Source: Corynebacterium mustelae (GTDB lineage Bacteria; Actinomycetota; Actinomycetes; Mycobacteriales; Mycobacteriaceae). Taken from it: a DNA stretch of 64,000 bases. Location: assembly GCF_001020985.1 (NCBI RefSeq), contig NZ_CP011542.1, forward strand, positions 1,550,001-1,614,000, written 5' to 3'. The notes under the pieces were generated by a model. The model did not search any database. It worked only from the letters and a program-made list of their open reading frames with translations, and was not told the DNA's origin. Made by a program: the position numbers and the translations under genes. Shown here one piece after another: positions 1 to 64,000 of the stretch (positions within the stretch are counted from its first letter, which is position 1; each line of letters begins with the position of its first letter).

Positions 1-1
1 A

Positions 2-628
2 CACCAGGTCTATATTGTTTGTCCTCGAATCTCCGAAGAAGGCGGGGTAGAAGATCTTTACCAAGACTGGGGCTATGGTGTGTTTAAAAACCATCGGGTG
101 GGTATGCTGCATGGGCAGATGCACCCAGATGATAAAGACAAAGTAATGGGGCAATTCGCTAGCCACGAGATTGATATTCTATTCGCGACCACCGTCATTG
201 AGGTTGGCATTGACGTACCCAACGCCACGGTGATGCTGGTCCGAGAAGCCGAAAATTTCGGAGTATCCCAGCTACACCAATTGCGCGGCCGTGTGGGGCG
301 TGGTGGCAACGAATCTATCTGCTTTTTCCACCACGCTAGCGACAAAGACAGTCCTGCCGACCTGCGGCTGCGCCACATGGCCCAAACCACCGACGGCTTT
401 GAAGTTGCTGATATTGATTTGCTTTACCGCCAAGAAGGCGACGTGCTAGGTACAACCCAATCAGGCAACAGGCGAAAAGTGAAATATCTGAATCTTGTTC
501 GCGATATCAAATGGATTGAACGGGCGAATGCTGACGCAAAAGTCATTGTTACAGAGGATCCGAACCTGGCTAAGCAGCTTGTCGCCGGTATAGATGACAA
601 GGCACAGGACTACTTGGATAAGTCGTAG
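2..628 (+). CDS. recG: ATP-dependent DNA helicase RecG, C-terminal part
   Basis: The reading frame is open from the window edge, so the start lies upstream and only the last 208 residues are seen. RecG remodels stalled replication forks and branched DNA in the cytoplasm. The visible part is the second RecA-like helicase lobe. It holds the DIxFATTVIEVGIDVPNA motif (about residues 57-75 of this fragment) and the motif VI region HQLRGRVGRG (about residues 93-102) with its arginine fingers, followed by the C-terminal segment typical of RecG (RQEGDVLGTTQSG). It is followed after 25 bases by a biotinyl-type gene and then rsmD and coaD, the usual actinobacterial order. The stop is TAG at 626-628. 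No sign of damage. Confidence 0.95.
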   Translation, partial: HQVYIVCPRISEEGGVEDLYQDWGYGVFKNHRVGMLHGQMHPDDKDKVMGQFASHEIDILFATTVIEVGIDVPNATVMLVREAENFGVSQLHQLRGRVGRGGNESICFFHHASDKDSPADLRLRHMAQTTDGFEVADIDLLYRQEGDVLGTTQSGNRRKVKYLNLVRDIKWIERANADAKVIVTEDPNLAKQLVAGIDDKAQDYLDKS

Positions 629-653
629 CCTAGGAGTTTGATAAGGTAGTGCC

Positions 654-866
654 ATGAAAATCTGTGCGCCATTTGCTGGCATTGTTCATTTCAAGGTGGC
701 CGAGGGTGACAAAGTTGCCACTGGTCAAGAAATTGCCAGCGTAGAGGCCGTAAAACTAGAAGCGCCAGTGCTTGCTCCCGGCCCCGGAATCGTATCCAAA
801 CTGTGTGTATCAGATTTTGGCGATGTGATCGGTGGGGCAGAATTACTCATCTTGACGGAAGGCTAA
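654..866 (+). CDS. Biotin/lipoyl-attachment domain mini protein
   Basis: A 70-residue protein that is a single biotinyl/lipoyl domain, with KICAPFAGIVHF at the start, a turn with the lysine in EAVKLEAP (Lys34), and GxVIGGAELL at the end. The acceptor lysine is present, but the flanking methionines of the classical AMKM biotinylation motif are Val and Leu. Modification by BirA is therefore less certain than in a true biotin carboxyl carrier. No carboxylase genes are nearby. It lies between recG and rsmD, and its TAA stop overlaps an ATG (TAATG) in the rsmD frame, suggesting co-transcription. Family assignment is firm; the partner enzyme and modification state are inference. Confidence 0.8.
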   Translation: MKICAPFAGIVHFKVAEGDKVATGQEIASVEAVKLEAPVLAPGPGIVSKLCVSDFGDVIGGAELLILTEG

Positions 867-883
867 TGCATAAAACTATGGGA

Positions 884-1477
884 ATGACTCGAATCATCTC
901 TGGCGAAGCACGCGGACGAAAGATCAAAGTTCCACCTGAGGGTACCCGTCCCACCTCTGACCGGGCACGGGAAGGCCTTTTTTCTTCCCTCCAGGTACGT
1001 TTTGGCTTTCAAGACGCTGTCGTTCTCGACTTATTTGCTGGCTCGGGTGCGCTTGGATTGGAGGCTGCGTCGCGGGGCGCTGCTGAGGTCGTCTTAGTGG
1101 AATCCAACCCGAAGACGTGCGAAGTGATTCGCCATAACTGTTCCGTGGTGGGGCATCCGAATGTACGTATTGAGGAAATGCGGGCATCGACATATCTCGC
1201 TCAAGCTCCGAAAGAACATTTCGATATGGTACTTGCCGATCCGCCTTACGATCTTGCCGATTCCGCGATCATAGAAATGCTTCACGCCCTAATCCCAGTG
1301 CTTGTCGACGGCGCGGCTGTCGTCATCGAACGCCACCGTGATTCGGCGCCCACCGAGTGGCCTGCCGGGTTTGTTCCGACCACCCAAAAGTTAAAGAAAC
1401 GCACCTTTGGTATTGCCCGAATGGACATGGCGGTATTTCACCGGGACGAAGTAGACGGCGCCGTCAGTTTTAGCTAA
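884..1477 (+). CDS. rsmD: 16S rRNA (guanine-N2-)-methyltransferase RsmD
   Basis: A 197-residue class I SAM-dependent methyltransferase that methylates G966 of 16S rRNA. It starts with the family hallmark MTRIISGEARGRK. It has the RPTSDRAREGLFSSL substrate helix, the SAM-binding loop VLDLFAGSGALGLEAASRGA (near residues 45-64) and the catalytic DPPY motif (near residue 120). Alternative in-frame ATGs lie at 866 (overlapping the previous stop, TAATG) and 878. The GGAAGG at 857-862 is only 3 bases from the 866 ATG, so I chose 884, where family similarity begins, but 866 is possible. It is followed 11 bases later by coaD, its usual partner. Confidence 0.92.
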   Translation: MTRIISGEARGRKIKVPPEGTRPTSDRAREGLFSSLQVRFGFQDAVVLDLFAGSGALGLEAASRGAAEVVLVESNPKTCEVIRHNCSVVGHPNVRIEEMRASTYLAQAPKEHFDMVLADPPYDLADSAIIEMLHALIPVLVDGAAVVIERHRDSAPTEWPAGFVPTTQKLKKRTFGIARMDMAVFHRDEVDGAVSFS

Positions 1478-1488
1478 AGGAACACCAT

Positions 1489-1995
1489 ATGGAAACTCCA
1501 GTTACTCCCACCGTTCACCGCGCTGTATGCCCAGGGTCGTTTGACCCAGTGACCATGGGCCACCTCGATATTTTTCGACGTGCGGCCGCGCAATTCGATG
1601 AAGTTGTTGTACTTGTTACCGGCAATCCCAACAAAAATTCAGGACTATTCAGTATCGATGAGCGGCTGGAGTTGGTGCGCTCTGCAACAACGGAAATCCC
1701 CAACCTTCGCGTGGATTGGTGGTCTGGCCTGCTGGTTAATTACACCACCGAACATAATATTGGTGTGATAGTCAAGGGGTTGCGCTCCGCACTTGACTAT
1801 GAATACGAAATACCAATGGCACAGATGAACCGAAACCTCACCGGTGTCGACACAGTATTTTTCATGACCGACCCGAAGTACGGACATGTTTCCTCCACGT
1901 TATGCAAAGAAGTGGTGAAGTACGGCGGGGACATTCGGGACATGTTGCCTGCGGAAGTTGAGAAAGCCATTAAAGCAAAGTATGCACCTAGCTAA
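1489..1995 (+). CDS. coaD: Phosphopantetheine adenylyltransferase
   Basis: A 168-residue nucleotidyltransferase that makes dephospho-CoA from 4'-phosphopantetheine and ATP, the penultimate step of CoA synthesis. The later coaE (49084) does the last step. The nucleotide-binding PGSFDPVTMGHLDI motif (TxGH) is near residue 16, VKGLRSALDYEYE near residue 94, and the SSTLCKEVVKYGG signature near residue 130. An AAAGGA ribosome site at 1476-1481 precedes the ATG. About eight residues precede the usual family start, which is minor. The gene follows rsmD in a likely operon. Confidence 0.95.
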   Translation: METPVTPTVHRAVCPGSFDPVTMGHLDIFRRAAAQFDEVVVLVTGNPNKNSGLFSIDERLELVRSATTEIPNLRVDWWSGLLVNYTTEHNIGVIVKGLRSALDYEYEIPMAQMNRNLTGVDTVFFMTDPKYGHVSSTLCKEVVKYGGDIRDMLPAEVEKAIKAKYAPS

Positions 1996-2058
1996 AAACT
2001 GATCGTGGCTTTTTAGGGCGCACTTGTTTTCTCTCGTTGGAAAGGCGGCAACCTTATC

Positions 2059-2820
2059 ATGCTCTCCGGTTTTAGCCTCGGCGTTGTTGTGTTTGTGGTC
2101 GTGTTCATTGGTTCGTTTCTCCAACGTGTCTCTGGCATGGGGCTTGGGCTTGTCGCGGGCCCAGTTCTTAGCCTGATCCTCGGACCTGTGGAAGGCATTT
2201 TGGTAGTCAATGTTCTGGCCGTCATTAATGCTGTGTTCGCTACGATTTCCGTGAGGAATCTCATAGAATGGCAAAAATTTTGGCTAATTAGTCCAATCCT
2301 TGTATTCGGAATACTTCCAGGGGCTTGGTTGGTGCGCACGCTTGAACCAGGTTTAATGCAGGCACTAGTCGGCATGATATTGCTGTTAGCCCTGTCGTTT
2401 GTCAGTTTTGGTTCTCAGTGTTTGCCGACCGTTTCAGGAAGATGGCCTGCAGCTTTTTCCGGATTAATAGCTGGTTTTACCAGTGCATTAGCTGGCGTCG
2501 CGGGTCCCGCCATTACAGTGTATGCCCAAGCTTCAAAGTGGGAGCAACGCAGTTTTGCCGCCACCTTGCAGCCAATATTTTTTGTTTCTGGTTTGATCTC
2601 GATTGTCGCGAAGGTCGGGTTCATCGGTTTCACCCCGATCACCACTACTAGCCCTGTGGTGTGGATTGGTGGCGTGTGCGCCATGATTGTCGGCATTTTC
2701 CTCGGGGTGAAGGCGGAAGCTTCCATACCTCGTACGAAAGCCCGGACACTTGCAGTCGCACTCGCTATGGCAGGCGGCGCGACTGCCCTTGTTCGTGGAA
2801 TCCTGGCACTGATCAGTTAG
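2059..2820 (+). CDS. TSUP-family (TauE/SafE) membrane permease
   Basis: A 253-residue integral membrane protein with about seven or eight hydrophobic segments and the two-fold repeated layout of the sulfite exporter TauE/SafE family. The first repeat contains FIGSFLQRVSGMGLGLVAGP and the second GLIAGFTSALAGVAGPAITVYAQ, both showing the small-residue-rich helices of this family. Members export or import sulfite, sulfoacetate or other organosulfur anions; the substrate here is unknown. It is on the same strand as coaD, 63 bases after it, and faces the convergent ABC transporter operon. Confidence 0.8.
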   Translation: MLSGFSLGVVVFVVVFIGSFLQRVSGMGLGLVAGPVLSLILGPVEGILVVNVLAVINAVFATISVRNLIEWQKFWLISPILVFGILPGAWLVRTLEPGLMQALVGMILLLALSFVSFGSQCLPTVSGRWPAAFSGLIAGFTSALAGVAGPAITVYAQASKWEQRSFAATLQPIFFVSGLISIVAKVGFIGFTPITTTSPVVWIGGVCAMIVGIFLGVKAEASIPRTKARTLAVALAMAGGATALVRGILALIS

Positions 2821-2883
2821 CAAATTCAGGTACGTATCTAAGACCTAAGCGGTTAGTCGAATGTTGCTTGTGAGTTTCTGGGT

Positions 2884-3657
2884 TTAAAGCAGGCTGGAGA
2901 GAAACGCTTTGGTACGCTCATGCTGCGGATAATCAATCACCTCTGCAGGGGAGCCTGATTCGACCACAACTCCGCCATCCATAAATACCACTTGGTCGCT
3001 GACTTCCCGGGCGAAGCCCATCTCGTGGGTAACAACAAGCATTGTCATCCCATCAGCAGCCAACTGCCGCATGACTCGTAGCACTTCACCTACCAGCTCG
3101 GGGTCAAGTGCGGAGGTTGGCTCGTCGAAAAGCATGAGTTTAGGTTCCATGGCTACGGCGCGGGCGATGGCGACACGTTGTTGCTGCCCGCCGGACAATT
3201 GGCTGGGGTAAGCATCGGCTTTGTGTTTTAAACCAACCTGCTCCAGCAACTTCAACGCCTGTTGCCTCGCTTGTTCAGCTGGTACCCCTTTAACGTGAAT
3301 GGGTGCCTCAATGACATTTTCAAGAGCGGTACGGTGTGGAAACAGATTGAAATTCTGGAATACCATGCCGATGCCAGAGCGCTGGCGCGCAGCTTCCTTT
3401 TCGGAAATCTCGTATAGGGTACCGTTTTTCTCCTTATAGCCGATTAACTCACCATCGACATAAAGCCTGCCGGCAGTGATCTTTTCTAGGTGATTTACAC
3501 ACCGTAAAAAGGTAGATTTTCCGGAGCCGGATGGTCCGATCAGACAGGTGACGGTGCCTTTAGGTACTTGCAGGTCAATCCCGTTAAGTACATCTAACCC
3601 GGAGAAAGATTTGCATACCTGCTGCGCGTCGATCATTAATGTTTCGGTTTCAGTCAC
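2884..3657 (-). CDS. Polar amino acid ABC transporter ATPase
   Basis: A 257-residue ATP-binding subunit. It has Walker [10 protein letters not shown] (near residue 41), the Q-loop [12 protein letters not shown], the signature LSGGQQQR, Walker [13 protein letters not shown] and the switch histidine VVTHEM. A short insertion ([17 protein letters not shown]) between the Walker A and Q-loop regions is typical of the GlnQ/HisP polar amino acid group. It is the last gene of a three-gene minus-strand operon after the binding protein and permease, starting 17 bases after the permease stop. Substrate is probably glutamine or another polar amino acid, not determinable here. The Walker B codons contain one copy of the repeated GCTTTTCGACG word (3124-3132). 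Confidence 0.92.
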
Positions 3658-3674
3658 GGTTGTAGCTTTCCTGA

Positions 3675-4604
3675 TTAATCGTTCGGGTGGCGGGCTGGGG
3701 GTTCCGGAACCACATTAACGTTACGGGGCAGAGTACCTTCAGCATCAGCGAGTGCAGCGAGTTGGCGTTGCGTCAATTCCCGAGTAGCACCTTTTTCAAA
3801 ATGCTTCTCCAGATAGTACTGGCCAACCATGAGCACTGAAGTTATGGCAAGATACCACGTAGCGGCTACAAGCAGCATGGGGACCGGTTCGAAAAGGCTA
3901 TTGGCAATATCCATGGAACGGCCAAAAAGCTCACCGGCATAGGGGATCGCCACAACAAGGGATGTGGTTTTGAGTAGAGAAATAAATTCATTACCAGTAG
4001 GTGGAATGATAATACGCATAGCCTGAGGCAAAACGGTGCGCCGGATAGTCATCCACCAGCTCATGCCCAAGGCCTTGGACGCTTCAGTTTGCCCTTCTGG
4101 TACGGCCTGAATACCGGCGCGCACAATCTCTGCCATGTAGGCGGCTTCGTTTAAACCTAAGCCGATTACTGCAAGGAAGAACGCGTTTTTGAGAATTTCG
4201 CGCAGGTCGAGTTCGGTGAAACCCACATCGATTGTTTTGAAAACAACCCCCGCTAAACCCCAGAAAACCAATTGCACATAGACTGGGGTGCCACGGAAGA
4301 TCCACAGGTATAACCATGCTAACCCGCGCAGCACCGGGTTAGGCGACATCCGCAACACAGCTAAGGTGCTGCCTAGAATGACACCTATCAACATAGCGAG
4401 AACCGTGATCGCTAGGGTGTGCATCGCAGCTTCAGCAATGCGGGTGTCAAGCAAATACCGGCGGTAGGTGGACCAACCGAAAGCCTCGTTTTGGGTGGCT
4501 GAATAGACAAACCACAGTGCTAATAAGGCAAGAATGATTGCGGCAACCCAACGGCTTGGGTGCGGCAATGACTTTGCCTGAATCGGTGTAGGCGTAGTGG
4601 TCAT
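3675..4604 (-). CDS. Polar amino acid ABC transporter permease
   Basis: A 309-residue inner membrane permease of the HisM/GlnP type, with about five hydrophobic segments. The EAA loop that contacts the ATPase is [22 protein letters not shown] (about residues 175-196). The N-terminus has one extra membrane helix ([18 protein letters not shown]) and the C-terminus carries a hydrophilic tail. It lies between the binding-protein gene (4700-5689) and the ATPase gene. The 95-base gap upstream contains a perfect hairpin that probably lowers its expression relative to the binding protein. Confidence 0.9.
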
Positions 4605-4645
4605 ATAAGCACAATCCTTAAAGAATAACTAGATATGAAGATTAA

Positions 4646-4677
4646 ACTCGCTTAGCTTGAACCGAAGCTAAGCGAGT
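4646..4677 (-). terminator. Intercistronic hairpin in the ABC operon
   Basis: A perfect inverted repeat: ACTCGCTTAGCTT at 4646-4658, a six-base loop, and the complementary 13 bases at 4665-4677. It sits between the binding-protein and permease genes. There is no strong T-run, so partial termination or 3'-end protection of the binding-protein mRNA is more likely than full termination. Such hairpins commonly let periplasmic or lipoprotein binding subunits be made in excess over the membrane subunits. Confidence 0.7.
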
Positions 4678-4699
4678 AACACGTGTGAAATGAACGTGA

Positions 4700-5689
4700 T
4701 TATTTCACAGGTTCACCATTAATCAACGCTTCGGACACATGTCCATCGGTGAGGCCCCATTGATTCATAATCGTGGCGTAATCGCCAGTATCAATCAGAT
4801 GTTGAAGCGCAGCAGCCAACGCTGGAGCCAATTCAGAACCCTTCTTTACCGGCCATCCGTAATGGGCAGCATCAAAAATATCACCCGTTAAAGCGATGCG
4901 GCCATTGGAACGCTCAACAGCCCAGGCGGTGATAGGGGAATCAGCCGAAAAAGCGTCTGCCTTACCAAGGATTGCAGCATTTGCCGCCAAATCGGAAGTT
5001 TCAAACGCGATTTTATTAATTGGCTTCTTGCCGTCTTTTTCGCATTGCTCGGAACGGCGAGTGACATCTTCAGTATCGGAAACGGTAGTGCGTTGAACCG
5101 CGACGGTCAGGCCACAGGCATCGTCAGGATTGACTGGGTTATCTGGGGCAGAAGCCCATTGGATACCAGCATTAAAATAATTGACAAAATCATAGTTTTT
5201 GCGGCGTTCTTCATTATCAGTAAAGCCCGAAGCGCCGAAATCAACCGTGCCGCCAGATACTGCGGGCAGGATTAACGAGAAATCCTGATCGGATACGACA
5301 AGCTCTAAGCCCATGACAGAAGCTACCGCATGTGCCAGATCAATATCGAAACCGATGATATTGCCGCTTGGGTCTTTAAACTCCGCAGGCGCAAATGGGG
5401 GATTGGTACCGATAACGATTTTTCCATCCGCTGCAATATCTGCTGGAACCATAGCCGCAATTTCATCAACTTTGGCTGGTTTGATCTCTTGCCAACCTTC
5501 CGGAAGTCCGCCTTCTGCTGCTGGCAATCCGGCGGAATCAGTCGCTTCTGCACGAGCGGAACCGGAAGATGATGTGGAGGCACCTTCGGTGTTCGTAACA
5601 CAACCAGTAACCAGAGCGGCAGATACACACAAAGTGGCTGCGAGTATGCGGGAGGAAGAGCGATGCAAGATACCTAAAGTCATGCGCAT
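4700..5689 (-). CDS. Amino acid ABC transporter substrate-binding lipoprotein
   Basis: A 329-residue family 3 solute-binding protein. The N-terminus is a lipoprotein signal with lipobox LVTGC (Cys30), so it is lipid-anchored outside the membrane. A Ser-rich linker follows, then the binding domain beginning IVIGTNPPFAPAEFKDPSGNIIGFDIDLAHAVA, the standard opening of polar amino acid binding proteins. DFGASGFTDNEERRKNYDFV is the second conserved block. It is the first gene of the operon with permease and ATPase. The ATG at 5687-5689 lies only about eight bases from a TATGAT -10-like box, suggesting a leaderless or nearly leaderless mRNA. Confidence 0.9.
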   Translation of the reverse strand: MRMTLGILHRSSSRILAATLCVSAALVTGCVTNTEGASTSSSGSARAEATDSAGLPAAEGGLPEGWQEIKPAKVDEIAAMVPADIAADGKIVIGTNPPFAPAEFKDPSGNIIGFDIDLAHAVASVMGLELVVSDQDFSLILPAVSGGTVDFGASGFTDNEERRKNYDFVNYFNAGIQWASAPDNPVNPDDACGLTVAVQRTTVSDTEDVTRRSEQCEKDGKKPINKIAFETSDLAANAAILGKADAFSADSPITAWAVERSNGRIALTGDIFDAAHYGWPVKKGSELAPALAAALQHLIDTGDYATIMNQWGLTDGHVSEALINGEPVK

Positions 5690-5696
5690 AACCGTA

Positions 5697-5737
5697 TCAT
5701 ATTCAGGGGTATTCTGCCTAGAATGACCTCGGTCATT
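5697..5737 (-). promoter_or_regulatory. Putative promoter and palindromic operator of the ABC operon
   Basis: On the minus strand a -10-like TATGAT (5702-5697) lies just upstream of the binding-protein ATG. The expected -35 region (about 5720-5725) overlaps a 16-base palindrome-like site AATGACCTCGGTCATT (5722-5737) with 7-base arms. This arrangement would let a dimeric repressor block the promoter. The regulator is unknown. Position and symmetry are seen directly; function is inference. Confidence 0.45.
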
Positions 5738-6001
5738 GCGCTGTGATTGCTGTCATTTTTCACCGAACTATGCAGATAAAGGCTAGTAATTGTGCACAAC
5801 CTCGGATCGTATCCGCATCTTCAATGCCGAAGATCTTCGTATTTTAGCTATTTATAATATGCGTGTTGCTGAGGATGACACTGAATCCGGCAGCTTTGTT
5901 CCGGGCAGCTGATTAAGGTTATGCGGCTTCCATGAAGCCGCGTCGAAAAGTAAAAACCTGCATGACCACGACTTGTGATCATGCAGGAAAATCCTAGTGA
6001 T
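5738..6001. other. Intergenic region between ABC operon and DUF368 gene
   Basis: No gene seen. It holds a small perfect hairpin GCGGCTTC-CAT-GAAGCCGC (5923-5941), one copy of the repeated word as GTCGAAAAG (5942-5950) immediately after it, and the terminator of the DUF368 gene (5952-5987). AT-rich TATAAT-like sequence around 5850-5862 could be part of a promoter but has no clear -35 partner. Confidence 0.5.
5952..5987 (-). terminator. Rho-independent terminator of the DUF368 gene
   Basis: On the minus strand, 14 bases after the DUF368 stop, a 9-bp stem CCTGCATGA/TCATGCAGG (5957-5965 with 5979-5987) encloses a 13-base loop and is followed by TTTTT (5956-5952). Confidence 0.8.
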
Positions 6002-6934
6002 TTAGTTGGTGCTTGCAACCGTGCCAGTCTTATCCGTAAATCTTTCCAAAACCATGATGCCACCAGCAATGATGCCGCCGAGTGCCATCATACCAAACAG
6101 CCATCCGATGTCATTGCTTGGAGGTAAGAGGCCAGTTGAGTCGTCTTGCCACGGCCAGAGAGCACGAAGCGACCCGAGCATGAACCCAGCCATCGTCATC
6201 ATGGTCAGAGTGTGGTAATTGGTAATGAGGAATTTCAGCGTTTTAATAAATAGAGCCAAGCCTGTCATAGCGCCCAGAACAAATACTGCTATAACGACCA
6301 TATTGCGTTCCGATACTGCGCCGATTACTGGTTGGTAAAGCCCCATGGACAGCAGAATAAACGAACCGGAAATTCCTGGTAATACCAAAGCACACACGGC
6401 GATGGCTGCGGCACCAAAAATAATAATGAGAGGCGGATTGGGCTTTTCCGCAGAGGTAATGCCTGTAAGGAAGAAAATCGCTACAGCTGCAATGAGGAAC
6501 AACGCCATAGCAGCAAAACGGTTTTTAGCAAAATCCTGCTTATCGATCATCTTGATGGGAACGATCAGCGAAACCGCGACCATGCCCAGGAATAATGCAC
6601 GAGAGGTTTGCGGACTGAATTCAACAAACCGATGCATCACGCCACTTAATGCCAACACGGTGCCGACCATGCCAGCACCGATGGAAGCTAAAAATACCCA
6701 CTCCACTTTCGCTGCTGCCTGTTTGAAATTTTGCCGGTCAAAAACAGCGGTGCGCACTGCGTGCAGCAAGGCATCACCGTTGCGGATTGCGCGCTCATAA
6801 ATGCCCGTCACCAGCGCCACCGTGCCACCGGAGACACCAGGGACCATCTCCGCCAGGCCAATCAGGCAACCAACAATAACATTGACAACGTGACTTAGCG
6901 GCGAATTTTTTGCCAACTTCTGCGTGTCTGACAT
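6002..6934 (-). CDS. DUF368 membrane protein, undecaprenyl-phosphate translocase (PopT) family
   Basis: A 310-residue polytopic membrane protein. The DUF368 hallmark GLAEMVPGVSGGTVALVTGIYE is at residues 22-43, and a second inverted-repeat half, VLPGISGSFILLSMGLYQPV, is near residue 185. The family has been shown in other bacteria to return undecaprenyl phosphate to the cytoplasmic face of the membrane for reuse in cell-wall synthesis; this role is inferred from family. About eight to nine hydrophobic segments are visible. It is monocistronic, with its own terminator downstream, and ends in a short tail (ERFTDKTGTVASTN). Confidence 0.85.
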   Translation of the reverse strand: MSDTQKLAKNSPLSHVVNVIVGCLIGLAEMVPGVSGGTVALVTGIYERAIRNGDALLHAVRTAVFDRQNFKQAAAKVEWVFLASIGAGMVGTVLALSGVMHRFVEFSPQTSRALFLGMVAVSLIVPIKMIDKQDFAKNRFAAMALFLIAAVAIFFLTGITSAEKPNPPLIIIFGAAAIAVCALVLPGISGSFILLSMGLYQPVIGAVSERNMVVIAVFVLGAMTGLALFIKTLKFLITNYHTLTMMTMAGFMLGSLRALWPWQDDSTGLLPPSNDIGWLFGMMALGGIIAGGIMVLERFTDKTGTVASTN

Positions 6935-6983
6935 TAAACAAGCACCTTACGGTCGAGGGAATTTTTTCTAGTAGCGTACGGAT

Positions 6984-7030
6984 AAAAATAAAACTGCCTT
7001 TCACCCGTGCAGTTAGGCAAAAGACAGTTT
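6984..7030 (-). terminator. Terminator downstream of tRNA-Leu
   Basis: On the minus strand a 12-bp stem with two G-U pairs (7019-7030 with 6991-7002) is followed by TATTTTTATC (6990-6981). It starts 7 bases after the tRNA 3' end and is appropriate for ending its transcript. Confidence 0.7.
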
Positions 7031-7036
7031 ATAGTG

Positions 7037-7110
7037 TGCCCCAGGTGAGACTCGAACTCACACTGGACGGGTTTTGAATCCGTTGCCTCTGCCAATTGGG
7101 CTACTGGGGC
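7037..7110 (-). tRNA. tRNA-Leu (CAA), with short variable region
   Basis: Read on the minus strand. The acceptor stem is GCCCCAG/CTGGGGC with discriminator A (7037). A D arm with GCC/GGC stem and GG in the loop follows. The anticodon arm is ACGGA-TTCAAAA-CCCGT with anticodon CAA. The T arm is GTGAG-TTCGAGT-CTCAC. CCA is not encoded. Length is 74 bases. The variable region is only five bases (CCAGT), whereas bacterial tRNA-Leu normally has a long extra arm. The T-loop sequence fixes the strand, so the complementary reading as tRNA-Gln(UUG) is not supported. The last anticodon stem pair is A-C. Confidence 0.85.
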
Positions 7111-7302
7111 GCAAAGAAGATATTAGCCTAATGGGGAAGTAATGGTGAAATTAGCGTCATTATGTGGGCTTTTAATGGCGGATATGGCTTTTGCGGCCGC
7201 CGCTAACTACCCGTTAATTGTTTTGGCCTATGTGGATTGTCAATGAAAGATTGTCGATGCATTCCGCTATTCGGGTGGGGCTTTTCGCTAGACTGTTGGA
7301 CT

Positions 7303-9999
7303 GTGACTGATGCACATAACCGACTCATGCTTATCGACGGACATTCCATGGCGTTTCGCGCTTTTTACGCGTTACCAGCTGAAAACTTCGCCACCTCAGG
7401 TGGGCAGGCTACCAACGCTGTCTACGGATTCCTTTCGATGTTGTCGAATTTGCTTAACGACGAAAAACCCAGTCATGTCGCGGTGGCGTTTGACATCGGC
7501 CGAAAAACTTTCCGCTCCGAATTGTTCCCGGAGTATAAGGCGCAGCGAGAAGAGACACCCGAGGCGTTTCGCGGACAGGTGCCGCTGTTGAAAGAAGTGC
7601 TCGCTTCGCTCGGTATTGTCACATTGGATAAAGAAAATTACGAGGCGGACGATATTATCGCCACCTTAGCCACCGCCGCGAAACCCTTGGGCTATGAAAC
7701 TCTCATCGTTACCGGCGATCGAGATTCTTTCCAGTTGGTCAACGACACGACGACGGTGTTGTATCCAATGAAAGGGGTTTCGGTTTTGCACAGGTTCACT
7801 CCGGAAGCCATCCAAGAGAAATACGGATTGCAGCCAAACCAATACCCGGATTTCGCCGCGTTGCGGGGTGACCCATCCGATAACCTGCCGTCGGTGCCTA
7901 AAGTGGGCGAGAAAACCGCGACGAAATGGATTGTCCAGTATGGATCTTTGGAGAATCTTCTCAGTAGTGCAGACGAAATCAAAGGTGTTGTTGGTAGCAA
8001 CTTGCGTGAGTGTATTGAACAGGTGCGGATGAACCGAACCTTGACTGAAATGGTCAAGGACTTGGAACTTCCTTATTCACCAGATCAATTGGAGTTGCGC
8101 CCGGCAAATGTCACTGAGGTTGCAGCTAAATTCGACGAATTAGAATTTGGTGTTAATCTTCGAGAACGAGTTCTTGAAGCAGTTCACGCAGACGGTGCCG
8201 TTGCTGCCCAAACGGTAGAAAACGCTGTATCTTCCACCATTGATTTGGTTCCGGTGGACAAGTGGTTAGCAGCTAGGAAAAAAGCTGCAGGCATCAAGAC
8301 TTGGGATGCTACAGCACCTGGGATGGCGGTGTTTATTGAAGGTTCGGGTACGCCAGCTACGGGTGATGCGGAAGGTTTTGCGATCGTCGATCAGGATTTC
8401 CACGCAGTTGCTGGATCATTTGCGGAATTGACACCAGGTGAAGAAAAAGCTCTGGTGGAATACCTCGAATCGCAGGCACCGAAGTTTTTTCACGGAGCTA
8501 AAGCTCATTTCCATATGGTTGCTGGCCGGGGAATTGCTCTTAATGGGATCGCCCATGACACAGCAATCGCAGCGTATTTGCTTCGACCGGGGCAACGTAC
8601 CTATGAATTAAAAGATGTTTATCAACGCCACCTCAAACGTCAGCTTGAGGTGGCGGAATCAGGTCAACTTTCTCTCCTGGATATTCCGGGCTCGGAGCAC
8701 CTTGTTGATGCCGCTGTCGCAATTATGGAATTAGTACCCACCTTGGTTTCCGAACTGCAAGACATTGCCAGCTTGGAACTGTATCTTGACCTGGAACTGC
8801 CATTGATCTCGTCGTTGGCTGCAATGGAAGAAGCTGGCATCGCCATTGATGTGGCAACCTTGGAAGACCAACTGGAAACCTTCCAGCAGCAGGTAATTGA
8901 GGAAGAAGAAGCTGCCCGCGCGATCGCCGGAGACCCCGCGTTAAAACTCACCTCGCCGAAACAATTACAGGTGGTGTTGTTTGACACCCTCGGCCTGCCA
9001 AAAACAAAGAAAACTAAAACTGGGTATTCGACAGCGGCCAAGGAAATTGAGGCGTTGGCGGTCAACCATCCGCATCCGTTTTTGGATCACCTGTTGGCGC
9101 ATCGCGAATACCAAAAAATGAAGACCACCCTTGAGGGGTTAATCAAAGCGGTGGGCAGTGACGGGCGGATTCACACTACTTTCAATCAGACGGTAACCTC
9201 CACTGGCCGGTTGTCTTCAACAGACCCGAACTTACAGAACATCCCAGTGCGTACTCCGGCTGGTCGGAAGATTCGTTCCGCCTTTGTGGTGGGGGAAGGC
9301 TATGACAAGCTGCTTACAGCCGACTATTCGCAGATTGAAATGCGGGTGATGGCGCATCTATCCGCCGACCCAGGTTTGGTTGAGGCCTACCAAAAAGGTG
9401 AGGACCTGCACAATTACGTGGGCTCCAAGGTTTTTGAAGTGCCAGTCGATGAAGTTACCCCGGAGCTGCGTCGACGTGTTAAAGCGATGTCTTATGGTTT
9501 GGTGTACGGACTTTCTGCTTTTGGGTTATCGCAACAACTAGGTATTTCGCCAAGTGAAGCGAAAAACATTATGACTGCGTATTTCGAACGATTCGGTGGT
9601 GTGAAACGCTACCTAGACGAGGTTGTGGAAAAAGCAAGGAAAGACGGGTACACGGCAACGCTGTTTGGTAGGCGGCGCTATCTGCCTGAGCTAAATTCCG
9701 ACAACCGGGTCGCCCGGGAAAATGCTGAGCGTGCAGCGCTAAATGCGCCGATTCAAGGAACCGCCGCCGACATTATCAAAGTAGCCATGTTGCGGGTGGA
9801 CCGTGAGTTGAAGAAGATCGGCGCCAAGTCGCGGGTTTTGCTTCAGGTACACGATGAATTGGTTTTAGAAGTTGCCGAAGGAGAATTAGACCACGTGCGC
9901 GAGATTTTAGAGACCGAAATGGATTCTGCGATCTCTCTATCTGTTCCGCTAGAGGTATCCGCAGGGGTAGGAGATAACTGGGACGAAGCTGCCCACTAG
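7303..9999 (+). CDS. polA: DNA polymerase I
   Basis: About 898 residues. The N-terminal 5'-3' exonuclease domain begins LMLIDGHSMAFRAFYAL and contains ADDIIATLA and VTGDRDSFQLV with the metal-binding acidic residues. The middle region lacks recognisable 3'-5' exonuclease DxE motifs, as in other actinobacteria, so it probably does not proofread. The polymerase domain has motif A TADYSQIEMRVMAHLS, the O-helix RRVKAMSYGLVYG and motif C QVHDELVLE. It fills gaps in repair and removes Okazaki primers. I chose GTG 7303 because similarity to other PolA begins just after it; an ATG at 7237 in frame would add 22 unlikely residues, and ATG 7327 is also possible. Confidence 0.95.
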   Translation: MTDAHNRLMLIDGHSMAFRAFYALPAENFATSGGQATNAVYGFLSMLSNLLNDEKPSHVAVAFDIGRKTFRSELFPEYKAQREETPEAFRGQVPLLKEVLASLGIVTLDKENYEADDIIATLATAAKPLGYETLIVTGDRDSFQLVNDTTTVLYPMKGVSVLHRFTPEAIQEKYGLQPNQYPDFAALRGDPSDNLPSVPKVGEKTATKWIVQYGSLENLLSSADEIKGVVGSNLRECIEQVRMNRTLTEMVKDLELPYSPDQLELRPANVTEVAAKFDELEFGVNLRERVLEAVHADGAVAAQTVENAVSSTIDLVPVDKWLAARKKAAGIKTWDATAPGMAVFIEGSGTPATGDAEGFAIVDQDFHAVAGSFAELTPGEEKALVEYLESQAPKFFHGAKAHFHMVAGRGIALNGIAHDTAIAAYLLRPGQRTYELKDVYQRHLKRQLEVAESGQLSLLDIPGSEHLVDAAVAIMELVPTLVSELQDIASLELYLDLELPLISSLAAMEEAGIAIDVATLEDQLETFQQQVIEEEEAARAIAGDPALKLTSPKQLQVVLFDTLGLPKTKKTKTGYSTAAKEIEALAVNHPHPFLDHLLAHREYQKMKTTLEGLIKAVGSDGRIHTTFNQTVTSTGRLSSTDPNLQNIPVRTPAGRKIRSAFVVGEGYDKLLTADYSQIEMRVMAHLSADPGLVEAYQKGEDLHNYVGSKVFEVPVDEVTPELRRRVKAMSYGLVYGLSAFGLSQQLGISPSEAKNIMTAYFERFGGVKRYLDEVVEKARKDGYTATLFGRRRYLPELNSDNRVARENAERAALNAPIQGTAADIIKVAMLRVDRELKKIGAKSRVLLQVHDELVLEVAEGELDHVREILETEMDSAISLSVPLEVSAGVGDNWDEAAH

Positions 10000-10016
10000 A
10001 AGTTGGGGTTACAGGT

Positions 10017-10053
10017 GGCGTCGAAAAGCAACTATTTTCCGCTTTTCGACGCC
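10017..10053. repeat. Inverted pair of the GCTTTTCGACGCC word after polA
   Basis: GGCGTCGAAAAGC (10017-10029) and GCTTTTCGACGCC (10041-10053) form a perfect 13-bp stem with an 11-base loop, 17 bases after the polA stop. The pairing extends two more bases outward with a G-U pair. There is no T-run, so it is not a standard intrinsic terminator, but the stem may stabilise or end the polA transcript. Both arms are copies of the word scattered through the window. Confidence 0.75.
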
Positions 10054-10153
10054 GCCACTAAGATCTGGACGGTGAAGATCAGAGCCAACGACACGTAGAC
10101 ACGTAATTCCGATGTAATGTCCATGACCGTGCAAGCACATATCAGAGGTTTCA

Positions 10154-11023
10154 ATGGCGTCTTTTACCCGAAGCAAGGTATCCACGGAATCGACAACTGC
10201 TAACTTCACAGATGCCGAGTTCGCGAAAATATGGCCGAAGCCATTGGAAGAACGTAAAACTACACCATCTTCTGCGCTTGTCGATATTAGATCCGGCGAT
10301 GACCCGCAGAATAAAACAGCGATCCGAGTGATTATCAAATTATCTGATAATCCAGATTGTCAGTACGATATAGACTCACCTGCCGCATTGTCACAGTGGA
10401 ATGACCATGCCGAAATTAGCACCCGACGGCTGTCGGTTGCCCACGTGGCTGGCCGCCATGAGGGGGCTAAACCAACGTTATTATGGCGGCGTAATGGCTG
10501 GATGGAGAAAGATTGTTTTGGTCTCAATGACTACCCAATCATGTCTGCTGAGATTCCAGTACTTACGGAAGTTTCTATAGCAATGCTGGCTTTCCTGGCA
10601 ATTGGTACTCCACATAACCAGGTATCTAGTGCTCAGGTCACCGTACTGAAGGCAGTAAGAGCGCAGAGGCTACCATTATCACAGGTACGTGTCGCAACTT
10701 CGTTTTTGTTGAGATTTCCCCATTGGAAACCTGATACGGCAGTTCGAATTTTCCGTAAGAATCCCAGTGCACTCCCACATCTGTGGCCGATGTTGACAGA
10801 ATGTTTGAATTACGCGGCAACAACCGTGGTTGCTGAAGGTTCGCTACCAGGATGGCTATCTGAAGTAATGTCGGTTATCTACGACAGCCAGCATATTTTG
10901 GTGGAAGCTACCAGACGAGGTTACATCGCAGCATCGGAGTGGAAAAGTTTGAAAACCATCGTAACCGTAAATCAGGATACGACCGCAGTCATTCAAGCCC
11001 AGGAGATGCTTTCCGCTTTCTGA
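10154..11023 (+). CDS. Stand-alone C-terminal module of the paralogue family
   Basis: A 289-residue protein matching only the last quarter of the 1000-residue array proteins. It begins with a short tail, then FAKIWPKP (equivalent to the LWxP opening of the C-terminal module) near residue 23. The middle corresponds to the region before the HWNP segment (here HWKPDTAVRIFRKNP), and the end has LPGWLSEVMSVIYDSQHILVEATRRGYIAASEW and a final QEML. An AGAGG ribosome site (10144-10148) five bases before the ATG suggests it is expressed as an independent protein. It could be a degraded remnant of a full-length paralogue or a genuine single-module form. No signal peptide or membrane segment; function unknown. 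Confidence 0.7.
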   Translation: MASFTRSKVSTESTTANFTDAEFAKIWPKPLEERKTTPSSALVDIRSGDDPQNKTAIRVIIKLSDNPDCQYDIDSPAALSQWNDHAEISTRRLSVAHVAGRHEGAKPTLLWRRNGWMEKDCFGLNDYPIMSAEIPVLTEVSIAMLAFLAIGTPHNQVSSAQVTVLKAVRAQRLPLSQVRVATSFLLRFPHWKPDTAVRIFRKNPSALPHLWPMLTECLNYAATTVVAEGSLPGWLSEVMSVIYDSQHILVEATRRGYIAASEWKSLKTIVTVNQDTTAVIQAQEMLSAF

Positions 11024-11083
11024 TGATTGCTTGGACGTCCTGGGGTTTGTCTTGAGGCGGTTGGATTTCCCAATTGCCATAAG

Positions 11084-11112
11084 AAAAACGCCCCGCGTTC
11101 TAATGCGAGGCG
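11084..11112 (-). terminator. Rho-independent terminator of the PepSY-like lipoprotein gene
   Basis: On the minus strand the 8-bp stem CGCCTCGC/GCGGGGCG (one G-U pair; 11112-11105 with 11096-11089) is followed by TTTTTCTT. It begins 18 bases after the lipoprotein stop codon. Confidence 0.85.
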
Positions 11113-11129
11113 ATCGAGTGCGTAGGACC

Positions 11130-11768
11130 TTATTTCGCTGGGATTTCTACGCTTGGTAGGTCTGCGTGGGTGTCGGCGTCGTCTAGCTCAACATCCCAAT
11201 GCAGGCGGCCATTATCGTCATCTAGGTCGATGGAATCAATATAGGCGTTATTGTGATCAGAAAGCGCCTGTGCAGCGGCTTCCTTTGCCGTGACTGTTGC
11301 CTCAGCGGCCATGCGGACATCTTCAGCAAGATCGTCGCCATCGTCATCCATGTTGTCTTTGACATTGCCATCTTGGTCAACATGGATGCTCTTGAACGCG
11401 CCGTCGATGATCATATCCACCTCGGTGTGGTGGTCATCATCGGAGCGGTCAGCGTTGATGACCACCGCGTTGGGGTTCTTTTCCAGTGCGATGTCGATCG
11501 CGTTGAGAACCTGGTCATCGGATGTAGCTGCGGTCATTTTGTCATCGGCTTTGTTCATAGCGCTGGCACCCGCGTCTTTAGCCTTATCCACAGCAGACGC
11601 TCCTGCATCTTGAGCAGATGATACGCCGGAACCAACTTTTTCTGCTGCAGACGAGGCTGCCGCTGGTGCGTCGGCGCGCTGGGAGTCGGTGCATGCTGCA
11701 AGGGCTGGAAGCGCAAGGGCGGCAACTGCGGTGCCTACAAGAATGCGGTTACGGAAAGGTGAAGTCAT
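11130..11768 (-). CDS. PepSY-like lipoprotein
   Basis: A 212-residue exported protein. The signal peptide has a hydrophobic core VGTAVAALALPALAAC with the lipobox ending at Cys26. An Ala-rich, probably helical spacer of about 60 residues with SAQDAGASAVDKAKDAGA-type repeats follows. Two acidic segments then resemble PepSY domains: AIDIALEKNPNAVVINAD ... DMIIDGAFKSIHVDQDGNV and ALSDHNNAYIDSIDLDDDNGRLHWDVELD. PepSY domains occur in peptidase inhibitors and cell-surface proteins; the precise role is unknown. It is monocistronic, with its own terminator, and separates two genes of the accessory region. Confidence 0.7.
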   Translation of the reverse strand: MTSPFRNRILVGTAVAALALPALAACTDSQRADAPAAASSAAEKVGSGVSSAQDAGASAVDKAKDAGASAMNKADDKMTAATSDDQVLNAIDIALEKNPNAVVINADRSDDDHHTEVDMIIDGAFKSIHVDQDGNVKDNMDDDGDDLAEDVRMAAEATVTAKEAAAQALSDHNNAYIDSIDLDDDNGRLHWDVELDDADTHADLPSVEIPAK

Positions 11769-12367
11769 ATCAACTGCCTAACTTAGATTGCGTGACATTC
11801 ATAGAAGAATGTGTCACTAGATTCGAACAAAGAACATCTTACCGACGTTTTTTGGAACCAGCCATAGCTGTTTAGTAGGCTGATATTTCTGTGTTTTTGC
11901 TGGGGGAGCAGTTGCTTTAGCTAAAATAACGTGCATTACTCCTGTTAGATCGCATTTGTGATATGTGTACAGCAAAGCCCAGTTCAGGAATCTGCTACTG
12001 ATGTGACACAATTTAATTCATGTATTGCTTTAGCTTTTCTAAGTTCCGTCTCGCATGCTGTCGTCGTAAATTGCTGTTGTGCGAGACAGTTTCGGCTGTA
12101 AGCGGTAAGGCTTTTCAAGGAGATGGTCTTGTGTCAGTATTCCCAACTGTGATTGGGTGAAGTTTTAGGGCAGCGCTGTACCACATGGAAGGAAACAGCT
12201 GCTTGGTTGCAGGCTCGAGTTTATAACGTATGTGCAACAGTTTCACATGTTTTTCTTCGCAAGTTACTTAATTAAGGCTAAGTTTCGTGATTCGTGGGTT
12301 TTGGTGGGTTAGTATGTGAAATCGCGTGTTTTGATTGCACATTTTAGTTTGTAGAGAAAGGTCAACA
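11769..12367. other. Intergenic region, about 600 bases, no convincing gene
   Basis: No coding region I can support. It must contain the promoters of the lipoprotein (leftward) and the antitoxin-like gene (rightward). An 8-bp inverted repeat GTCTCGCA/TGCGAGAC (12048-12055 with 12080-12087) is visible with a 24-base loop, of unknown meaning. A TGTGC...TCACA pair at 12231-12247 resembles a CRP-type (GlxR) site but has the wrong spacing. Confidence 0.5.
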
Positions 12368-12559
12368 ATGAGCTTTATTAAGAAGATCAAGAAAGTTCTA
12401 AAGCTTACTGATAACGAATACGGTGAGCAGATTACAGACAGTGCTTTGGATGGGGCTACCAGTGTTGCAGAATCCGTCGCTGGTGAAGAGCATGCAGACA
12501 AGATCCAATCCGGCCGTGAATTTATTGACGGTAAAATTGGCCAGAAAGATGCGCAGTAA
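12368..12559 (+). CDS. Small antitoxin-like protein (Rv0909/MT0933 type)
   Basis: A 63-residue charged, helical protein opening MSFIKKIKKVLKL and continuing with the DGATSVAESVAGEEHADKIQSGREFIDGKIG pattern. It resembles the small actinobacterial proteins called MT0933-like antitoxins, which have repeated A-D-K-x-x-x-x-x-D-x-x-G stretches. AGAAAGG lies just upstream of ATG 12368; an earlier in-frame ATG at 12335 lacks a ribosome site. No toxin gene is adjacent on either side, so the antitoxin label is a family name rather than a demonstrated function. It has its own strong terminator. Confidence 0.65.
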   Translation: MSFIKKIKKVLKLTDNEYGEQITDSALDGATSVAESVAGEEHADKIQSGREFIDGKIGQKDAQ

Positions 12560-12579
12560 CCCCACAGCTCGACTTATGT

Positions 12580-12627
12580 AAGGTGACACTGATGGAACAG
12601 TTTTCTTGTTCTGGTGTCACCTTTTTT
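12580..12627 (+). terminator. Rho-independent terminator after the antitoxin-like gene
   Basis: AAGGTGACAC (12580-12589) pairs with GTGTCACCTT (12614-12623). An inner GAACA/TGTTC stem extends the hairpin, and a T-run follows (12622-12627). Confidence 0.9.
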
Positions 12628-12979
12628 GCGTGGCGTACTCGACTTGCGCCAGCGGGATGCTGCATTACACAACAGACAGCCGGCGCGATGCTAGAAAAAC
12701 GAGCGGACGGGCCACAACTGTCGATTTGGTGATCTGCGAATAATTAGTGTGTATAGTGCGCATCGCTAACGCCGAAAGCTACTTTGCTTTTCGACGCTCA
12801 ATCCCGTTTAGACTGTGGTGACCAAGTTACGCGGCGCCTTAGGTGTGGAAGTGGGGTAAGGGATGTGCTTGTTATGGAATTGAGGGATCTTGTGAACCCT
12901 GATATCTGAAATTATTGCGGTTAGCTTTACTATTGAATGCAACGGATCTACGGGAGCAATAAACAAGCCGGGAGGCGTG
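12628..12979. other. Intergenic region upstream of the amidase gene
   Basis: No gene seen. At 12773-12796 an imperfect inverted pair, CGCCGAAAGC ... GCTTTTCGACG, contains one exact copy of the repeated word (12787-12795) and looks like a degraded version of the hairpin after polA. TATAGT at about 12753 could be a -10 element. GGGAGG at 12970-12975 is the amidase ribosome site. Confidence 0.45.
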
Positions 12980-14344
12980 ATGGGCGCAGCGTTAAACTGG
13001 GCGGCAATGGATGCCACTGATTGGGTTGGTACTGATGACGTGGCCGGTGGGGTTGAGCATTGCTTGGCAGTGATCGTAGAAAAAGACAAACAGATTAACG
13101 CTTTTGAACACGTCTTTGCGGAGTCAGCTCGCAAACGGGCAGCGAAATTGGACAAACTTTCTCCGAAAGATCGTGGACCATTGCATGGATTACCGGTAGC
13201 TATTAAAGCGGAGAACAACGTTCTCGGTGTGCCTACCTCTTTTGGCACCCACGCTAATATCACCCCGCCTGCGGTGGAAAGTGCGGTGGTGCGGAGGCTA
13301 CGTGAGGCTGGTGCCGTTATTATCGGCACAACTCGGATGCCGGAATGTGGCGCGTGGCCGGTGACGGAAACAGACCGGGTTATTAGCCGCAATCCGCTTA
13401 ACACTGATTTTAGTCCAGGTGGATCTTCTGGTGGCTCGGCAGCTGCAGTTGCTGCGGGCATGGTTCCGGTTGCAATCGGAGGTGATGGTGGCGGTTCGAT
13501 CCGTATCCCGGCAGCCGTGTGCGGATTATTTGGGTTGAAACCGCAATTGGGGCGGATTTCTGTTGCCCCGTATCCGCACTTGTGGCATAACTTGGGAGTG
13601 GTTGGACCTTTAACCAAATCGGCTCGGGATTTGCGGTTGCTATATAGGGTATTGGCGGGAAATGAGCCGACCGACCAGTATCCGGCGGCAGCCCCAATGG
13701 CTGAAAACATGTTATGTGTTGCGCCAGCGCCTCGGTTGCGAATCGGTACTGTGATGAAAGCTTCATTTCCTGGAATCGCTGTTGATAAGGTGCACCGAGA
13801 TGCGGTAGCCAAAGTGGCGTCATTATTGGATGGCGAAGTGGTTGCCGAGGTCGATTTACCTAAGGTTACTGGTACTTTTATCCCGTTGTATTACGCTTCG
13901 ATTGCTGGTGAAGTTGAGTACATGGAGCATCCGGAAGATCTGGATAGTAAAACGAAACAATTAGTTGCGTTTGGTAATGCGGTCCCGAAGCCGGTGGTGT
14001 CGCTACTAAAGAAACGAAGTATTCAACATGCAGCAACAGTTAATGATCTTTTCGCGCGGTTTGATTTGCTCATTACCCCAGTAATCGCTCCCCGGCCAGC
14101 ACCTGCGGGTTTTCTTAATGGCATATCTGCGGTTAAAGCTCAACTAAAGTCAGCTCCGTATGCCGCTTTTACCGCTTTATTTAATGTGACAGGGCACCCT
14201 GCCATGAGCGTTCCAGTGGGATACTCTGCTGCGGATGGGCTTCCGGTTGCGGTGCAACTTGCCGCTGCGGAACACCAGGAGAATCTACTCATTGATGCAG
14301 CCGAATATATTCATGACAAGCTTAAAGATAGAACATGGGGTTAA
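12980..14344 (+). CDS. Amidase signature family hydrolase
   Basis: A 454-residue enzyme with the Ser-cisSer-Lys triad of the amidase signature family: Lys76 in LPVAIKAENN, the cis-serine in PGGSSGGSAAA (about residue 149) and the nucleophile Ser173 in GGDGGGSIRIP. It hydrolyses carboxamides; its substrate is unknown. It lacks glutamine-amidotransferase partners nearby (no gatB or gatC), so it is more likely a catabolic or detoxifying amidase than GatA. I chose ATG 12980 over the adjacent GTG 12977 because GGGAGG (12970-12975) is four bases upstream. It stands alone between accessory genes. Confidence 0.88.
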   Translation: MGAALNWAAMDATDWVGTDDVAGGVEHCLAVIVEKDKQINAFEHVFAESARKRAAKLDKLSPKDRGPLHGLPVAIKAENNVLGVPTSFGTHANITPPAVESAVVRRLREAGAVIIGTTRMPECGAWPVTETDRVISRNPLNTDFSPGGSSGGSAAAVAAGMVPVAIGGDGGGSIRIPAAVCGLFGLKPQLGRISVAPYPHLWHNLGVVGPLTKSARDLRLLYRVLAGNEPTDQYPAAAPMAENMLCVAPAPRLRIGTVMKASFPGIAVDKVHRDAVAKVASLLDGEVVAEVDLPKVTGTFIPLYYASIAGEVEYMEHPEDLDSKTKQLVAFGNAVPKPVVSLLKKRSIQHAATVNDLFARFDLLITPVIAPRPAPAGFLNGISAVKAQLKSAPYAAFTALFNVTGHPAMSVPVGYSAADGLPVAVQLAAAEHQENLLIDAAEYIHDKLKDRTWG

Positions 14345-14482
14345 AAACTACACCAGTTAAAAATAGGTTGCGGCCACATTGAAAATGACCACTAGCGGAT
14401 TTTCGCATGGGGAAATTTTTGCGCTTTTGCAGCATGCGTCAAGACACGGTGCGCACTTTTATGGGAAACACAAGAATACGAC

Positions 14483-15589
14483 ATGGGGTATCGGATGCTT
14501 AGTTCGCGTGACGCCATCTTGCAGTTAGATCGTGAGCTTGCTGCGTTGGGGTGGAAGGAAGCGAGGGTAGAACAAGCAGCGGCTTTGCCATTGGGCTCAA
14601 AAGAATTCCAGCAGCAAGTCGCGTCCATCATGTATCTTCATGACGACCTTCCTTATGGTTTTCTCAGCGACGACTATAACGTTCGATACATATACGGTTT
14701 ACGCTTAGAAAAAGAACAATACTTCTTGCGGTATTGCAGGTATGACGGTCCACCTGAAATTGTCAAGGACATCGTTTCTCGTTGGGATCTGCCTGATATT
14801 CAACGCTTTATCCTCAACTCTTGTTACGGTGAGGGTGATTTTTCCCTTCCTCTCCGCAACGCCGATATTGCGGCAATCATGCTAGTAAACGACCCTGATC
14901 TAGGTTTTGACATACCGCGTTGCCAGGAGTATCTCCACGGGTGGGTATCTGTTGCCGCAAAGGTCATAGCAAAACTCGACAAAGTTGAAAATCCCAATAG
15001 CCTCACATTGCCCACGCGGGAAGAACTTATGCCACGCCTTCAAGAGCATATAGCTGCAGCTTTAGAACAAGGCATTCCCCCGTGGGAGGCGCTGGGCTAT
15101 CTTCTTATCCATGTGAGCAAGGAGGGCCTTTTCGATCGAGCCAGACTCATTGGGCTTTTCCTCAGCAGTATTGAACGAGCACCACGGGTTTTTCTCCGCC
15201 ACACGATGGTTAACATGTTCAAGGAAAACCTCGCAGTTACCGATGCCGAACTATATGAGCACCGACATATCCTCATTCCCCATTTGGTGGCGGGGGATCT
15301 GTTTTTTGTGAAGTCGTTTGGCAGGTGGCTTCTCCCACTCCTTGAGGGTGCCGAGCTGGTTGCCGCCGCCACCGGCGCATTGGGAGTGAAAAATGATGCT
15401 AGAAAGCGAGAGATCCTTCAGATTCTTCTTGATTTCGAGCCACCACCCAAGGTGACCCCAGAACTTGCCGCGTGTGTGCGTTTTTTGCTGAATTCCCCTC
15501 ACCGTGATGGTGCCAAATGCGCGAAGAAATTAAGCCACGCGTGGGGGATTCCCGCTGAACCGGACTACACGAAGCGAGCATCTCACTGA
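14483..15589 (+). CDS. Stand-alone N-terminal module of the paralogue family
   Basis: A 368-residue protein matching only the first third of the array proteins. The signature LAALGWKEARVEQAAALPLGSKE is near residues 19-41. The middle has DIPRCQEYLHGWVSVAAKVIAKLDKV, and the end has TDAELYEHRHILIPHLVAGDLFFVKSFGRWLLPLLEGAEL and GALGVKNDARKREILQIL. It stops at the linker where full-length members continue into WxxxPPLWxVPRF. The closest relative is the next gene. An in-frame ATG at 14495 is an equally good start. It may be a truncated copy or a true single-module protein. No signal peptide; function unknown. Confidence 0.7.
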   Translation: MGYRMLSSRDAILQLDRELAALGWKEARVEQAAALPLGSKEFQQQVASIMYLHDDLPYGFLSDDYNVRYIYGLRLEKEQYFLRYCRYDGPPEIVKDIVSRWDLPDIQRFILNSCYGEGDFSLPLRNADIAAIMLVNDPDLGFDIPRCQEYLHGWVSVAAKVIAKLDKVENPNSLTLPTREELMPRLQEHIAAALEQGIPPWEALGYLLIHVSKEGLFDRARLIGLFLSSIERAPRVFLRHTMVNMFKENLAVTDAELYEHRHILIPHLVAGDLFFVKSFGRWLLPLLEGAELVAAATGALGVKNDARKREILQILLDFEPPPKVTPELAACVRFLLNSPHRDGAKCAKKLSHAWGIPAEPDYTKRASH

Positions 15590-15703
15590 TTCTCCCGCAC
15601 CTTTTGCGCCCCGCCACCCACTGTCCCGAAAATCCCCTCCACGGATTACCACCACACCACGCCTCAATAAAAGTAACAACAAAAAATTAGGAGAAAACAC
15701 ACG

Positions 15704-18700
15704 ATGAAATCGCAAAACCACACCAGCGAAAACGACATTGCCCGTATCCACCAAAGCCTCGCCGAGCTTGGGTGGAGCACGGCCACCTGTGAGCAGGCGC
15801 TCACCCTCCCGTTGGGGCCCAAAGAATTACAGACTAAGGTGCGTGCACTGCTGCGCCCGCCGTTGTCGATCCCAGACGACTTCCTCAACAAGGACAGAAG
15901 TATCCGGGTTCTTTACGCTATTAGGGCGGCAGAATCCCCAAAGAACATTCTGTGGTCAGGGTTTCATGGTTCCCCAGAAATCTTGGCACAGGCCCTTCAC
16001 AACCAAGGGGTGGGCTATGTTCAAAAGGTTGGGAACCACTTCACCTTTGAGCCCGAAAACGAATTCGAGGGATTCTACTATTCGAATTATCGGCTGGGGG
16101 TCATCACTGCAATAAGTGACCCAGAGTTCAACTGCCCCATCCCAGACAACCCTGACTATCTGCGCGCGTGGGGCCTTATGGCCGCCATCAGTGTGGTGAA
16201 ACTTGATCGTGTGACCAGGTACTTCGACGATGACGAGCTTTCTGCGGAGCTACTGGAGCCCCGCTTCGATGAGCACTGCCAGAAAGCTATCGAACTGGAT
16301 TTACCCCTGTGGGGGCCGTGGGGCTATATCTTGAGCTTCCAGGCGAATCGGGGGCGGTGTGACCGTGCACAACTAATCGCGAGGCTGCTTACCGCACTGG
16401 AAGTGGAACCGAGGACCCAAGACCGCCGCATCATTACCGAAATCCTCACCAAAGAACTCAAGGTCACCACCGAGGATCTTCTTGCCCACCAAGAAGTGAT
16501 CGCCCAACTCCTCGGCACAGCCGACCCAATGTACGTCAACGCGTTCGCCGCCCAGCTCATACCCGCAGTGGAAGAATCAAACCTCTTCGACGTAGCACTC
16601 GGGGCACTGTATGTGAAAACGCTCAAGGGGCAAAAAATTGTGCTTGACGCGTTGGCGAAACGAAACCCACCCAGCCTAGACATTGCCGAATCCTTCGCAC
16701 CGTCCCTGCAAACCCTCGCAGACTCCGCCGACACGCAGGTGGCCAAGCGTGCGGCAGACCTGATGGGGAAGTGGGGTCTGGCGGTGGCGTCGACAAGCGA
16801 AAAACCAGAAACCAGCATGTGGCGCGAAACCCCACCACTGTGGGAGGTGCCACGGTTTGAGCCGGGCGAAGGCACACTCGAATCAGTGATCGCCGCGCTA
16901 AAGGACATGCCGACCAGCCCAGGGTCCGGCTTTGTACCGCGGTCGGTCACCTACTCCGACCTGAGCGTGGAAATTTTCCTCCACCGCTACCACGAGCTGG
17001 CACGCAAAGACGGGCAGGTGGCAAAACGAGCGATCCAGGGCGCGCCGAGCAACATTCGGGGCGGCATTGTGAAGACACGTGCGGAGCGTTCTGGCATTTC
17101 GTGGTGGCAGAATAAGGATGGGTCGCCGGTGGTTCACCGCGACGAGGCGGTGCTGCTGTTTGCGCAGGAAATGCCGTGTATCCTGTCCGCCCCATCGTTT
17201 GAGGACCTGCGGATCACCCTCGACGATTTCCTTGACCGCCTCGAACAGTACGATCAGCTGGGTCGCGCAGTTCAGGGGCCGGATCTGGTGCTTGCGCTGC
17301 TGCGCCTCGACTTGAGTGGGGCAGATGTGGATGCGGCGAAGCAGCGGCTGAAAAACCTCAACGTCCCCATAAAGAAAAACAGCTTGGGGTCGAAAACACA
17401 GCAGGAGCCGAAAGGAAACGCGGCGGTTGTTGCCTCCATCTACCTGTCTGGCCCATACGTTGAACCGCCGCTGAGACTCGTGGAGGGTATGTGGTTCCCT
17501 AAAAAACTCGACACCCCACGCGCCATCAGCTCACTGCACGATCAGCTGCGCAAGGCCGCCGCGATCGAAAGGGAGATTGATCCTGCCGCTGTGCCCAACT
17601 GGGGTGATGCGGCATGGGTGAATCTGTGTTGGTCCCCCACGCTCCCCGTCAACGCGCTGGGGAAGATGGCGGCGCAGGCCGCGCGTCTGTCTCGCCCGTT
17701 CGGGCCGGGGCTTGCGGCGAACATGTTGGAGATTCAGCGCCCCACCCGCCGTGGCGAGCTGGTAGGGGTGCGGGAAGCGCTGTGGCAGTCCTGGGAGCGA
17801 GGCCTTCTTCGCCCCGGCGTGGCTGACCTGTGCTTTCTCTCCACCTTCAAGGGGGTGGCTGCAACGTGGGAGGAGCTTGCCCGCGACGGTTTGTTGTCCG
17901 TGGTGTGGCCGCTTTTCGACGCCATCCTCACGTATGCCTCAGAGTGCAGCTCTCCTACGGCTGGGGCAAGTGAAATAGCGGAAGCCATGGCGAGGCTTGC
18001 CCCACACGTTGTGGCGGCGGTGGATTCGGGGGTGGCTGATAAGTCGGCACTTGAAGCACCTGGTGCACGCGCGTGGTCTGGGAAAACCGGCTCCTCAAAG
18101 GTGGTGAAAGCCGCGAAGCAGGTGGTGGAAGCTTTAGGTGTGGTAGCTGGTGTACAAGCGCAACCCCAGCCAGTGAAGAAGCCTAAGGGTCGGAAAGTAT
18201 CAAATCTTACAGAGTTGTGGGCTCCTGACGAATCCACCACGGTGGTGTTTCACCCGGAAACAACAATGAAGGTGATAGCTGGTGAAACCTCATCCACAGC
18301 AAAAGAATTGTGGACTGAATTTCAGCTTCCTAATTATCCCGACCAGTCTTTCATCATCCCAGTTCCGATGATCTACAGCATTGATGTAAAAGAAAGTAAT
18401 TGGCGGGTCTATGAACGCCAAGAAACTCCACTCCGCTACAACCACCGTCGCTACAAGAGCATGTACTGGGATGGCACCAGCATGGTGGTGACGAAAGGCT
18501 ACGACACCACACCGATCGACTCACCGCGCCCGGCACCCCAACCAGTGATTGTTGCTGCACTTGCGGGCCTTTCCGCAGGCACCGGCGACCGATCCTATTC
18601 CACGTACGCATTGCTGCGTGGTCTCGTCAAACACAAACGGATCGGTACCTCATCTTGTAGGCAGGCTGTCCAGGTTCTTATGGCATCGGGTGGACTGTGG

Positions 18701-18991
18701 AGCCCCGCTAAAGCAATGTCGATAATCAACGGTATACCCGAGTTCCTGCCACAACTGTGGCCGCTTGTCACCGACACCATTGCCTTCGCGGCAGGGGAAA
18801 AGACCACCCCGAGATGGCTAAATAAGGTGTTGGACGCGGCATTGGCTAACTCAGAAAGCTTGGTTTACGGCACCGAGGCTGGGCACATTAAGGCTGAAGA
18901 TTGGGCGGGGCTTGTCACCATCGCCGACCAGAAGAAGGCCAGTGCCGCCCGGACAAAAGCACAGGAACTGAAAACAGCCCTCAACCTTTAA
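15704..18991 (+). CDS. Array paralogue 1, full length (1095 aa), unknown function
   Basis: Modules in order: N-terminal, with LAELGWSTATCEQALTLPLG (about 19-38) and alpha-helical HEAT-like pairs to about 365 (ALYVKTLKGQKIVLDAL); central, opening W373 in WRETPPLWEVPRF, then IPCILSAPSFEDLRITLDDFLDRLEQY, GPDLVLALLRLD, RGLLRPGVADL and VWPLFDAIL (about 733-741); C-terminal, opening LTELWAPDES (about 836), with PRWLNKVLDAALANSE and TKAQEL at the end. A TAGGAGA site precedes the ATG. No signal peptide or membrane helix, so probably cytoplasmic. I recall DUF6493/DUF7824/DUF7825 proteins with this layout, unverified. One copy of GCTTTTCGACG encodes the LFD of VWPLFDAIL. Confidence 0.75.
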   Translation: MKSQNHTSENDIARIHQSLAELGWSTATCEQALTLPLGPKELQTKVRALLRPPLSIPDDFLNKDRSIRVLYAIRAAESPKNILWSGFHGSPEILAQALHNQGVGYVQKVGNHFTFEPENEFEGFYYSNYRLGVITAISDPEFNCPIPDNPDYLRAWGLMAAISVVKLDRVTRYFDDDELSAELLEPRFDEHCQKAIELDLPLWGPWGYILSFQANRGRCDRAQLIARLLTALEVEPRTQDRRIITEILTKELKVTTEDLLAHQEVIAQLLGTADPMYVNAFAAQLIPAVEESNLFDVALGALYVKTLKGQKIVLDALAKRNPPSLDIAESFAPSLQTLADSADTQVAKRAADLMGKWGLAVASTSEKPETSMWRETPPLWEVPRFEPGEGTLESVIAALKDMPTSPGSGFVPRSVTYSDLSVEIFLHRYHELARKDGQVAKRAIQGAPSNIRGGIVKTRAERSGISWWQNKDGSPVVHRDEAVLLFAQEMPCILSAPSFEDLRITLDDFLDRLEQYDQLGRAVQGPDLVLALLRLDLSGADVDAAKQRLKNLNVPIKKNSLGSKTQQEPKGNAAVVASIYLSGPYVEPPLRLVEGMWFPKKLDTPRAISSLHDQLRKAAAIEREIDPAAVPNWGDAAWVNLCWSPTLPVNALGKMAAQAARLSRPFGPGLAANMLEIQRPTRRGELVGVREALWQSWERGLLRPGVADLCFLSTFKGVAATWEELARDGLLSVVWPLFDAILTYASECSSPTAGASEIAEAMARLAPHVVAAVDSGVADKSALEAPGARAWSGKTGSSKVVKAAKQVVEALGVVAGVQAQPQPVKKPKGRKVSNLTELWAPDESTTVVFHPETTMKVIAGETSSTAKELWTEFQLPNYPDQSFIIPVPMIYSIDVKESNWRVYERQETPLRYNHRRYKSMYWDGTSMVVTKGYDTTPIDSPRPAPQPVIVAALAGLSAGTGDRSYSTYALLRGLVKHKRIGTSSCRQAVQVLMASGGLWSPAKAMSIINGIPEFLPQLWPLVTDTIAFAAGEKTTPRWLNKVLDAALANSESLVYGTEAGHIKAEDWAGLVTIADQKKASAARTKAQELKTALNL

Positions 18992-19056
18992 AACGGTAGG
19001 CAAGAAAATTATTTGTTTTGCACCTTTTGTTGAGTTTCACACGAGAGAATCATGTA

Positions 19057-22000
19057 ATGGCACACAAAGATTTATCCCATGCGGTTGAACTGTTTCGAGA
19101 GCTTGGTTGGGCGAAGGCTCAGCCGAAAGATACCTCTACGTTAGGTGTGGGGACTCCCGAGCAGCAGGCAGTGGCGAAACGGGGGTTAACAAGTGGTGAC
19201 TGGTACGGGAAAGATTTCAATCGCGCCCGTGAACTTCACGGGATTGACCTTTATATGATGATCCTGTTTGCACTGCGTCTCGGGGTGAACCCAAGCCGTG
19301 TCATTCGTCTCTTCCGAAACTATGAGGAGAGTACCGATTATCGTCTGATCGCTGAGCTTGTGGCGCTCAATGGGCAGGATTATGCGGAGCGTTTTATTGA
19401 GGAGGCTGTGCGTTTCCGCGAATTTGAAGGCCTGGAGGCAGAATTGGGCAACGAATTTACCGTGTCAGTATTCTTCCTAGTAACGCAGCATTTTCCTGAG
19501 CTGGAAATGCCGGTGGATAGAAATTATCTCGAAGCGTGGGCGTTGTGTGCAGCAGTGCAGATGGGAATACCTGGGGCTAAAATGCGGGGACCACGGGGAC
19601 AGTTTCCTACGTGGGAAGAACTGTTGCCCACATTGAGTGCTCACCTCGAGCAGTGCGCTAGTGCGGGGGTGGAAATGTGGAACGCTCTCGGCAATGTCAT
19701 TGTCGAATGTGTTCAGCGTCAACTGCTAAGCCGTGACACGGCTGTGAACTACGCGATTCGTGGACTTGATGCTGCTACAAGGCAGGGGCAGCGGCGGCGA
19801 ATGGTGGCTGTTTTGTGTGACGAGCTTGGGGTTAGTGATGCGGAACTTGTTAAGCATTGTCAGGTGCTGAGTGGGGTATTGTCTGCGGCTGAGCCGGTGG
19901 TGGTGTCGGCGTTGGGGTTGCGGCTTATAGGGTGTGTGCCGTCGGAAGAGCTGGCGGATGTTGCTTTACCTATGTTGTATGTGTCCACGTTGAAGGGACA
20001 GCGTGATGTTCTTTCTGCCATTGTTCAACGAGGTGATCTACCGGAATCAGCACAAATTATTCTTCAACCACGTATGAGTGAACTTAAGTCAAGTACGGAT
20101 AAAAAGGTTGCCGATGCGGCAACTAGGCTCCTTGAGCAGTGGGGTAGTGGGGTGACGGATTCAGGTGGCGAGGAGGGTGAGTTTTATTCGTGGAGTAATC
20201 CGCCCTTAGTGTGGGACCTTCCGCGTTTTCAGCGGATCGACCCCACCTATGATTCACTTATCGAAGCGCTGTCAAGCAGGGATTTTGTGCGGGAAAGCTC
20301 CTATCCGCAACCAATGTGGCTTATCACTACCGAATCCGAACAGTGCTTGGTGGCGTTTAACCAACTTGCACAGGATGATCCCCAGGCCGCGCAGCAGCTG
20401 CAAACCGTGATAAAAAACTGCGGAATATGGGTGCCGCGCATGCGATCCGACGTGGAAAATTTTTGTTTCGACCCGAGAGAAAGCTCGCCCTTGGCGCGTA
20501 GACAGCGGGATTTGGCGTGGGTGCTAGGTTCTGTTCCGTGTCTGGTGTCGGAGCCTAGTTTCGTTGATTTGAGCATTAGTTTTTCTGATCTATTGGATCG
20601 TTTTGCGGCTTACGATCGTGCGGGGGTAAGTATTGTTTGTTCGGATCTGATGGTTGCGTTGTTGCGGCTTAATCTTGATGATCTTGACGGCCTTGATATT
20701 TCTGCGGCTGTGGAAAAGGCGCGAGCTTATTCCACCCCAGTGATTCATTCTTTTGCTCAGCCGGTTGATCGTACCGCTGGTGAGATCCTTGCCGACTACC
20801 TTGTCGATCCCTACCACGTACCCGCCCTCGTGGAGCGGACACTGGTTTCCAAATATGGCGGCATGTATGCCCCTGAAAAAGTTGTGTCACCCCAAAGCCT
20901 TGCGGAATTCCCCCAAGATGTTACCTACGACAGTAACCATGGTGATCTGAACCCAGCAGCAACTCCACGGTGGGGTGACGCAACATGGACGCGGATGCGC
21001 CACTACCCGCAGGCAACCAATAGTGATCAAGGCGTACTCGCCCGCCAAGTCGCGCGAAGCGCTAGCCCACTAGGTCCTGCCACCGCGATCAACCTCATTG
21101 GCTTGGTGCGACCCACAAAGAAAGGTGGGGTCAGCCTTGCTCATGAGGCACTTATGGATGCGTGGGTGCGGGGACTTCTGCGGCCAGAAACACTTGATGT
21201 GCGCTACCTTGACTGGACGGTTGACCCTGCCAAAAATTATTCCGGTATGGCGGACGTTGCCCGAGGTCTTGCCGAAACTGGGATGCTCGCCTTGGCGTGG
21301 GGCATGTTGGACAACATTTTGGCGCAGTCTGCTAAACCAAGTGGAAAGACCGCTGAAATCGCCGAAATGATGGTGCACCTTGCGCCCAGTGTTGCCCACG
21401 CTATTGCCAACGGTTCAGCACCTTCGTCTAGTGCACAGGTGCCTTCTCTGCGCAGGTTCGCGGAGGCTAAGGGGAATAATAAAACCACCGTGGCGGCCCG
21501 GAAGGCGATTAAGCTTCTTCCTGAATTAACCAGTGAGGCAACAGACGAACCATGTGAGCGTCACCCAGAATCGGCCCTCACGCTGGAGCACTGGGGTGTG
21601 GAAGTTGAGGAAGTGGTGAACGATTCGGTTGATCTTTACCTCACCCACGCCATTTCCAGCCCGAGTGCTGTCACGGTGGGTGTGCGTGATAGTAACCACC
21701 CAAAGCTGACTTTTGAGGTGAGTTTGTGGGATTTCGATTTCTTTTCCAAATACGGCAAATACAAAGTGGAGTCCTACCAAGGGAAAGAATTCAACCACTA
21801 CTACCAGATGCGGTGGGATGGGATCACGTGGCATCTTGAGCCGCAAACTGCGCCACGGCCTACCTCTAACGAATGGTTGGATCCGGAACTTCCAGTGTTC
21901 TCTTCGCTGGTGTACATCCTTTTCGGGATGATGCATTCCGGCAGCCGCGCAAAAAATGCTCTCGATGTTGCTACCAAGTTTTTGATCGAGGAGAAAATTA

Positions 22001-22374
22001 CTGCGTCGGCGGTGGCGCACACCGTGAGCACACTGGTGCAGGAGGAACTCTGGGCACCTACCCAAGCGTTGAAATTACTGCACGATAATACACATCTTCC
22101 GGTTTTATGGCCGTTGTTGACTGAAACTGTAGCCAAGGCGGCTGCCGGTTATCAGCAGGGGCTCAACCCACCCAAGTGGCTGGGCAAAGTACTCGATGTC
22201 ATAGCTGAGCACACCGTAGAGCTTGTGGCCGCAACCCACGCAGGCTACATCCCAGTCGCAGCGTGGGCGCCCATCGCCGTGATTGCAGAACAGAAGAAGA
22301 AAACTGCGGCAGTGACGAAAGCCCGCGCACTCTGGAAACTTTTTGCTCAAGAAACGCAAGATACGAGGTATTAG
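19057..22374 (+). CDS. Array paralogue 2, full length (1105 aa), unknown function
   Basis: Same three-module plan. The N-terminal signature is FRELGWAKAQPKDTSTLGVG, here with LGVG rather than LPLG. The central module opens at PPLVWDLPRF (about residue 380), with VPCLVSEPSFVDLSISFSDLLDRF, GPATAINLIGLVRPTKKG, RGLLRPETLDVRYLDW and LALAWGMLDNIL. The C-terminal module has LEHWGVEVEE (about 843), MRWDGITWHLEP, PVLWPLLTETVAKAA and PPKWLGKVLDVIAEHTVELVAATHAGYIP. ATG 19057 was chosen because similarity starts there and an AGAGA lies upstream; an in-frame TTG at 19018 would add 13 residues. Its TAG overlaps the GTG of the next gene by one base, so the two are translationally coupled. Confidence 0.75.
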   Translation: MAHKDLSHAVELFRELGWAKAQPKDTSTLGVGTPEQQAVAKRGLTSGDWYGKDFNRARELHGIDLYMMILFALRLGVNPSRVIRLFRNYEESTDYRLIAELVALNGQDYAERFIEEAVRFREFEGLEAELGNEFTVSVFFLVTQHFPELEMPVDRNYLEAWALCAAVQMGIPGAKMRGPRGQFPTWEELLPTLSAHLEQCASAGVEMWNALGNVIVECVQRQLLSRDTAVNYAIRGLDAATRQGQRRRMVAVLCDELGVSDAELVKHCQVLSGVLSAAEPVVVSALGLRLIGCVPSEELADVALPMLYVSTLKGQRDVLSAIVQRGDLPESAQIILQPRMSELKSSTDKKVADAATRLLEQWGSGVTDSGGEEGEFYSWSNPPLVWDLPRFQRIDPTYDSLIEALSSRDFVRESSYPQPMWLITTESEQCLVAFNQLAQDDPQAAQQLQTVIKNCGIWVPRMRSDVENFCFDPRESSPLARRQRDLAWVLGSVPCLVSEPSFVDLSISFSDLLDRFAAYDRAGVSIVCSDLMVALLRLNLDDLDGLDISAAVEKARAYSTPVIHSFAQPVDRTAGEILADYLVDPYHVPALVERTLVSKYGGMYAPEKVVSPQSLAEFPQDVTYDSNHGDLNPAATPRWGDATWTRMRHYPQATNSDQGVLARQVARSASPLGPATAINLIGLVRPTKKGGVSLAHEALMDAWVRGLLRPETLDVRYLDWTVDPAKNYSGMADVARGLAETGMLALAWGMLDNILAQSAKPSGKTAEIAEMMVHLAPSVAHAIANGSAPSSSAQVPSLRRFAEAKGNNKTTVAARKAIKLLPELTSEATDEPCERHPESALTLEHWGVEVEEVVNDSVDLYLTHAISSPSAVTVGVRDSNHPKLTFEVSLWDFDFFSKYGKYKVESYQGKEFNHYYQMRWDGITWHLEPQTAPRPTSNEWLDPELPVFSSLVYILFGMMHSGSRAKNALDVATKFLIEEKITASAVAHTVSTLVQEELWAPTQALKLLHDNTHLPVLWPLLTETVAKAAAGYQQGLNPPKWLGKVLDVIAEHTVELVAATHAGYIPVAAWAPIAVIAEQKKKTAAVTKARALWKLFAQETQDTRY

Positions 22375-25300
22375 TGAGCACTCCTAGTCCTATCCAGCAA
22401 GCTGTCGAAATCCTCCACGAGCTGGGGTGGTTAGCTTCGCAATCCGCCCCCAAGGAGCTCACTGTTTCTGAACTGGAGGTAGGTACACCCGCGCAGCAGG
22501 AAACAGTTGTGGTGGCGCTGTCTAATCCACGCTGGCCACAAGAACTTAGCCACTACCTCGGCATACCCGAGCGGGAAGTCTACGCCCGCGCCGAAACCAC
22601 CCTCCTGCAATTCTTCGCTATCCGCGCCGGTGCACCAGCGCGGGATGTGGATCAGTGGCCCACTGTGTCGGATGAAGAAACGCTTGCTGAGTTGGTGGCA
22701 GAACGCGGCGAACAGTATGTTCGTGATTTTTTCAACCTCGTGAACTATGAGCGAACGGTCGACGAATTGGAGCATCCTACCCGCTACGCGATTGCCTCAG
22801 TGCTGTTGGTCCATTCTGGTGCGACGATACCCGATAATCCCACCTACCTGAATAATTGGGCGTTGACGGTTCTGCCGCTTCTGAGTCCAGATGCCGCCCA
22901 CGATTTTCCGGTCGCCGCGCATCCAGCGATCGCGAAGGAAAATGCGCTGTCTCGGTTTCCTGAGCACATTGCCTGCGGTGTGAAGTATCCGTTTTTGGTG
23001 TGGGGTGCGTGGGGAAAGCTCCTTGTTGAGGCTGAGAAGCGAACCATGGTGGATCGTGGTGTGGCGTTGGATGTAGTCGTGCGTGCCCTCGACGTGGCGC
23101 AGAAGCGGGCCCAGGTTAAGCAGTGCATCAGCCTGCTGGTGGACGATCTTGCTATCACTGATGGGGAACTAGTTGGGCGCACTGATGTGCTGGTTCCCCT
23201 CCTTGCACGCGGGGATTCGTTGTGTGTGACTAGTTTTGCGCCGCGGCTGATTGCGGCAGTCCCTAGCGGTGGGCTGGCTGAGGTGGCGCTTGCCGCCAGC
23301 TATGTCACCACGATGACGGGGCAGCGGAAGGTCTTTCAGGCTCTTGCACGACGTGGCGAGCTTCCTCCCGAACTGCGGAGTCGTGTTGAAGAGTGTGCCT
23401 TTTCTCGTGATACCCAACTTGCTGGTTATGCGCGAAAACTCCTCGGCGACGGAACACCACGCCCTGACACCACTGAGTGTTTTTCGTGGTTTCCCACCCC
23501 GCCGTTGTGGGAGGTTCCTGCCTGTGAGCTCGGTGATGTCACCGTGGACAGTGTGGCTGAGGCTTTCCGGGTGGCTGAGGCTGATGAGGATTGTGCTGAT
23601 ATTTCGCGTGAGCGTTTCCTTGCGCTACTGGTTCGCTTGGCGGCGGATGATCTGGAGGCGGCGCGTCGCGCGGTTGCAGGTGGTAAATCGACCCGTGTGG
23701 GACGGTGGTCAAAGAATCGCCTGGAGAGTTGGGGCAGGCATAGCCGCACGGAGTCGCTGCCGGTGGTGCGGGAGCTTGCGGTTTTGCCTCAACTGGGTCG
23801 GATTCCGTGTCTGCTTTCGCAACCGTCGCGGGTCGATTTTAGTATTACGTTTCCTGACCTTATTGCCCGTCTAGCCCTGTATGCTGCCCAGGGTGCGGCT
23901 GTGCTTGAGCCTGATCTTGTGCTTGCTCTCACGCGCCTTGACCCAACTACTATTCCGCCTAAACCGCAGGTGGAGTGTTCCTGCCTGATCCTTCTTGATA
24001 CCGGTGCGAAGCATGGGACGACAGCTGGTCAGGTGGTCGAGGCGTATTGCCTAGACCCATTTGTTGAGCCGGATTTTACTCAGCCAGCGTCCCTTGCGGG
24101 GTTTCCTGTACGGTTGCACACGCACACGCCGATTCCTTATGGGGTGTTTCCACACTGGTCAACCGATATTTTTCTCCCGCAGTCTGGCTCTGTGCCCAGC
24201 CACAGTGTCGCCCAGCAGCTTGCGTGTAGCGCTGTTCCGCTGGGTCCTCGCACGTCGATGGCTGTGCTGGTTTCTTCACCTGAGGTGGCGCGTGTGGCGT
24301 GGTCGCGTGGTTTGCTGCGGCCAGATGTTCCTGATCCCGCGGCATGCCCACGGCCGCGTGGGTTGACGCAGTCGTTGTCAGAATTGGCTAGGGAGGGGTT
24401 GTTGGCGCTGGTCTGGCCGCTTTTCGACGCCGTCATCGGCGTCTGTCTGAACGCGAAAAGCTCGTCTCGCGACCTGGTGGACATCGTCCAAGCTATGTCT
24501 ACTTTCGCCCCCAGCGTCATCCATGCTGTCCAAGAAAAATCGGCACCCGAATCCGCCCTTGAGCTGCCTTACCTGCGGCAATTGGCCGCACTCCCAGGGA
24601 AGTCGGCGGCGAAGCAGCATGCGGAAGCCATTGTGGCGTCATTGCCCGAGGTACACCACGAACCAGAAGTTCAGGACACCGTTAGATATCAGGATTTTTC
24701 CCACCTGTGGGATAGCGATTCTTTCTCTACGCCAGCCTGCGGCGATGGGGTAGAAGTGGCCGTGACACCTGGCGGTGATTGTGTGCTGACACTGGGAGAG
24801 AAGCAGTTTCTGGCGGAACACACAAGGGTGTTTTTCACCAACTCGTCGTATTTCATGTGGAAAGTGCGAGACAACCTGTCACACGCGGCATGGTTGGCGT
24901 GGCGTGATGGTGCCATGGTTGTTCTAGAGAAACCTCAGTATGTGCGCCCTGAGCCTGATGCGATTGCGCCCACCTCCATTGTGGCGTGCCTTGTGGTTGG
25001 GTTGGGAATGAAGAACACTGTTAAGGATGCGAGTCGCGTTTTCGGCAAAATGTTCGGTGGAAACCATCTTTCAACCGACAGTATCGACGAAGCAATGGCT
25101 GCAATTGTGGGCTTTAGCCATTATTGGAACCCAACGGTTTTGCTGCGACTAGTGCGCACCAATCCCGAACACATGGTGCTTCTGTGGCCGATTCTTAGCC
25201 ACCTTCTCACATACGCAGCCCAAGCATCTCACCAGCCAAAATGGGTCAATGGGGTTCTTGATGTTATACGGGAGCAGTCGGAAATCTTACATTGGGCGTT

Positions 25301-25436
25301 AGGCCATCACCGTATCCCCGCCGATCGTTTTTCGGCGTTGGCAAAGTTGGGGCAGGAATCATCGACGGCGACTGTGTGTCGTAAAGCAAAGGAGCTTTCG
25401 CAACTCCTTAACCTGGAGGAAAATGACCCAGTATAA
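22374..25436 (+). CDS. Array paralogue 3, full length (1020 aa), unknown function
   Basis: Starts with GTG inside TAGTG, sharing the last G of the previous stop; GAGG at 22365-22368 serves as ribosome site. The N-terminal signature is LHELGWLASQ, with the LPLG position replaced by ELEVG. The central module has FSWFPTPPLWEVP (about 368), IPCLLSQPSRVDFSITFPDLIARL, EPDLVLALTRLDPTTIPP, RGLLRPDVPDP and LALVWPLFDAVIG (about 680). The C-terminal module has FSHLWDSDSF (about 775), the unusually well conserved VLEKPQYVRPEP, YWNPTVLLRLVRTNPEHM and QPKWVNGVLDVI. It groups clearly with paralogue 4 (26109). One GCTTTTCGACG copy (24420) again encodes LFD. Confidence 0.75.
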   Translation: MSTPSPIQQAVEILHELGWLASQSAPKELTVSELEVGTPAQQETVVVALSNPRWPQELSHYLGIPEREVYARAETTLLQFFAIRAGAPARDVDQWPTVSDEETLAELVAERGEQYVRDFFNLVNYERTVDELEHPTRYAIASVLLVHSGATIPDNPTYLNNWALTVLPLLSPDAAHDFPVAAHPAIAKENALSRFPEHIACGVKYPFLVWGAWGKLLVEAEKRTMVDRGVALDVVVRALDVAQKRAQVKQCISLLVDDLAITDGELVGRTDVLVPLLARGDSLCVTSFAPRLIAAVPSGGLAEVALAASYVTTMTGQRKVFQALARRGELPPELRSRVEECAFSRDTQLAGYARKLLGDGTPRPDTTECFSWFPTPPLWEVPACELGDVTVDSVAEAFRVAEADEDCADISRERFLALLVRLAADDLEAARRAVAGGKSTRVGRWSKNRLESWGRHSRTESLPVVRELAVLPQLGRIPCLLSQPSRVDFSITFPDLIARLALYAAQGAAVLEPDLVLALTRLDPTTIPPKPQVECSCLILLDTGAKHGTTAGQVVEAYCLDPFVEPDFTQPASLAGFPVRLHTHTPIPYGVFPHWSTDIFLPQSGSVPSHSVAQQLACSAVPLGPRTSMAVLVSSPEVARVAWSRGLLRPDVPDPAACPRPRGLTQSLSELAREGLLALVWPLFDAVIGVCLNAKSSSRDLVDIVQAMSTFAPSVIHAVQEKSAPESALELPYLRQLAALPGKSAAKQHAEAIVASLPEVHHEPEVQDTVRYQDFSHLWDSDSFSTPACGDGVEVAVTPGGDCVLTLGEKQFLAEHTRVFFTNSSYFMWKVRDNLSHAAWLAWRDGAMVVLEKPQYVRPEPDAIAPTSIVACLVVGLGMKNTVKDASRVFGKMFGGNHLSTDSIDEAMAAIVGFSHYWNPTVLLRLVRTNPEHMVLLWPILSHLLTYAAQASHQPKWVNGVLDVIREQSEILHWALGHHRIPADRFSALAKLGQESSTATVCRKAKELSQLLNLEENDPV

Positions 25437-25680
25437 AACCAGGACGGCGAGAATTTGCGGCTGCGGTCTGCCGGACTTCAGGAACCGGAAATGGCTTGCT
25501 AATGGTGTAGAAACATAAGCATGAGCTTTCAAATCTGGTCCCACGGCTTGTTCGTGACATCAATTAAAAGGATTGATGTGAATCCTCGCCTGTTATCCCC
25601 ATAACTAGAAAACTAAAAGGAATTTTTCGCCCCAGAACCCAGATCAAAGAACCCCCAGCGCATTTAGGAGATAATCCACT
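25437..25680. other. Intergenic region between paralogue 3 and the deleted paralogue
   Basis: About 240 bases, no gene seen. It holds a perfect 8-bp hairpin ACATCAAT-TAAAAGG-ATTGATGT (25557-25579) with no T-run. It is the longest gap inside the run of paralogues between 14.5 and 32.5 kb and may reflect the rearrangement that produced the short gene that follows. Confidence 0.45.
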
Positions 25681-26103
25681 ATGTCTTTTCACCCGCCCAC
25701 TGAGGGCGAACTTGCTCGCATTGGCCATAAGCTTGCTGATCTTGGCTGGAAGAATGCCACTACCGACCAAGCAGGAAATCTGCCGTTGGGGTCTGAGCAA
25801 CTCCGAATGCGGGTGAGTGAATTGATTGTGCATCAAGAGGACGTGCTTCACATGTCTCCAGATGTCTGTTTACTGTATGCCATCCGGGCGGGGGAGAATA
25901 CCACCCCACGGTGGTTGAATAAAGTGCTGGATACCGCACTCACCCACGCTGAAATCTTCCAATTCGCTACCGAAAACGGTTACATTACAGCACAAGACTG
26001 GGCCGGGTTGTACAGCGTCGCAAAGCAACGCAAAAAGACCGCCGCAGCTTACAAAACACAAGAACTAATCCGCATTCTGAACAGCGAATCAGAAGAAAAC
26101 TAA
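25681..26103 (+). pseudogene. Internally deleted array paralogue (140 aa)
   Basis: The first 70 residues match the start of paralogue 1 (LADLGWKNATTDQAGNLPLGSEQ, then LLYAIRAGE). From residue 72 the sequence jumps to the extreme C-terminus (NTTPRWLNKVLDTALTHAEIFQFATENGYITAQDWAGL ... KTQELIRIL). Relative to paralogue 1, about 955 residues are missing, in frame. In paralogue 1 the two equivalent sites share the 7-base string GCGGCAG (15926-15932 and 18788-18794), so recombination at short homology could create such a product. The frame is intact and a GGAG-type site precedes the ATG, so a short fusion protein may still be made. It ends five bases before the next gene. Confidence 0.75.
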
Positions 26104-29100
26104 CCACCATGGACGCACTCGACCACCTACACCACGCACTACAGATATTTACCGAACTGGGGTGGCATGGTATCACCCCAGGGGCAAACATCTGCACCCT
26201 CCCAATGGGAACCGCCCAGCAACGCGAAACAATCGTCGCCGCCCTATCCAACCCCCACTGGCCGAGCCTCATCACAGACCCAACCTACACCAACACATTC
26301 GAAACCCCACCCCACACAGACATCCCCGCACTCCAACTATTCGCAGTCCGCGCAGGCGTCGCCGCAAAATACTTCACTCGTTGGCCCGAAGTACCACACC
26401 GCGCCGCAGTACTAGCAGTAGTCAAAGAACGCGGCATAAGCTACATCAATTCCTTCATCAAACACAGCAACCCCGAACTCACCATCGACGAACTCCCATT
26501 CGCCACCCACTACGCAGCCGAATCCGTCCTCCTCGTGCACGAAGGAATACCCGTACCAAACCTACCCACCTACATAAACAACTGGGCACTTTCAGCCATC
26601 CCCATACTCGCCCGCCGCTACACCAAACGGTTCCACACAACCCCTAACCCCGCAATAACAGAAGACCTCATGCTGTCACGCTACAAAGAACACATAACAA
26701 CCGGGCTCCACCACCCAAAACTAGCCTTCGGCCCATTCTGGAAAATACTCCTAGCCGGCGTAGACCGAGGAATGATCGACCGCCAAACCGCAGTCGACTA
26801 CGCAATACGAGCACTCGACACCGCACACCGCAGACGACACAAAAACCAATGCGTTGAAATGCTTTTCGACGACCTCACCATCACCGACACCGAACTGATA
26901 AACCACATCGACTCCCTCGAACCCTACATCGCAAGCGGCGAATACGCCTACATCACCAGCTTCGGAACCCGCCTAATTGCCACCGCACCACGCACCAAGC
27001 TCCCCGGAATCGCACTCGCGGCTGCACACGTAAACTCCATCGGCGGACAAAACGCAGTACTATCCGCACTCATCGAACGTGGAGAATACCTACCCCAACT
27101 CAGACCCCGATTAACCGAACTCGCACAATCCCGAGACACCACCGTCGCCCACCGCGCCAGCCGACTCATCGGCGAACCCCCGCAACCACAGCCAGAAATC
27201 ATCCCCAACATCTGGCAACCCAAACCCCGAAAATGGCGTGTACCAAAACTCACAATAGGAAAAGCAACACCAGAAGCAGTCACCCACGCGCTACACAACA
27301 TAACCATCGACGACTTTGCCACCGACATCAACCGCGAAAAATTCCTCGCACTATTCGTCAAACTAGCAGCCAAAAACCTCGACGAAGCCCACACAGCAGT
27401 AGAAAACGCACACGAAGGCCTCATAGCCAAATGGGCCACAAACAAACTCGAACGATGGAGCAGAAAACACCGAACCACACCACTACCCACCGTCCGCGAA
27501 CACGCAATCCTTACCAACATCGGCACCATACCCTGCCTTTTATCCCAACCCACCCGACAAGACCTCAGCATCGACTTCCGCGACCTTAACAAACGACTCC
27601 AACAATACGAAAAGAAAAACGCACTCGTCATCGAACCCGACCTCATCCTCGCCCTCTGCCGCCTTGACCCCACAACCATCCCACCAAACACAACAGTCGA
27701 ATGCAGCTCACAAATCCTGCTCGACACCAAAGTAAAACTCGGCCGCAACGCCGGACAAGTAGTCACCGAATACCTCACCGACAGCTACAAAGAACCAGAA
27801 CTCGTCCCAAACCAATGGGAATACCTCCACCCACTCCCCATCAAACAACCCCTATCCCTTGACGGAATGCCCAACCGAGTAGGCGGCGGCAACCACCTAC
27901 CTATCGGAGTATTCCCACACTGGACAACCGACGCCGCATACACCGGCATCACCGGCGGACGCCGAATCACCGGAGCCCGAATGGGCATCCGCGCCCAACA
28001 AGCAGTACGAACCAACACACCACTAACCCCCGGACAAGCCATCAACCTCCTCGGACTCCTCAGAACCTCACCCCGCGGCGACCACATCGAAGGCGCCTAC
28101 GAAGCCGTCCAATCAGCCTGGCACAATGGACTACTACGCCCCGGAAAAACCAACGCGAAACTACTCTACTGGCACACCCAAGTAACAAACTTCCGCGGAC
28201 TTGCCCAACCACTAGAACAACTCGCCAAGGACGGACTCCTCTCCGTCGTCTGGCCAGCCCTAGACGACCTCCTCGGCATAGCAGCACGCCGCGAAGGCGC
28301 AACACTAGGCGCCTATGAAGTCGCACAAACCATGGCAACACTCGCCCCAAGCGTCGTCGCAGCAGTAACCGCCAAACAAGCACCCGTCACCGCACTGGAA
28401 GTCCCCAACCTGCGCGAAATCGCAAGCAGAGAAGGCAACTCCAAAGTACTCAAAGCCGCAAGCACCGCCGTCGCACTACTACCAGAACCCGTACAAAAAC
28501 TACGCACCCCCAACAAACCCAAAAAAATAACCCTGACAGAATTCGAAACACTATGGCCACCAGAAATCAACAACCGCCCCGCTAACCCTGACAACCTCAA
28601 CCTCCACGTAGAAGAAGGAACCATCGTAGAACTACAAACAACCGACAACACATATCAGGTGGAAGACTTCAACCTATTCACCAAACACCCAGCATTCTTC
28701 CTATGGCAAGTCACCACCACCAACAACACCCCCGCATGGCTAACATGGCAAGACTCACAAATAGTCGCACTAGAAAAACCCCAATACAAACGCCCCGAAC
28801 CACCCACCTCCATACCCGACTCCATCCTCGCCACCGCACTCATCAACCTCAGCACCGCCGCCGGATACAACACCGGACACCAATTCATCACCCGACTACT
28901 CAACAACAACCAAATAACAGCAGCAAGCATCACCAACGCCATGCGCACCATCTGCCCCTACCTAGAACACTGGAACCCAACCATCATGATGCGCCTAATA
29001 CGCAACGAACCACAACACATTGCAACCCTATGGCCCATCCTCACCGAACTCATACAACACGCAGCCACCCAACCACACCTACCACAATGGACAAACGCCG

Positions 29101-29545
29101 TACTCGACATCATCACCACACAACAAACAGCACTACTACTGGCAATGGGCCACAACTACATACAACCCCAACGCTTCTTAGCACTCATCGACATCGCACA
29201 CGCGCCCGTGAAACAACCATCAGCAGCACAGAAAAAAGCAACCACCCTAGCCACCGCATTCGGCCTCATAAAACCAGAAACACACCAATAACCACAAACA
29301 CCAAAAACTAAAAGCACATTCACGACCACCAGAACAAAAAACAACGGAAATCACCCACATGCCCCACACCCCAACAACCACCAACGCACACACAATCTTC
29401 AACCACCTAGGATGGAACAACGCCACACTCGCCGACACACCACACCTGCCGCTAGGCACCCTAAAACAACAAGAAACCGCACGCCACGAACTAACAAACA
29501 CCCACATCGACTTCAGAAACCACAACCTCGTCATCTTCGCCACCC
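26040..29545 (+). other. Segment of extreme A+C bias on the coding strand
   Basis: The coding strand is very poor in G and T. At 28861-28920, 47 of 60 bases are A or C, against 18 of 60 at 29941-30000 in the next gene. Third codon positions in the gene at 26109 are almost all A or C. The bias begins near the end of the preceding short gene and stops abruptly about 190 bases into the gene at 29359. Boundaries are approximate, read by eye. Confidence 0.7.
26109..29291 (+). CDS. Array paralogue 4, full length (1060 aa), A+C-biased
   Basis: Three modules: N-terminal, with FTELGWHGITPGANICTLPMG; central, opening IWQPKPRKWRVPKL (about 368), with IPCLLSQPTRQDLSIDFRDLNKRL, EPDLILALCRLDPTTIPP, NGLLRPGKTNAKLLYW and SVVWPALDDLLG; C-terminal, with FETLWPPEINN (about 812), ALEKPQYKRPEP, HWNPTIMMRLIRNEPQHIATLWPILTEL and LPQWTNAVLDII. 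Paralogue 3 is its closest relative. Its DNA differs sharply from its neighbours, with G and T nearly absent from third codon positions, suggesting different ancestry or mutational history. It starts five bases after the preceding stop without a clear ribosome site, so it may rely on coupling. No signal peptide. Confidence 0.75.
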   Translation: MDALDHLHHALQIFTELGWHGITPGANICTLPMGTAQQRETIVAALSNPHWPSLITDPTYTNTFETPPHTDIPALQLFAVRAGVAAKYFTRWPEVPHRAAVLAVVKERGISYINSFIKHSNPELTIDELPFATHYAAESVLLVHEGIPVPNLPTYINNWALSAIPILARRYTKRFHTTPNPAITEDLMLSRYKEHITTGLHHPKLAFGPFWKILLAGVDRGMIDRQTAVDYAIRALDTAHRRRHKNQCVEMLFDDLTITDTELINHIDSLEPYIASGEYAYITSFGTRLIATAPRTKLPGIALAAAHVNSIGGQNAVLSALIERGEYLPQLRPRLTELAQSRDTTVAHRASRLIGEPPQPQPEIIPNIWQPKPRKWRVPKLTIGKATPEAVTHALHNITIDDFATDINREKFLALFVKLAAKNLDEAHTAVENAHEGLIAKWATNKLERWSRKHRTTPLPTVREHAILTNIGTIPCLLSQPTRQDLSIDFRDLNKRLQQYEKKNALVIEPDLILALCRLDPTTIPPNTTVECSSQILLDTKVKLGRNAGQVVTEYLTDSYKEPELVPNQWEYLHPLPIKQPLSLDGMPNRVGGGNHLPIGVFPHWTTDAAYTGITGGRRITGARMGIRAQQAVRTNTPLTPGQAINLLGLLRTSPRGDHIEGAYEAVQSAWHNGLLRPGKTNAKLLYWHTQVTNFRGLAQPLEQLAKDGLLSVVWPALDDLLGIAARREGATLGAYEVAQTMATLAPSVVAAVTAKQAPVTALEVPNLREIASREGNSKVLKAASTAVALLPEPVQKLRTPNKPKKITLTEFETLWPPEINNRPANPDNLNLHVEEGTIVELQTTDNTYQVEDFNLFTKHPAFFLWQVTTTNNTPAWLTWQDSQIVALEKPQYKRPEPPTSIPDSILATALINLSTAAGYNTGHQFITRLLNNNQITAASITNAMRTICPYLEHWNPTIMMRLIRNEPQHIATLWPILTELIQHAATQPHLPQWTNAVLDIITTQQTALLLAMGHNYIQPQRFLALIDIAHAPVKQPSAAQKKATTLATAFGLIKPETHQ

Positions 29546-32490
29546 GGCTCGGGATACCACCGCGCCGGGTTATAGAGATTGCAAGCCAGATCCCAAGCGA
29601 CATATTGGCAGCTGTTATCGCAGAACACGGGGATCAGTACTGCCATAAGTTCATAACTGAGGCGTGTACGAGTGGCTCCCGAATTGGTGAGCATGGCGTT
29701 AGCTGGTTCGGAACGGCTGCCGTTGATGCGTTGTTGCGGTTGGCAGAAAGTGACCCAGATGTGGTGGTTCCAGCGCTGTCGAACGTAGAGTACATGAAGG
29801 ATTGGGCGGTAGTCGCAGCGCGCAGCTTGGAACCTGATGCGGTCGCGGCAACACCCCGCAAGCATGAACGGGTCGTGCCGCAGGAGTTGATTACGTCCAC
29901 GCTTGCTAGACACGTGCGTGCTGGCTTCGAGTTGGGTTTGGCTGCGACTGGTCCGTTCAGTACGGTTGTTTCCGCTGGTTACCGCGGTGGGTGGCTTGGG
30001 CGGGAAGAGACGATCGCGTATATATGTCAGGCGCTTTCCATGGTGAATCGGCCTGGTGATATTAAACGGTGGGTGCAGTGCCTGACAGGAGATATAGAAA
30101 TAGCCGACGCGGAAATATATGCGCAGCGTCAAGTTCTTAGTACGTGCATTGCTACGGGGCAACCTGTGGTCGTCGAAAAGCTCGGCGTTCCGCTTATCCG
30201 CACAGTAAGCGACAGCGAACTTGTTGATATCGCGCTGCCCGCGTTATACACAAAGACCAAGAAAGCGCAGAAGTTGGTTATCGCCGCGCTGAAAAGTCGT
30301 GTAAAACCCGCGTACGAGACGGTGCAACCGCTGGTGGAACGACTGCGTGAGGTGGCGGAGGGGAGCAGTTTGTTAGAACAATGGGGGATAGGCTCAGGGA
30401 CTTTTGCCGCAAGTGCCCACGACGCGCCCACCTTTATCTGGCGTGACGCACCGGCACTGTGGAAGATCCCGCGTTTCGCGCCGATTCCGGCAACCAGTGA
30501 ACAGATCGCGCGGATTTTGCCGCTGGTCGTCGCCGCACAACAACCGCTTTCGACCACTCGGGGCAGTTTTGGCGACGGCACCACCGAAAAATTTGTCCTA
30601 GCGTGCCACCGCCTGGCCGCAACCGACCCCGAGGCGCTACGCCGAGTTGTGGCGGGTGTTCCGGCGGAGCTTTTCGACGACATATTGCGTCAGTGGGCAG
30701 ATGGCTGCCTGGAGATACCACGCTCCTTCCGCAAACTGTCGCTTATCGACGCCCGCCTCATCGCGCTTTTAAATGCAGCCAATCAACTACCATGTGTGCT
30801 CTCAGAACCCAGCTACGAGGATCTTTCCATCACTTTTGATGACCTCTTGAACCGACTTAAACTCTATGAAACCCGCAATCAGCCAGTCGCCGAAGCGGAT
30901 CTTGCAACCGCGCTCTCTCGCCTCATCATCCCCGAATCGGTTATGGAACTGCCGGAACTTGAGATCCGGGTCATGAACCTCAGTGGTGAGATTCTCCATC
31001 CGACGGTCGGCACTGTCTTAAAAAATTACCTGGCTGACCCGTTTGTCGAACCAGCATTGGACTACCAGCAACCAGAAGTAAAGAAACGACCGAAGTCGTT
31101 GCGGACGGAACCCGACGGCATTGCGCCCAATTACTTTTTCTACGCCACCCCGCAACTGTTTCCTCGTTGGCAATACGCTCACCTTGGCGGCCTTCATGCC
31201 CACAGCCCAGCTGCGCCGATTATCGCAGGTCAGCTTGCATTCCGTGCCACCGAACTGCATCCGGCAGCAGCCATTAATTTCATAGGAAGCTGTCGGAGCC
31301 ATCCAGAGATTATCGATACCCTGCACACGGCCTGGCAACGCGGACTCATCAACATAGCAACGATGGACGCAACCTATCTGGATTGGAAACCAGAATTAAC
31401 GAATCTGCAAGCGCTTGCCGCCACCCTCATCGACATTGCCGAAGCCGACATGGTGGCATTAAGCTGGTTCGCCCTCGATGCGGTCGTGACCAAAGCAGTT
31501 ACTACCCACAGCCGCATCCCAGCAGGGCTTACCGACATTATTGATGCAATGGCAACACTTTGCCCATCGGTTAAAGCGGCGGTGGCTGATGCAACCGCAC
31601 CACAAACTGTTTTGGCGGTACCTGGATTACGAGCTCTGGCTGCTAAAACCGGCAATGCCAAAGCCATCACCACAGCCCGTAACGTCGTGGATACACTCGG
31701 ACCAATCCTGACAGACGACAGCCCAATGCCGTTGGGTTCCCACCTGGACGATACCGAATATGAGCAATTGTGGTCCCCGCGAAAAACTCCCGAGATTACC
31801 GATTCCCTGGTAGTTGAAGTTACCGAATCAGGCGTGATCACCCTTAGTTTTCCCGCCGATCCGGCCACCTACTACCATATTCGCAGCGTGCCCACATTAG
31901 GTGCGGTGGTCTTAGACCAAAGTTATCCCAGCACCAGTAAAACGCAGCGGAAAACCGGAAGCTTTATCTACTGGGACGGTGAAGCTATCCAACACGAGCC
32001 AGCAAAACAGTTCAACGGATTCCTATACCACAAGAACACCGGTGCTCCTAAGTCTCTTCCGCCAAGCCTTGTGGCGATTTATCTGGCCGAACAGGGAACT
32101 GAGAAATGGAATGACGAAACCTGGCAACTACTAAGCACACTCGCCACCACAGGTGGCATAGCGGTGAGCGCCGTGCAAAACGCGGTACGCATCTGTAGCC
32201 AACACCCCGCCTGGAATCCAGCCATACTAGCCGAAAAGACAGTGCACAACCCGAAACTCATGCCTGTTTTCTGGCCGCTGCTTCTTGAGGCTTTGCCTGC
32301 CACAAACCCCAGAAACACCAACCGGATACTTGAGGTCATCGCAACTTCTCACACGACTCTTATGGAAGCTACGCGCCGGGGGCTGATTCCACTCTCAAGT
32401 TGGGATGGAGTGCGGCAACTGGCCTTAACCGGCACACCAAAGAACAAAGCTAAAGCCCAAGAGCTAGTAGCAGCACTGCCTCCTGCCTGA
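29359..32490 (+). CDS. Array paralogue 5, full length (1043 aa), mosaic composition
   Basis: The first 60 or so codons (signature FNHLGWNNATLADTPHLPLGTLKQQ) are in the A+C-biased style of the preceding gene; the rest is ordinary. The reading frame is continuous across the switch (about 29545). The central module opens FIWRDAPALWKIPRF (about 359), with LPCVLSEPSYEDLSITFDDLLNRLKLYE, ADLATALSRL and VALSWFALDAVVT. The C-terminal module opens YEQLWSPRKTPE (about 801) and ends LPLSSW-like (LIPLSSWDGVRQLAL) and KAKAQELVAAL. The N-terminal third shares MKDWAVVAARSL-type text with the gene at 33679, so those two are sister copies. It carries two copies of the CTTTTCGAC word in opposite orientations (30172, 30670). 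Confidence 0.75.
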   Translation: MPHTPTTTNAHTIFNHLGWNNATLADTPHLPLGTLKQQETARHELTNTHIDFRNHNLVIFATRLGIPPRRVIEIASQIPSDILAAVIAEHGDQYCHKFITEACTSGSRIGEHGVSWFGTAAVDALLRLAESDPDVVVPALSNVEYMKDWAVVAARSLEPDAVAATPRKHERVVPQELITSTLARHVRAGFELGLAATGPFSTVVSAGYRGGWLGREETIAYICQALSMVNRPGDIKRWVQCLTGDIEIADAEIYAQRQVLSTCIATGQPVVVEKLGVPLIRTVSDSELVDIALPALYTKTKKAQKLVIAALKSRVKPAYETVQPLVERLREVAEGSSLLEQWGIGSGTFAASAHDAPTFIWRDAPALWKIPRFAPIPATSEQIARILPLVVAAQQPLSTTRGSFGDGTTEKFVLACHRLAATDPEALRRVVAGVPAELFDDILRQWADGCLEIPRSFRKLSLIDARLIALLNAANQLPCVLSEPSYEDLSITFDDLLNRLKLYETRNQPVAEADLATALSRLIIPESVMELPELEIRVMNLSGEILHPTVGTVLKNYLADPFVEPALDYQQPEVKKRPKSLRTEPDGIAPNYFFYATPQLFPRWQYAHLGGLHAHSPAAPIIAGQLAFRATELHPAAAINFIGSCRSHPEIIDTLHTAWQRGLINIATMDATYLDWKPELTNLQALAATLIDIAEADMVALSWFALDAVVTKAVTTHSRIPAGLTDIIDAMATLCPSVKAAVADATAPQTVLAVPGLRALAAKTGNAKAITTARNVVDTLGPILTDDSPMPLGSHLDDTEYEQLWSPRKTPEITDSLVVEVTESGVITLSFPADPATYYHIRSVPTLGAVVLDQSYPSTSKTQRKTGSFIYWDGEAIQHEPAKQFNGFLYHKNTGAPKSLPPSLVAIYLAEQGTEKWNDETWQLLSTLATTGGIAVSAVQNAVRICSQHPAWNPAILAEKTVHNPKLMPVFWPLLLEALPATNPRNTNRILEVIATSHTTLMEATRRGLIPLSSWDGVRQLALTGTPKNKAKAQELVAALPPA

Positions 32491-32566
32491 AGGCACCGCC
32501 ACCAGACCTGGTGCCCGATGTGCCGATACACTTTCCGCATAGAAACTTCTACTAATTGGAGACCCC

Positions 32567-32953
32567 ATGATCTATGACAATTTAATTCGTCGCCACGAAC
32601 GTAGAGTCGCTAAAGAACGTGATCGTCGGGCTAGTTTGCTTAACAATACGAAGTATCGCGAGCTTTTCCAGTTTTTCAATTCCATCGGAATTGTCCGAGG
32701 ACAAGTAAAAACGCTCACAGAATCGCGGCTATATTGGACGGAACTTGCAGAATACGAATACGTACCTGGTTACACAGCAGATGGTTGTGGCGGGCCCATC
32801 AAATTCAAGGAAATTGAATGCGTACTGGTTGATATTCCGCACAAAGTCTCACCGGATGTGATTGAAACGGGTCTCGGTGCACTGGGCCAGTTTTCCTGGG
32901 AATGGGTCGGAGATCAGAACAACCAGATTCGTATTGACGCCTACAGCAGGTAA
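32567..32953 (+). CDS. Small protein of unknown function, possibly DUF6678-like
   Basis: 128 residues with a basic N-terminus (RRHERRVAKERDRRASL), then LLNNTKYRELFQFFNSIG, a central Trp/Tyr-rich stretch (SRLYWTELAEYEYVPGYTADGCGGPIKFKEIECVLVDIP) and a C-terminal WEWVG. The NNTKxxEL opening and the P-IKFKEIE-hhh-D line remind me of the DUF6678 family, often found as small cytoplasmic proteins near variable loci. I cannot verify this. A GGAG site precedes the ATG. It lies 76 bases after paralogue 5 on the same strand and faces a convergent broken gene. No signal peptide. Confidence 0.6.
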   Translation: MIYDNLIRRHERRVAKERDRRASLLNNTKYRELFQFFNSIGIVRGQVKTLTESRLYWTELAEYEYVPGYTADGCGGPIKFKEIECVLVDIPHKVSPDVIETGLGALGQFSWEWVGDQNNQIRIDAYSR

Positions 32954-33010
32954 TTAGTGTGTAAGCGGTGAAAATACGGTGGTCTTGCTACCTGGTTCCG
33001 GGAAACACGA

Positions 33011-33541
33011 CTAGCTTTCGTGGCTAATGTCAACCAATTCCCGGTTTTCGGTGAATCTGCATGCGAGGATCTCGTCGGAGAAGTCACTGTCCAATCCGAA
33101 ATCAAAGCAGCAGTTTAGACTTGGAGTGTCGCTGCTAGTGTTGACGTCTTCTGGTAGCGAAAACCAAATTGCTCGTAGGCGGATTTTTTCCAGAAACTTT
33201 TCCGGGGTGATCTCATCGACGCAGGAGACTGCAAAATAATCGACGAGATCATCTGGGTAAATTTCCGCACGTTGGTCGTTAATGAAATCGACAATCACGG
33301 GATCAGTTGTATAGGTCGCTGTAATTCGATCCCAGCATTTACGATACATGTCGGGGATAGTGTCAAGATACGTCCGAAGAATAGGTGCATTAGCTTCGGT
33401 GACTTCATGTCCCAAGGAGCTTATCCGCGTTGTAACGGTCGCATCACCTACGGTAAAGCGTGCATCCGATTCTCACATGCCTTCTGAACTGTCGAATTCG
33501 ATCATGCCAAATAATGCGGTGAGGATTGCGATCCTGGTCAC
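33011..33541 (-). pseudogene. DUF2004-like gene interrupted by an in-frame TGA
   Basis: The intact part (33415-33011, from a TTG) encodes LGHEVTEANAPILRTYLDTIP to the end, with CCFDFGLDSDFSDEILACRF and the terminal VDISHES typical of small DUF2004-type proteins. The same frame continues upstream through ESDARFTVGDATVTTRISS to a TGA at 33475-33473, then on through MIEFDSSEGM to a GTG at 33541 (MTRIAILTALFG) that has a good GAAAGG ribosome site (33554-33549) seven bases upstream. The simplest reading is one nonsense mutation, possibly TGG to TGA after SSEGM. A shorter protein from the TTG is possible but lacks an obvious ribosome site. Function unknown. Confidence 0.6.
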
Positions 33542-33678
33542 GTTTTGGCCTTTCAAGCTGCGATAATCAATGTTTTTTAATCTTAATGCAAAATTATGCA
33601 AAACTTCTCGGGAATGCTGGTATTAGTGGAATCTGGTCGAAAAACCGCATGCCGTACCAGTAGTCGAAAGAAACACTT

Positions 33679-36198
33679 GTGAAAATTAATCCGAAACTCG
33701 AAATCGCCGTTACAGTCTTTCGTAACCTTGGTTGGGATACCGCTGATCGTGCCGAAATGTGTTTCCTGCCGTTAGGAGATAAGGACCACCAAAAGGCGGC
33801 GTTAAGCGGGTTGAAATCAGGTGATCTCACGTACTGGAGCAACGGCGAATTGCGGCCAGTACCGCCACTGGCTGATATCGACCTAACGATGTTTCGCTGT
33901 TTTGCCATTCGGCTTGGGATATCCGCGAACCGCGCTCGAAATATTGTCACGCAATCTGACATGGAAGTGGTCGCAGCAGCTGTGGCCTGTCGGGACGACG
34001 ATTTCGTGCGCTCATTTACCGAAACCGTGTGCAGGAAAACGAACCGTTTCGGCGAGCATAACGCCACATTCTATGGCGAGATTGCTGTCACCGCGATGTG
34101 CGTTAAGGAATTACCGCCGATTGAAAATTTTGAGTATCTCAAAGACTGGGCGGTTTTTGCTGGCCGAAGTTTAGGCGGTGCCACTGAACCCACGTTATTT
34201 CCGCCAGAAGCACAGGACATCCCAGAAGAAATACTCCTGCCAACTGCGATCGAGCACCTTGTGGCGGCGATCGAACACGGAGTTCGGGTATCCGGCCCGC
34301 TCGGTGCCGCGATTACTGGCATTATTGAACGCGGGTTGGTCCCGCCAGAAGGCCTCATCGGCGCTGCGATACGTGCGCTGGAAGCTAGCGTGCGGCCAAG
34401 CGATAGACGACGCTGGATCGAAATACTTACCAACTATCTTGGTTTCGAAGGCGAGACACTTTATCGCCATCGCGTGGATATATATCCGCTGATTGCCACC
34501 AGCGAATCGCTATTTGTCACTACTTTCGGCATACCGCTGCTTGCGAACACCTCGGACAGCGGCTTAACCGATGCTGAGCTTATCGACGTCGCACTAGGTT
34601 GTCTCTATTCATCAACCTTGGCCGCGCAACGTGGCACGGTGCAGGCCTTAAGGCGTCGACAAGCACCAAGCGTTGAGGTTAAAGCCGCACTGGCAGCCCG
34701 GCTTACGGAACTCGCACATTCAACAGACGATAAACTTGCCGACGCGGCGGGCACGCTCCTGAACGAATGGAATATCGAAGAGGAACGGCAACCAGCCGTT
34801 GCTAACTCCGAACCTACTGTGTGTTGCTGGCAACCAACTCCGCCGACATGGTCGCCAGCTCGATTTGAGAAAATCCCAGCAACCATAGAGTCGTTATCAG
34901 ATCTGATTCGAACAATGAGAGGCCGAGCCAGCGAATCGGACTTATATTTCGGGCAGCTTCCCGATGATCTCATAACGGAACAACTCTCGTTAGCCATCTA
35001 CGAGCTGGCTAAAAAATCGCCGACTGACCTTCAATCGTTGACACAGATGGTCGGCATCGAGCCGTGGTCAACCATCATTCGGGACTGGGAACGCGGCAAA
35101 TTAAAAACGAACCTGGGTGTTAAACAATATTCCATTGGTGCCGCTCGACTCGCGGCACTGATGGCAACTGTCGAAGAAGACCTGCCTGCGGTTTTGTCGG
35201 AGCCATCTTATGGTGATCTTTCCATCGATGTAGATGATCTCATTGAGCGAATCCGCTGTTACCAAAAAGCCAACAGGCCCGTACAAGAATCCGATTTGGC
35301 GTTAGCGCTTGCCAGGTTGCGCGAGGTTGCACCTGACGATAACGCCGCGCGGGACAGCTTCATTGCTGAACGCGGAATCCAAGACTTGGACGTAGCCGTG
35401 CGCAGTAATTCTGGTGAAATAGTAGGGATAACCGCAGGCACGATCGTTGCCAAGTATCTTAAAGATCCGTTCACGGAGGAAACCGTGACAAGTAGCAAAG
35501 AGTGGGCGAATGGAAAAACCCCTGCCGTGGTCAGCGCACCGCTATCGCTTCGGCAGAAGCCGAATCGGCTGGTGAAAAACTGTAAGTTCGCGCCGGAACC
35601 GGGCACTTTTCCGACATGGCGGGACGTGACCGCGCGCGGCTTGGTATGGAAGGCGAAAGACTTGGGTGCGGCTGCGATATTGGCTGAGCAATTTGCGCGG
35701 TCATCTGAACCGCTGAGCCCTAGTACTGCGATAAACCTGCTCGGCTTGCTGCGGCCTGCCGCGCACCCCGCATCGGCGCGGGTAGCGGCGGCAGTCGATA
35801 CCGCCTGGCACCGGGGACTGTTGCTACCAGGCGTTCCGGATTTCACGGCGCTGGATTGGGCGGAGCAGAAAACCCATCTCGCGTTGTTTGCTGCGGGGTT
35901 AGCAGGCTGTGCCGAAACCGGCATGTTGGCGCTGGTGTGGCCCGTGCTTGACGACGCCTTAAGCTATGCGGTCACACAGGCATCCGTGCCTAGCGGTACT
36001 GCAGAAATAGCGGAGGTCATGGCGCATTTTGCCCCCGATGTGCGAAGCGCGGTGGTACAAAAGATTGCACCACCGGAGTCGCTACTCGTACCAGGCCTGC
36101 GCGAATTAGCCACACGGAGCGGAAACAGTAAAGCCGTGAAATGGGCGAAAGCTGCGGTCGCGGAGCTTGACGCTGCCTGCGAACCGAAGCGGGATTAG
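33679..36198 (+). CDS. Array paralogue 6, lacking the C-terminal module (839 aa)
   Basis: GTG start with GAAAG upstream. The N-terminal module has FRNLGWDTADRAEMCFLPLGDKDHQ. The central module opens CCWQPTPPTWSPARFEKIP (about 382), with LPAVLSEPSYGDLSIDVDDLIERI, SDLALALARLRE, RGLLLPGVPDFTALDW and LALVWPVLDDALSYA, then SGTAEIAEVMAHFAPDV and VPGLRELATRSGNSKAVKWAKAAV. It stops exactly at the linker that precedes LWxP in full-length paralogues. The end is clean, with no visible remnant of the C-terminal module downstream because the convergent pflA starts to overlap at once (4 bases). The N-terminal third is closest to paralogue 5. Confidence 0.75.
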   Translation: MKINPKLEIAVTVFRNLGWDTADRAEMCFLPLGDKDHQKAALSGLKSGDLTYWSNGELRPVPPLADIDLTMFRCFAIRLGISANRARNIVTQSDMEVVAAAVACRDDDFVRSFTETVCRKTNRFGEHNATFYGEIAVTAMCVKELPPIENFEYLKDWAVFAGRSLGGATEPTLFPPEAQDIPEEILLPTAIEHLVAAIEHGVRVSGPLGAAITGIIERGLVPPEGLIGAAIRALEASVRPSDRRRWIEILTNYLGFEGETLYRHRVDIYPLIATSESLFVTTFGIPLLANTSDSGLTDAELIDVALGCLYSSTLAAQRGTVQALRRRQAPSVEVKAALAARLTELAHSTDDKLADAAGTLLNEWNIEEERQPAVANSEPTVCCWQPTPPTWSPARFEKIPATIESLSDLIRTMRGRASESDLYFGQLPDDLITEQLSLAIYELAKKSPTDLQSLTQMVGIEPWSTIIRDWERGKLKTNLGVKQYSIGAARLAALMATVEEDLPAVLSEPSYGDLSIDVDDLIERIRCYQKANRPVQESDLALALARLREVAPDDNAARDSFIAERGIQDLDVAVRSNSGEIVGITAGTIVAKYLKDPFTEETVTSSKEWANGKTPAVVSAPLSLRQKPNRLVKNCKFAPEPGTFPTWRDVTARGLVWKAKDLGAAAILAEQFARSSEPLSPSTAINLLGLLRPAAHPASARVAAAVDTAWHRGLLLPGVPDFTALDWAEQKTHLALFAAGLAGCAETGMLALVWPVLDDALSYAVTQASVPSGTAEIAEVMAHFAPDVRSAVVQKIAPPESLLVPGLRELATRSGNSKAVKWAKAAVAELDAACEPKRD

Positions 36199-37067
36199 TA
36201 AACGGTGAAACCCGCGTTAGCAAAAACGGCGCGAGTGCGCGCAACCGACTCGGCGGTGGGAGGGGCCACGTTTTCCAGGTTGTAGTGTATCCCCAATTGC
36301 TGCCACTTATCTTGGCCCATGTTGTGGAAGGGGAGCACCTCAATACGCTCGACACTTTCTTTCCACCGGGAGACGATATCGCACACCGCCTGGATATTTT
36401 CTTTCGAATCGGTTAGCCCGGGAACTAGGACAAACCGCACCCAAACCTTCTTACCCAGCGCATGAAGACGATCACCGAAATCAATCGTGGGTTGTAACTC
36501 TTGGCCAGTTACCTCTTTATACGTTTCCGGGATACCTGATTTAACGTCAAGCAAAACCAGATCAATTTTATCCAAATCGGTGTCAGACAAATGTGCCCCG
36601 AGGAAACCAGAAGTGTCGATTGTGGTATGAACTCCCGCATTATGAACAGCGTTTAGGATTTTTCGGGTGAATGCAATCTGAAACAGCGGTTCGCCGCCTG
36701 AGATGGTTAAACCGCCGCCGGAAGCCTGGAAAACCCGCTTATAGCGGAGGATTTTAGCGATGATATCCTCCACCTTTTCAATCGTGCCTTCCTTCATGGT
36801 CATGGTGTCAGGGTTGTGGCAGTATTGGCAACGCAGCGGACAACCGGAGAGAAACAATGTCATCCGAGTGCCGGGCCCATCAACTGCGGTGACGAGTTCC
36901 CAGGAATGAACCAGACCGATGTCGCCGGTACGGCGGGCGTCGAAAAGCTCTGGCCTACTAAGCTCCACTGCGATATCCGTGCCGTGGCCAAGGCCGCTTG
37001 CCGTGCCCCGCAATCGTGGCCCACTACTCGGTGCCACTGTAACTGATGCATTAACACCATCAACCAT
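36195..37067 (-). CDS. pflA: Pyruvate formate-lyase activating enzyme
   Basis: A radical SAM protein of 290 residues. The [4Fe-4S] ligands are Cys76, Cys80 and Cys83 in SGCPLRCQYCHNPDT, followed by GGGLTISGGEPLFQ for SAM binding and LDVKSGIPETY and VRFVLVPGLTD. It generates the glycyl radical on PFL under anaerobic conditions. It has about 45 extra N-terminal residues compared with typical PflA; a GTG at about residue 34 (in VELSRPELFDARR) could be the real start. It is the last gene of a minus-strand operon with the split PFL, and its stop overlaps that of the convergent paralogue by a few bases. One GCTTTTCGACG copy is at 36939-36947. Confidence 0.92.
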   Translation of the reverse strand: MVDGVNASVTVAPSSGPRLRGTASGLGHGTDIAVELSRPELFDARRTGDIGLVHSWELVTAVDGPGTRMTLFLSGCPLRCQYCHNPDTMTMKEGTIEKVEDIIAKILRYKRVFQASGGGLTISGGEPLFQIAFTRKILNAVHNAGVHTTIDTSGFLGAHLSDTDLDKIDLVLLDVKSGIPETYKEVTGQELQPTIDFGDRLHALGKKVWVRFVLVPGLTDSKENIQAVCDIVSRWKESVERIEVLPFHNMGQDKWQQLGIHYNLENVAPPTAESVARTRAVFANAGFTVY

Positions 37068-37182
37068 GAAACTTACCTCATATACTGCTTAGCGCTTAGA
37101 GCATACGGCCAGGGTGCCTTCTTAAAATGCACTATCCGTGTATCAAGAAAGCACCCCAATGGACTTCAGTCTGCAATAAACT

Positions 37183-37434
37183 TTAAGCGCCGTAGTGGAA
37201 CGTACGGGAAATAACGTCTTTTTGCTGTTCCTTGGTGAGTTTGACAAAGTTAACGGCGTAACCAGAAACCCGAACCGTTAGATTCGGATAGTTTTCTGGG
37301 TGCTCCATGGCGTCTTCCAAAGTACCCCGATCAAGAACATTGATATTGGCGTGGTACAAGCCAGAACCCGCATTGTGCTCCGAACGGGCGGCTTTCATAT
37401 CGGCGAGGCGTTCGTCAAAAGTCTTTGTGGACAT
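37183..37434 (-). CDS. Separate glycyl-radical domain of pyruvate formate-lyase (GrcA-like)
   Basis: 83 residues that correspond to the C-terminal domain of full-length Pfl[33 protein letters not shown] contains the glycyl radical site (Gly58 in RVSGYA), and [16 protein letters not shown] is the normal PFL terminus. The upstream gene encodes the remainder of PFL but ends before this domain, so the two polypeptides together make up the enzyme. In E. coli a related 127-residue protein (GrcA/YfiD) repairs oxygen-damaged PFL, but there it is an addition to an intact PflB. Here it appears obligatory. It is in an operon between pflB and pflA. Confidence 0.85.
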
Positions 37435-37503
37435 TGGGTAGTTTTCTCCTTATGTGTAGTGGATTGAAATTTTGGCAAAAGGACGGCTGGCGGCTGCACA
37501 ACA

Positions 37504-37542
37504 AGGTTGCTTCACCCGTTTTTCAAAGGTGGGGAAGCACCT
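37504..37542 (-). repeat. Imperfect hairpin between pflB and the glycyl-radical gene
   Basis: On the minus strand AGGTGCTTC (37542-37534) can pair with GAAGCAACCT (37513-37504) with one bulged base. It lies in the 129-base gap between the two PFL genes and could set their relative expression or mRNA stability. There is no T-run. Confidence 0.4.
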
Positions 37543-37563
37543 CGTGCAAGCGATCACCGCAGA

Positions 37564-39654
37564 TCATTGGCTAACTGAGCAGCAGTTTGGATCATCCATG
37601 ATGAAACCAGCATCCAAAATTCCGACGAGATTGCCAATCTGCTCAGTCTTGGTGCGACCCAAACCGGATGGGGTAATGGTGTTTGTCAGCGAGATACCAT
37701 CAAGGGCATCTTCATAGTCAAGTTTGCCCACCGACAACATTGAGGCGAGCATTCCGTGGGAATCCAAACCGTTTTCTGGGTTTGCGCCCGGGGCGAATGG
37801 GGTGCCAGCTTCGTGACCAGATGGGAACGCACCGGTTGCTTTGCCATACACGACGTTTGATGTGATAGTCAGAACTGACTGGGTCGGAATCGCATCCCGG
37901 TACATGGGGATTTCCTTGATCTTACTCATGATCGTGTGCACAATAGTCGCGGCGATGTCGTCCGCTCTATCGTCGTCATTGCCGTAAACCGGGAAATCAC
38001 CTTCGGTGACGTAATCGACAACCAGGCCAGTTTCGTCCCGCACCGGGGTAACTTTCGCGTATTTGATTGCGGAAAGAGAGTCGGCCACGATGGAAAGCCC
38101 GGCAATGCCGCAGCCCATGGTGCGCACGATTTCGGAATCGTGGAGTGCCATTTCGATGGATTCGTAGGCGTAACGATCATGGCAATAGTGGATGATATTC
38201 AGCGCCTCAACATAGGTACCGACTACCCAATCCAGCATGTCTTCGTATTTCTGCCACACTTCATCGAAATCTAATGGCCCGTCGCCGGAAATAGGATCGT
38301 AGCCGTCAACTATCTGCTTGCCCGAGACCTCGTCGCGTCCACCATTGATTGCATAGAGCAAGGATTTTGCGGCATTGACGCGGGCGCCGAAAAATTGCAT
38401 CTGCTTGCCCACCGCCATAGGGGATACGCAGCACGCGATTGCCGCATCGTCACCCCACCGGTCACGAATCTGTTCGTCTGATTCGTACTGGATAGAGGAT
38501 GTTTCAATGGAGATAGCAGCGCAGAAATCTTTGTAGCCTTGCGGCAGTGCTGGGTCCCAGAAGATGGTGATATTCGGTTCTGGTGCAGGTCCTAGGTTCC
38601 GTAGCGTCTGGAGCAAACGGAAGCTGGTTTTGGTAACCATGGAACGGCCATCAGTACCGAAACCGGCATCGGACCAGGTTGCCCAATAAGGATCACCGGA
38701 GAAGATTTGGTCGTAGTCGATGGTGCGTAGGAACCTGACGATGCGTAGCTTTATGACCAACGCATCGATCATTTCCTGAGCATCTGTTTCAGTGATTCGA
38801 CCTGCATTGAGATCGCGTTCAAAATAGATATCGAGGAATGCGGATAGCCGACCGATAGACATCGCCGCGCCGTCTTGGCTTTTTACAGATGCCAGGTATG
38901 CGAAGTAGGTCCATTGCACAGCTTCTTGTGCAGTTCGTGCCGGCTGGGAAATGTCGAAGCCGTAGGCTTGTGCCATTGTTTTCAGCTTCTTTAGCGCTTT
39001 GATCTGTTCGGCGTGTTCTTCCCTAAACCGTGCCCAGTGTTCGGTAAAAGGCTTGTCTGCGACGCTATCTTTAGCGGCTTCCTTTTCTTTAATAAGGAAG
39101 TCGACACCGTATAGGGCTACACGACGGTAGTCGCCAATGATACGTCCTCGCCCGTAGGCATCTGGGAGACCAGTGACGATATGTGCGGAGCGAGCGGCCC
39201 GAATTCGCGGGGTGTAGATGTCAAATACGGCTTCATTGTGGGTTTTGCGGTATTTGGTGAAGATTTCCTTGACGTGGGGGTTTGGTTCTAATCCGGCTTC
39301 TTTGATCGCCGTTTCCACCATGCGCCATCCGCCATTAGGCATCATTGCGCGCTTGAGTGGGGTGTCGGTTTGTAGCCCGACAATCACATCATCATCGGTG
39401 CTGATGTACCCGGCTGGGAATGCATCAATATCGGCTGGAGTTGTAGTGTCCACGTCGTACACGCGGCGTTCGCGTTCTACTGCGAGGAAGTTTTCTTCTA
39501 AGTGGTTCCAGACCCGAAGCGTCTTTTCGGTGGGGCCTGCTAAAAACGACTCGTCTCCGTTAAATGGTGTGTAGTTGAGTTGGATAAAGTCGCGGACATC
39601 GATGGTTTCTTGCCAGTTACCTGGGGTAAAACCCTCCCAAGCAGTGGTGCTCAC
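37564..39654 (-). CDS. pflB: Pyruvate formate-lyase catalytic part, without glycyl-radical domain
   Basis: A 696-residue formate C-acetyltransferase that converts pyruvate and CoA to acetyl-CoA and formate. The active-site pair Cys408-Cys409 is in AIACCVSPMAVG. The PFL body (GRGRIIGDYRRVALYG, DGAAMSIGR, GCGIAGLSIVADSLSA, SVLTITSNVVYGKATG) is complete. The protein ends at GNLVGILDAGFIMDDPNCCSVSQ, about 60 residues before the normal end of E. coli PflB (759 aa), and lacks the RVSGYA glycine, which is in the next gene. A GTG start is preceded by AAGAAAGG at a longish distance. The extra CC near the C-terminus is notable. It is expressed from a promoter in the 520-base upstream gap. Confidence 0.92.
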   Translation of the reverse strand: MSTTAWEGFTPGNWQETIDVRDFIQLNYTPFNGDESFLAGPTEKTLRVWNHLEENFLAVERERRVYDVDTTTPADIDAFPAGYISTDDDVIVGLQTDTPLKRAMMPNGGWRMVETAIKEAGLEPNPHVKEIFTKYRKTHNEAVFDIYTPRIRAARSAHIVTGLPDAYGRGRIIGDYRRVALYGVDFLIKEKEAAKDSVADKPFTEHWARFREEHAEQIKALKKLKTMAQAYGFDISQPARTAQEAVQWTYFAYLASVKSQDGAAMSIGRLSAFLDIYFERDLNAGRITETDAQEMIDALVIKLRIVRFLRTIDYDQIFSGDPYWATWSDAGFGTDGRSMVTKTSFRLLQTLRNLGPAPEPNITIFWDPALPQGYKDFCAAISIETSSIQYESDEQIRDRWGDDAAIACCVSPMAVGKQMQFFGARVNAAKSLLYAINGGRDEVSGKQIVDGYDPISGDGPLDFDEVWQKYEDMLDWVVGTYVEALNIIHYCHDRYAYESIEMALHDSEIVRTMGCGIAGLSIVADSLSAIKYAKVTPVRDETGLVVDYVTEGDFPVYGNDDDRADDIAATIVHTIMSKIKEIPMYRDAIPTQSVLTITSNVVYGKATGAFPSGHEAGTPFAPGANPENGLDSHGMLASMLSVGKLDYEDALDGISLTNTITPSGLGRTKTEQIGNLVGILDAGFIMDDPNCCSVSQ

Positions 39655-40176
39655 GATAATAGTTCTACCTTTCTTAAGGAAAAGTACGCATGTTCTCTAA
39701 TCAGCGATTGTGGGGCCTGCGGTCGTTCGTGCTTACCCTTGACTACACTTTTCGACGCCCCAAGTTTTCCAATTGCCACACCTTGTCAAGCCTTCTCGTT
39801 CGCTGTTGGCTACGAACTCAAACTTTGATGTGGTTGCGTCGCGCTTTAAAGCACCTGCATAACCGTGAGATTCGTTTTCAAGAATACACCCAATAACACT
39901 TAAAACAACATTTTCCACAGATTTGTCTGATGTCTAGTGCGGGAGGGAAAATTGTGTAATTAGCTAGCATAGCTGCATAAAGTTTTCAAACTGCCTTGCT
40001 ATTGGCATTTTTTACCCATGTTTAGATTTGTGGCTTTTGTTCTACAATGTCCGATTGGAGGGGGTATTCGGGGGTTGCGGTTAGGTTGCATCGGTTAGAA
40101 GCCCTAAATTATGTCGCCGCGGTTTCTTTAACGTGAACAGAGTGGGTGCAAAGGTTGTCTTTTGAGCAATGCCCAG
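39655..40176. other. Upstream region of the pfl operon, no gene
   Basis: About 520 bases between the pfl operon and the end of the convergent-facing methyltransferase gene (both minus strand). It should carry the pfl promoter and any anaerobic control sites. The sequence TTGACA on the minus strand (about 39788-39783) is a possible -35, but I see no well-placed -10. One exact repeated word ACTTTTCGACGCC lies at 39747-39759. No supported coding region; the short open frames here lack family features. Confidence 0.45.
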
Positions 40177-41010
40177 TCATCGTCGATTCGGGAGTAACTC
40201 GGCAAGGAAAATTGCGGTGCCTGGAAATATCTTGCCTCGAAGTGGTGACCACTGTCCCCAGATTTCGGTGAGATCATCGGGCCACTTGGGCTCTAAGACG
40301 TCGACAAGCTGAAACCCAGCCGCCGTCAACGCCCGTACATGGTCGCCGAAGCTGTGGTGATATTCGATATATGTTAATTCACCAGATTCTGAGTCCATCT
40401 CGTGGTAGTTGTCCTCGAAATAAGAGACCGCCGCGAGTAACCCGGCTTCGCCTGGGTCGTCGAGAAACACCCAGCGCATGGGATGGTTGGTGGCATAGAT
40501 GAATCGACCACCAGGCCGTAAGCACCGTGCAACCGCGGTGAATAAGGAGGCGAGATTAGCGATGAACGGGATCGCGCCGAAAACGGAGAATACCTGATCG
40601 AACGAAGTGTCGGCGAAAGGTAAAAGGGTGGCGTCGGCCTGAATTAGGTGGAGGTTCGTTGGTTGATTGCGCTTTTCGACGTCTGGGGCTGCCCGAAGCA
40701 TGTTCACGGAGATATCAAAAGCGAAGATATCAGCAGTGGCGAACTGGTGAGCTAGCCACCTAGCGCATGGCGCTGAACCGCATCCGATTTCTAGAATGCG
40801 TTGGTTAGCAACGTCGCCGAGTAACCGTGCATGTTCTTCGTTGAGCATTTCTGGGCACCAATAAAACCCAGATAGATAGTTTTTGTGTCGGTCATGGTAA
40901 TCGAGCGCGTCGGCGTTCCAATGCGTTTGTTGGGCGCGTGCAGTTTCAGCTGCGGAAAAGTTCGTTGATTCTAGTTCCACAATGGGGGATTCTATTTGCT
41001 CTAGCTGCAT
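40177..41010 (-). CDS. Class I SAM-dependent methyltransferase
   Basis: A 277-residue Methyltransf_11 type enzyme. The SAM-binding loop is ILEIGCGSAPCARWLAHQF (about 72-90), followed by an acidic strand end, DISVNML, the DATLLPFADTSFDQVFSVFGAIPF motif and a LRPGGRFIYATNHPMRWVF strand. The substrate is unknown. It lies just upstream of rpsA on the opposite strand, a conserved position for a methyltransferase in related genomes as far as I recall. One copy of the repeated word (40672-40680) encodes DVEKR. Confidence 0.85.
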   Translation of the reverse strand: MQLEQIESPIVELESTNFSAAETARAQQTHWNADALDYHDRHKNYLSGFYWCPEMLNEEHARLLGDVANQRILEIGCGSAPCARWLAHQFATADIFAFDISVNMLRAAPDVEKRNQPTNLHLIQADATLLPFADTSFDQVFSVFGAIPFIANLASLFTAVARCLRPGGRFIYATNHPMRWVFLDDPGEAGLLAAVSYFEDNYHEMDSESGELTYIEYHHSFGDHVRALTAAGFQLVDVLEPKWPDDLTEIWGQWSPLRGKIFPGTAIFLAELLPNRR

Positions 41011-41096
41011 AAATGGGGTAATGTTTCACGAGCGTGTCTGGGTTTTGAGTGCGTATCGTTTTAGTAGGAGAGCGATGAACGCGCTGAAAGCGGGAT

Positions 41097-41123
41097 CATT
41101 ATGGCCGCTGAGCAGCCATAATG
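41097..41123 (+). promoter_or_regulatory. Perfect hairpin in the rpsA leader
   Basis: CATTATGGC (41097-41105), a nine-base loop and GCCATAATG (41115-41123) lie 57 bases upstream of the rpsA ATG. Ribosomal protein S1 controls its own synthesis through leader structures in other bacteria. This hairpin is a candidate for such a role; no homology is established. Confidence 0.5.
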
Positions 41124-41179
41124 AGAGAGGCGCATAACTGTCCACCAACGATTCCTACATATTTCGGAGCACTTAACAT

Positions 41180-42640
41180 ATGACCTCCAAGAACGTCCCT
41201 CAGGTAGCCATCAACGATATTGGCTCCGCTGAGGATTTCCTCGCAGCTGTCGACGCTACCATCAAGTACTTCAACGATGGTGACATCGTCGAGGGCACCG
41301 TGGTTAAGGTTGACCACGACGAGGTTCTGCTCGACATCGGATACAAGACCGAAGGTGTCATTCCGGTTCGCGAGCTTTCCATTAAGCACGACGTCGACCC
41401 AGATGAGGTCGTCGAAGTTGGCGATCAAATCGACGCTCTTGTTCTCACCAAAGAGGACAAAGAAGGCCGGTTGATTCTATCCAAGAAGCGTGCACAGTAC
41501 GAACGTGCATGGGGCGCAATCGAAGAACTCAAGGAGAAGGACGAAGCCGTTACCGGTACCGTCATCGAAGTTGTCAAGGGTGGCCTCATCCTCGACATCG
41601 GTCTCCGTGGCTTCTTGCCAGCATCTCTGGTCGAGATGCGTCGCGTCCGTGACCTGGATCCATACATCGGTCAGCAGATCGAAGCAAAGATCATCGAGCT
41701 GGACAAGCAGCGCAACAACGTTGTTCTGTCCCGCCGCGCATGGCTTGAGCAGACCCAGTCCGAGGTTCGCTCCGAGTTCCTGCACCAGCTGCAGAAGGGC
41801 CAGGTTCGCAAGGGTGTCGTTTCCTCCATCGTCAACTTCGGTGCCTTCGTTGATCTCGGCGGCGTTGACGGATTGGTTCACGTTTCCGAACTGTCCTGGA
41901 AGCACATCGATCACCCATCTGAGGTTGTCACCGTCGGCGACGAGGTAACCGTTGAGGTTCTGGACGTTGATCTGGACCGCGAGCGCGTTTCCCTGTCTCT
42001 GAAGGCTACCCAGGAAGATCCATGGCGCGTCTTCGCACGCACCCACGCTGTTGGCCAAATCGTCCCAGGTAAGGTCACCAAGCTGGTTCCATTCGGTGCG
42101 TTCGTTCGCGTCGAAGAAGGCATCGAGGGTCTGGTCCACATCTCCGAGCTGGCTCAGCGCCACGTCGAGGTTCCAGATCAGGTTGTTGGTGTCAACGAAG
42201 AAGCTATGGTCAAAGTCATCGACATCGACCTCGAGCGTCGTCGGATTTCCCTCTCCCTCAAGCAGGCTGACGAGGACTACACCGAAGAGTTCGATCCATC
42301 CAAGTACGGTATGGCTGACTCCTACGACGAGCAGGGCAACTACATCTTCCCTGAGGGCTTCGACCCAGAAACCAACGAATGGCTCGAAGGCTTCGACGAG
42401 CAGCGTCAGGAATGGGAAGCTCGCTACGCTGAATCGGAGCGTCGCTTCAACCTGCACACCGCTCAGATCGAGCGTAACCGGATCGCAGCAGCTGAGGCTG
42501 CCGCAGCCGGTGAACCTGCTAACTACTCTTCCGAATCCGCTGAGGCAGCTCCGGCAGCAGCAGACGAGGCAGCAGAAAGCGGTTCCCTGGCTTCCGATGA
42601 GCAGCTCGCTGCACTGCGCGAGAAGCTCGCTGGCAACTAA
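41180..42640 (+). CDS. rpsA: 30S ribosomal protein S1
   Basis: 486 residues with four S1 (OB-fold) RNA-binding domains. They are visible as DGDIVEGTVVKVDHDEVLLDIGYKTEGVIP (about 33-62), EAVTGTVIEVVKGGLILDIGLRGFLPAS, KGQVRKGVVSSIVNFGAFVDLGGVDGLVHVSEL and VGQIVPGKVTKLVPFGAFVRVEEGIEGLVHISEL. An acidic, Ala-rich C-terminal tail of about 110 residues follows, typical of actinobacterial S1. It binds mRNA and helps initiation and possibly trans-translation. Codon use is strongly biased, as expected for high expression. ATG with GGAG upstream. Terminator just after the gene. Confidence 0.97.
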   Translation: MTSKNVPQVAINDIGSAEDFLAAVDATIKYFNDGDIVEGTVVKVDHDEVLLDIGYKTEGVIPVRELSIKHDVDPDEVVEVGDQIDALVLTKEDKEGRLILSKKRAQYERAWGAIEELKEKDEAVTGTVIEVVKGGLILDIGLRGFLPASLVEMRRVRDLDPYIGQQIEAKIIELDKQRNNVVLSRRAWLEQTQSEVRSEFLHQLQKGQVRKGVVSSIVNFGAFVDLGGVDGLVHVSELSWKHIDHPSEVVTVGDEVTVEVLDVDLDRERVSLSLKATQEDPWRVFARTHAVGQIVPGKVTKLVPFGAFVRVEEGIEGLVHISELAQRHVEVPDQVVGVNEEAMVKVIDIDLERRRISLSLKQADEDYTEEFDPSKYGMADSYDEQGNYIFPEGFDPETNEWLEGFDEQRQEWEARYAESERRFNLHTAQIERNRIAAAEAAAAGEPANYSSESAEAAPAAADEAAESGSLASDEQLAALREKLAGN

Positions 42641-42653
42641 TCGCTAGTTAGTA

Positions 42654-42694
42654 ATAACCCCTTCACCGACCTTTTTGGTTGGCGAAGGGGTTAT
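42654..42694 (+). terminator. Terminator after rpsA
   Basis: ATAACCCCTTC (42654-42664) pairs with GAAGGGGTTAT (42684-42694). The inner sequence can form further pairs, and GTGCGTTTT follows. Confidence 0.8.
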
Positions 42695-42738
42695 GTGCGT
42701 TTTAAATAAAAGTGCAAATAGCTAAAAGAGGGAACCAG

Positions 42739-43080
42739 ATGCACATCAACCGACAACAAATCGTTTCCGCCGCAGCGAATTGGGCGGCTCGTCCCGCCAC
42801 GGCTTCTACAATAAATGCCTACCTTGGGGTGGAAATCGACCGAATTGGTGATGCACACTGGGGCGAAGCCGGAAAGAGTTATTTCGGAGTCGATGTGGCA
42901 GACCCATTATTGTGGGCGAACCGAATCATTGATCTTGGTGCGGGTGACTGGGCACTGACCGGAATACGTTACCGGGGATTAGAGGTGTCCCAACCGTTTA
43001 TTGACATCATTGCCACCTCACTGACACCAGAGTCGTTTAGTTTTGACCACTGCACAGAAATTCTTCGGCAGTACGAGTAG
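42739..43080 (+). CDS. Small hypothetical protein (113 aa)
   Basis: I do not recognise the family. The protein opens MHINRQQIVSAAANWAARP and contains HWGEAGKSYFGVDVADPLLWANRIIDLGAGDWALTGIRYRGL, with a helical end EILRQYE. AGAGGG (42726-42731) seven bases before ATG 42739 decides the start; an in-frame GTG at 42712 would add nine residues without a site. It follows the rpsA terminator closely and precedes a frameshifted acetyltransferase by 18 bases, so the two may be co-transcribed. No signal peptide or membrane segment. Confidence 0.6.
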   Translation: MHINRQQIVSAAANWAARPATASTINAYLGVEIDRIGDAHWGEAGKSYFGVDVADPLLWANRIIDLGAGDWALTGIRYRGLEVSQPFIDIIATSLTPESFSFDHCTEILRQYE

Positions 43081-43098
43081 TGCTTTAAGCCGCTTGCT

Positions 43099-43674
43099 AT
43101 GCGTATCTTCACGCCGGTAGTTTGGCCGAATGCTGCCGTCGACCAATATGTGGTTTCTGCACCTATCGCAACAATAGCCAGCCATTTTAGCCCAACGCTC
43201 GAAAACGTACAGTTACGAGGAATGAGCGCTGATGAAGCAATAAAAGTTGAACGCAGCATTTATACGAAGTTGCGTGAGGTGAATCCTAGAATTTCCCGTA
43301 AGTTCCACCTTCTTACAGCTGACCAGATCTCACCAGGAATGGCTTGGAGCGTTAGCACAGACGGAGAACTCATTGGCATGGTTGCATGTGCGATCGATTC
43401 GCAGTTCGGAATTGATGGCATCGCCTTAACTAGTATCTGTCTTGTGCCGCAACACCACGGAAAGAAATTCGGTAAAGCAACACTGATTCATCTTGCCCGG
43501 GAGTTAGCTGATAGCGAGGCGTACAAAACCAAAGAACTCTGGGGACATATTGTGATGGATACAACCAAGTGTCTTTGGCTAATGCCCAGTCGGTTGGGCG
43601 AGAAATTGTCGGCGCATACGTCTGGAGCGAGTCCGTCTCACAGCTACAGTGATAAATTACTGATTGCGTGTTAA
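43099..43674 (+). pseudogene. GNAT-family acetyltransferase with C-terminal frameshift
   Basis: The N-terminal 155 residues read as a GNAT acetyltransferase, with the acetyl-CoA loop ICLVPQHHGKKFGKATLIHLARELA (about residues 115-139) and the following strand ELWGHIVMDTT. After KC the frame turns to nonsense (LWLMPSRLGEKLSAHTSG). In the next frame the same DNA encodes ANAQSVGREIVGAYVW, the normal GNAT ending, with its own TGA at 43650-43652. An extra GT at 43569-43572 (GTGT) explains the shift: removing one GT restores TTKSLANAQSVGRE. So this is a recent frameshift or a sequencing error. The substrate is unknown. Confidence 0.7.
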
Positions 43675-43751
43675 CGCCGCGACGTCATTCGTCGTAAAGC
43701 GTCTTTGGCACGATGGTGCTATTAGCACGGGGTGAGAAAAGCTTTTGAAAC

Positions 43752-44450
43752 TTACCACTGAGATATACAGCTGCGAAGAAAGTTGATCAGGTTCAATGAC
43801 TGGGGTTTTGATAAAGTGCCGGTTAATCTCTGAAGCTGAAAATCATCAAGCGTTCCCGACCAAGAATCGTCATGAATAAGGTGACCAGTCTTGGTCCGGT
43901 GTAGCGTGATGTGGGCATCTGTGGGCGCACCAAAACTAACCGCACAGACATCACCCGGATCGGTTATTACCGCCTCACCGCCGATACGCATCAACCCGGA
44001 AATGGAAACGCCACCGGTGATAACGCTTGCGTCTGTAACCAGTGCGGAACCGGAGACCCAGGTCGAACCTGTGACCATAGCATTCCCGGAAACGCACGCC
44101 CGGCCAAAAACCTCAGCGCACTCCGCAACGTGCGCGGCACTGGTTACTATCGCTTGGTCATAAATATCGGCATTTCCGCTGATTATTGCCTGTTCTTTGA
44201 CATGCGCGGCACCCCATACGGTTGCCTCATCGCGAACGATTGCCTGACCAGATACAACGGCATCGTCATACACCTTGGCCTCGTCCGCAATCCAGGCGCT
44301 TTCCTGGACGTTATAAGCCCGCGCCGCCCAACCACCCCGGTCGCCGCGTTTTACACCGTGCACCGGCAGATCCACTGCGGCATGTACCCGGTGCAACGTT
44401 GTGTCGTTGAAAATCAGGGTGTCGGTGGGGGAGAGGAGGATATGAGACAT
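43752..44450 (-). CDS. Left-handed beta-helix (hexapeptide repeat) protein
   Basis: 232 residues. A short N-terminal part (ILLSPTDTLIFNDTTLHRVHAAVDL) is followed by about ten imperfect hexapeptide turns with the pattern of small residues at every sixth position (ESAWIADEAKVYDDAVVSGQAIVRDEATVWGAAHVKEQAIISGNADIYDQAIV...), which fold into a left-handed beta-helix. The remainder is a small C-terminal cap (THLHRTKTGHLIHDDSWSG-like). It resembles YdcK-type proteins of unknown role rather than acyltransferases, as no LpxA- or CysE-like catalytic histidine motif is obvious. I chose ATG 44450, where the domain begins; ATG 44510 is an alternative. Confidence 0.7.
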   Translation of the reverse strand: MSHILLSPTDTLIFNDTTLHRVHAAVDLPVHGVKRGDRGGWAARAYNVQESAWIADEAKVYDDAVVSGQAIVRDEATVWGAAHVKEQAIISGNADIYDQAIVTSAAHVAECAEVFGRACVSGNAMVTGSTWVSGSALVTDASVITGGVSISGLMRIGGEAVITDPGDVCAVSFGAPTDAHITLHRTKTGHLIHDDSWSGTLDDFQLQRLTGTLSKPQSLNLINFLRSCISQW

Positions 44451-44610
44451 TGTTGTTAAAGTTGATAAGTCAAAGCAGAAAATAACACCTCGAGGGGCGA
44501 TTAAAAGCATAAGCTGCTGCGTAAACGGTTGTTGAAATTGGCCGCCAGCGCGTACGCGAAGACCACGAGGCTTATCGTAGCAACTTACGACGACCGGTTG
44601 GGTTAAAAAA

Positions 44611-46248
44611 TTAGAAAGTGAACAGCAAGAATAAGAGAACTTGGGCGCTCACGATTTTAGCCACCATCGCCATCGGATAAACCGAGGTATAACCCATGGA
44701 CGGTAATTCATTCTTGGTGTGGTCTGAAACATACGTTAAGACTGCTGGGTGGGTTTGCAGACCTGAAATCATGCCAGCAACCTGACCAAACGGGATTTTC
44801 AGTACCTTGTACCCTATGATCAGAGTGAGCAAGCTGAAAACAACAGTGATGATCGCGCCAATGCCGATAATCAAAAGCGATTGCGGATCTTTCAGCGCCT
44901 CGCCGAATCCAGCACCAGCTGTCGTGCCAATCCCGGCGAGGAATAGTGTGATTCCCAATTGCCGAAGCGCGAGATTAGCACCGAACGGAATTTGCCATAC
45001 GACTGGGCCGGTGCGCCCAATTGCCCCCAAGATGAGTGCGGCGATAAGTGGGCCACCCGCACTACCAAGCTTCAACGATGCGCCACCCGGCAATGGAATT
45101 GCAACCATACCGAGTAAAACACCGAGAGTCATGCCGACCAAAAGCGGAAGCAAGTTGATGTCTGAAATTCGCTTATAAGAATCGCCGAAAATCCGAGTGG
45201 CTTGGTCGATCCTATCGGTACTGGCCACCACCCGAACTCGGTCGCCTAATTGCAAGACGGTGTCAGGAGTCGCGACAAAATCCATATCCCCGCGGCGAAC
45301 CCGGGTAACCAATATGCCGGGAAGACGCCCGCGCAGTCGCCGTAGCGGAATGCCTACTAACGACGTTGAAGAAACGAAGATACGTCGAAAATCTAACCGT
45401 TCATCATGGGTTGGATCACCGGGGAGGAACTCACCGATGTGTGCAGCTGCGCGTTCGAGTTCTTCCTCTGTTCCGACAACGGAAATGATATCTCCTGGAT
45501 CTACATGGTCACCAGGCTCAGGTAGGAAAAGCTCGCCGCGATGCTCAATGCGAGAAATGATAATCTCCAAATCAAAGCGAAGAGGCATACTCGATACCGA
45601 GGGTAAACCCTCGTGCGTGACCCGAATCCGGCGGGTTTTTAACGGTTGAATGGCAACACCGGCATCTTCGGCTTCCTTATCGTGATCAATTTTGAAAACC
45701 TTGGATAAAAAAGCTACCGAGAGGATAACCCCCAAAACACCAAGCGGATAGCTGAGCGAGTACGCAACTACAGGTAGTTCTAGTGTTTTATCGTCCGCCT
45801 CGTTGATGAAAACCGGGAGGGAATCGACCACCGCAGCCATTGCAGGTGTATTGGTAAGTGCACCTGTAAATAAGCCAGCTGCTGAAGGATTATCGATACC
45901 GAACCACTTGACCAAACCAAACGAAACCGCCGTGATTGTTGCAATCATTCCAAGGCCAAAAAGATTGAGCCGAAGTCCACTTGTGCGCATTGATTCAAAA
46001 AATCCAGGAGCCGCTTCTAAACCGATGGTGTAGACGAATACTGAAAGCCCAAGGATATAAATGAGCGGTGGCAAAGTAATTTCGGGTTCGATTGTGGCAA
46101 ACCCCAACCCTACAAAAAGCACTGCCGCCACACCGAGCCGGAAATTACCTATTCTGACTCGCCCAAGAAGCAACCCGAGCGACATAATCGTGATGAGAGC
46201 AAGAAGCTGATTTTCAACAAGGAGATGCACAGTCTCATGTTGGCACAT
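44611..46248 (-). CDS. AspT/YidE/YbjL-type transporter with two RCK-C domains
   Basis: A 545-residue membrane protein. The N-terminal block of about five helices (LLALITIMSLGLLLGRVRIGNFRLGVAAVLFVGLGF, YILGLSVFVYTIGLEAAPGFF) is followed by two cytoplasmic TrkA-C/RCK-C domains (about 205-290 and 295-375) and then a second helix block (LLVGMTLGVLLGMVAIPLPGG, LGSAGGPLIAALILGAIGRTGPVVW, GLQTHPAVLTYVS). This is the aspartate:alanine exchanger family, with homologues in C. glutamicum thought to be exporters. The substrate is not known. A GTG at 46230 (MHLLVENQLL) is an alternative start closer to family norms; neither has a clear ribosome site. Confidence 0.85.
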   Translation of the reverse strand: MCQHETVHLLVENQLLALITIMSLGLLLGRVRIGNFRLGVAAVLFVGLGFATIEPEITLPPLIYILGLSVFVYTIGLEAAPGFFESMRTSGLRLNLFGLGMIATITAVSFGLVKWFGIDNPSAAGLFTGALTNTPAMAAVVDSLPVFINEADDKTLELPVVAYSLSYPLGVLGVILSVAFLSKVFKIDHDKEAEDAGVAIQPLKTRRIRVTHEGLPSVSSMPLRFDLEIIISRIEHRGELFLPEPGDHVDPGDIISVVGTEEELERAAAHIGEFLPGDPTHDERLDFRRIFVSSTSLVGIPLRRLRGRLPGILVTRVRRGDMDFVATPDTVLQLGDRVRVVASTDRIDQATRIFGDSYKRISDINLLPLLVGMTLGVLLGMVAIPLPGGASLKLGSAGGPLIAALILGAIGRTGPVVWQIPFGANLALRQLGITLFLAGIGTTAGAGFGEALKDPQSLLIIGIGAIITVVFSLLTLIIGYKVLKIPFGQVAGMISGLQTHPAVLTYVSDHTKNELPSMGYTSVYPMAMVAKIVSAQVLLFLLFTF

Positions 46249-46968
46249 ATTTTATGGGGCTTCAATTGCTTAAACGTCGATTATTTGGCAATTGACGTGA
46301 CGTACGAAAACCAGATTACTATCCTGCTGCGCGTCGTATAACCGCAGATATTGATTATTTTTGCCCCCAGAAAAGGGGCGAAAAACGTTACGCACAACTC
46401 ATCTATTGCTACATAATTGTGTTATTCGTACATCTGAAATGGGGCACAGATGAGCTATTTTCAATAGCTTAAAACCTCTATTGTGTGATTAGTTACTCAA
46501 CATAAACTGTTTCCAATTCCAGTGAGGCACCAAGGATAATGGTTTTTAGGACGGTGAGCTATATCCCAATTCCCCCTATTTGTGGGTTCTAACTCATTTA
46601 GGTGGCATATTTCACAGCGTGCTAGGTGCGCGTACTCGTTAGAAAAGTTCGCGCCTTACTCTAGGGCTAGCGACGCTGCTTCAGGTCGTATCGAAATCTG
46701 TTACATGCTGCGGAATTAGATCTTGTCCCCATGTTTTAGTCCAAAGCTTGGTGGGGTATTGGCTGAGGTCATCATGCAAATTAACCCAGAATTAGGTTTG
46801 TTTATTTGAGTTTTGCCCGAACTTAGTGTGTGAGATATTCCGCAAATGTGGGAAAGCGGTTATTTAGGTGTGGAGTTGGGTAGTTTCAACGGCTAAGCTG
46901 TGGGGTAAGTTCCGGTTTTGCTTCCGATTGTGAGTAAAACCCCACATTTCATTCTCGAAAGGGTTTTG
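46249..46968. other. Upstream region of ptsG, no gene
   Basis: About 720 bases without a supported gene. It should hold promoters for the transporter (leftward) and ptsG (rightward). A small hairpin AGCTATT-TTC-AATAGCT is at 46453-46469. A CRP/GlxR-like site TGTGAGATATTCCGCA (46829-46844) matches one half of the consensus fully and the other in three of five bases, with correct spacing. GAAAGGG at 46957-46963 is the ptsG ribosome site. Confidence 0.45.
46829..46844. promoter_or_regulatory. Possible GlxR (CRP-type) site upstream of ptsG
   Basis: TGTGAGATATTCCGCA compared with TGTGA-N6-TCACA. The left half is perfect, the right half is CCGCA. It lies about 125 bases before the ptsG start. GlxR control of ptsG is known in C. 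glutamicum, but this assignment rests only on partial motif match. Confidence 0.3.
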
Positions 46969-48996
46969 ATGGCGACTGTAAAACAGACATCAGAGTTCAT
47001 TTTGGAGAAGGTCGGTGGTGCAGCAAATATTGCTTCCATGTCGCACTGTGCGACACGCCTCCGCTTCCAACTTCATGACCAATCTAAAGCGGATCAAGAC
47101 GCGCTTGACAACAATACGGATGTTCTTGGTGTTGTTCCACAAGGAAGCACTGGACTTCAGGTTGTGATGGGCGGTGCAGTCGCCAACTACTACCAGGAAC
47201 TCCTTCGGCTTCCTGGTATGGGCGAAAAAGAAGAAGGGGGCGCCAGCACCAAGAAGGAATATGGCGGTGTTCGCGGAAAGTATTCCAAGGTTGATTACTG
47301 CTTCGAGTTCCTCTCAGATACTTTCCGTCCAATTCTTTGGGCACTGCTTGGTGCATCGCTGATCATCACGCTTCTGGTGTTGGCTGATACTTTCGGCCTG
47401 CAGGATTTCCACGAAGATCTCGCGAATCAGCCAGCTGGTTACCAGCTCATGCACGCAATGTTCCGCTCGGTGTTCTACTTCCTGCCAATCATGATTGGTG
47501 CTACCGCTGCCCGTAAGCTTGGCGCCAACGAGTGGGTCGGTGCGGCTATCCCGGCTGCGCTTTTGACTCCAGAGTTTTTAGCTCTTGGTGAAAAGGGCGA
47601 AAAGGTCGACGTTTTCGGCCTGCCACTGGTTCTCAATGACTACGGCGGACAGGTATTCCCACCGCTGATCGCAGCAATTGCATTGTACTGGGTGGAAAAG
47701 GGACTTAAGAAGATTATTCCGAGTGCCGTCCAAATGGTATTCGTGCCGTTCTTCTCACTGCTTATCATGATTCCAGCAACGGCGTTCATCTTCGGCCCGT
47801 TCGGCATTGGTATTGGTGATGCGATTTCTACCTTCCTCTACAACGTCAATGACTTCTCGCCGTTTATTCTGGCGATCGTCGTTCCATGTCTCTACCCATT
47901 CCTGGTGCCACTGGGTCTGCACTGGCCACTCAACGCTATCATGGTTCAGAACCTCACTACCTTGGGATATGACTTCATCCAAGGCCCAATGGGTGCCTGG
48001 AACTTCGCCTGCTTCGGTGTTGTTACTGGTGTCATGATCCTTTCGATGAAGGAACGCAATACTCAAATGCGCCAGGTGTCGCTCGGTGGCATGATGGCTG
48101 GTTTGTTGGGCGGTATTTCCGAGCCTTCGCTCTACGGTGTTTTGCTCCGGTTTAAGAAGACCTACATGCGCTTACTACCAGGCTGCGTGGCTGGCGGTAT
48201 TGTCATCGGTATCTTCGATGTTAAGGCGAAAGCATTCGTCTTTACCTCGTTGCTCACCATTCCAGCAATGGAACCAAAGGGTGGCTACGCTTTGGGTATC
48301 GCCGTAGCCTTCTTCACGTCGATGCTGCTGGTGCTCTTCTTCGATTACCGCGGCAAGGAAGAAAAAGAAGAAATCTTGGCACGGTTGGCTGCTGAACGTC
48401 AGACTCCAGTTGAGGCTGCCCCTGCGGTTGTGCCTTCTAGTGCAGCAAGTGCTGCAGCTCCAGTGGCTGGTGCCGCTGCGGCTGGAGGTACCGCAGTAGC
48501 TGTAGCAGAAGCACCTACCAAGATGGCGCTTGAAAAAGGCACTGTCACCGAAATTACCGCACCACTTGCTGGTGAAGCAGTTGCACTCAGTGATGTTCCA
48601 GATCCGATTTTCGCTACGGCGAAGTTGGGTAAGGGCATCGCCATTAAACCAACTGGCACCACTGTTGTTGCGCCAGCTGACGGTACTGTTATCGCAGTTC
48701 AGAAGTCGGGCCATGCTGTCGGACTCCGGTTGGATAACGGTGTGGAACTATTAATCCACGTTGGTATTGATACCGTCCAGCTCAATGGCGAAGGTTTCAA
48801 GGTTCATGTGGAGCGTAAGGAACATGTCAAGGCAGGTTCACCACTGATCACCTTTGAGCCTAAGTTCATTCAGTCCAAGGGCTATAACCTCATCACACCG
48901 GTATTGGTTACCAATACCTCGAAGTTCGCTAATGTTGAGGGATTCCCTGACGCAGCTGTAGACAATGCCTCGGTGGTAATTAAGACCACAGGCTAA
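46969..48996 (+). CDS. ptsG: Glucose-type PTS permease, EIIBCA
   Basis: 675 residues. The EIIB domain is first, with the phosphorylated Cys27 in MSHCATRLRFQ. EIIC follows with about ten helices (FEFLSDTFRPILWALLGASLIITLLVLADTFGLQDF, GATAARKLGANEWVGAAIPAALLTPEFLALG, VPLGLHWPLNAIMVQN, GISEPSLYGVLLRF). An Ala/Pro-rich linker (about 500-525) leads to EIIA, with the phosphorylated His in VELLIHVGIDTVQLNG. It takes up and phosphorylates glucose. Sequence and length closely match C. glutamicum PtsG, not the sucrose PtsS. ATG 46969 has GAAAGGG five bases upstream; an upstream in-frame start at 46918 is rejected. Confidence 0.93.
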   Translation: MATVKQTSEFILEKVGGAANIASMSHCATRLRFQLHDQSKADQDALDNNTDVLGVVPQGSTGLQVVMGGAVANYYQELLRLPGMGEKEEGGASTKKEYGGVRGKYSKVDYCFEFLSDTFRPILWALLGASLIITLLVLADTFGLQDFHEDLANQPAGYQLMHAMFRSVFYFLPIMIGATAARKLGANEWVGAAIPAALLTPEFLALGEKGEKVDVFGLPLVLNDYGGQVFPPLIAAIALYWVEKGLKKIIPSAVQMVFVPFFSLLIMIPATAFIFGPFGIGIGDAISTFLYNVNDFSPFILAIVVPCLYPFLVPLGLHWPLNAIMVQNLTTLGYDFIQGPMGAWNFACFGVVTGVMILSMKERNTQMRQVSLGGMMAGLLGGISEPSLYGVLLRFKKTYMRLLPGCVAGGIVIGIFDVKAKAFVFTSLLTIPAMEPKGGYALGIAVAFFTSMLLVLFFDYRGKEEKEEILARLAAERQTPVEAAPAVVPSSAASAAAPVAGAAAAGGTAVAVAEAPTKMALEKGTVTEITAPLAGEAVALSDVPDPIFATAKLGKGIAIKPTGTTVVAPADGTVIAVQKSGHAVGLRLDNGVELLIHVGIDTVQLNGEGFKVHVERKEHVKAGSPLITFEPKFIQSKGYNLITPVLVTNTSKFANVEGFPDAAVDNASVVIKTTG

Positions 48997-49018
48997 TTAA
49001 TCTAACAGATCTAAGTTG

Positions 49019-49058
49019 AACCGGGTCGCTGAGTTATTAAATACTTAGCGACCCGGTT
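49019..49058 (+). terminator. Terminator after ptsG
   Basis: AACCGGGTCGCT (49019-49030) pairs with AGCGACCCGGTT (49047-49058). The stem can extend inward after one mismatch. Only a short TTT follows. Confidence 0.75.
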
Positions 49059-49083
49059 TGCCATTTCTAATACAGTGGTGGGC

Positions 49084-49689
49084 ATGAAGATTATCGGATT
49101 GACCGGAGGGATCGGTTCCGGAAAAACTACGGTGGCTCATCTTATTCGGGAAGCTGGCATTCCCGTGGTAGACGCTGATCTTATTGCCCGGGAGATCGTG
49201 GAACCAGGGCAACCAGCTCTCGCAGAATTAGCAGAGCATTTTGGCGAAGACATCATTGGAGAAGACGGCAGCCTGAAACGTTCAGAGCTAGCCGCTAGGG
49301 CTTTTAAATCGAAAGAAAAAACAGCTGCCCTTAACCGGATAACGCATCCGCGGATTGAAGAAGTGACGCGACAGCGATTCGCGGAGTTAGAACGTAGCGG
49401 TGAGCCGTTGGTGGTGTGGGACATGCCATTACTTATTGAAAACGGACATCATAACGAGGTAGATGCGGTAATCGTCGTTGATGTTTCGGCAACAGAACGA
49501 GTTAATCGCCTGGTGAAGTTTCGAGGATTATCCCGCAAAGATGCCGAGCGGCGCATCGCTGCACAAATTGGCGACGACAAACGTCGAAAAGCTGCAACGT
49601 TCATCATTGACAACAACGGTGAGCAAGCCGCACTGGCACCCCAAGTTGCACAGGTGGTAGCCGAATTGCGCTCGCGGTGGCTGCAATGA
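49084..49689 (+). CDS. coaE: Dephospho-CoA kinase
   Basis: 201 residues. The P-loop is GLTGGIGSGKTT (residues 5-16), followed by DADLIAREIVEPGQPAL, WDMPLLIENG and a C-terminal IDNNG. It phosphorylates dephospho-CoA, the last step of CoA synthesis, completing the pathway with coaD at 1489. ATG 49084 is chosen because it begins MKIIGLTGG, the family start; a GTG at 49075 is in frame. It precedes uvrB, as in other corynebacteria. KRRKA near its end carries one repeated word (49583-49591). Confidence 0.95.
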   Translation: MKIIGLTGGIGSGKTTVAHLIREAGIPVVDADLIAREIVEPGQPALAELAEHFGEDIIGEDGSLKRSELAARAFKSKEKTAALNRITHPRIEEVTRQRFAELERSGEPLVVWDMPLLIENGHHNEVDAVIVVDVSATERVNRLVKFRGLSRKDAERRIAAQIGDDKRRKAATFIIDNNGEQAALAPQVAQVVAELRSRWLQ

Positions 49690-49724
49690 AATTGTGTGAC
49701 ACTTCGGCGCTACTATGGTGAGTT

Positions 49725-51812
49725 ATGAATGCGGCTTTAGAGCACGAAGAAAATGCGGTCAATCACCGGCCAGTCGGCGAGATCGAACGATCCAACGGAA
49801 CGTTCGAAGTTGTTTCGGAGTTTTCACCTTCGGGAGACCAACCTGAAGCGATTCGCGAATTAGACGAACGGCTTAATCGCGGCGAACGCGACATCGTGTT
49901 ATTGGGTGCAACCGGAACAGGTAAATCGGCTACCGCTGCGTGGTTGATTGAGAAGCAGCAGCGCCCAACGTTGGTGATGGCACCGAATAAGACACTTGCG
50001 GCACAGCTTGCGAATGAGCTTCGGCAACTACTGCCGAACAACGCGGTTGAGTATTTTGTGAGCTATTACGATTATTACCAACCCGAAGCCTATATTGCGC
50101 AAACTGATACATATATCGAAAAAGACTCGTCTATTAATGATGACGTGGAGCGGCTTCGGCACCGGGCCACCAGCTCTTTGCTATCGCGCCGCGACGTCGT
50201 GGTGGTGTCGTCGGTTTCTTGTATCTACGGCTTAGGCACCCCGCAGGAGTACTTAGACCGGTCAGTGTGGTTGCAAGTAGGGGAGGAAGTCGACCGCGAC
50301 AAGTTCCTACGTTTGCTTGTCGACGTCCAATATGACCGCAACGACGTAGGATTTAGCCGTGGCACATTCCGCGTCAAAGGCGACACCGTGGACATCATTC
50401 CGGCATACGAGGAAGTAGCGGTGCGTGTGGAGTTTTTCGGTGATGAAATCGATGCGCTGTACTATATTCACCCGCTTACCGGTGATGTGCTAAACCAGGT
50501 AGATGAGCTACGAATTTTTCCAGCAACCCACTATGTGGCGGGTCCGGAACGGATGGCGCGCGCGATCGAAGATATCAAGGAAGAATTAGCTGAGCGCCTG
50601 GCAGATTTGGAAAATCGCGGCAAACTTTTGGAAGCGCAACGGCTGCGAATGCGTACCGAATATGACCTTGAAATGATCGAGCAGGTTGGCTTCTGCTCAG
50701 GCATTGAGAACTATTCCCGCCATTTAGACGGTCGTGCTGCGGGCACGGCACCTGCAACGTTATTGGACTATTTCCCGGAGGATTTTTTAACCATTATCGA
50801 CGAATCCCACGTGACTGTTCCGCAGATTGGTGGCATGTTCGAAGGTGATATGTCCCGGAAACGCAATCTGGTGGAATTTGGATTTCGGTTGCCATCCGCG
50901 TTGGATAACCGGCCCCTTAGGTGGGAGGAATTCGAGCAGCGAGTGGGGCAAACTGTTTATCTGTCGGCCACCCCTGGAAACTATGAAATTGCTGCTGCGG
51001 GCGGCGAGTTTGTAGAGCAGGTGATTCGGCCCACTGGTCTGGTTGACCCTAAGGTAACTGTAAAACCCACCCATGGCCAGATCGATGATTTGATACATGA
51101 AATCCGGGAACGCACGCGTAAGAATGAACGGGTTCTGGTTACAACGCTGACGAAGAAAATGGCGGAAGACCTTACCGATTACCTTCTGGAAAGCGACATT
51201 AAAGTCAGATACCTACATTCAGATATTGATACTTTGCAGCGGGTGGAATTGCTGAGGCAACTACGACTTGGGGAATACGACGTTTTGGTTGGAATTAACC
51301 TTTTGCGTGAGGGACTTGATCTTCCGGAAGTATCCCTGGTAGCGATTCTTGATGCGGATAAAGAAGGATTTTTGCGGTCAACCACCTCGTTGATTCAGAC
51401 GATCGGCCGTGCCGCGCGAAATGTTTCTGGCGAAGTCATAATGTATGCCGACAAAATCACTGATTCCATGCAACAAGCGATCGATGAAACTGAACGCAGG
51501 CGGGAAAAACAGCTTGCCTACAATAAAGAACACGGTATTGATCCTCAGCCACTGCGTAAAAAGATCGCAGACATTCTCGACCAGGTTGCAGACGCCCAGG
51601 GGAGTAGTTCCGCTGATGCTGACACTGCTTTGGTGGAAAAGCCCGATACCTCCAGCATGGCATCAAGCGAGGTTGAGAAGCTTATCGACGACCTGACCAA
51701 GCAGATGGGCGATGCCGCTCGCGAACTCAAATTCGAGTTAGCTGGTCGGCTGCGTGATGAAATCATTGACCTCAAGAAAGAATTACGCGGAATGAAAGAG
51801 GCAGGTATTTAG
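49725..51812 (+). CDS. uvrB: Excinuclease ABC subunit B
   Basis: 695 residues. Walker A is [13 protein letters not shown] (about 45-57), followed by the beta-hairpin region [26 protein letters not shown] that clamps [26 protein letters not shown], the helicase motifs [24 protein letters not shown] and QTIGRAARN, and a C-terminal UVR domain ([28 protein letters not shown]) that binds UvrC. It verifies damage in nucleotide excision repair with UvrA (57027). It has about 20 extra N-terminal residues, common in actinobacteria. It lies 35 bases after coaE. Confidence 0.96.
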
Positions 51813-51896
51813 TCGCATGCTAGAAAAGTCTTAGGGATGAATTTGCTTTACAGTTACATCCAAATGGTTGCGTGCATAATACTTTAGGAGAAAACC

Positions 51897-52346
51897 ATGA
51901 TCTCATATTCACAGATAGTCGTAGGTACTGATGGCTCCGATTCCTCGCTGAAAGCGGTAAAAACTGCGGCTAGTTTAGCGCGGGTCTACGCGGCTGAATT
52001 GACCATAGTCTGTGCGTATTTCGGCGATTCAGATCCAATTACCGCGAAAGCGCATTCAGAGTTTCATGCCACTCCCATTTTCACGGAAGAAACCGCAACA
52101 GAAATCTTGGCCGAGGCGGCTCAAGCTGCCCAATCAGAAGGATTCGATGCTCCGAAAACGATTACTAAGTCTGGATCTGCAGCGGCAGTTCTGCTGCATG
52201 TAGCGGAAGAAATATCAGCAGATCTCTTGGTAGTCGGCAACAGGGGATTGGACTCACTTTTAGGAAGGTTGCTGGGTAATATCCCAGGTGAGGTATCTCG
52301 CAGAGCTGATATAGACGTGATGCTGGTTAACACGGCCGAAGCCTAA
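51897..52346 (+). CDS. Universal stress protein
   Basis: 149 residues, a single Usp domain. It starts YSQIVVGTDGSDSSLKAVKTAASLA and ends with the ATP-binding motif VVGNRGLDSLLGRLLGNIPGEVSRRADIDVMLV (G-x2-G-x9-G). It is cytoplasmic and probably binds ATP. AGGAGA precedes the ATG. A second paralogue follows 60 bases downstream; the two probably form an operon closed by a terminator at 52868. Confidence 0.9.
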   Translation: MISYSQIVVGTDGSDSSLKAVKTAASLARVYAAELTIVCAYFGDSDPITAKAHSEFHATPIFTEETATEILAEAAQAAQSEGFDAPKTITKSGSAAAVLLHVAEEISADLLVVGNRGLDSLLGRLLGNIPGEVSRRADIDVMLVNTAEA

Positions 52347-52406
52347 CCTTGGTTTTTGTTACACTTACTTTTATTCCACCATTCACGAACTAAAGAAAAG
52401 GTTCTT

Positions 52407-52847
52407 ATGAGCGATTATTCAACCATCGTTGTTGGTACTGACGGCTCCAAGTCTTCCATGCTTGCGGTTGAGCGGGCAGCCAAAATCGCGGCAGCTTTCG
52501 ACGCAACGCTGGTAATCGGTTGCGCATATTATGAGACCAAAGAGGAAGCTTCTAAGACGCTGCGTCAAGACTCCGTTACTGTCTTGGGTACTGACCCAGC
52601 TCAAGAGAATTTGGATAAAGCAGCGGAGTTTGCAAAAACTGTTGGTGCCACCAAGATCGAAACCGCTGTCCGATCTGGAACTCCGGTCGAAGCGTTGATG
52701 GAAATCGTTAATGAAAACAAGGCTGATCTATTGGTTGTTGGTAACCGGGGTATTAACTCCTTGACAGGTCGGTTGCTTGGTTCCGTCCCGGCTGATGTCG
52801 CTCGACAATCAGATTGCGACGTAATGATCGTACATACTGTGAGCTAG
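52407..52847 (+). CDS. Universal stress protein
   Basis: 146 residues, the second of two tandem Usp genes. It starts YSTIVVGTDGSKSSMLAVERAAKIA and has the VVGNRGINSLTGRLLGSVPADVARQSDCDVMIV ATP-binding motif. AAAGG upstream supports ATG 52407; an earlier in-frame start at 52356 would run into the end of the first gene's trailer. Tandem duplication followed by divergence is likely, since the N- and C-terminal thirds are much more alike than the middle. Confidence 0.9.
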   Translation: MSDYSTIVVGTDGSKSSMLAVERAAKIAAAFDATLVIGCAYYETKEEASKTLRQDSVTVLGTDPAQENLDKAAEFAKTVGATKIETAVRSGTPVEALMEIVNENKADLLVVGNRGINSLTGRLLGSVPADVARQSDCDVMIVHTVS

Positions 52848-52867
52848 TTTCGTGTTCTTCTCAAAAT

Positions 52868-52902
52868 GCCTAGGCGGCAACCACGTGCTGTCTAGGCTTT
52901 TT
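52868..52902 (+). terminator. Terminator after the USP pair
   Basis: GCCTAG (52868-52873) pairs with CTAGGC (52892-52897), with additional inner GGCA/TGC-type pairs, followed by TTTTT (52898-52902). Confidence 0.8.
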
Positions 52903-52964
52903 GGTGCCAGTAGGAGGTAGCAGGTAGTTGATGAAAGACCATTATGGTTTTAATTAATCAAAAG

Positions 52965-55199
52965 TTAAAGGCTACCTACGATGGTCAGACTTTGGGTCGC
53001 ACGAGTGAGCGCTACAAAGAGATCCTGATAACCTTGGGGCGAGTCAGCGATTATCTCCTGCGGTTCAACCACAATAACGTGATCAAATTCTAGGCCCTTG
53101 ATATCACTGACACCGAATGTGCCCGTACACTTTTGGGAATCAGCGGTAATGATCGCCACCAGTCGACTGGGGTGAGCAGCGGTGAGAGCGTCGAAAAGCG
53201 CAATAACGTCAGTCCCAGATGGCTCGAAACGAACCTGATGCCCAGATTTTCGTAAACTGACACTCGGTGTAATCTCGGGCGCGAAAATCGCAAGGATCTT
53301 GTTTGCTACCGTCATAATTTCTTCGGGGGTGCGGTAGTTGACGGATAGCTGATGCGTTTTAAACCTATTGCCTACAAACGGCGCAAGAGTCTCCGACCAG
53401 CTGTCTACACCAGCTGGTGAACCTGTTTGCGCTGTGTCCCCAACAAGTGTCATCCACCGCGACGGTATCCGCCGCATAATCATGCGCCATTCCATCGGAC
53501 TGAGTTCTTGTGCTTCATCAATAATTACATGTCCGTACGCCCACCGAAGATCGGCAGAAGCGCGCTGTGCTGTCGATCGGTGATCACGCACTTCGTGACG
53601 TCGAGCTAGCTCCTCAGCATCGACAACGTCAAAGGCCGATAAGATTTCGGCATCTGATTCATCATCTAAATCGGAGCTTGCCGACGAACTCAGCGTATCT
53701 AGGGCGTACTCGGCGTCTTCAATTTGTGCTTCCCAAGCTTCGGTAGAATCTGCTACGTCCGTGATCCCAATGATCTCAGCAAGCTCATCAAGTAAAGCAG
53801 CATCACTGGCGCTCCACGCGTTACCTTCGGTGCGCCACAGTGCGGACTGCGTCTCTTCATCGTAATCGAATGCTACCTCGGCGATAATGTCGCGATCGGA
53901 AAGAAGCTCTGAAAGGACATCGGTGGGGTTCAGCAGCGGCCAAAACTCCCGGATTACCTCAGCCACTGCAGGCTCAGCTGCTATATCGTCGTGAAGTTGG
54001 GCTTTGTCCCCAGCCGAAAGTAAATTCGTGCCACCAAGAGGGTCAGTGCCGATCTTATTTACCAAAAGATCAGTGATCTTTTCCACCAGTGCTTCCGCGA
54101 AAAGCGGTTGGGCTTCATTATGTGGACGACGGCCTCGACGAGCACGGGTACGGGCGGCTTTCACCATTCCAGGGGATATATCTAGGCTGATCCCGTCAAT
54201 GGTGATAGGCAGACTATGATCTGGCAAGCGTTGATAGCGTTTAACGGCTCTATCCAAAACCGTCACCATTTCTTCAGAACCTTTAATCTCTCGGCTCAGC
54301 ACTGAATCAGTGGCACTGGGAGTCACCCCCGGATAAAGTTCACCAACAGTCGATAGCACCACACCAGTTTCCCCAAGTTCGGGTAGAACCCGAGAAATAT
54401 AATCCAAAAAAGTGCGGTTAGGGCCGATGATTAGCACGCCGGTGCGTGCTAATTTATCTCGCCAGGTATATAAAAGGTAGGCGACTCGGTGTAGCGCCAC
54501 GGCGGTCTTACCTGTCCCTGGCCCGCCAACTACTACCATGACGCCACGGGTTTCATCACGAATGATTTCGTCTTGTTCCCGTTGAATAGTCTCAACGATC
54601 GATGACATAAAGCCCGTTCGAGCGGCAGACATGGCACGATGCAAAACCGACTCGCTCGCTACGCCAAGTGTCGCTTCGTGCGCTAACGACGACGAATCGA
54701 CATCACCTGAAAGGATCTCGTCATCAATCCCGATAACTTTACGTCCAGTAGTGCGAATATGACGGCGGATTTCCACCCCCTCTGGTTTCGCCGTGGTGGC
54801 TAGGTAGAAAGGTCGCGCCAGAGGTGCACGCCAATCGAGAAGTAACGTTCGATAATCATCGTCCCGATCATCTAGCCCCATGCGCCCGATATATCGGCGG
54901 TCCATGTTTTGCCGCCCAGGCACTGGGTTATCGATAAAGTCGGGTTGGTCACATGCAACATCAATTCGTCCAAAAACCAACCCCAACTGAGCAAGATTCA
55001 GTTTGTCTATACGCTCGTTTAGGGCATGGTATTCAGTTTCCCGCTGAATTAATGCCTCCGCGTCAGGGTTTGCCGGGTCCACTCGTAATTGAACTTCCGC
55101 AAGTCGGCTTTGCGCCTCGGCTACTTCATCATCGAGTTTGGCAAATAGCCCGTCTACGTAGTGCTGTTCAAGCGAAATCTCTGAAGCGGAATCTGACAC
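52965..55199 (-). CDS. HelD/HelR-like UvrD-family ATPase
   Basis: 744 residues. An N-terminal coiled-coil-prone region (EQHYVDGLFAKLDDEVAEAQSRLAEVQLRV) is followed by YIGRMGLDDRDDDYRTLLLDWRAPLARPFY, characteristic of the RNA polymerase recycling factor HelD. Walker A is GGPGTGKTAVALHRVAYLLY (about 225-244), followed by HVIIDEAQELSPMEWRMIMRR and a C-terminal KGLEFDHVIVVEP and FVALTRATQSLTIVG. The family removes stalled RNA polymerase, and some actinobacterial members (HelR) confer rifampicin tolerance; which role applies here is unknown. One repeated word (53190) encodes ALFDA. Confidence 0.85.
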   Translation of the reverse strand: MSDSASEISLEQHYVDGLFAKLDDEVAEAQSRLAEVQLRVDPANPDAEALIQRETEYHALNERIDKLNLAQLGLVFGRIDVACDQPDFIDNPVPGRQNMDRRYIGRMGLDDRDDDYRTLLLDWRAPLARPFYLATTAKPEGVEIRRHIRTTGRKVIGIDDEILSGDVDSSSLAHEATLGVASESVLHRAMSAARTGFMSSIVETIQREQDEIIRDETRGVMVVVGGPGTGKTAVALHRVAYLLYTWRDKLARTGVLIIGPNRTFLDYISRVLPELGETGVVLSTVGELYPGVTPSATDSVLSREIKGSEEMVTVLDRAVKRYQRLPDHSLPITIDGISLDISPGMVKAARTRARRGRRPHNEAQPLFAEALVEKITDLLVNKIGTDPLGGTNLLSAGDKAQLHDDIAAEPAVAEVIREFWPLLNPTDVLSELLSDRDIIAEVAFDYDEETQSALWRTEGNAWSASDAALLDELAEIIGITDVADSTEAWEAQIEDAEYALDTLSSSASSDLDDESDAEILSAFDVVDAEELARRHEVRDHRSTAQRASADLRWAYGHVIIDEAQELSPMEWRMIMRRIPSRWMTLVGDTAQTGSPAGVDSWSETLAPFVGNRFKTHQLSVNYRTPEEIMTVANKILAIFAPEITPSVSLRKSGHQVRFEPSGTDVIALFDALTAAHPSRLVAIITADSQKCTGTFGVSDIKGLEFDHVIVVEPQEIIADSPQGYQDLFVALTRATQSLTIVGSL

Positions 55200-55251
55200 G
55201 CTGAACCTCCTTACGTCCCAGCAATCGTAAATAAAAGTAAAGCGTTAAGCA

Positions 55252-55299
55252 TAGCAAAACCCACTTTCAGCGGCAGAACTGAACCACTGAAAGTGGGTT
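55252..55299 (-). terminator. Terminator of the DoxX-family gene
   Basis: A perfect 13-bp stem AACCCACTTTCAG/CTGAAAGTGGGTT (55258-55270 with 55287-55299) with a 16-base loop. On the minus strand the stem runs into TTTTGC. It lies 45 bases after the DoxX gene stop. Confidence 0.8.
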
Positions 55300-55344
55300 G
55301 ACACAGACGCGTCGACTTATCCGGCTGAGAATTATAGAAACCGG

Positions 55345-56178
55345 TTAGATAACATCACCAATCTTTTTCTGTGCACGTTTTAAAGCTTTTGCGGCCTGAC
55401 CCTGCAACTTCTCGGCGCGCTTTGATGCTTTTTTAGCAGCCCGACCGGAAGCTTGGTGCGCGTCTGCATAGGCAGCTGCAGCCCGATCCTGGGCCTTGGC
55501 AGCAGCCTTGATCACAGATTTTTTAGCAACCTTAGTGTTTTCTTGAGCTGAAGAAAGCCAATCCGAAGACGTATCAACTAACCCGGAGAAAGTGTCTTTC
55601 CAATCGTCTTGGTTGTCAGCCACGAATTGATTGATCTTCCCCTGGGTATCCTCAAACCAGTTCGAAGCAGAGGCAGCAAAACGCTGAGTATCGCTTTGCG
55701 TTGGCAGTGCTTGCTGTATGTGCTTTTGCGCCTGCTGTGTGGCTTTGGACGCCCGCCATTTTAAGCCAGGCTTGCCAGCAGTGTCGGCGCTTGTGATGAA
55801 AAGTCCGCCTAATAGCGCAACGGAAGTGAGGAATCCTTGACGGCGAGCAACCTTCTCCTCCGGATCTTGGGTTTCCCAGAAAGCGTGACGAGCCATCATC
55901 GTAGGAATACTGACAGCAGCGAGAGTTGCCGCCGAGAGCCGAGGGAACTTCCCGAGTGCAAGCATGGTGCCAGCACCTACTTTAACACCACCTACGGTTC
56001 GAGCGACGACGACCGGATCCTGTGGCAGCTTTTTAAACGTGCTGCGAGACACGACTGTTCGAAGACGCCGCATCAAAGCCTCAGCGCCCTCGACATGTGC
56101 TTGGGTATTTAAAATGGTGTCTGCACCGTCAGCAATATAGACGGAGGCTACCATAGGGCGGGCGAATTTCCGGATCAT
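55345..56178 (-). CDS. DoxX-family membrane protein with basic coiled C-terminus
   Basis: 277 residues. The N-terminal 130 residues have about four hydrophobic segments and the DoxX-type pattern (ARPMVASVYIADGADTILN, GGVKVGAGTMLALGKFPRLSAATLAAVSIPTMMARHAFWE, FLTSVALLGGLFITSADT). The C-terminal half is hydrophilic, with a Lys/Ala-rich helical tail (KKSVIKAAAKAQDRAAAAYADAHQASGRAAKKASKRAEKLQ). The function of DoxX proteins in corynebacteria is unclear; some link to redox stress. I chose ATG 56178 (GGAG upstream); ATG 56208 is possible. It has its own terminator. Confidence 0.8.
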   Translation of the reverse strand: MIRKFARPMVASVYIADGADTILNTQAHVEGAEALMRRLRTVVSRSTFKKLPQDPVVVARTVGGVKVGAGTMLALGKFPRLSAATLAAVSIPTMMARHAFWETQDPEEKVARRQGFLTSVALLGGLFITSADTAGKPGLKWRASKATQQAQKHIQQALPTQSDTQRFAASASNWFEDTQGKINQFVADNQDDWKDTFSGLVDTSSDWLSSAQENTKVAKKSVIKAAAKAQDRAAAAYADAHQASGRAAKKASKRAEKLQGQAAKALKRAQKKIGDVI

Positions 56179-56361
56179 GTACTTGATCGCTCCTTCATGT
56201 GCATTCAATTGGTTTCTATGGTCTTAGTGTTACAAAGACCTACTACAGATCGTACAGAACTGTGCAGAGGTATGGGATTAAATACCGAGTTCGGGCTCCG
56301 GATTGCGATCGGTGCAACCAATGCAATACTACGAACTTCTACGCAATTACGTTCCTTGCAG

Positions 56362-56952
56362 CTACCATTTGCGGTCCCACCATTCGTCTAGATGAGGACG
56401 TTCGTCTCCCAGCGTTGTAGGTTTGCCATGCCCTGGCCAAATAACCGTCTCATCAGGAAAGACGTCAAACACTTTGGAGGTTGTGTCCGCGAATAATTGC
56501 GTAAAGAGCTCTTCGGAAGCTGTTTTACCCAAACCGCCAGGAAATAGGCTATCGCCAATGAAAATATTGGGTACGCCGTCAATAGTGGCAACAAGACAGG
56601 CGCCACCCGGAGTGTGACCCCGCAAGATAATAACTCGAAGGTCATCCCCACCAAATTCAATGACATCCCCGTCGGTCAAGGTGATATCGACTGGCGCGGG
56701 TAAACCAGGGGCATCAAGTGCTGATGCGTAGTGGGTGGCGCCAGTTGCAGTGAGTATTTCTTGCAATGCACGCACGTGATCATGATGCTGGTGTGTAGTG
56801 AGGACCTTAGTAATTTTGACGCCATTATCGGACGCTAATTGCAGTATCTGCTTTGCATCATCGGCCGCGTCAATCAGTAGTCCCTGGCCATCAGCGCACA
56901 ATAAGTAGCAATTATTGTCCATGGCGGATACTGAAATGTGAGTCAGAAGCAT
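56362..56952 (-). CDS. MBL-fold metallo-hydrolase
   Basis: 196 residues of the glyoxalase II-like group. The metal-binding motif is THQHHDH (about 53-59), followed by a central His in RGHTPGGACLV, the Asp in FIGDSLF and the last His in WPGHGKPT. It resembles hydroxyacylglutathione hydrolase-type enzymes, but corynebacteria use mycothiol, so the natural thioester is probably a mycothiol or CoA derivative. It is divergent from uvrA with a 74-base gap, a neighbourhood common in actinobacteria. Confidence 0.9.
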   Translation of the reverse strand: MLLTHISVSAMDNNCYLLCADGQGLLIDAADDAKQILQLASDNGVKITKVLTTHQHHDHVRALQEILTATGATHYASALDAPGLPAPVDITLTDGDVIEFGGDDLRVIILRGHTPGGACLVATIDGVPNIFIGDSLFPGGLGKTASEELFTQLFADTTSKVFDVFPDETVIWPGHGKPTTLGDERPHLDEWWDRKW

Positions 56953-57026
56953 AATGCCAGACTAGCGAAAGTTTCGATTCGTTGCTATGTTCGATTTGTT
57001 ATAGTTATATGGAAAGTGGGTCTACT

Positions 57027-59882
57027 GTGGCAGATCGGTTGATAGTACGTGGTGCTCGGGAGCATAACCTCAAAGGTGTCGATATAGACATTCCACGTGA
57101 CTCGCTCGTGGTATTCACCGGTTTATCCGGCTCCGGAAAATCTTCGCTCGCTTTCGACACGATTTTTGCGGAAGGACAACGACGATACGTCGAGTCATTG
57201 TCGTCGTATGCCCGGCAGTTCCTAGGGCAGATGGATAAACCAGACGTTGAGTTTATTGAAGGGCTGTCACCTGCAGTTTCCATCGATCAAAAATCAACTA
57301 ACCGCAATCCACGATCAACAGTAGGCACCATTACCGAAGTCTACGATTATTTGCGCCTGCTGTATGCTCGGGCAGGTACGCCACATTGTCCAGAATGCGA
57401 CAGTGTTATAAGCAGGCAAACTCCCCAACAAATCGTCGATCAAGTCTTGGAGATGGACGAAGGAACTAAATTTCAGGTACTAGCTCCAGTCGTCCGAACC
57501 CGAAAAGGCGAATTCGTTGAATTATTTGAAGACCTAGCCAGCCAGGGGTTCGCACGGGTGCGGGTTGATGGTGAGATTTACCAATTATCTAATCCACCGA
57601 CCCTAAAGAAACAAATAAAGCACGATATTGACGTTATCGTTGACCGGTTGCAGGTGAAGAAAACACAGCAGCAACGTCTCACAGATTCTGTGGAAACGGC
57701 GTTGAAATTAGCGGATGGTGTTGTTGTTTTAGATTTCGTTTCGCTTGACGACGACCACCCGCATCGTATTCGCCGGTTTAGCGAGAAAATGGCTTGTCCG
57801 AACGGGCATGCCATAGGAATCGACGAGCTAGAGCCCCGTGCGTTTTCTTTTAACTCACCATATGGTGCCTGCTCGGCCTGCGATGGATTAGGAACCCGCT
57901 CAGAGGTAGATGTCGATCTAATTATCCCGGATCCGAGCGCGCCTGCCGTTAGTTGTATACAGCCGTGGTATTCCAGTCCAAATTCGAAGTACTTCGCTAA
58001 GCTAATTGAAGGCCTGGGCGCGGTTATGGATTTCGATCCGAAAACCCCGTATCAGGATCTGCCAAAGGCGGTTCAGAACGCGCTAATCCACGGTAGCGAT
58101 GAGACAGTGACGGTGCGCTATAAAAACAGATACGGTCGAGTCCGCAACTGGAGTGCACCATTTGAAGGCGTTTTGGGATACATGAACCGGAAGATTGAGA
58201 CTTCGGATTCAGAATCCCAAAAAGAAAGGTTACTTGCATATACCCGTGAGGTTGCATGCCCCGCATGTGCGGGATCCCGGCTACGACCGGAGATTCTGTC
58301 TGTTCGGCTTAATTCAGCTAGCCACGGCGAATTATCTATCGCTGGTTTGGCCGCCTTATCAGTGGCAGACGCCGCGGCATTTTTAGAGTCGCTAGTATTA
58401 GGCGACCGGGAACAGATGATCGCCGGTGCCGTTCTGAAAGAAATCCAAGCACGACTGAAATTCTTAATCGATGTTGGGTTAACCTATCTCAGCCTTAATA
58501 GAGCTGCCGGTACGTTATCCGGTGGCGAGGCGCAACGAATCAGGCTTGCGACCCAGATTGGTTCCGGTCTAGCAGGTGTTTTATATGTATTGGACGAGCC
58601 ATCCATTGGTTTGCACCAGCGTGATAATCAAAGGTTAATTGCTACACTGGAGCGACTGCGGGATATCGGAAATACGCTGATCGTTGTAGAACACGACGAA
58701 GACACAATAAAAGCCGCTGATTGGTTAATTGATATTGGCCCGCAAGCTGGTGAATATGGTGGAGAAGTTGTGTATCAGGGCGATCCAGAGGGAATCAAAA
58801 CCTGCGCAGATTCGATCACTGGCGCATATCTTGCCGGAAAAAAGACGCTGGGTGTACCAGACAATCGTCGGCCCATTGATCGTAATCGAATGCTCAAAGT
58901 GGTTGGTGCACGAGAAAACAACCTCAAAGGAATTGACGTAGAAATACCTCTCGGTGCGTTAGTGTGCGTGACGGGTGTTTCCGGTTCCGGAAAATCCACC
59001 GTCGTCAATCAAATTTTGGCGAAAACTCTGGCAAATGAGCTCAATCGTGCGCGGCAGGTTCCAGGGCGTGCCACCCGTGTCGAAGGCATTACCCATCTAG
59101 ATAAACTTGTCCAGGTCGACCAATCGCCAATTGGGCGAACACCTCGATCTAACCCGGCGACATATACCGGAGTATTCGATAAAATCCGTACCCTATTTTC
59201 TGAAACCACCGAGGCTAAAGTTCGGGGATACAAACCTGGACGTTTTTCCTTCAACGTTAAAGGCGGCCGCTGCGAAGCATGTCAAGGAGACGGCACCCTG
59301 AAAATCGAAATGAACTTCCTGCCAGATGTATATGTGCCCTGCGAAGTATGCCACGGCGCACGGTATAACCGCGAAACCTTGGAGGTCCGGTATAAAGGAA
59401 AAACAATTGCGGAAGTGCTGGAAATGCCGATTTCAGAAGCCGCCGATTTTTTTGCGCCTATTACTTCCATACACCGGTACCTAAATACTTTGACCGAAGT
59501 GGGGTTAGGGTATGTGCGTTTGGGTCAATCCGCTACGACCCTTTCTGGTGGCGAAGCGCAACGTGTAAAACTAGCATCTGAACTGCAAAAGCGATCAAAT
59601 GGTCGCACGATCTACATTCTGGATGAACCCACCACAGGTCTGCATTTCGAGGATATTCGCAAGCTCATGTTGGTCATCCAGTCGCTGGTGGACAAAGGAA
59701 ATTCAGTGGTCGTTATCGAGCATAACCTTGACGTGATCAAGGCTGCTGACTGGATCATTGATATGGGGCCGGAAGGTGGAGCCGGGGGAGGCGAAGTGGT
59801 TGCACACGGAACACCAGAAGAGGTCGCTTCCGTTCCCGGATCATATACCGGCCAATTCTTAAAACCATTATTGAACCTATAA
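57027..59882 (+). CDS. uvrA: Excinuclease ABC subunit A
   Basis: 951 residues with two ABC modules. The first Walker A is [19 protein letters not shown] (about 32-50), signature [19 protein letters not shown]; the second Walker A is [13 protein letters not shown], signature [16 protein letters not shown]. Zn-finger cysteines occur in CPECDSV, CPAC and CEACQGDG ... CEVCHG. It recognises DNA damage and loads UvrB. I chose GTG 57027 ([14 protein letters not shown], the family start; AAGTGGG six bases upstream). ATG 57009 is also in frame. Divergent from the MBL hydrolase gene. Confidence 0.96.
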
Positions 59883-59887
59883 CTGAA

Positions 59888-59921
59888 ATCCCATGCCGGG
59901 TATTCATGCTCGGCATGGGAT
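59888..59921. terminator. Hairpin between uvrA and the DUF2339 gene
   Basis: A perfect 11-bp stem ATCCCATGCCG/CGGCATGGGAT (59888-59898 with 59911-59921) with a 12-base loop, in the gap between convergent genes. No T-run on either side. It could serve as a bidirectional end of transcription. Confidence 0.6.
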
Positions 59922-59940
59922 CGCAAACTATGGCAGACGC

Positions 59941-62367
59941 TTATTTCAGTGAATCTTCGTCCTGTTGCGGTTTTTCACTGCTATCAGTCAAAGGTTTAGC
60001 ATCGGATGGATCAGTACCATCCTTTTTACCTACATGTGGCACTGCTTCCTTATCTTCTTCACGTTCCGATGGGGTCTCGGAGTCAAGAGATTCTTCTATC
60101 TCCACATCGATAATTTCGTCGTCTTCTAGGTTGTCACGTTCACCGATAACGACTGTGGGTTCACTTGATGGGCCGGAATATGGTTCTGGGATCGGTGGAA
60201 CCGCAGGCGAATGGGCGACACCACTTTCGGAGTTCTCAATTACTCTGACATCAGCGCCGCTTATTACATCGCTTGGTATGGCTGCTGGCTCTTCACCTAC
60301 CTTTGCGAAATTACTATGGCCTTCGCTTTCTGTCTTGCTTGTGGTCGTCTCTGAGGACTCAGTGTTAGAGACCGTGGCGGGATTATTGTCTTTTCCATAA
60401 GGATTATTGATCACAGCTGCTTGCGCCTGTTGCCATGGTTGTGGCTGTTGATGGGAGGCTGTTGGCGTTACGTGGCTGTCACCGTTTGAAAATGATTGCT
60501 GGTCTACTTTATCTTCTGGATATGCCTCGCTGTTCGTTGCTGCCGGTATATCGGTGCCATTTGTGTCTGGTGCTTTAGCTGCAGGGGGATCATTTCCATC
60601 GGGTGTGCTATCGGTATCTGGAACTACTGCTGGTTTTGCTCCACTAGCCTTACCTCGGCTAACAGTAATGCCGATGAGTATTGCACCTGACAACAGGAAG
60701 GCTAGGACACGCGGAATTCCGGTCAACGTATCCATGTCGAAAAGCAACAGTTTGAGAATGCCAGCGATTGCAAACATCATGCCTATACCCAGGGAGGATT
60801 GTCGTTTGAGCAGTAGCCATGCCGCAAGAATGATCCACGATAGTGAGGTCAATGCGTGGCCGAACATCAACCCGTTAACCCCGCCTAAGGCGCCTGCTAT
60901 CAAGCCGACAGCGATCATTGAGTAATAGAGACCGAAGATGGCACTTAACAGCGGTATCGGACTTGGTTGTTTGTTGAATACATCACGATTAAGAAGGGCA
61001 ACTACCAGTGCAGTTGCAATGGCGAACCCTACGACTAGCGCTGATAATGCTGGCATGTTCGTCACGGCACGCGAAACAACAGCCAGAGATTCACCTGAGA
61101 GCATTAGCGCACCAAGAGATAACCATGTCAGCCAAAACGCGGGATGCTGTGGTCGCTTCTTGAAGTATACGACCGCGGCGGCGAAACAAATAAAGAAGGC
61201 AGCAGTGACAATAAACTCCCACTCGCGTGGTGAATGAAATTGGAATGGTAGGAAGTTAAAGATCAAAACAATCCACGGAATAAAACCGCCAGCTAATGCG
61301 ATCCAAATTGCACAAACTACTACAGCGAATCCAAAAGTAATTGGATCATCAAATGTGCAGAGCACGGCGTATAAGCCGATTGTTATTGCTGGGTGGGCTT
61401 TTAACAAAACGGTGGCAAGCATCGCTAACAGGATGAAATAGCCAAAGTCATCTATGTCCGCAGAAAATGTATCGCCGAATAAAGCGCCAGCAACTGCAAG
61501 AATGCCACCGACGATCTCGGCATTTTTCCAATCACGTTTGTATGCGGCATATAACACCATTATGCCAGCTAAAGTATGCGGCATAAGTTGAATGTCCAAA
61601 TCTGAGTGGTAGTTATAATGCCACATTGTCAGCGCAAAACCCGAAATTCCTGTGGCGATAGCAATACCTTCTTGATTCCACCGGCGTGTAATAATGCCGA
61701 AACCGATTATCAAGGCTATTAGGCAGATAGTTGCTAGTGATGTCGACCATAGATCCAATATGAATCCCAATGCGATTACGGTCGCACCTAATACGAGAAG
61801 GGCGGCGTTTGATGTAGCACCTACTGCGGCAGGGTGAAAGTTGCGCTTTTTAAAAAGGAAGGAGAGGGCTAAGAAGGCAAACCCTAATAAGGCGGACAAC
61901 ACGACTCGAGTAACTGGGCCCAACCAACCTCGTTCGATCCCAAGGGAAACCAGGAAACCCACGCCTGCGAAGGTGATGATGGTACCCAAAGTCCCCAAAA
62001 TTCGAATGATGACTTGCTCATTCGTCCACCAGGGCTTTTTCGGGGGCAGGGGAGCTGCCTGGGGTTGCGTGCCTGGAAACGGCTGTGGTTGATATGGGGG
62101 TCGGGGATGCCCGTATTGGTTGGTTTGCGGGGATTGTGGATGCAGCGGGGTGGGCTGAGGTATGTAAGGCTGCTGATTTATTGTTGGACTGGTGACCGGT
62201 GGGGGCGGTGGTGGTGCTGGGAACTGACGTGGCGGTTCGATTTGGGCGGCTAGGGCTGCAAGTTCGTCGCGGGCTTTGCGGAACTCATTTTCTGCCTGCT
62301 GCAACCGCCGCATTGCTTCCGCGATTTGATCACTGGATTGCGGTATTTCTTCCATGCGAACTAGCAT
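59941..62367 (-). CDS. DUF2339 multi-spanning membrane protein
   Basis: 808 residues. A short coiled N-terminus (MRRLQQAENEFRKARDELAALAAQ) leads to a Pro/Gln-rich stretch (about 48-110), then a membrane domain with some 20 hydrophobic segments opening EQVIIRILGTLGTIITFAGVGFLVSLGIERGWLGP, the DUF2339 hallmark. A long acidic, disordered C-terminal tail (about 590-808) is rich in Ser, Glu, Asp and Pro. Function unknown; the tail and N-terminal region are likely cytoplasmic. An ATG at 62355 is an alternative start. One repeated word (60736) encodes LLFDM. Confidence 0.8.
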   Translation of the reverse strand: MLVRMEEIPQSSDQIAEAMRRLQQAENEFRKARDELAALAAQIEPPRQFPAPPPPPPVTSPTINQQPYIPQPTPLHPQSPQTNQYGHPRPPYQPQPFPGTQPQAAPLPPKKPWWTNEQVIIRILGTLGTIITFAGVGFLVSLGIERGWLGPVTRVVLSALLGFAFLALSFLFKKRNFHPAAVGATSNAALLVLGATVIALGFILDLWSTSLATICLIALIIGFGIITRRWNQEGIAIATGISGFALTMWHYNYHSDLDIQLMPHTLAGIMVLYAAYKRDWKNAEIVGGILAVAGALFGDTFSADIDDFGYFILLAMLATVLLKAHPAITIGLYAVLCTFDDPITFGFAVVVCAIWIALAGGFIPWIVLIFNFLPFQFHSPREWEFIVTAAFFICFAAAVVYFKKRPQHPAFWLTWLSLGALMLSGESLAVVSRAVTNMPALSALVVGFAIATALVVALLNRDVFNKQPSPIPLLSAIFGLYYSMIAVGLIAGALGGVNGLMFGHALTSLSWIILAAWLLLKRQSSLGIGMMFAIAGILKLLLFDMDTLTGIPRVLAFLLSGAILIGITVSRGKASGAKPAVVPDTDSTPDGNDPPAAKAPDTNGTDIPAATNSEAYPEDKVDQQSFSNGDSHVTPTASHQQPQPWQQAQAAVINNPYGKDNNPATVSNTESSETTTSKTESEGHSNFAKVGEEPAAIPSDVISGADVRVIENSESGVAHSPAVPPIPEPYSGPSSEPTVVIGERDNLEDDEIIDVEIEESLDSETPSEREEDKEAVPHVGKKDGTDPSDAKPLTDSSEKPQQDEDSLK

Positions 62368-62673
62368 ATCAACTGCAAATTAGCTGATTTTGATTTCAAT
62401 TTTGCGGTTTCATAACAGTTTATGTTAAGTTGATTCAGCTACCGCCTAAACCTAGTTTGGGTCGCAAGTGGAGATCTTCCCACCTGAAGCTGCTTCTGTC
62501 GAAGTTGGCACAAGGTCAAAGAGTACGTCAGTAACTTTTTAGGTTGCTGCTGTATGGCATATAAGGTCTCCCGTTTATCGGTTTTGGATAAACGGGTTTT
62601 ATTTGTGCCAGGGAAAGCGCGAGCGATTGACGGTAGGACACATTTCGTTCACTTTGCTACTTGAGGAGTTCCC
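62368..62673 (+). promoter_or_regulatory. Leader region of infC-rpmI-rplT
   Basis: About 300 bases. Near 62570-62600 it contains a stem CCCGTTTATC/GATAAACGGG (62570-62579 with 62587-62596) followed by TTTTATTTG, an intrinsic terminator-like hairpin 74 bases before the infC start. Because it precedes rather than follows a gene, it is more likely an attenuator. IF3-L35-L20 operons are autoregulated by L20 in several bacteria through leader RNA. TATGTT at about 62420 is a possible -10. Confidence 0.6.
62570..62600 (+). terminator. Putative attenuator in the infC leader
   Basis: 10-bp stem with a 7-base loop and TTTT directly after. It lies between the leader and the infC coding region on the same strand. 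Premature termination here would reduce the IF3-L35-L20 transcript. Confidence 0.6.
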
Positions 62674-63195
62674 ATCAGCGCTGAAGCTCGAATTAATGAG
62701 CGTATCCGAGTCCCCGAGGTCCGTCTTGTTGGCCCTAACGGTGAGCAGGTAGGTATCGTTCGTATCGATGATGCTCGTAAATTGGCATATGATGCCGATC
62801 TTGATTTGGTGGAGGTGGCGCCAAATGCAAAGCCTCCGGTATGCAAGATTATGGATTACGGCAAGTTTAAATATGAACAAGCTCAGAAGGCTCGTGAGGC
62901 TCGTAAGAATCAGCAGCAAACGGTAGTCAAGGAGCAAAAGTTCCGTCCGAAAATCGATGACCACGATTATGAGACGAAAAAGAGCAATGTGATCCGCTTC
63001 CTTAACAAGGGTTCCAAAGTGAAGGTTACCATTATGTTCCGTGGTCGTGAGCAATCTCGTCCGGAACTTGGTTTCCGTCTTTTGGAGCGATTGGCTGAGG
63101 ATGTCGCCGAATATGGCATCGTCGAGTCGAAGCCAAAGCAAGACGGTCGTAATATGACCATGGTTTTCGGCCCGGTGCGCAAGGGCAAGAAGTAA
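62674..63195 (+). CDS. infC: Translation initiation factor IF-3, AUC start codon
   Basis: 173 residues from a non-standard ATC. The family N-terminus [22 protein letters not shown] begins immediately after 62674-62676. GAGGAG (62663-62668) lies five bases upstream. A TGA at 62662-62664 blocks any earlier start in frame, and no ATG, GTG or TTG occurs until 62782, which would remove half of the N-terminal domain. AUU/AUC initiation is a known feature of infC, through which IF3 represses its own translation. The C-terminal domain ([29 protein letters not shown]) binds 16S rRNA. Followed by rpmI and rplT. Confidence 0.93.
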
Positions 63196-63224
63196 AGACT
63201 AAAAGTTAAAGGACGTTTAATCCC

Positions 63225-63419
63225 ATGAAGCAGAAGACCCACAAGGGCACCGCTAAGCGGATCAAGACCACTGGCTCTGGCAAGCTGCGTCGTGAGCAGG
63301 CTAACCGCCGCCACCTCCTTGAAGGTAAGCCTTCCAAGCGGACTCGTCGCCTGAAGGGCACCGAGGATGTCGCTCCTGCCGATGTCAAGCGCGTTAAGCG
63401 TCTACTGGGCAAGGCTTAA
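63225..63419 (+). CDS. rpmI: 50S ribosomal protein L35
   Basis: 64 residues, the usual length. It opens [35 protein letters not shown], the L35 signature, and is strongly basic. It lies 29 bases after infC and 59 before rplT, the standard operon. Confidence 0.97.
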
Positions 63420-63478
63420 TTAGCCGTCTTTCCCATCACAACAGATAAAGAACCTAATTAAGTAAGGAAGTTTGAACA

Positions 63479-63862
63479 GTGGCACGTGTCAAGCGCTCAC
63501 TCAACGCCAAGAAGAAGCGTCGCGAGATTCTAAAGTCCGCCAAGGGCTACCGGGGTCAGCGTTCCCGCCTGTACCGTAAGGCAAAGGAACAGTGGCTGCA
63601 CTCCATGACTTACGCTTACCGCGATCGTCGGGCACGTAAGTCAGAGTTCCGCAAGCTGTGGATTACTCGTATCAACGCTGCAGCTCGTATGAACGACATC
63701 ACTTACAATCGCTTGATCCAGGGTCTTAAGCTCGCTGGTATTGAAGTCGACCGTAAGATTCTTGCTGAGCTGGCAGTTAATGACTTCGCTGCATTCTCTG
63801 CAATTTGCGATGCAGCAAAGGCCGCGCTGCCTGCAGATGTAAACGCACCAAAAGCTGCTTAG
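63479..63862 (+). CDS. rplT: 50S ribosomal protein L20
   Basis: 127 residues. It starts with GTG ([38 protein letters not shown]) and has the L20 signature in [35 protein letters not shown] lies upstream. L20 assembles early on 23S rRNA and often represses its own operon. A strong terminator follows. Confidence 0.97.
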
Positions 63863-63881
63863 TCTCTCGCGCTTTTACGTC

Positions 63882-63924
63882 AACTGCTTCCGTTTAACTC
63901 ATTGCTTAAACGGAAGCAGTTTTT
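63882..63924 (+). terminator. Terminator of infC-rpmI-rplT
   Basis: A perfect 16-bp stem AACTGCTTCCGTTTAA/TTAAACGGAAGCAGTT (63882-63897 with 63906-63921) with an 8-base loop and a run of five T (63920-63924). Confidence 0.95.
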
Positions 63925-63941
63925 GGCGTTTTGAGATCGAA

Positions 63942-63987
63942 AAGTGGGGCTCGTAATCACCGGTACAGATGTGTGTGAGCCCCACTT
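63942..63987 (-). terminator. Second hairpin, probably terminator of a convergent gene
   Basis: AAGTGGGGCTC (63942-63952) pairs with GAGCCCCACTT (63977-63987). On the minus strand it is followed by TTTTCGATC, so it may end a minus-strand gene beyond the window. It also has CGGTTTTC on the plus side. Confidence 0.6.
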
Positions 63988-64000
63988 CGGTTTTCACGCT

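Follow-up and report, generated by a model that had tools for sequence, protein, structure and literature searches.

Our results describe a family of large, predicted alpha-solenoid proteins in Corynebacterium mustelae, nine genes of which stand in one array between polA and rpsA, and its relationship to a protein in which a SWIM zinc finger is combined with a predicted clamp fold. We propose, with a probability of roughly 0.4, that a shared clamp-SWIM hub is served by many alternative solenoid subunits and that the system is probably defensive. The proposal is built on computation, which covers family membership and copy number, the partnership of the genes, their predicted folds, and the turnover and constraint of the copies.

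Results

An array of nine related genes

The window, i.e. the whole stretch of 64,000 nucleotides that was analysed, contains the following features. Tree groupings refer to a family tree rooted arbitrarily, and the name polA was taken over from an earlier reading of the sequence.

7237-9999: polA, array flank
10154..11023, plus strand: family gene, module 3 (C-terminal) alone, 289 aa (profile model 821-1080, E 2.3e-29)
11130, minus strand: PepSY protein gene among the family genes
12977: amidase gene among the family genes
14483..15589, plus strand: family gene, module 1 alone, 368 aa (profile model 9-362, E 2e-46)
15704..18991, plus strand: full-length family gene, 1095 aa; falls together in the tree (support 1.0) with the copy adjoining the SWIM gene of genome G196
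19057..22374, plus strand: full-length family gene of 1105 aa; its companion in the tree is 818751, a copy from another cluster
22374..25436, plus strand: full-length family gene of 1020 aa; placed in the tree as sister to 26109, at 39-41% identity
25681..26103, plus strand: mini copy, 140 aa, both family ends joined (profile model 5-78 plus 1014-1083, E 9e-23)
26021..29545, plus strand: DNA segment with 71.6% A+C, reaching past the end of 26109 and covering about 60 codons at the start of 29359
26109..29291, plus strand: full-length family gene, 1060 aa; third codon positions extremely A/C
29359..32490, plus strand: full-length family gene of 1043 aa; modelled by AlphaFold as almost wholly helical (mean pLDDT 80)
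32567..32953, plus strand: small ORF among the family genes, 128 aa; no match in Pfam, 97% identity in the sister species
33679..36198, plus strand: family gene of 839 aa without the last module (module 3); its DUF7824 match (E 3.2e-7) is the strongest that any array protein gives in Pfam
41180-42640: rpsA, opposite array flank, with four S1 stretches

An earlier note on this DNA had described nine related genes, all on the plus strand, and every reading frame was indeed found at the start listed above; for 19057 and 22374 the ORF list also offers earlier starts in frame, by 13 and 37 codons, respectively. The five genes called full length, at 1020-1105 residues, measure 1020, 1043, 1060, 1095 and 1105 aa. 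The six large proteins align with one another at pairwise identities of about 27-39%, in agreement with the high divergence noticed earlier, and the family profile built from these six recovers 10154, 14483 and 25681, so that each of the nine carries all or part of one three-module plan. The anchors LGW, IPCLLSxPS, RGLLRPG, VWPLFD and LWPxLTE are visible both in the translations and in the conservation profile.

The partial genes differ in their history. The counterpart of 14483 is a separate gene in the sister species too (354 aa, 68% identity, dN/dS 0.17), with dN below dS (Fisher p 8e-35), and the mini copy 25681 has an ortholog of 137 aa there (dN/dS 0.24; dN below dS, Fisher p 3e-6). Reciprocal match search found no ortholog of 10154 in that species. 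For 900 nt of the A/C-rich stretch the predicted RNA fold reaches -159 kcal/mol, about half of the -299 obtained for a control gene stretch, which matches expectation from composition (z -1.0; control z 1.2).

Family identity and predicted fold

Kinship with DUF6493, DUF7824 and DUF7825, considered in the earlier note, holds in part. DUF7824 (PF25148) is matched above its curated cut-off by one of the nine array proteins, 33679 (30.7 versus 27.5 bits), while five others give matches below the cut-off (E 2.4e-5 to 0.11) and three give none. DUF6493 (PF20103) is matched weakly by 15704 only (E 0.0014; best score 18.3 against a cut-off of 25 bits), and DUF7825 was not found by Pfam search in any of the nine. 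Relatives are annotated by NCBI as "DUF6493 family protein", and on sequence comparison the array family belongs to the uncharacterised DUF6493/DUF7824 group. The literature listings, which cover few subscription journals, gave no function for DUF6493, DUF7824, DUF7825 or the SWIM partner; among the matches listed for SWIM with retron, type XIII or sliding clamp, nothing concerned the SWIM-DUF6493 pair.

Recognisable catalytic motifs had been reported as lacking, and no convincing enzyme match emerged. The alpha-helical appearance of the proteins is borne out by the nearly all-helical model of 29359. Karyopherins, CAND1, FANCI and other alpha-solenoids share its general helical-repeat architecture, but their fold match is weak and generic, and the solenoid profile has no sequence match in the PDB.

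Genome-wide expansion

The C. mustelae genome contains 47-48 family ORFs, amounting to 3.2% of its length and forming several clusters beyond the array; for at least four of these ORFs the finder chose a start that lies too far upstream, and 15 of 47 are shorter than 700 aa. Copy number is about equal in one sister species. Within the genus, 201 genomes were sampled, one per species, and 10 of them have family matches (E up to 1e-6). In this presence screen no more than four candidates were scored for any genome, at E 1e-6, copy numbers being taken from separate counts. Six of the other nine matching genomes were recounted, G144, G156 and G186 lying outside this recount; the five besides the sister have 1-3 matches each, which may be pieces of one gene. 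These relatives belong to the same sequence family, most DUF6493/DUF7824 relatives having the same SWIM neighbour, whereas C. mustelae has 47-48 copies in several clusters, numerous truncated forms and no copy directly adjoining its SWIM gene.

A search of genome contigs for loci related to the array returned the sister locus only. In single-protein tblastn searches 26109 had no match in phages and 29359 none in the plasmid collection; the latter search is of limited reach, because DUF6493 genes do occur in that collection. A rve-type transposase ORF adjoins the copy at 382 kb, and one DDE transposase is present among 71 cluster neighbours. PADLOC assigned members of the same 71 neighbours to seven families, six of them with one member each.

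Copy turnover and constraint

All 35 family ortholog pairs between C. mustelae and the sister species have dN/dS of 0.09-0.39 (ORFs under 80 aa and pairs of at most 60% identity were left out), and when 26 pairs are pooled and the protein is divided into bins along its length, the values are 0.17-0.30. As every pair and bin lies below 1, per-site diversifying selection is not supported at gene or bin level, and the selection for variety postulated in the earlier note finds no support for residues. Variety is found in whole copies, which differ between the two species and are gained and lost. Thirteen ORFs of C. mustelae have no ortholog in the sister, some of which may reflect assembly gaps, since the draft assembly of that genome comprises about 60 contigs; two of them, 2203136 and 2144912, are pieces rather than missing copies, because they match parts of already paired sister genes (86% and 77%). 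Four large sister copies (823, 835, 840 and 1096 aa) have no ortholog in C. mustelae, and as its genome consists of 3 contigs, their absence is better founded than the reverse case. The 823-aa copy is a distant sister of 1450588 in the tree.

Duplicates that accumulate and decay without any role would explain the 15 short ORFs, and the two transposases near family copies would fit as well. We regard such neutral amplification as quite improbable: each of the eight array copies that can be paired (10154 has no ortholog) has dN below dS, even the 140-aa mini copy, and the copies are deeply diverged yet retained in both species.

The SWIM partner

MoxR or VWA proteins are the partners expected for genes of this kind; both were absent among the best 25 of 36 families from 55 flanking genes. 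The recurrent neighbour is a SWIM protein. Its homologues occur in 23 of 246 genomes of the class (E 1e-30), and a family gene adjoins the SWIM gene in 21 of these 23 loci, a count for which the family profile was iterated on the same loci. The uniterated own-genome profile matches at 8 of 10 DUF7824-seeded loci, and NCBI annotation shows SWIM and DUF6493 neighbours in three of four annotated records; neighbours at the relatives' loci were otherwise taken as longest ORFs, not curated genes. The SWIM protein is present in nine records of the plasmid collection, some of which may be chromosomes in view of their sizes (206 kb to 11.9 Mb), and found no match in phages by single-protein tblastn. 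C. mustelae has one clamp-SWIM gene.

Residues 36-278 of the SWIM partner are predicted to adopt a two-domain fold of the PCNA type, at about 12% identity; in the predicted whole, this PCNA-type clamp is joined to a winged-helix domain and to a zinc finger of the SWIM type. Conserved positive residues lie in predicted helices, and comparison of the two species (dN/dS) shows strong constraint on the protein. It resembles PCNA sliding clamps in this predicted fold and differs from them in being bacterial, in its fused winged helix and SWIM finger, and in that no clamp loader was seen adjoining. In the PDB its profile found a single non-significant match (E 2.5).

The predicted clamp and winged helix and the strong constraint would also suit a machine for DNA maintenance or regulation acting on cellular targets, with the expansion reflecting specialised roles. 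Patchy presence, in 23 of 246 genomes for SWIM and 10 of 201 for the family, speaks against it, as do the occurrence in plasmid-collection records and the turnover of copies, and we hold it to be unlikely.

Relation to type XIII retrons

A type XIII retron consists of a reverse transcriptase (RT), a SWIM protein and a repeat protein (WGR plus repeat). The C. mustelae SWIM protein matches the PADLOC model SWIM_XIII (E 2e-42), and hhalign gives 99.6% for its alignment with a retron-linked SWIM protein of Methylobacterium, most of the clamp-like half included. A retron whose RT had been overlooked is nevertheless most improbable, and a retron proper is largely ruled out, neither the C. mustelae nor the sister genome having a match to RVT_1. 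A scan for YxDD motifs at 42 relatives' loci gave 14 ORFs, one of which (Methylobacterium L092) is a confirmed RT, the other 13 being judged from motif context only. The solenoid ORF of the Methylobacterium retron-like locus, which by eye we take to be the WGR plus repeat protein, has no profile match to the array family and an hhalign probability of 0.3%, although distant repeats may escape such tools. The two systems are alike in combining homologous SWIM proteins with a large predicted solenoid, and differ in the RT match and in the detectable sequence of that solenoid.

Discussion

Polyimmunity offers another explanation of a large, diverged gene set: the family would consist of very large immunity proteins, many versions of which act against toxins of competing strains. 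Other family clusters contain two SUKH/SMI1 genes, one above the Pfam cut-off, as well as ankyrin proteins with sub-cut-off Imm-NTF2 matches (n=2), DUF4241 (n=3) and DUF6138 (n=2). Raised dN/dS (0.15-0.47) was found in both SUKH genes and many neighbours, others having 0.05-0.07; ORFs below 150 aa and pairs with at most 60% identity or 80% coverage were left out, and a few of the 58 pairs may be non-orthologous. PMC3482391 describes polyimmunity loci of both homogeneous and heterogeneous type, in which HEAT and ankyrin immunity proteins occur. They form arrays of functionally similar genes, and the SUKH, ankyrin and NTF2-type genes of the other clusters recall them. The array genes differ in that none matches a Pfam immunity family and that the partner elsewhere is usually a SWIM protein (21 of 23 SWIM loci). 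Moreover, an unsystematic scan of neighbours recognised no polymorphic toxin gene, and about 1000 aa seems, in our judgement, large for an immunity protein. We therefore consider polyimmunity rather unlikely.

For the preferred reading, a clamp-SWIM hub with many solenoids, we infer physical binding between the partners, clamping of DNA, target recognition and a role in defence. The clamp-SWIM protein would be a common DNA-associated hub, on which the solenoids would dock as alternative recognition or adaptor subunits, perhaps through a shared solenoid region around residues 478-521. Each solenoid might sense a different target, for example a phage or plasmid protein, and then activate the hub. 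Variety would arise as whole copies are gained, lost, truncated or exchanged.

In its widest form the idea becomes doubtful, if still arguable: bacteria may possess a modular surveillance system in which a PCNA-like clamp that carries a SWIM finger works with interchangeable solenoid sensors of 1000 residues, type XIII retrons may have borrowed the clamp half, and a Corynebacterium lineage may have expanded the sensors to nearly fifty, one clamp with many clients. If a PCNA-fold protein of bacteria is linked with a large solenoid family and shared with a retron-like locus, it would unite retron accessories, DUF6493 and the expansion.

The array between polA and rpsA

All nine related genes that the earlier note had described (named here by their start positions in the window) were found again, on the plus strand and with rpsA on their right. 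Five of the nine are full length and 33679 lacks the last module, while profile matches reduce 14483 to the first module, 10154 to the last and 25681, of 140 aa, to the two ends joined. The six large proteins share 27-39% identity. Pfam DUF7824 was detected in six of the nine products, above cut-off in 33679 and weakly in five (weakest E 0.11), and DUF6493 matches one of the nine weakly. Two short forms, 14483 and 25681, persist in the sister species, and per site their amino-acid changes are outnumbered by silent ones (Fisher p 8e-35 and 3e-6, respectively); they therefore look like working genes and not like decaying copies.

Family size and copy turnover

When compared with the whole genome of C. 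mustelae, the 26109 protein gave 60 matches in several clusters. ORF calling in the fetched clusters yielded 47 family ORFs (48 by a second profile): 18 reach 1000 aa or more, 14 fall in the range 700-999 aa and 15 are shorter. Together they occupy 112.7 kb (3.24% of the genome), a slight overcount as some ORFs overlap. Family matches are present in 10 of 201 sampled Corynebacterium genomes, C. mustelae included. A recount covering six of the nine other positive genomes gave 50 matches in the sister species (G135, a Corynebacterium MAG) and one to three each in G196, G059, G054, G043 and G039. The following ORFs of the C. mustelae contig (G000:C1) were observed besides:

2131583-2136166, 1527-aa ORF: complete family protein with its C-terminal part present a second time; the sister ortholog has 1090 aa
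2185454-2186449, family ORF after an ORF that we read as a transposase
2206170-2207780, family ORF sharing with the previous one an extra N-terminal stretch of ~200 aa (84% identical DNA), which has no Pfam match
2162197-2166033, minus strand, 1278-aa ORF within a family cluster: no match at E 0.01 in Pfam, NCBIfam or PADLOC

Reciprocal orthologs above 60% identity were obtained for 35 of the 48 C. mustelae ORFs against 41 sister ORFs, leaving 13 and 6 ORFs, respectively, without an ortholog. Two sister-only units, of 1096 and 835 aa, are located between copies whose C. mustelae orthologs directly adjoin, so clusters gain or lose whole copies. A tree of 78 proteins does not unite the window genes in a single clade: 15704 groups with the SWIM-adjacent copy of G196 and 19057 with a copy from another cluster; within the array, 22374 is paired with 26109 at a support of 1.0 and 29359 with 33679 at 0.95. 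Most duplications are probably old, since long branches separate the copies.

Divergence and selection

The array is colinear with that of the sister at 90-92% DNA identity; polA to its left has 88%, and a stretch with the amidase gene and part of 14483 has 78%. Silent divergence in the array is 0.10-0.44, except in 14483 (1.24), and climbs inside 15704 to 1.48 at its end. In most of the array it is thus lower than in the genes to the left (polA 0.64, PepSY gene 1.21, amidase 1.60; window 7237-36198), which suggests exchange between species: we infer that the array was swapped by recombination after the species split. The right border of the swap is unclear, divergence there being mixed (two pfl-type genes 0.32 and 0.52, methyltransferase 0.83, rpsA 0.05, further on 0.12 to 1.79).

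The selection for variety proposed in the earlier note finds no support in substitution rates. dN/dS is 0.09-0.39 across 35 family ortholog pairs and 0.17-0.30 in bins along the protein (26 pairs), compared with a median of 0.105 in 58 other pairs and 0.03 in polA; genes near family clusters, SUKH among them, often have 0.15-0.47. Judged from these ratios, the family evolves faster yet still under constraint, not under diversifying selection.

Nucleotide skew of gene 26109

Third codon positions of 26109 consist of A 0.38, C 0.53, G 0.06 and T 0.03. The segment 26021-29545, with 71.6% A+C on the coding strand, crosses the gene end into the next gene. A survey of 20 sampled 20-kb stretches (400 kb in all, with 272 ORFs of 150 aa or more) gave one other run of such strength (segment score 423 vs 385 here; next 152):

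G000:C1 ~912092-918530, phage-type replication genes (VapE-like and SNF2-type helicase), third positions close to those of 26109

The VapE-like gene of this region is 59.5% identical to Corynebacterium phages. The parallel with phage DNA is only partial, because Adelaide, a related phage, disfavours T and prefers C without being rich in A. The sister copy of 26109 has the same skew, and A-C exchanges make up 61 of its 122 fourfold-site differences (in four other array genes, 4-10 each). One idea for the skew is a stay of the gene in phage-like DNA, though the 26109 protein has no match among phage records.

The SWIM partner and the relation to retrons

Among nine fetched loci of low-copy corynebacteria, six have the family gene next to a gene for a SWIM protein, one of them divergent. 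The SWIM protein is encoded in 23 of 246 genomes of the class, C. mustelae included. At SWIM loci outside C. mustelae, a same-strand family gene is adjacent in 21 of 23 (19 behind SWIM, 2 ahead); SWIM is likewise adjacent in 8 of 10 further genomes that match DUF7824. Recurrent among 55 flanking genes are PhoD (7) and acetyltransferases (2-3). A natural fusion joins SWIM-protein residues 46-330 and a family protein in one polypeptide. NCBI annotation places DUF6493 after SWIM in Diaphorobacter (two tandem DUF6493 genes), Asticcacaulis and Streptomyces sp. HUAS 31, and lacks this order in S. cadmiisoli. The iterated family profile matches these annotated DUF6493 proteins (E 2e-20 to 2e-66); uniterated profiles match only the Streptomyces one.

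C. mustelae has a single SWIM match (G000:C1:2194193-2195563), whose product is predicted to combine a PCNA clamp fold with a winged helix and shares 99% identity with its sister counterpart (dN/dS 0.017). PADLOC SWIM_XIII matches this protein (E 2e-42) and that of Diaphorobacter (E 2.9e-52). In type XIII retrons, a reverse transcriptase is accompanied by a SWIM protein and a repeat protein. An unannotated retron-like locus was found in Methylobacterium bullatum:

L092 4345-11370, 1080-aa ORF and reverse transcriptase with a SWIM gene between them

Its SWIM protein is homologous to that of C. mustelae (hhalign 99.6%, 366 columns), the alignment spanning residues 70-444 of the query and hence most of the clamp half. 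The reverse transcriptase of the locus is closest to that of retron Ec86 (E 5e-39). The 1080-aa ORF, in our reading a WGR domain followed by a solenoid, has no PDB match and no detectable relation to the window family. RVT_1 has no match in C. mustelae or its sister (2 genomes). The window family is therefore retron-like in its partner and not itself a retron.

Possible role of the family

Family membership, copy number, gene partnership, turnover and constraint are established here by computation, and the folds are predictions. The main rival to a role centred on the SWIM protein is polyimmunity, because other family clusters hold genes for SUKH, DUF4241, DUF6138 and ankyrin proteins, the last with weak matches to NTF2 immunity families; polyimmunity loci, as well as HEAT and ankyrin immunity proteins, are described in passages of PMC3482391. 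According to the reading we propose, the clamp-SWIM protein would be a common hub and the many solenoids its clients. Each solenoid would bind this hub and may sense a target, the hub may clamp DNA, and the system may serve in defence.
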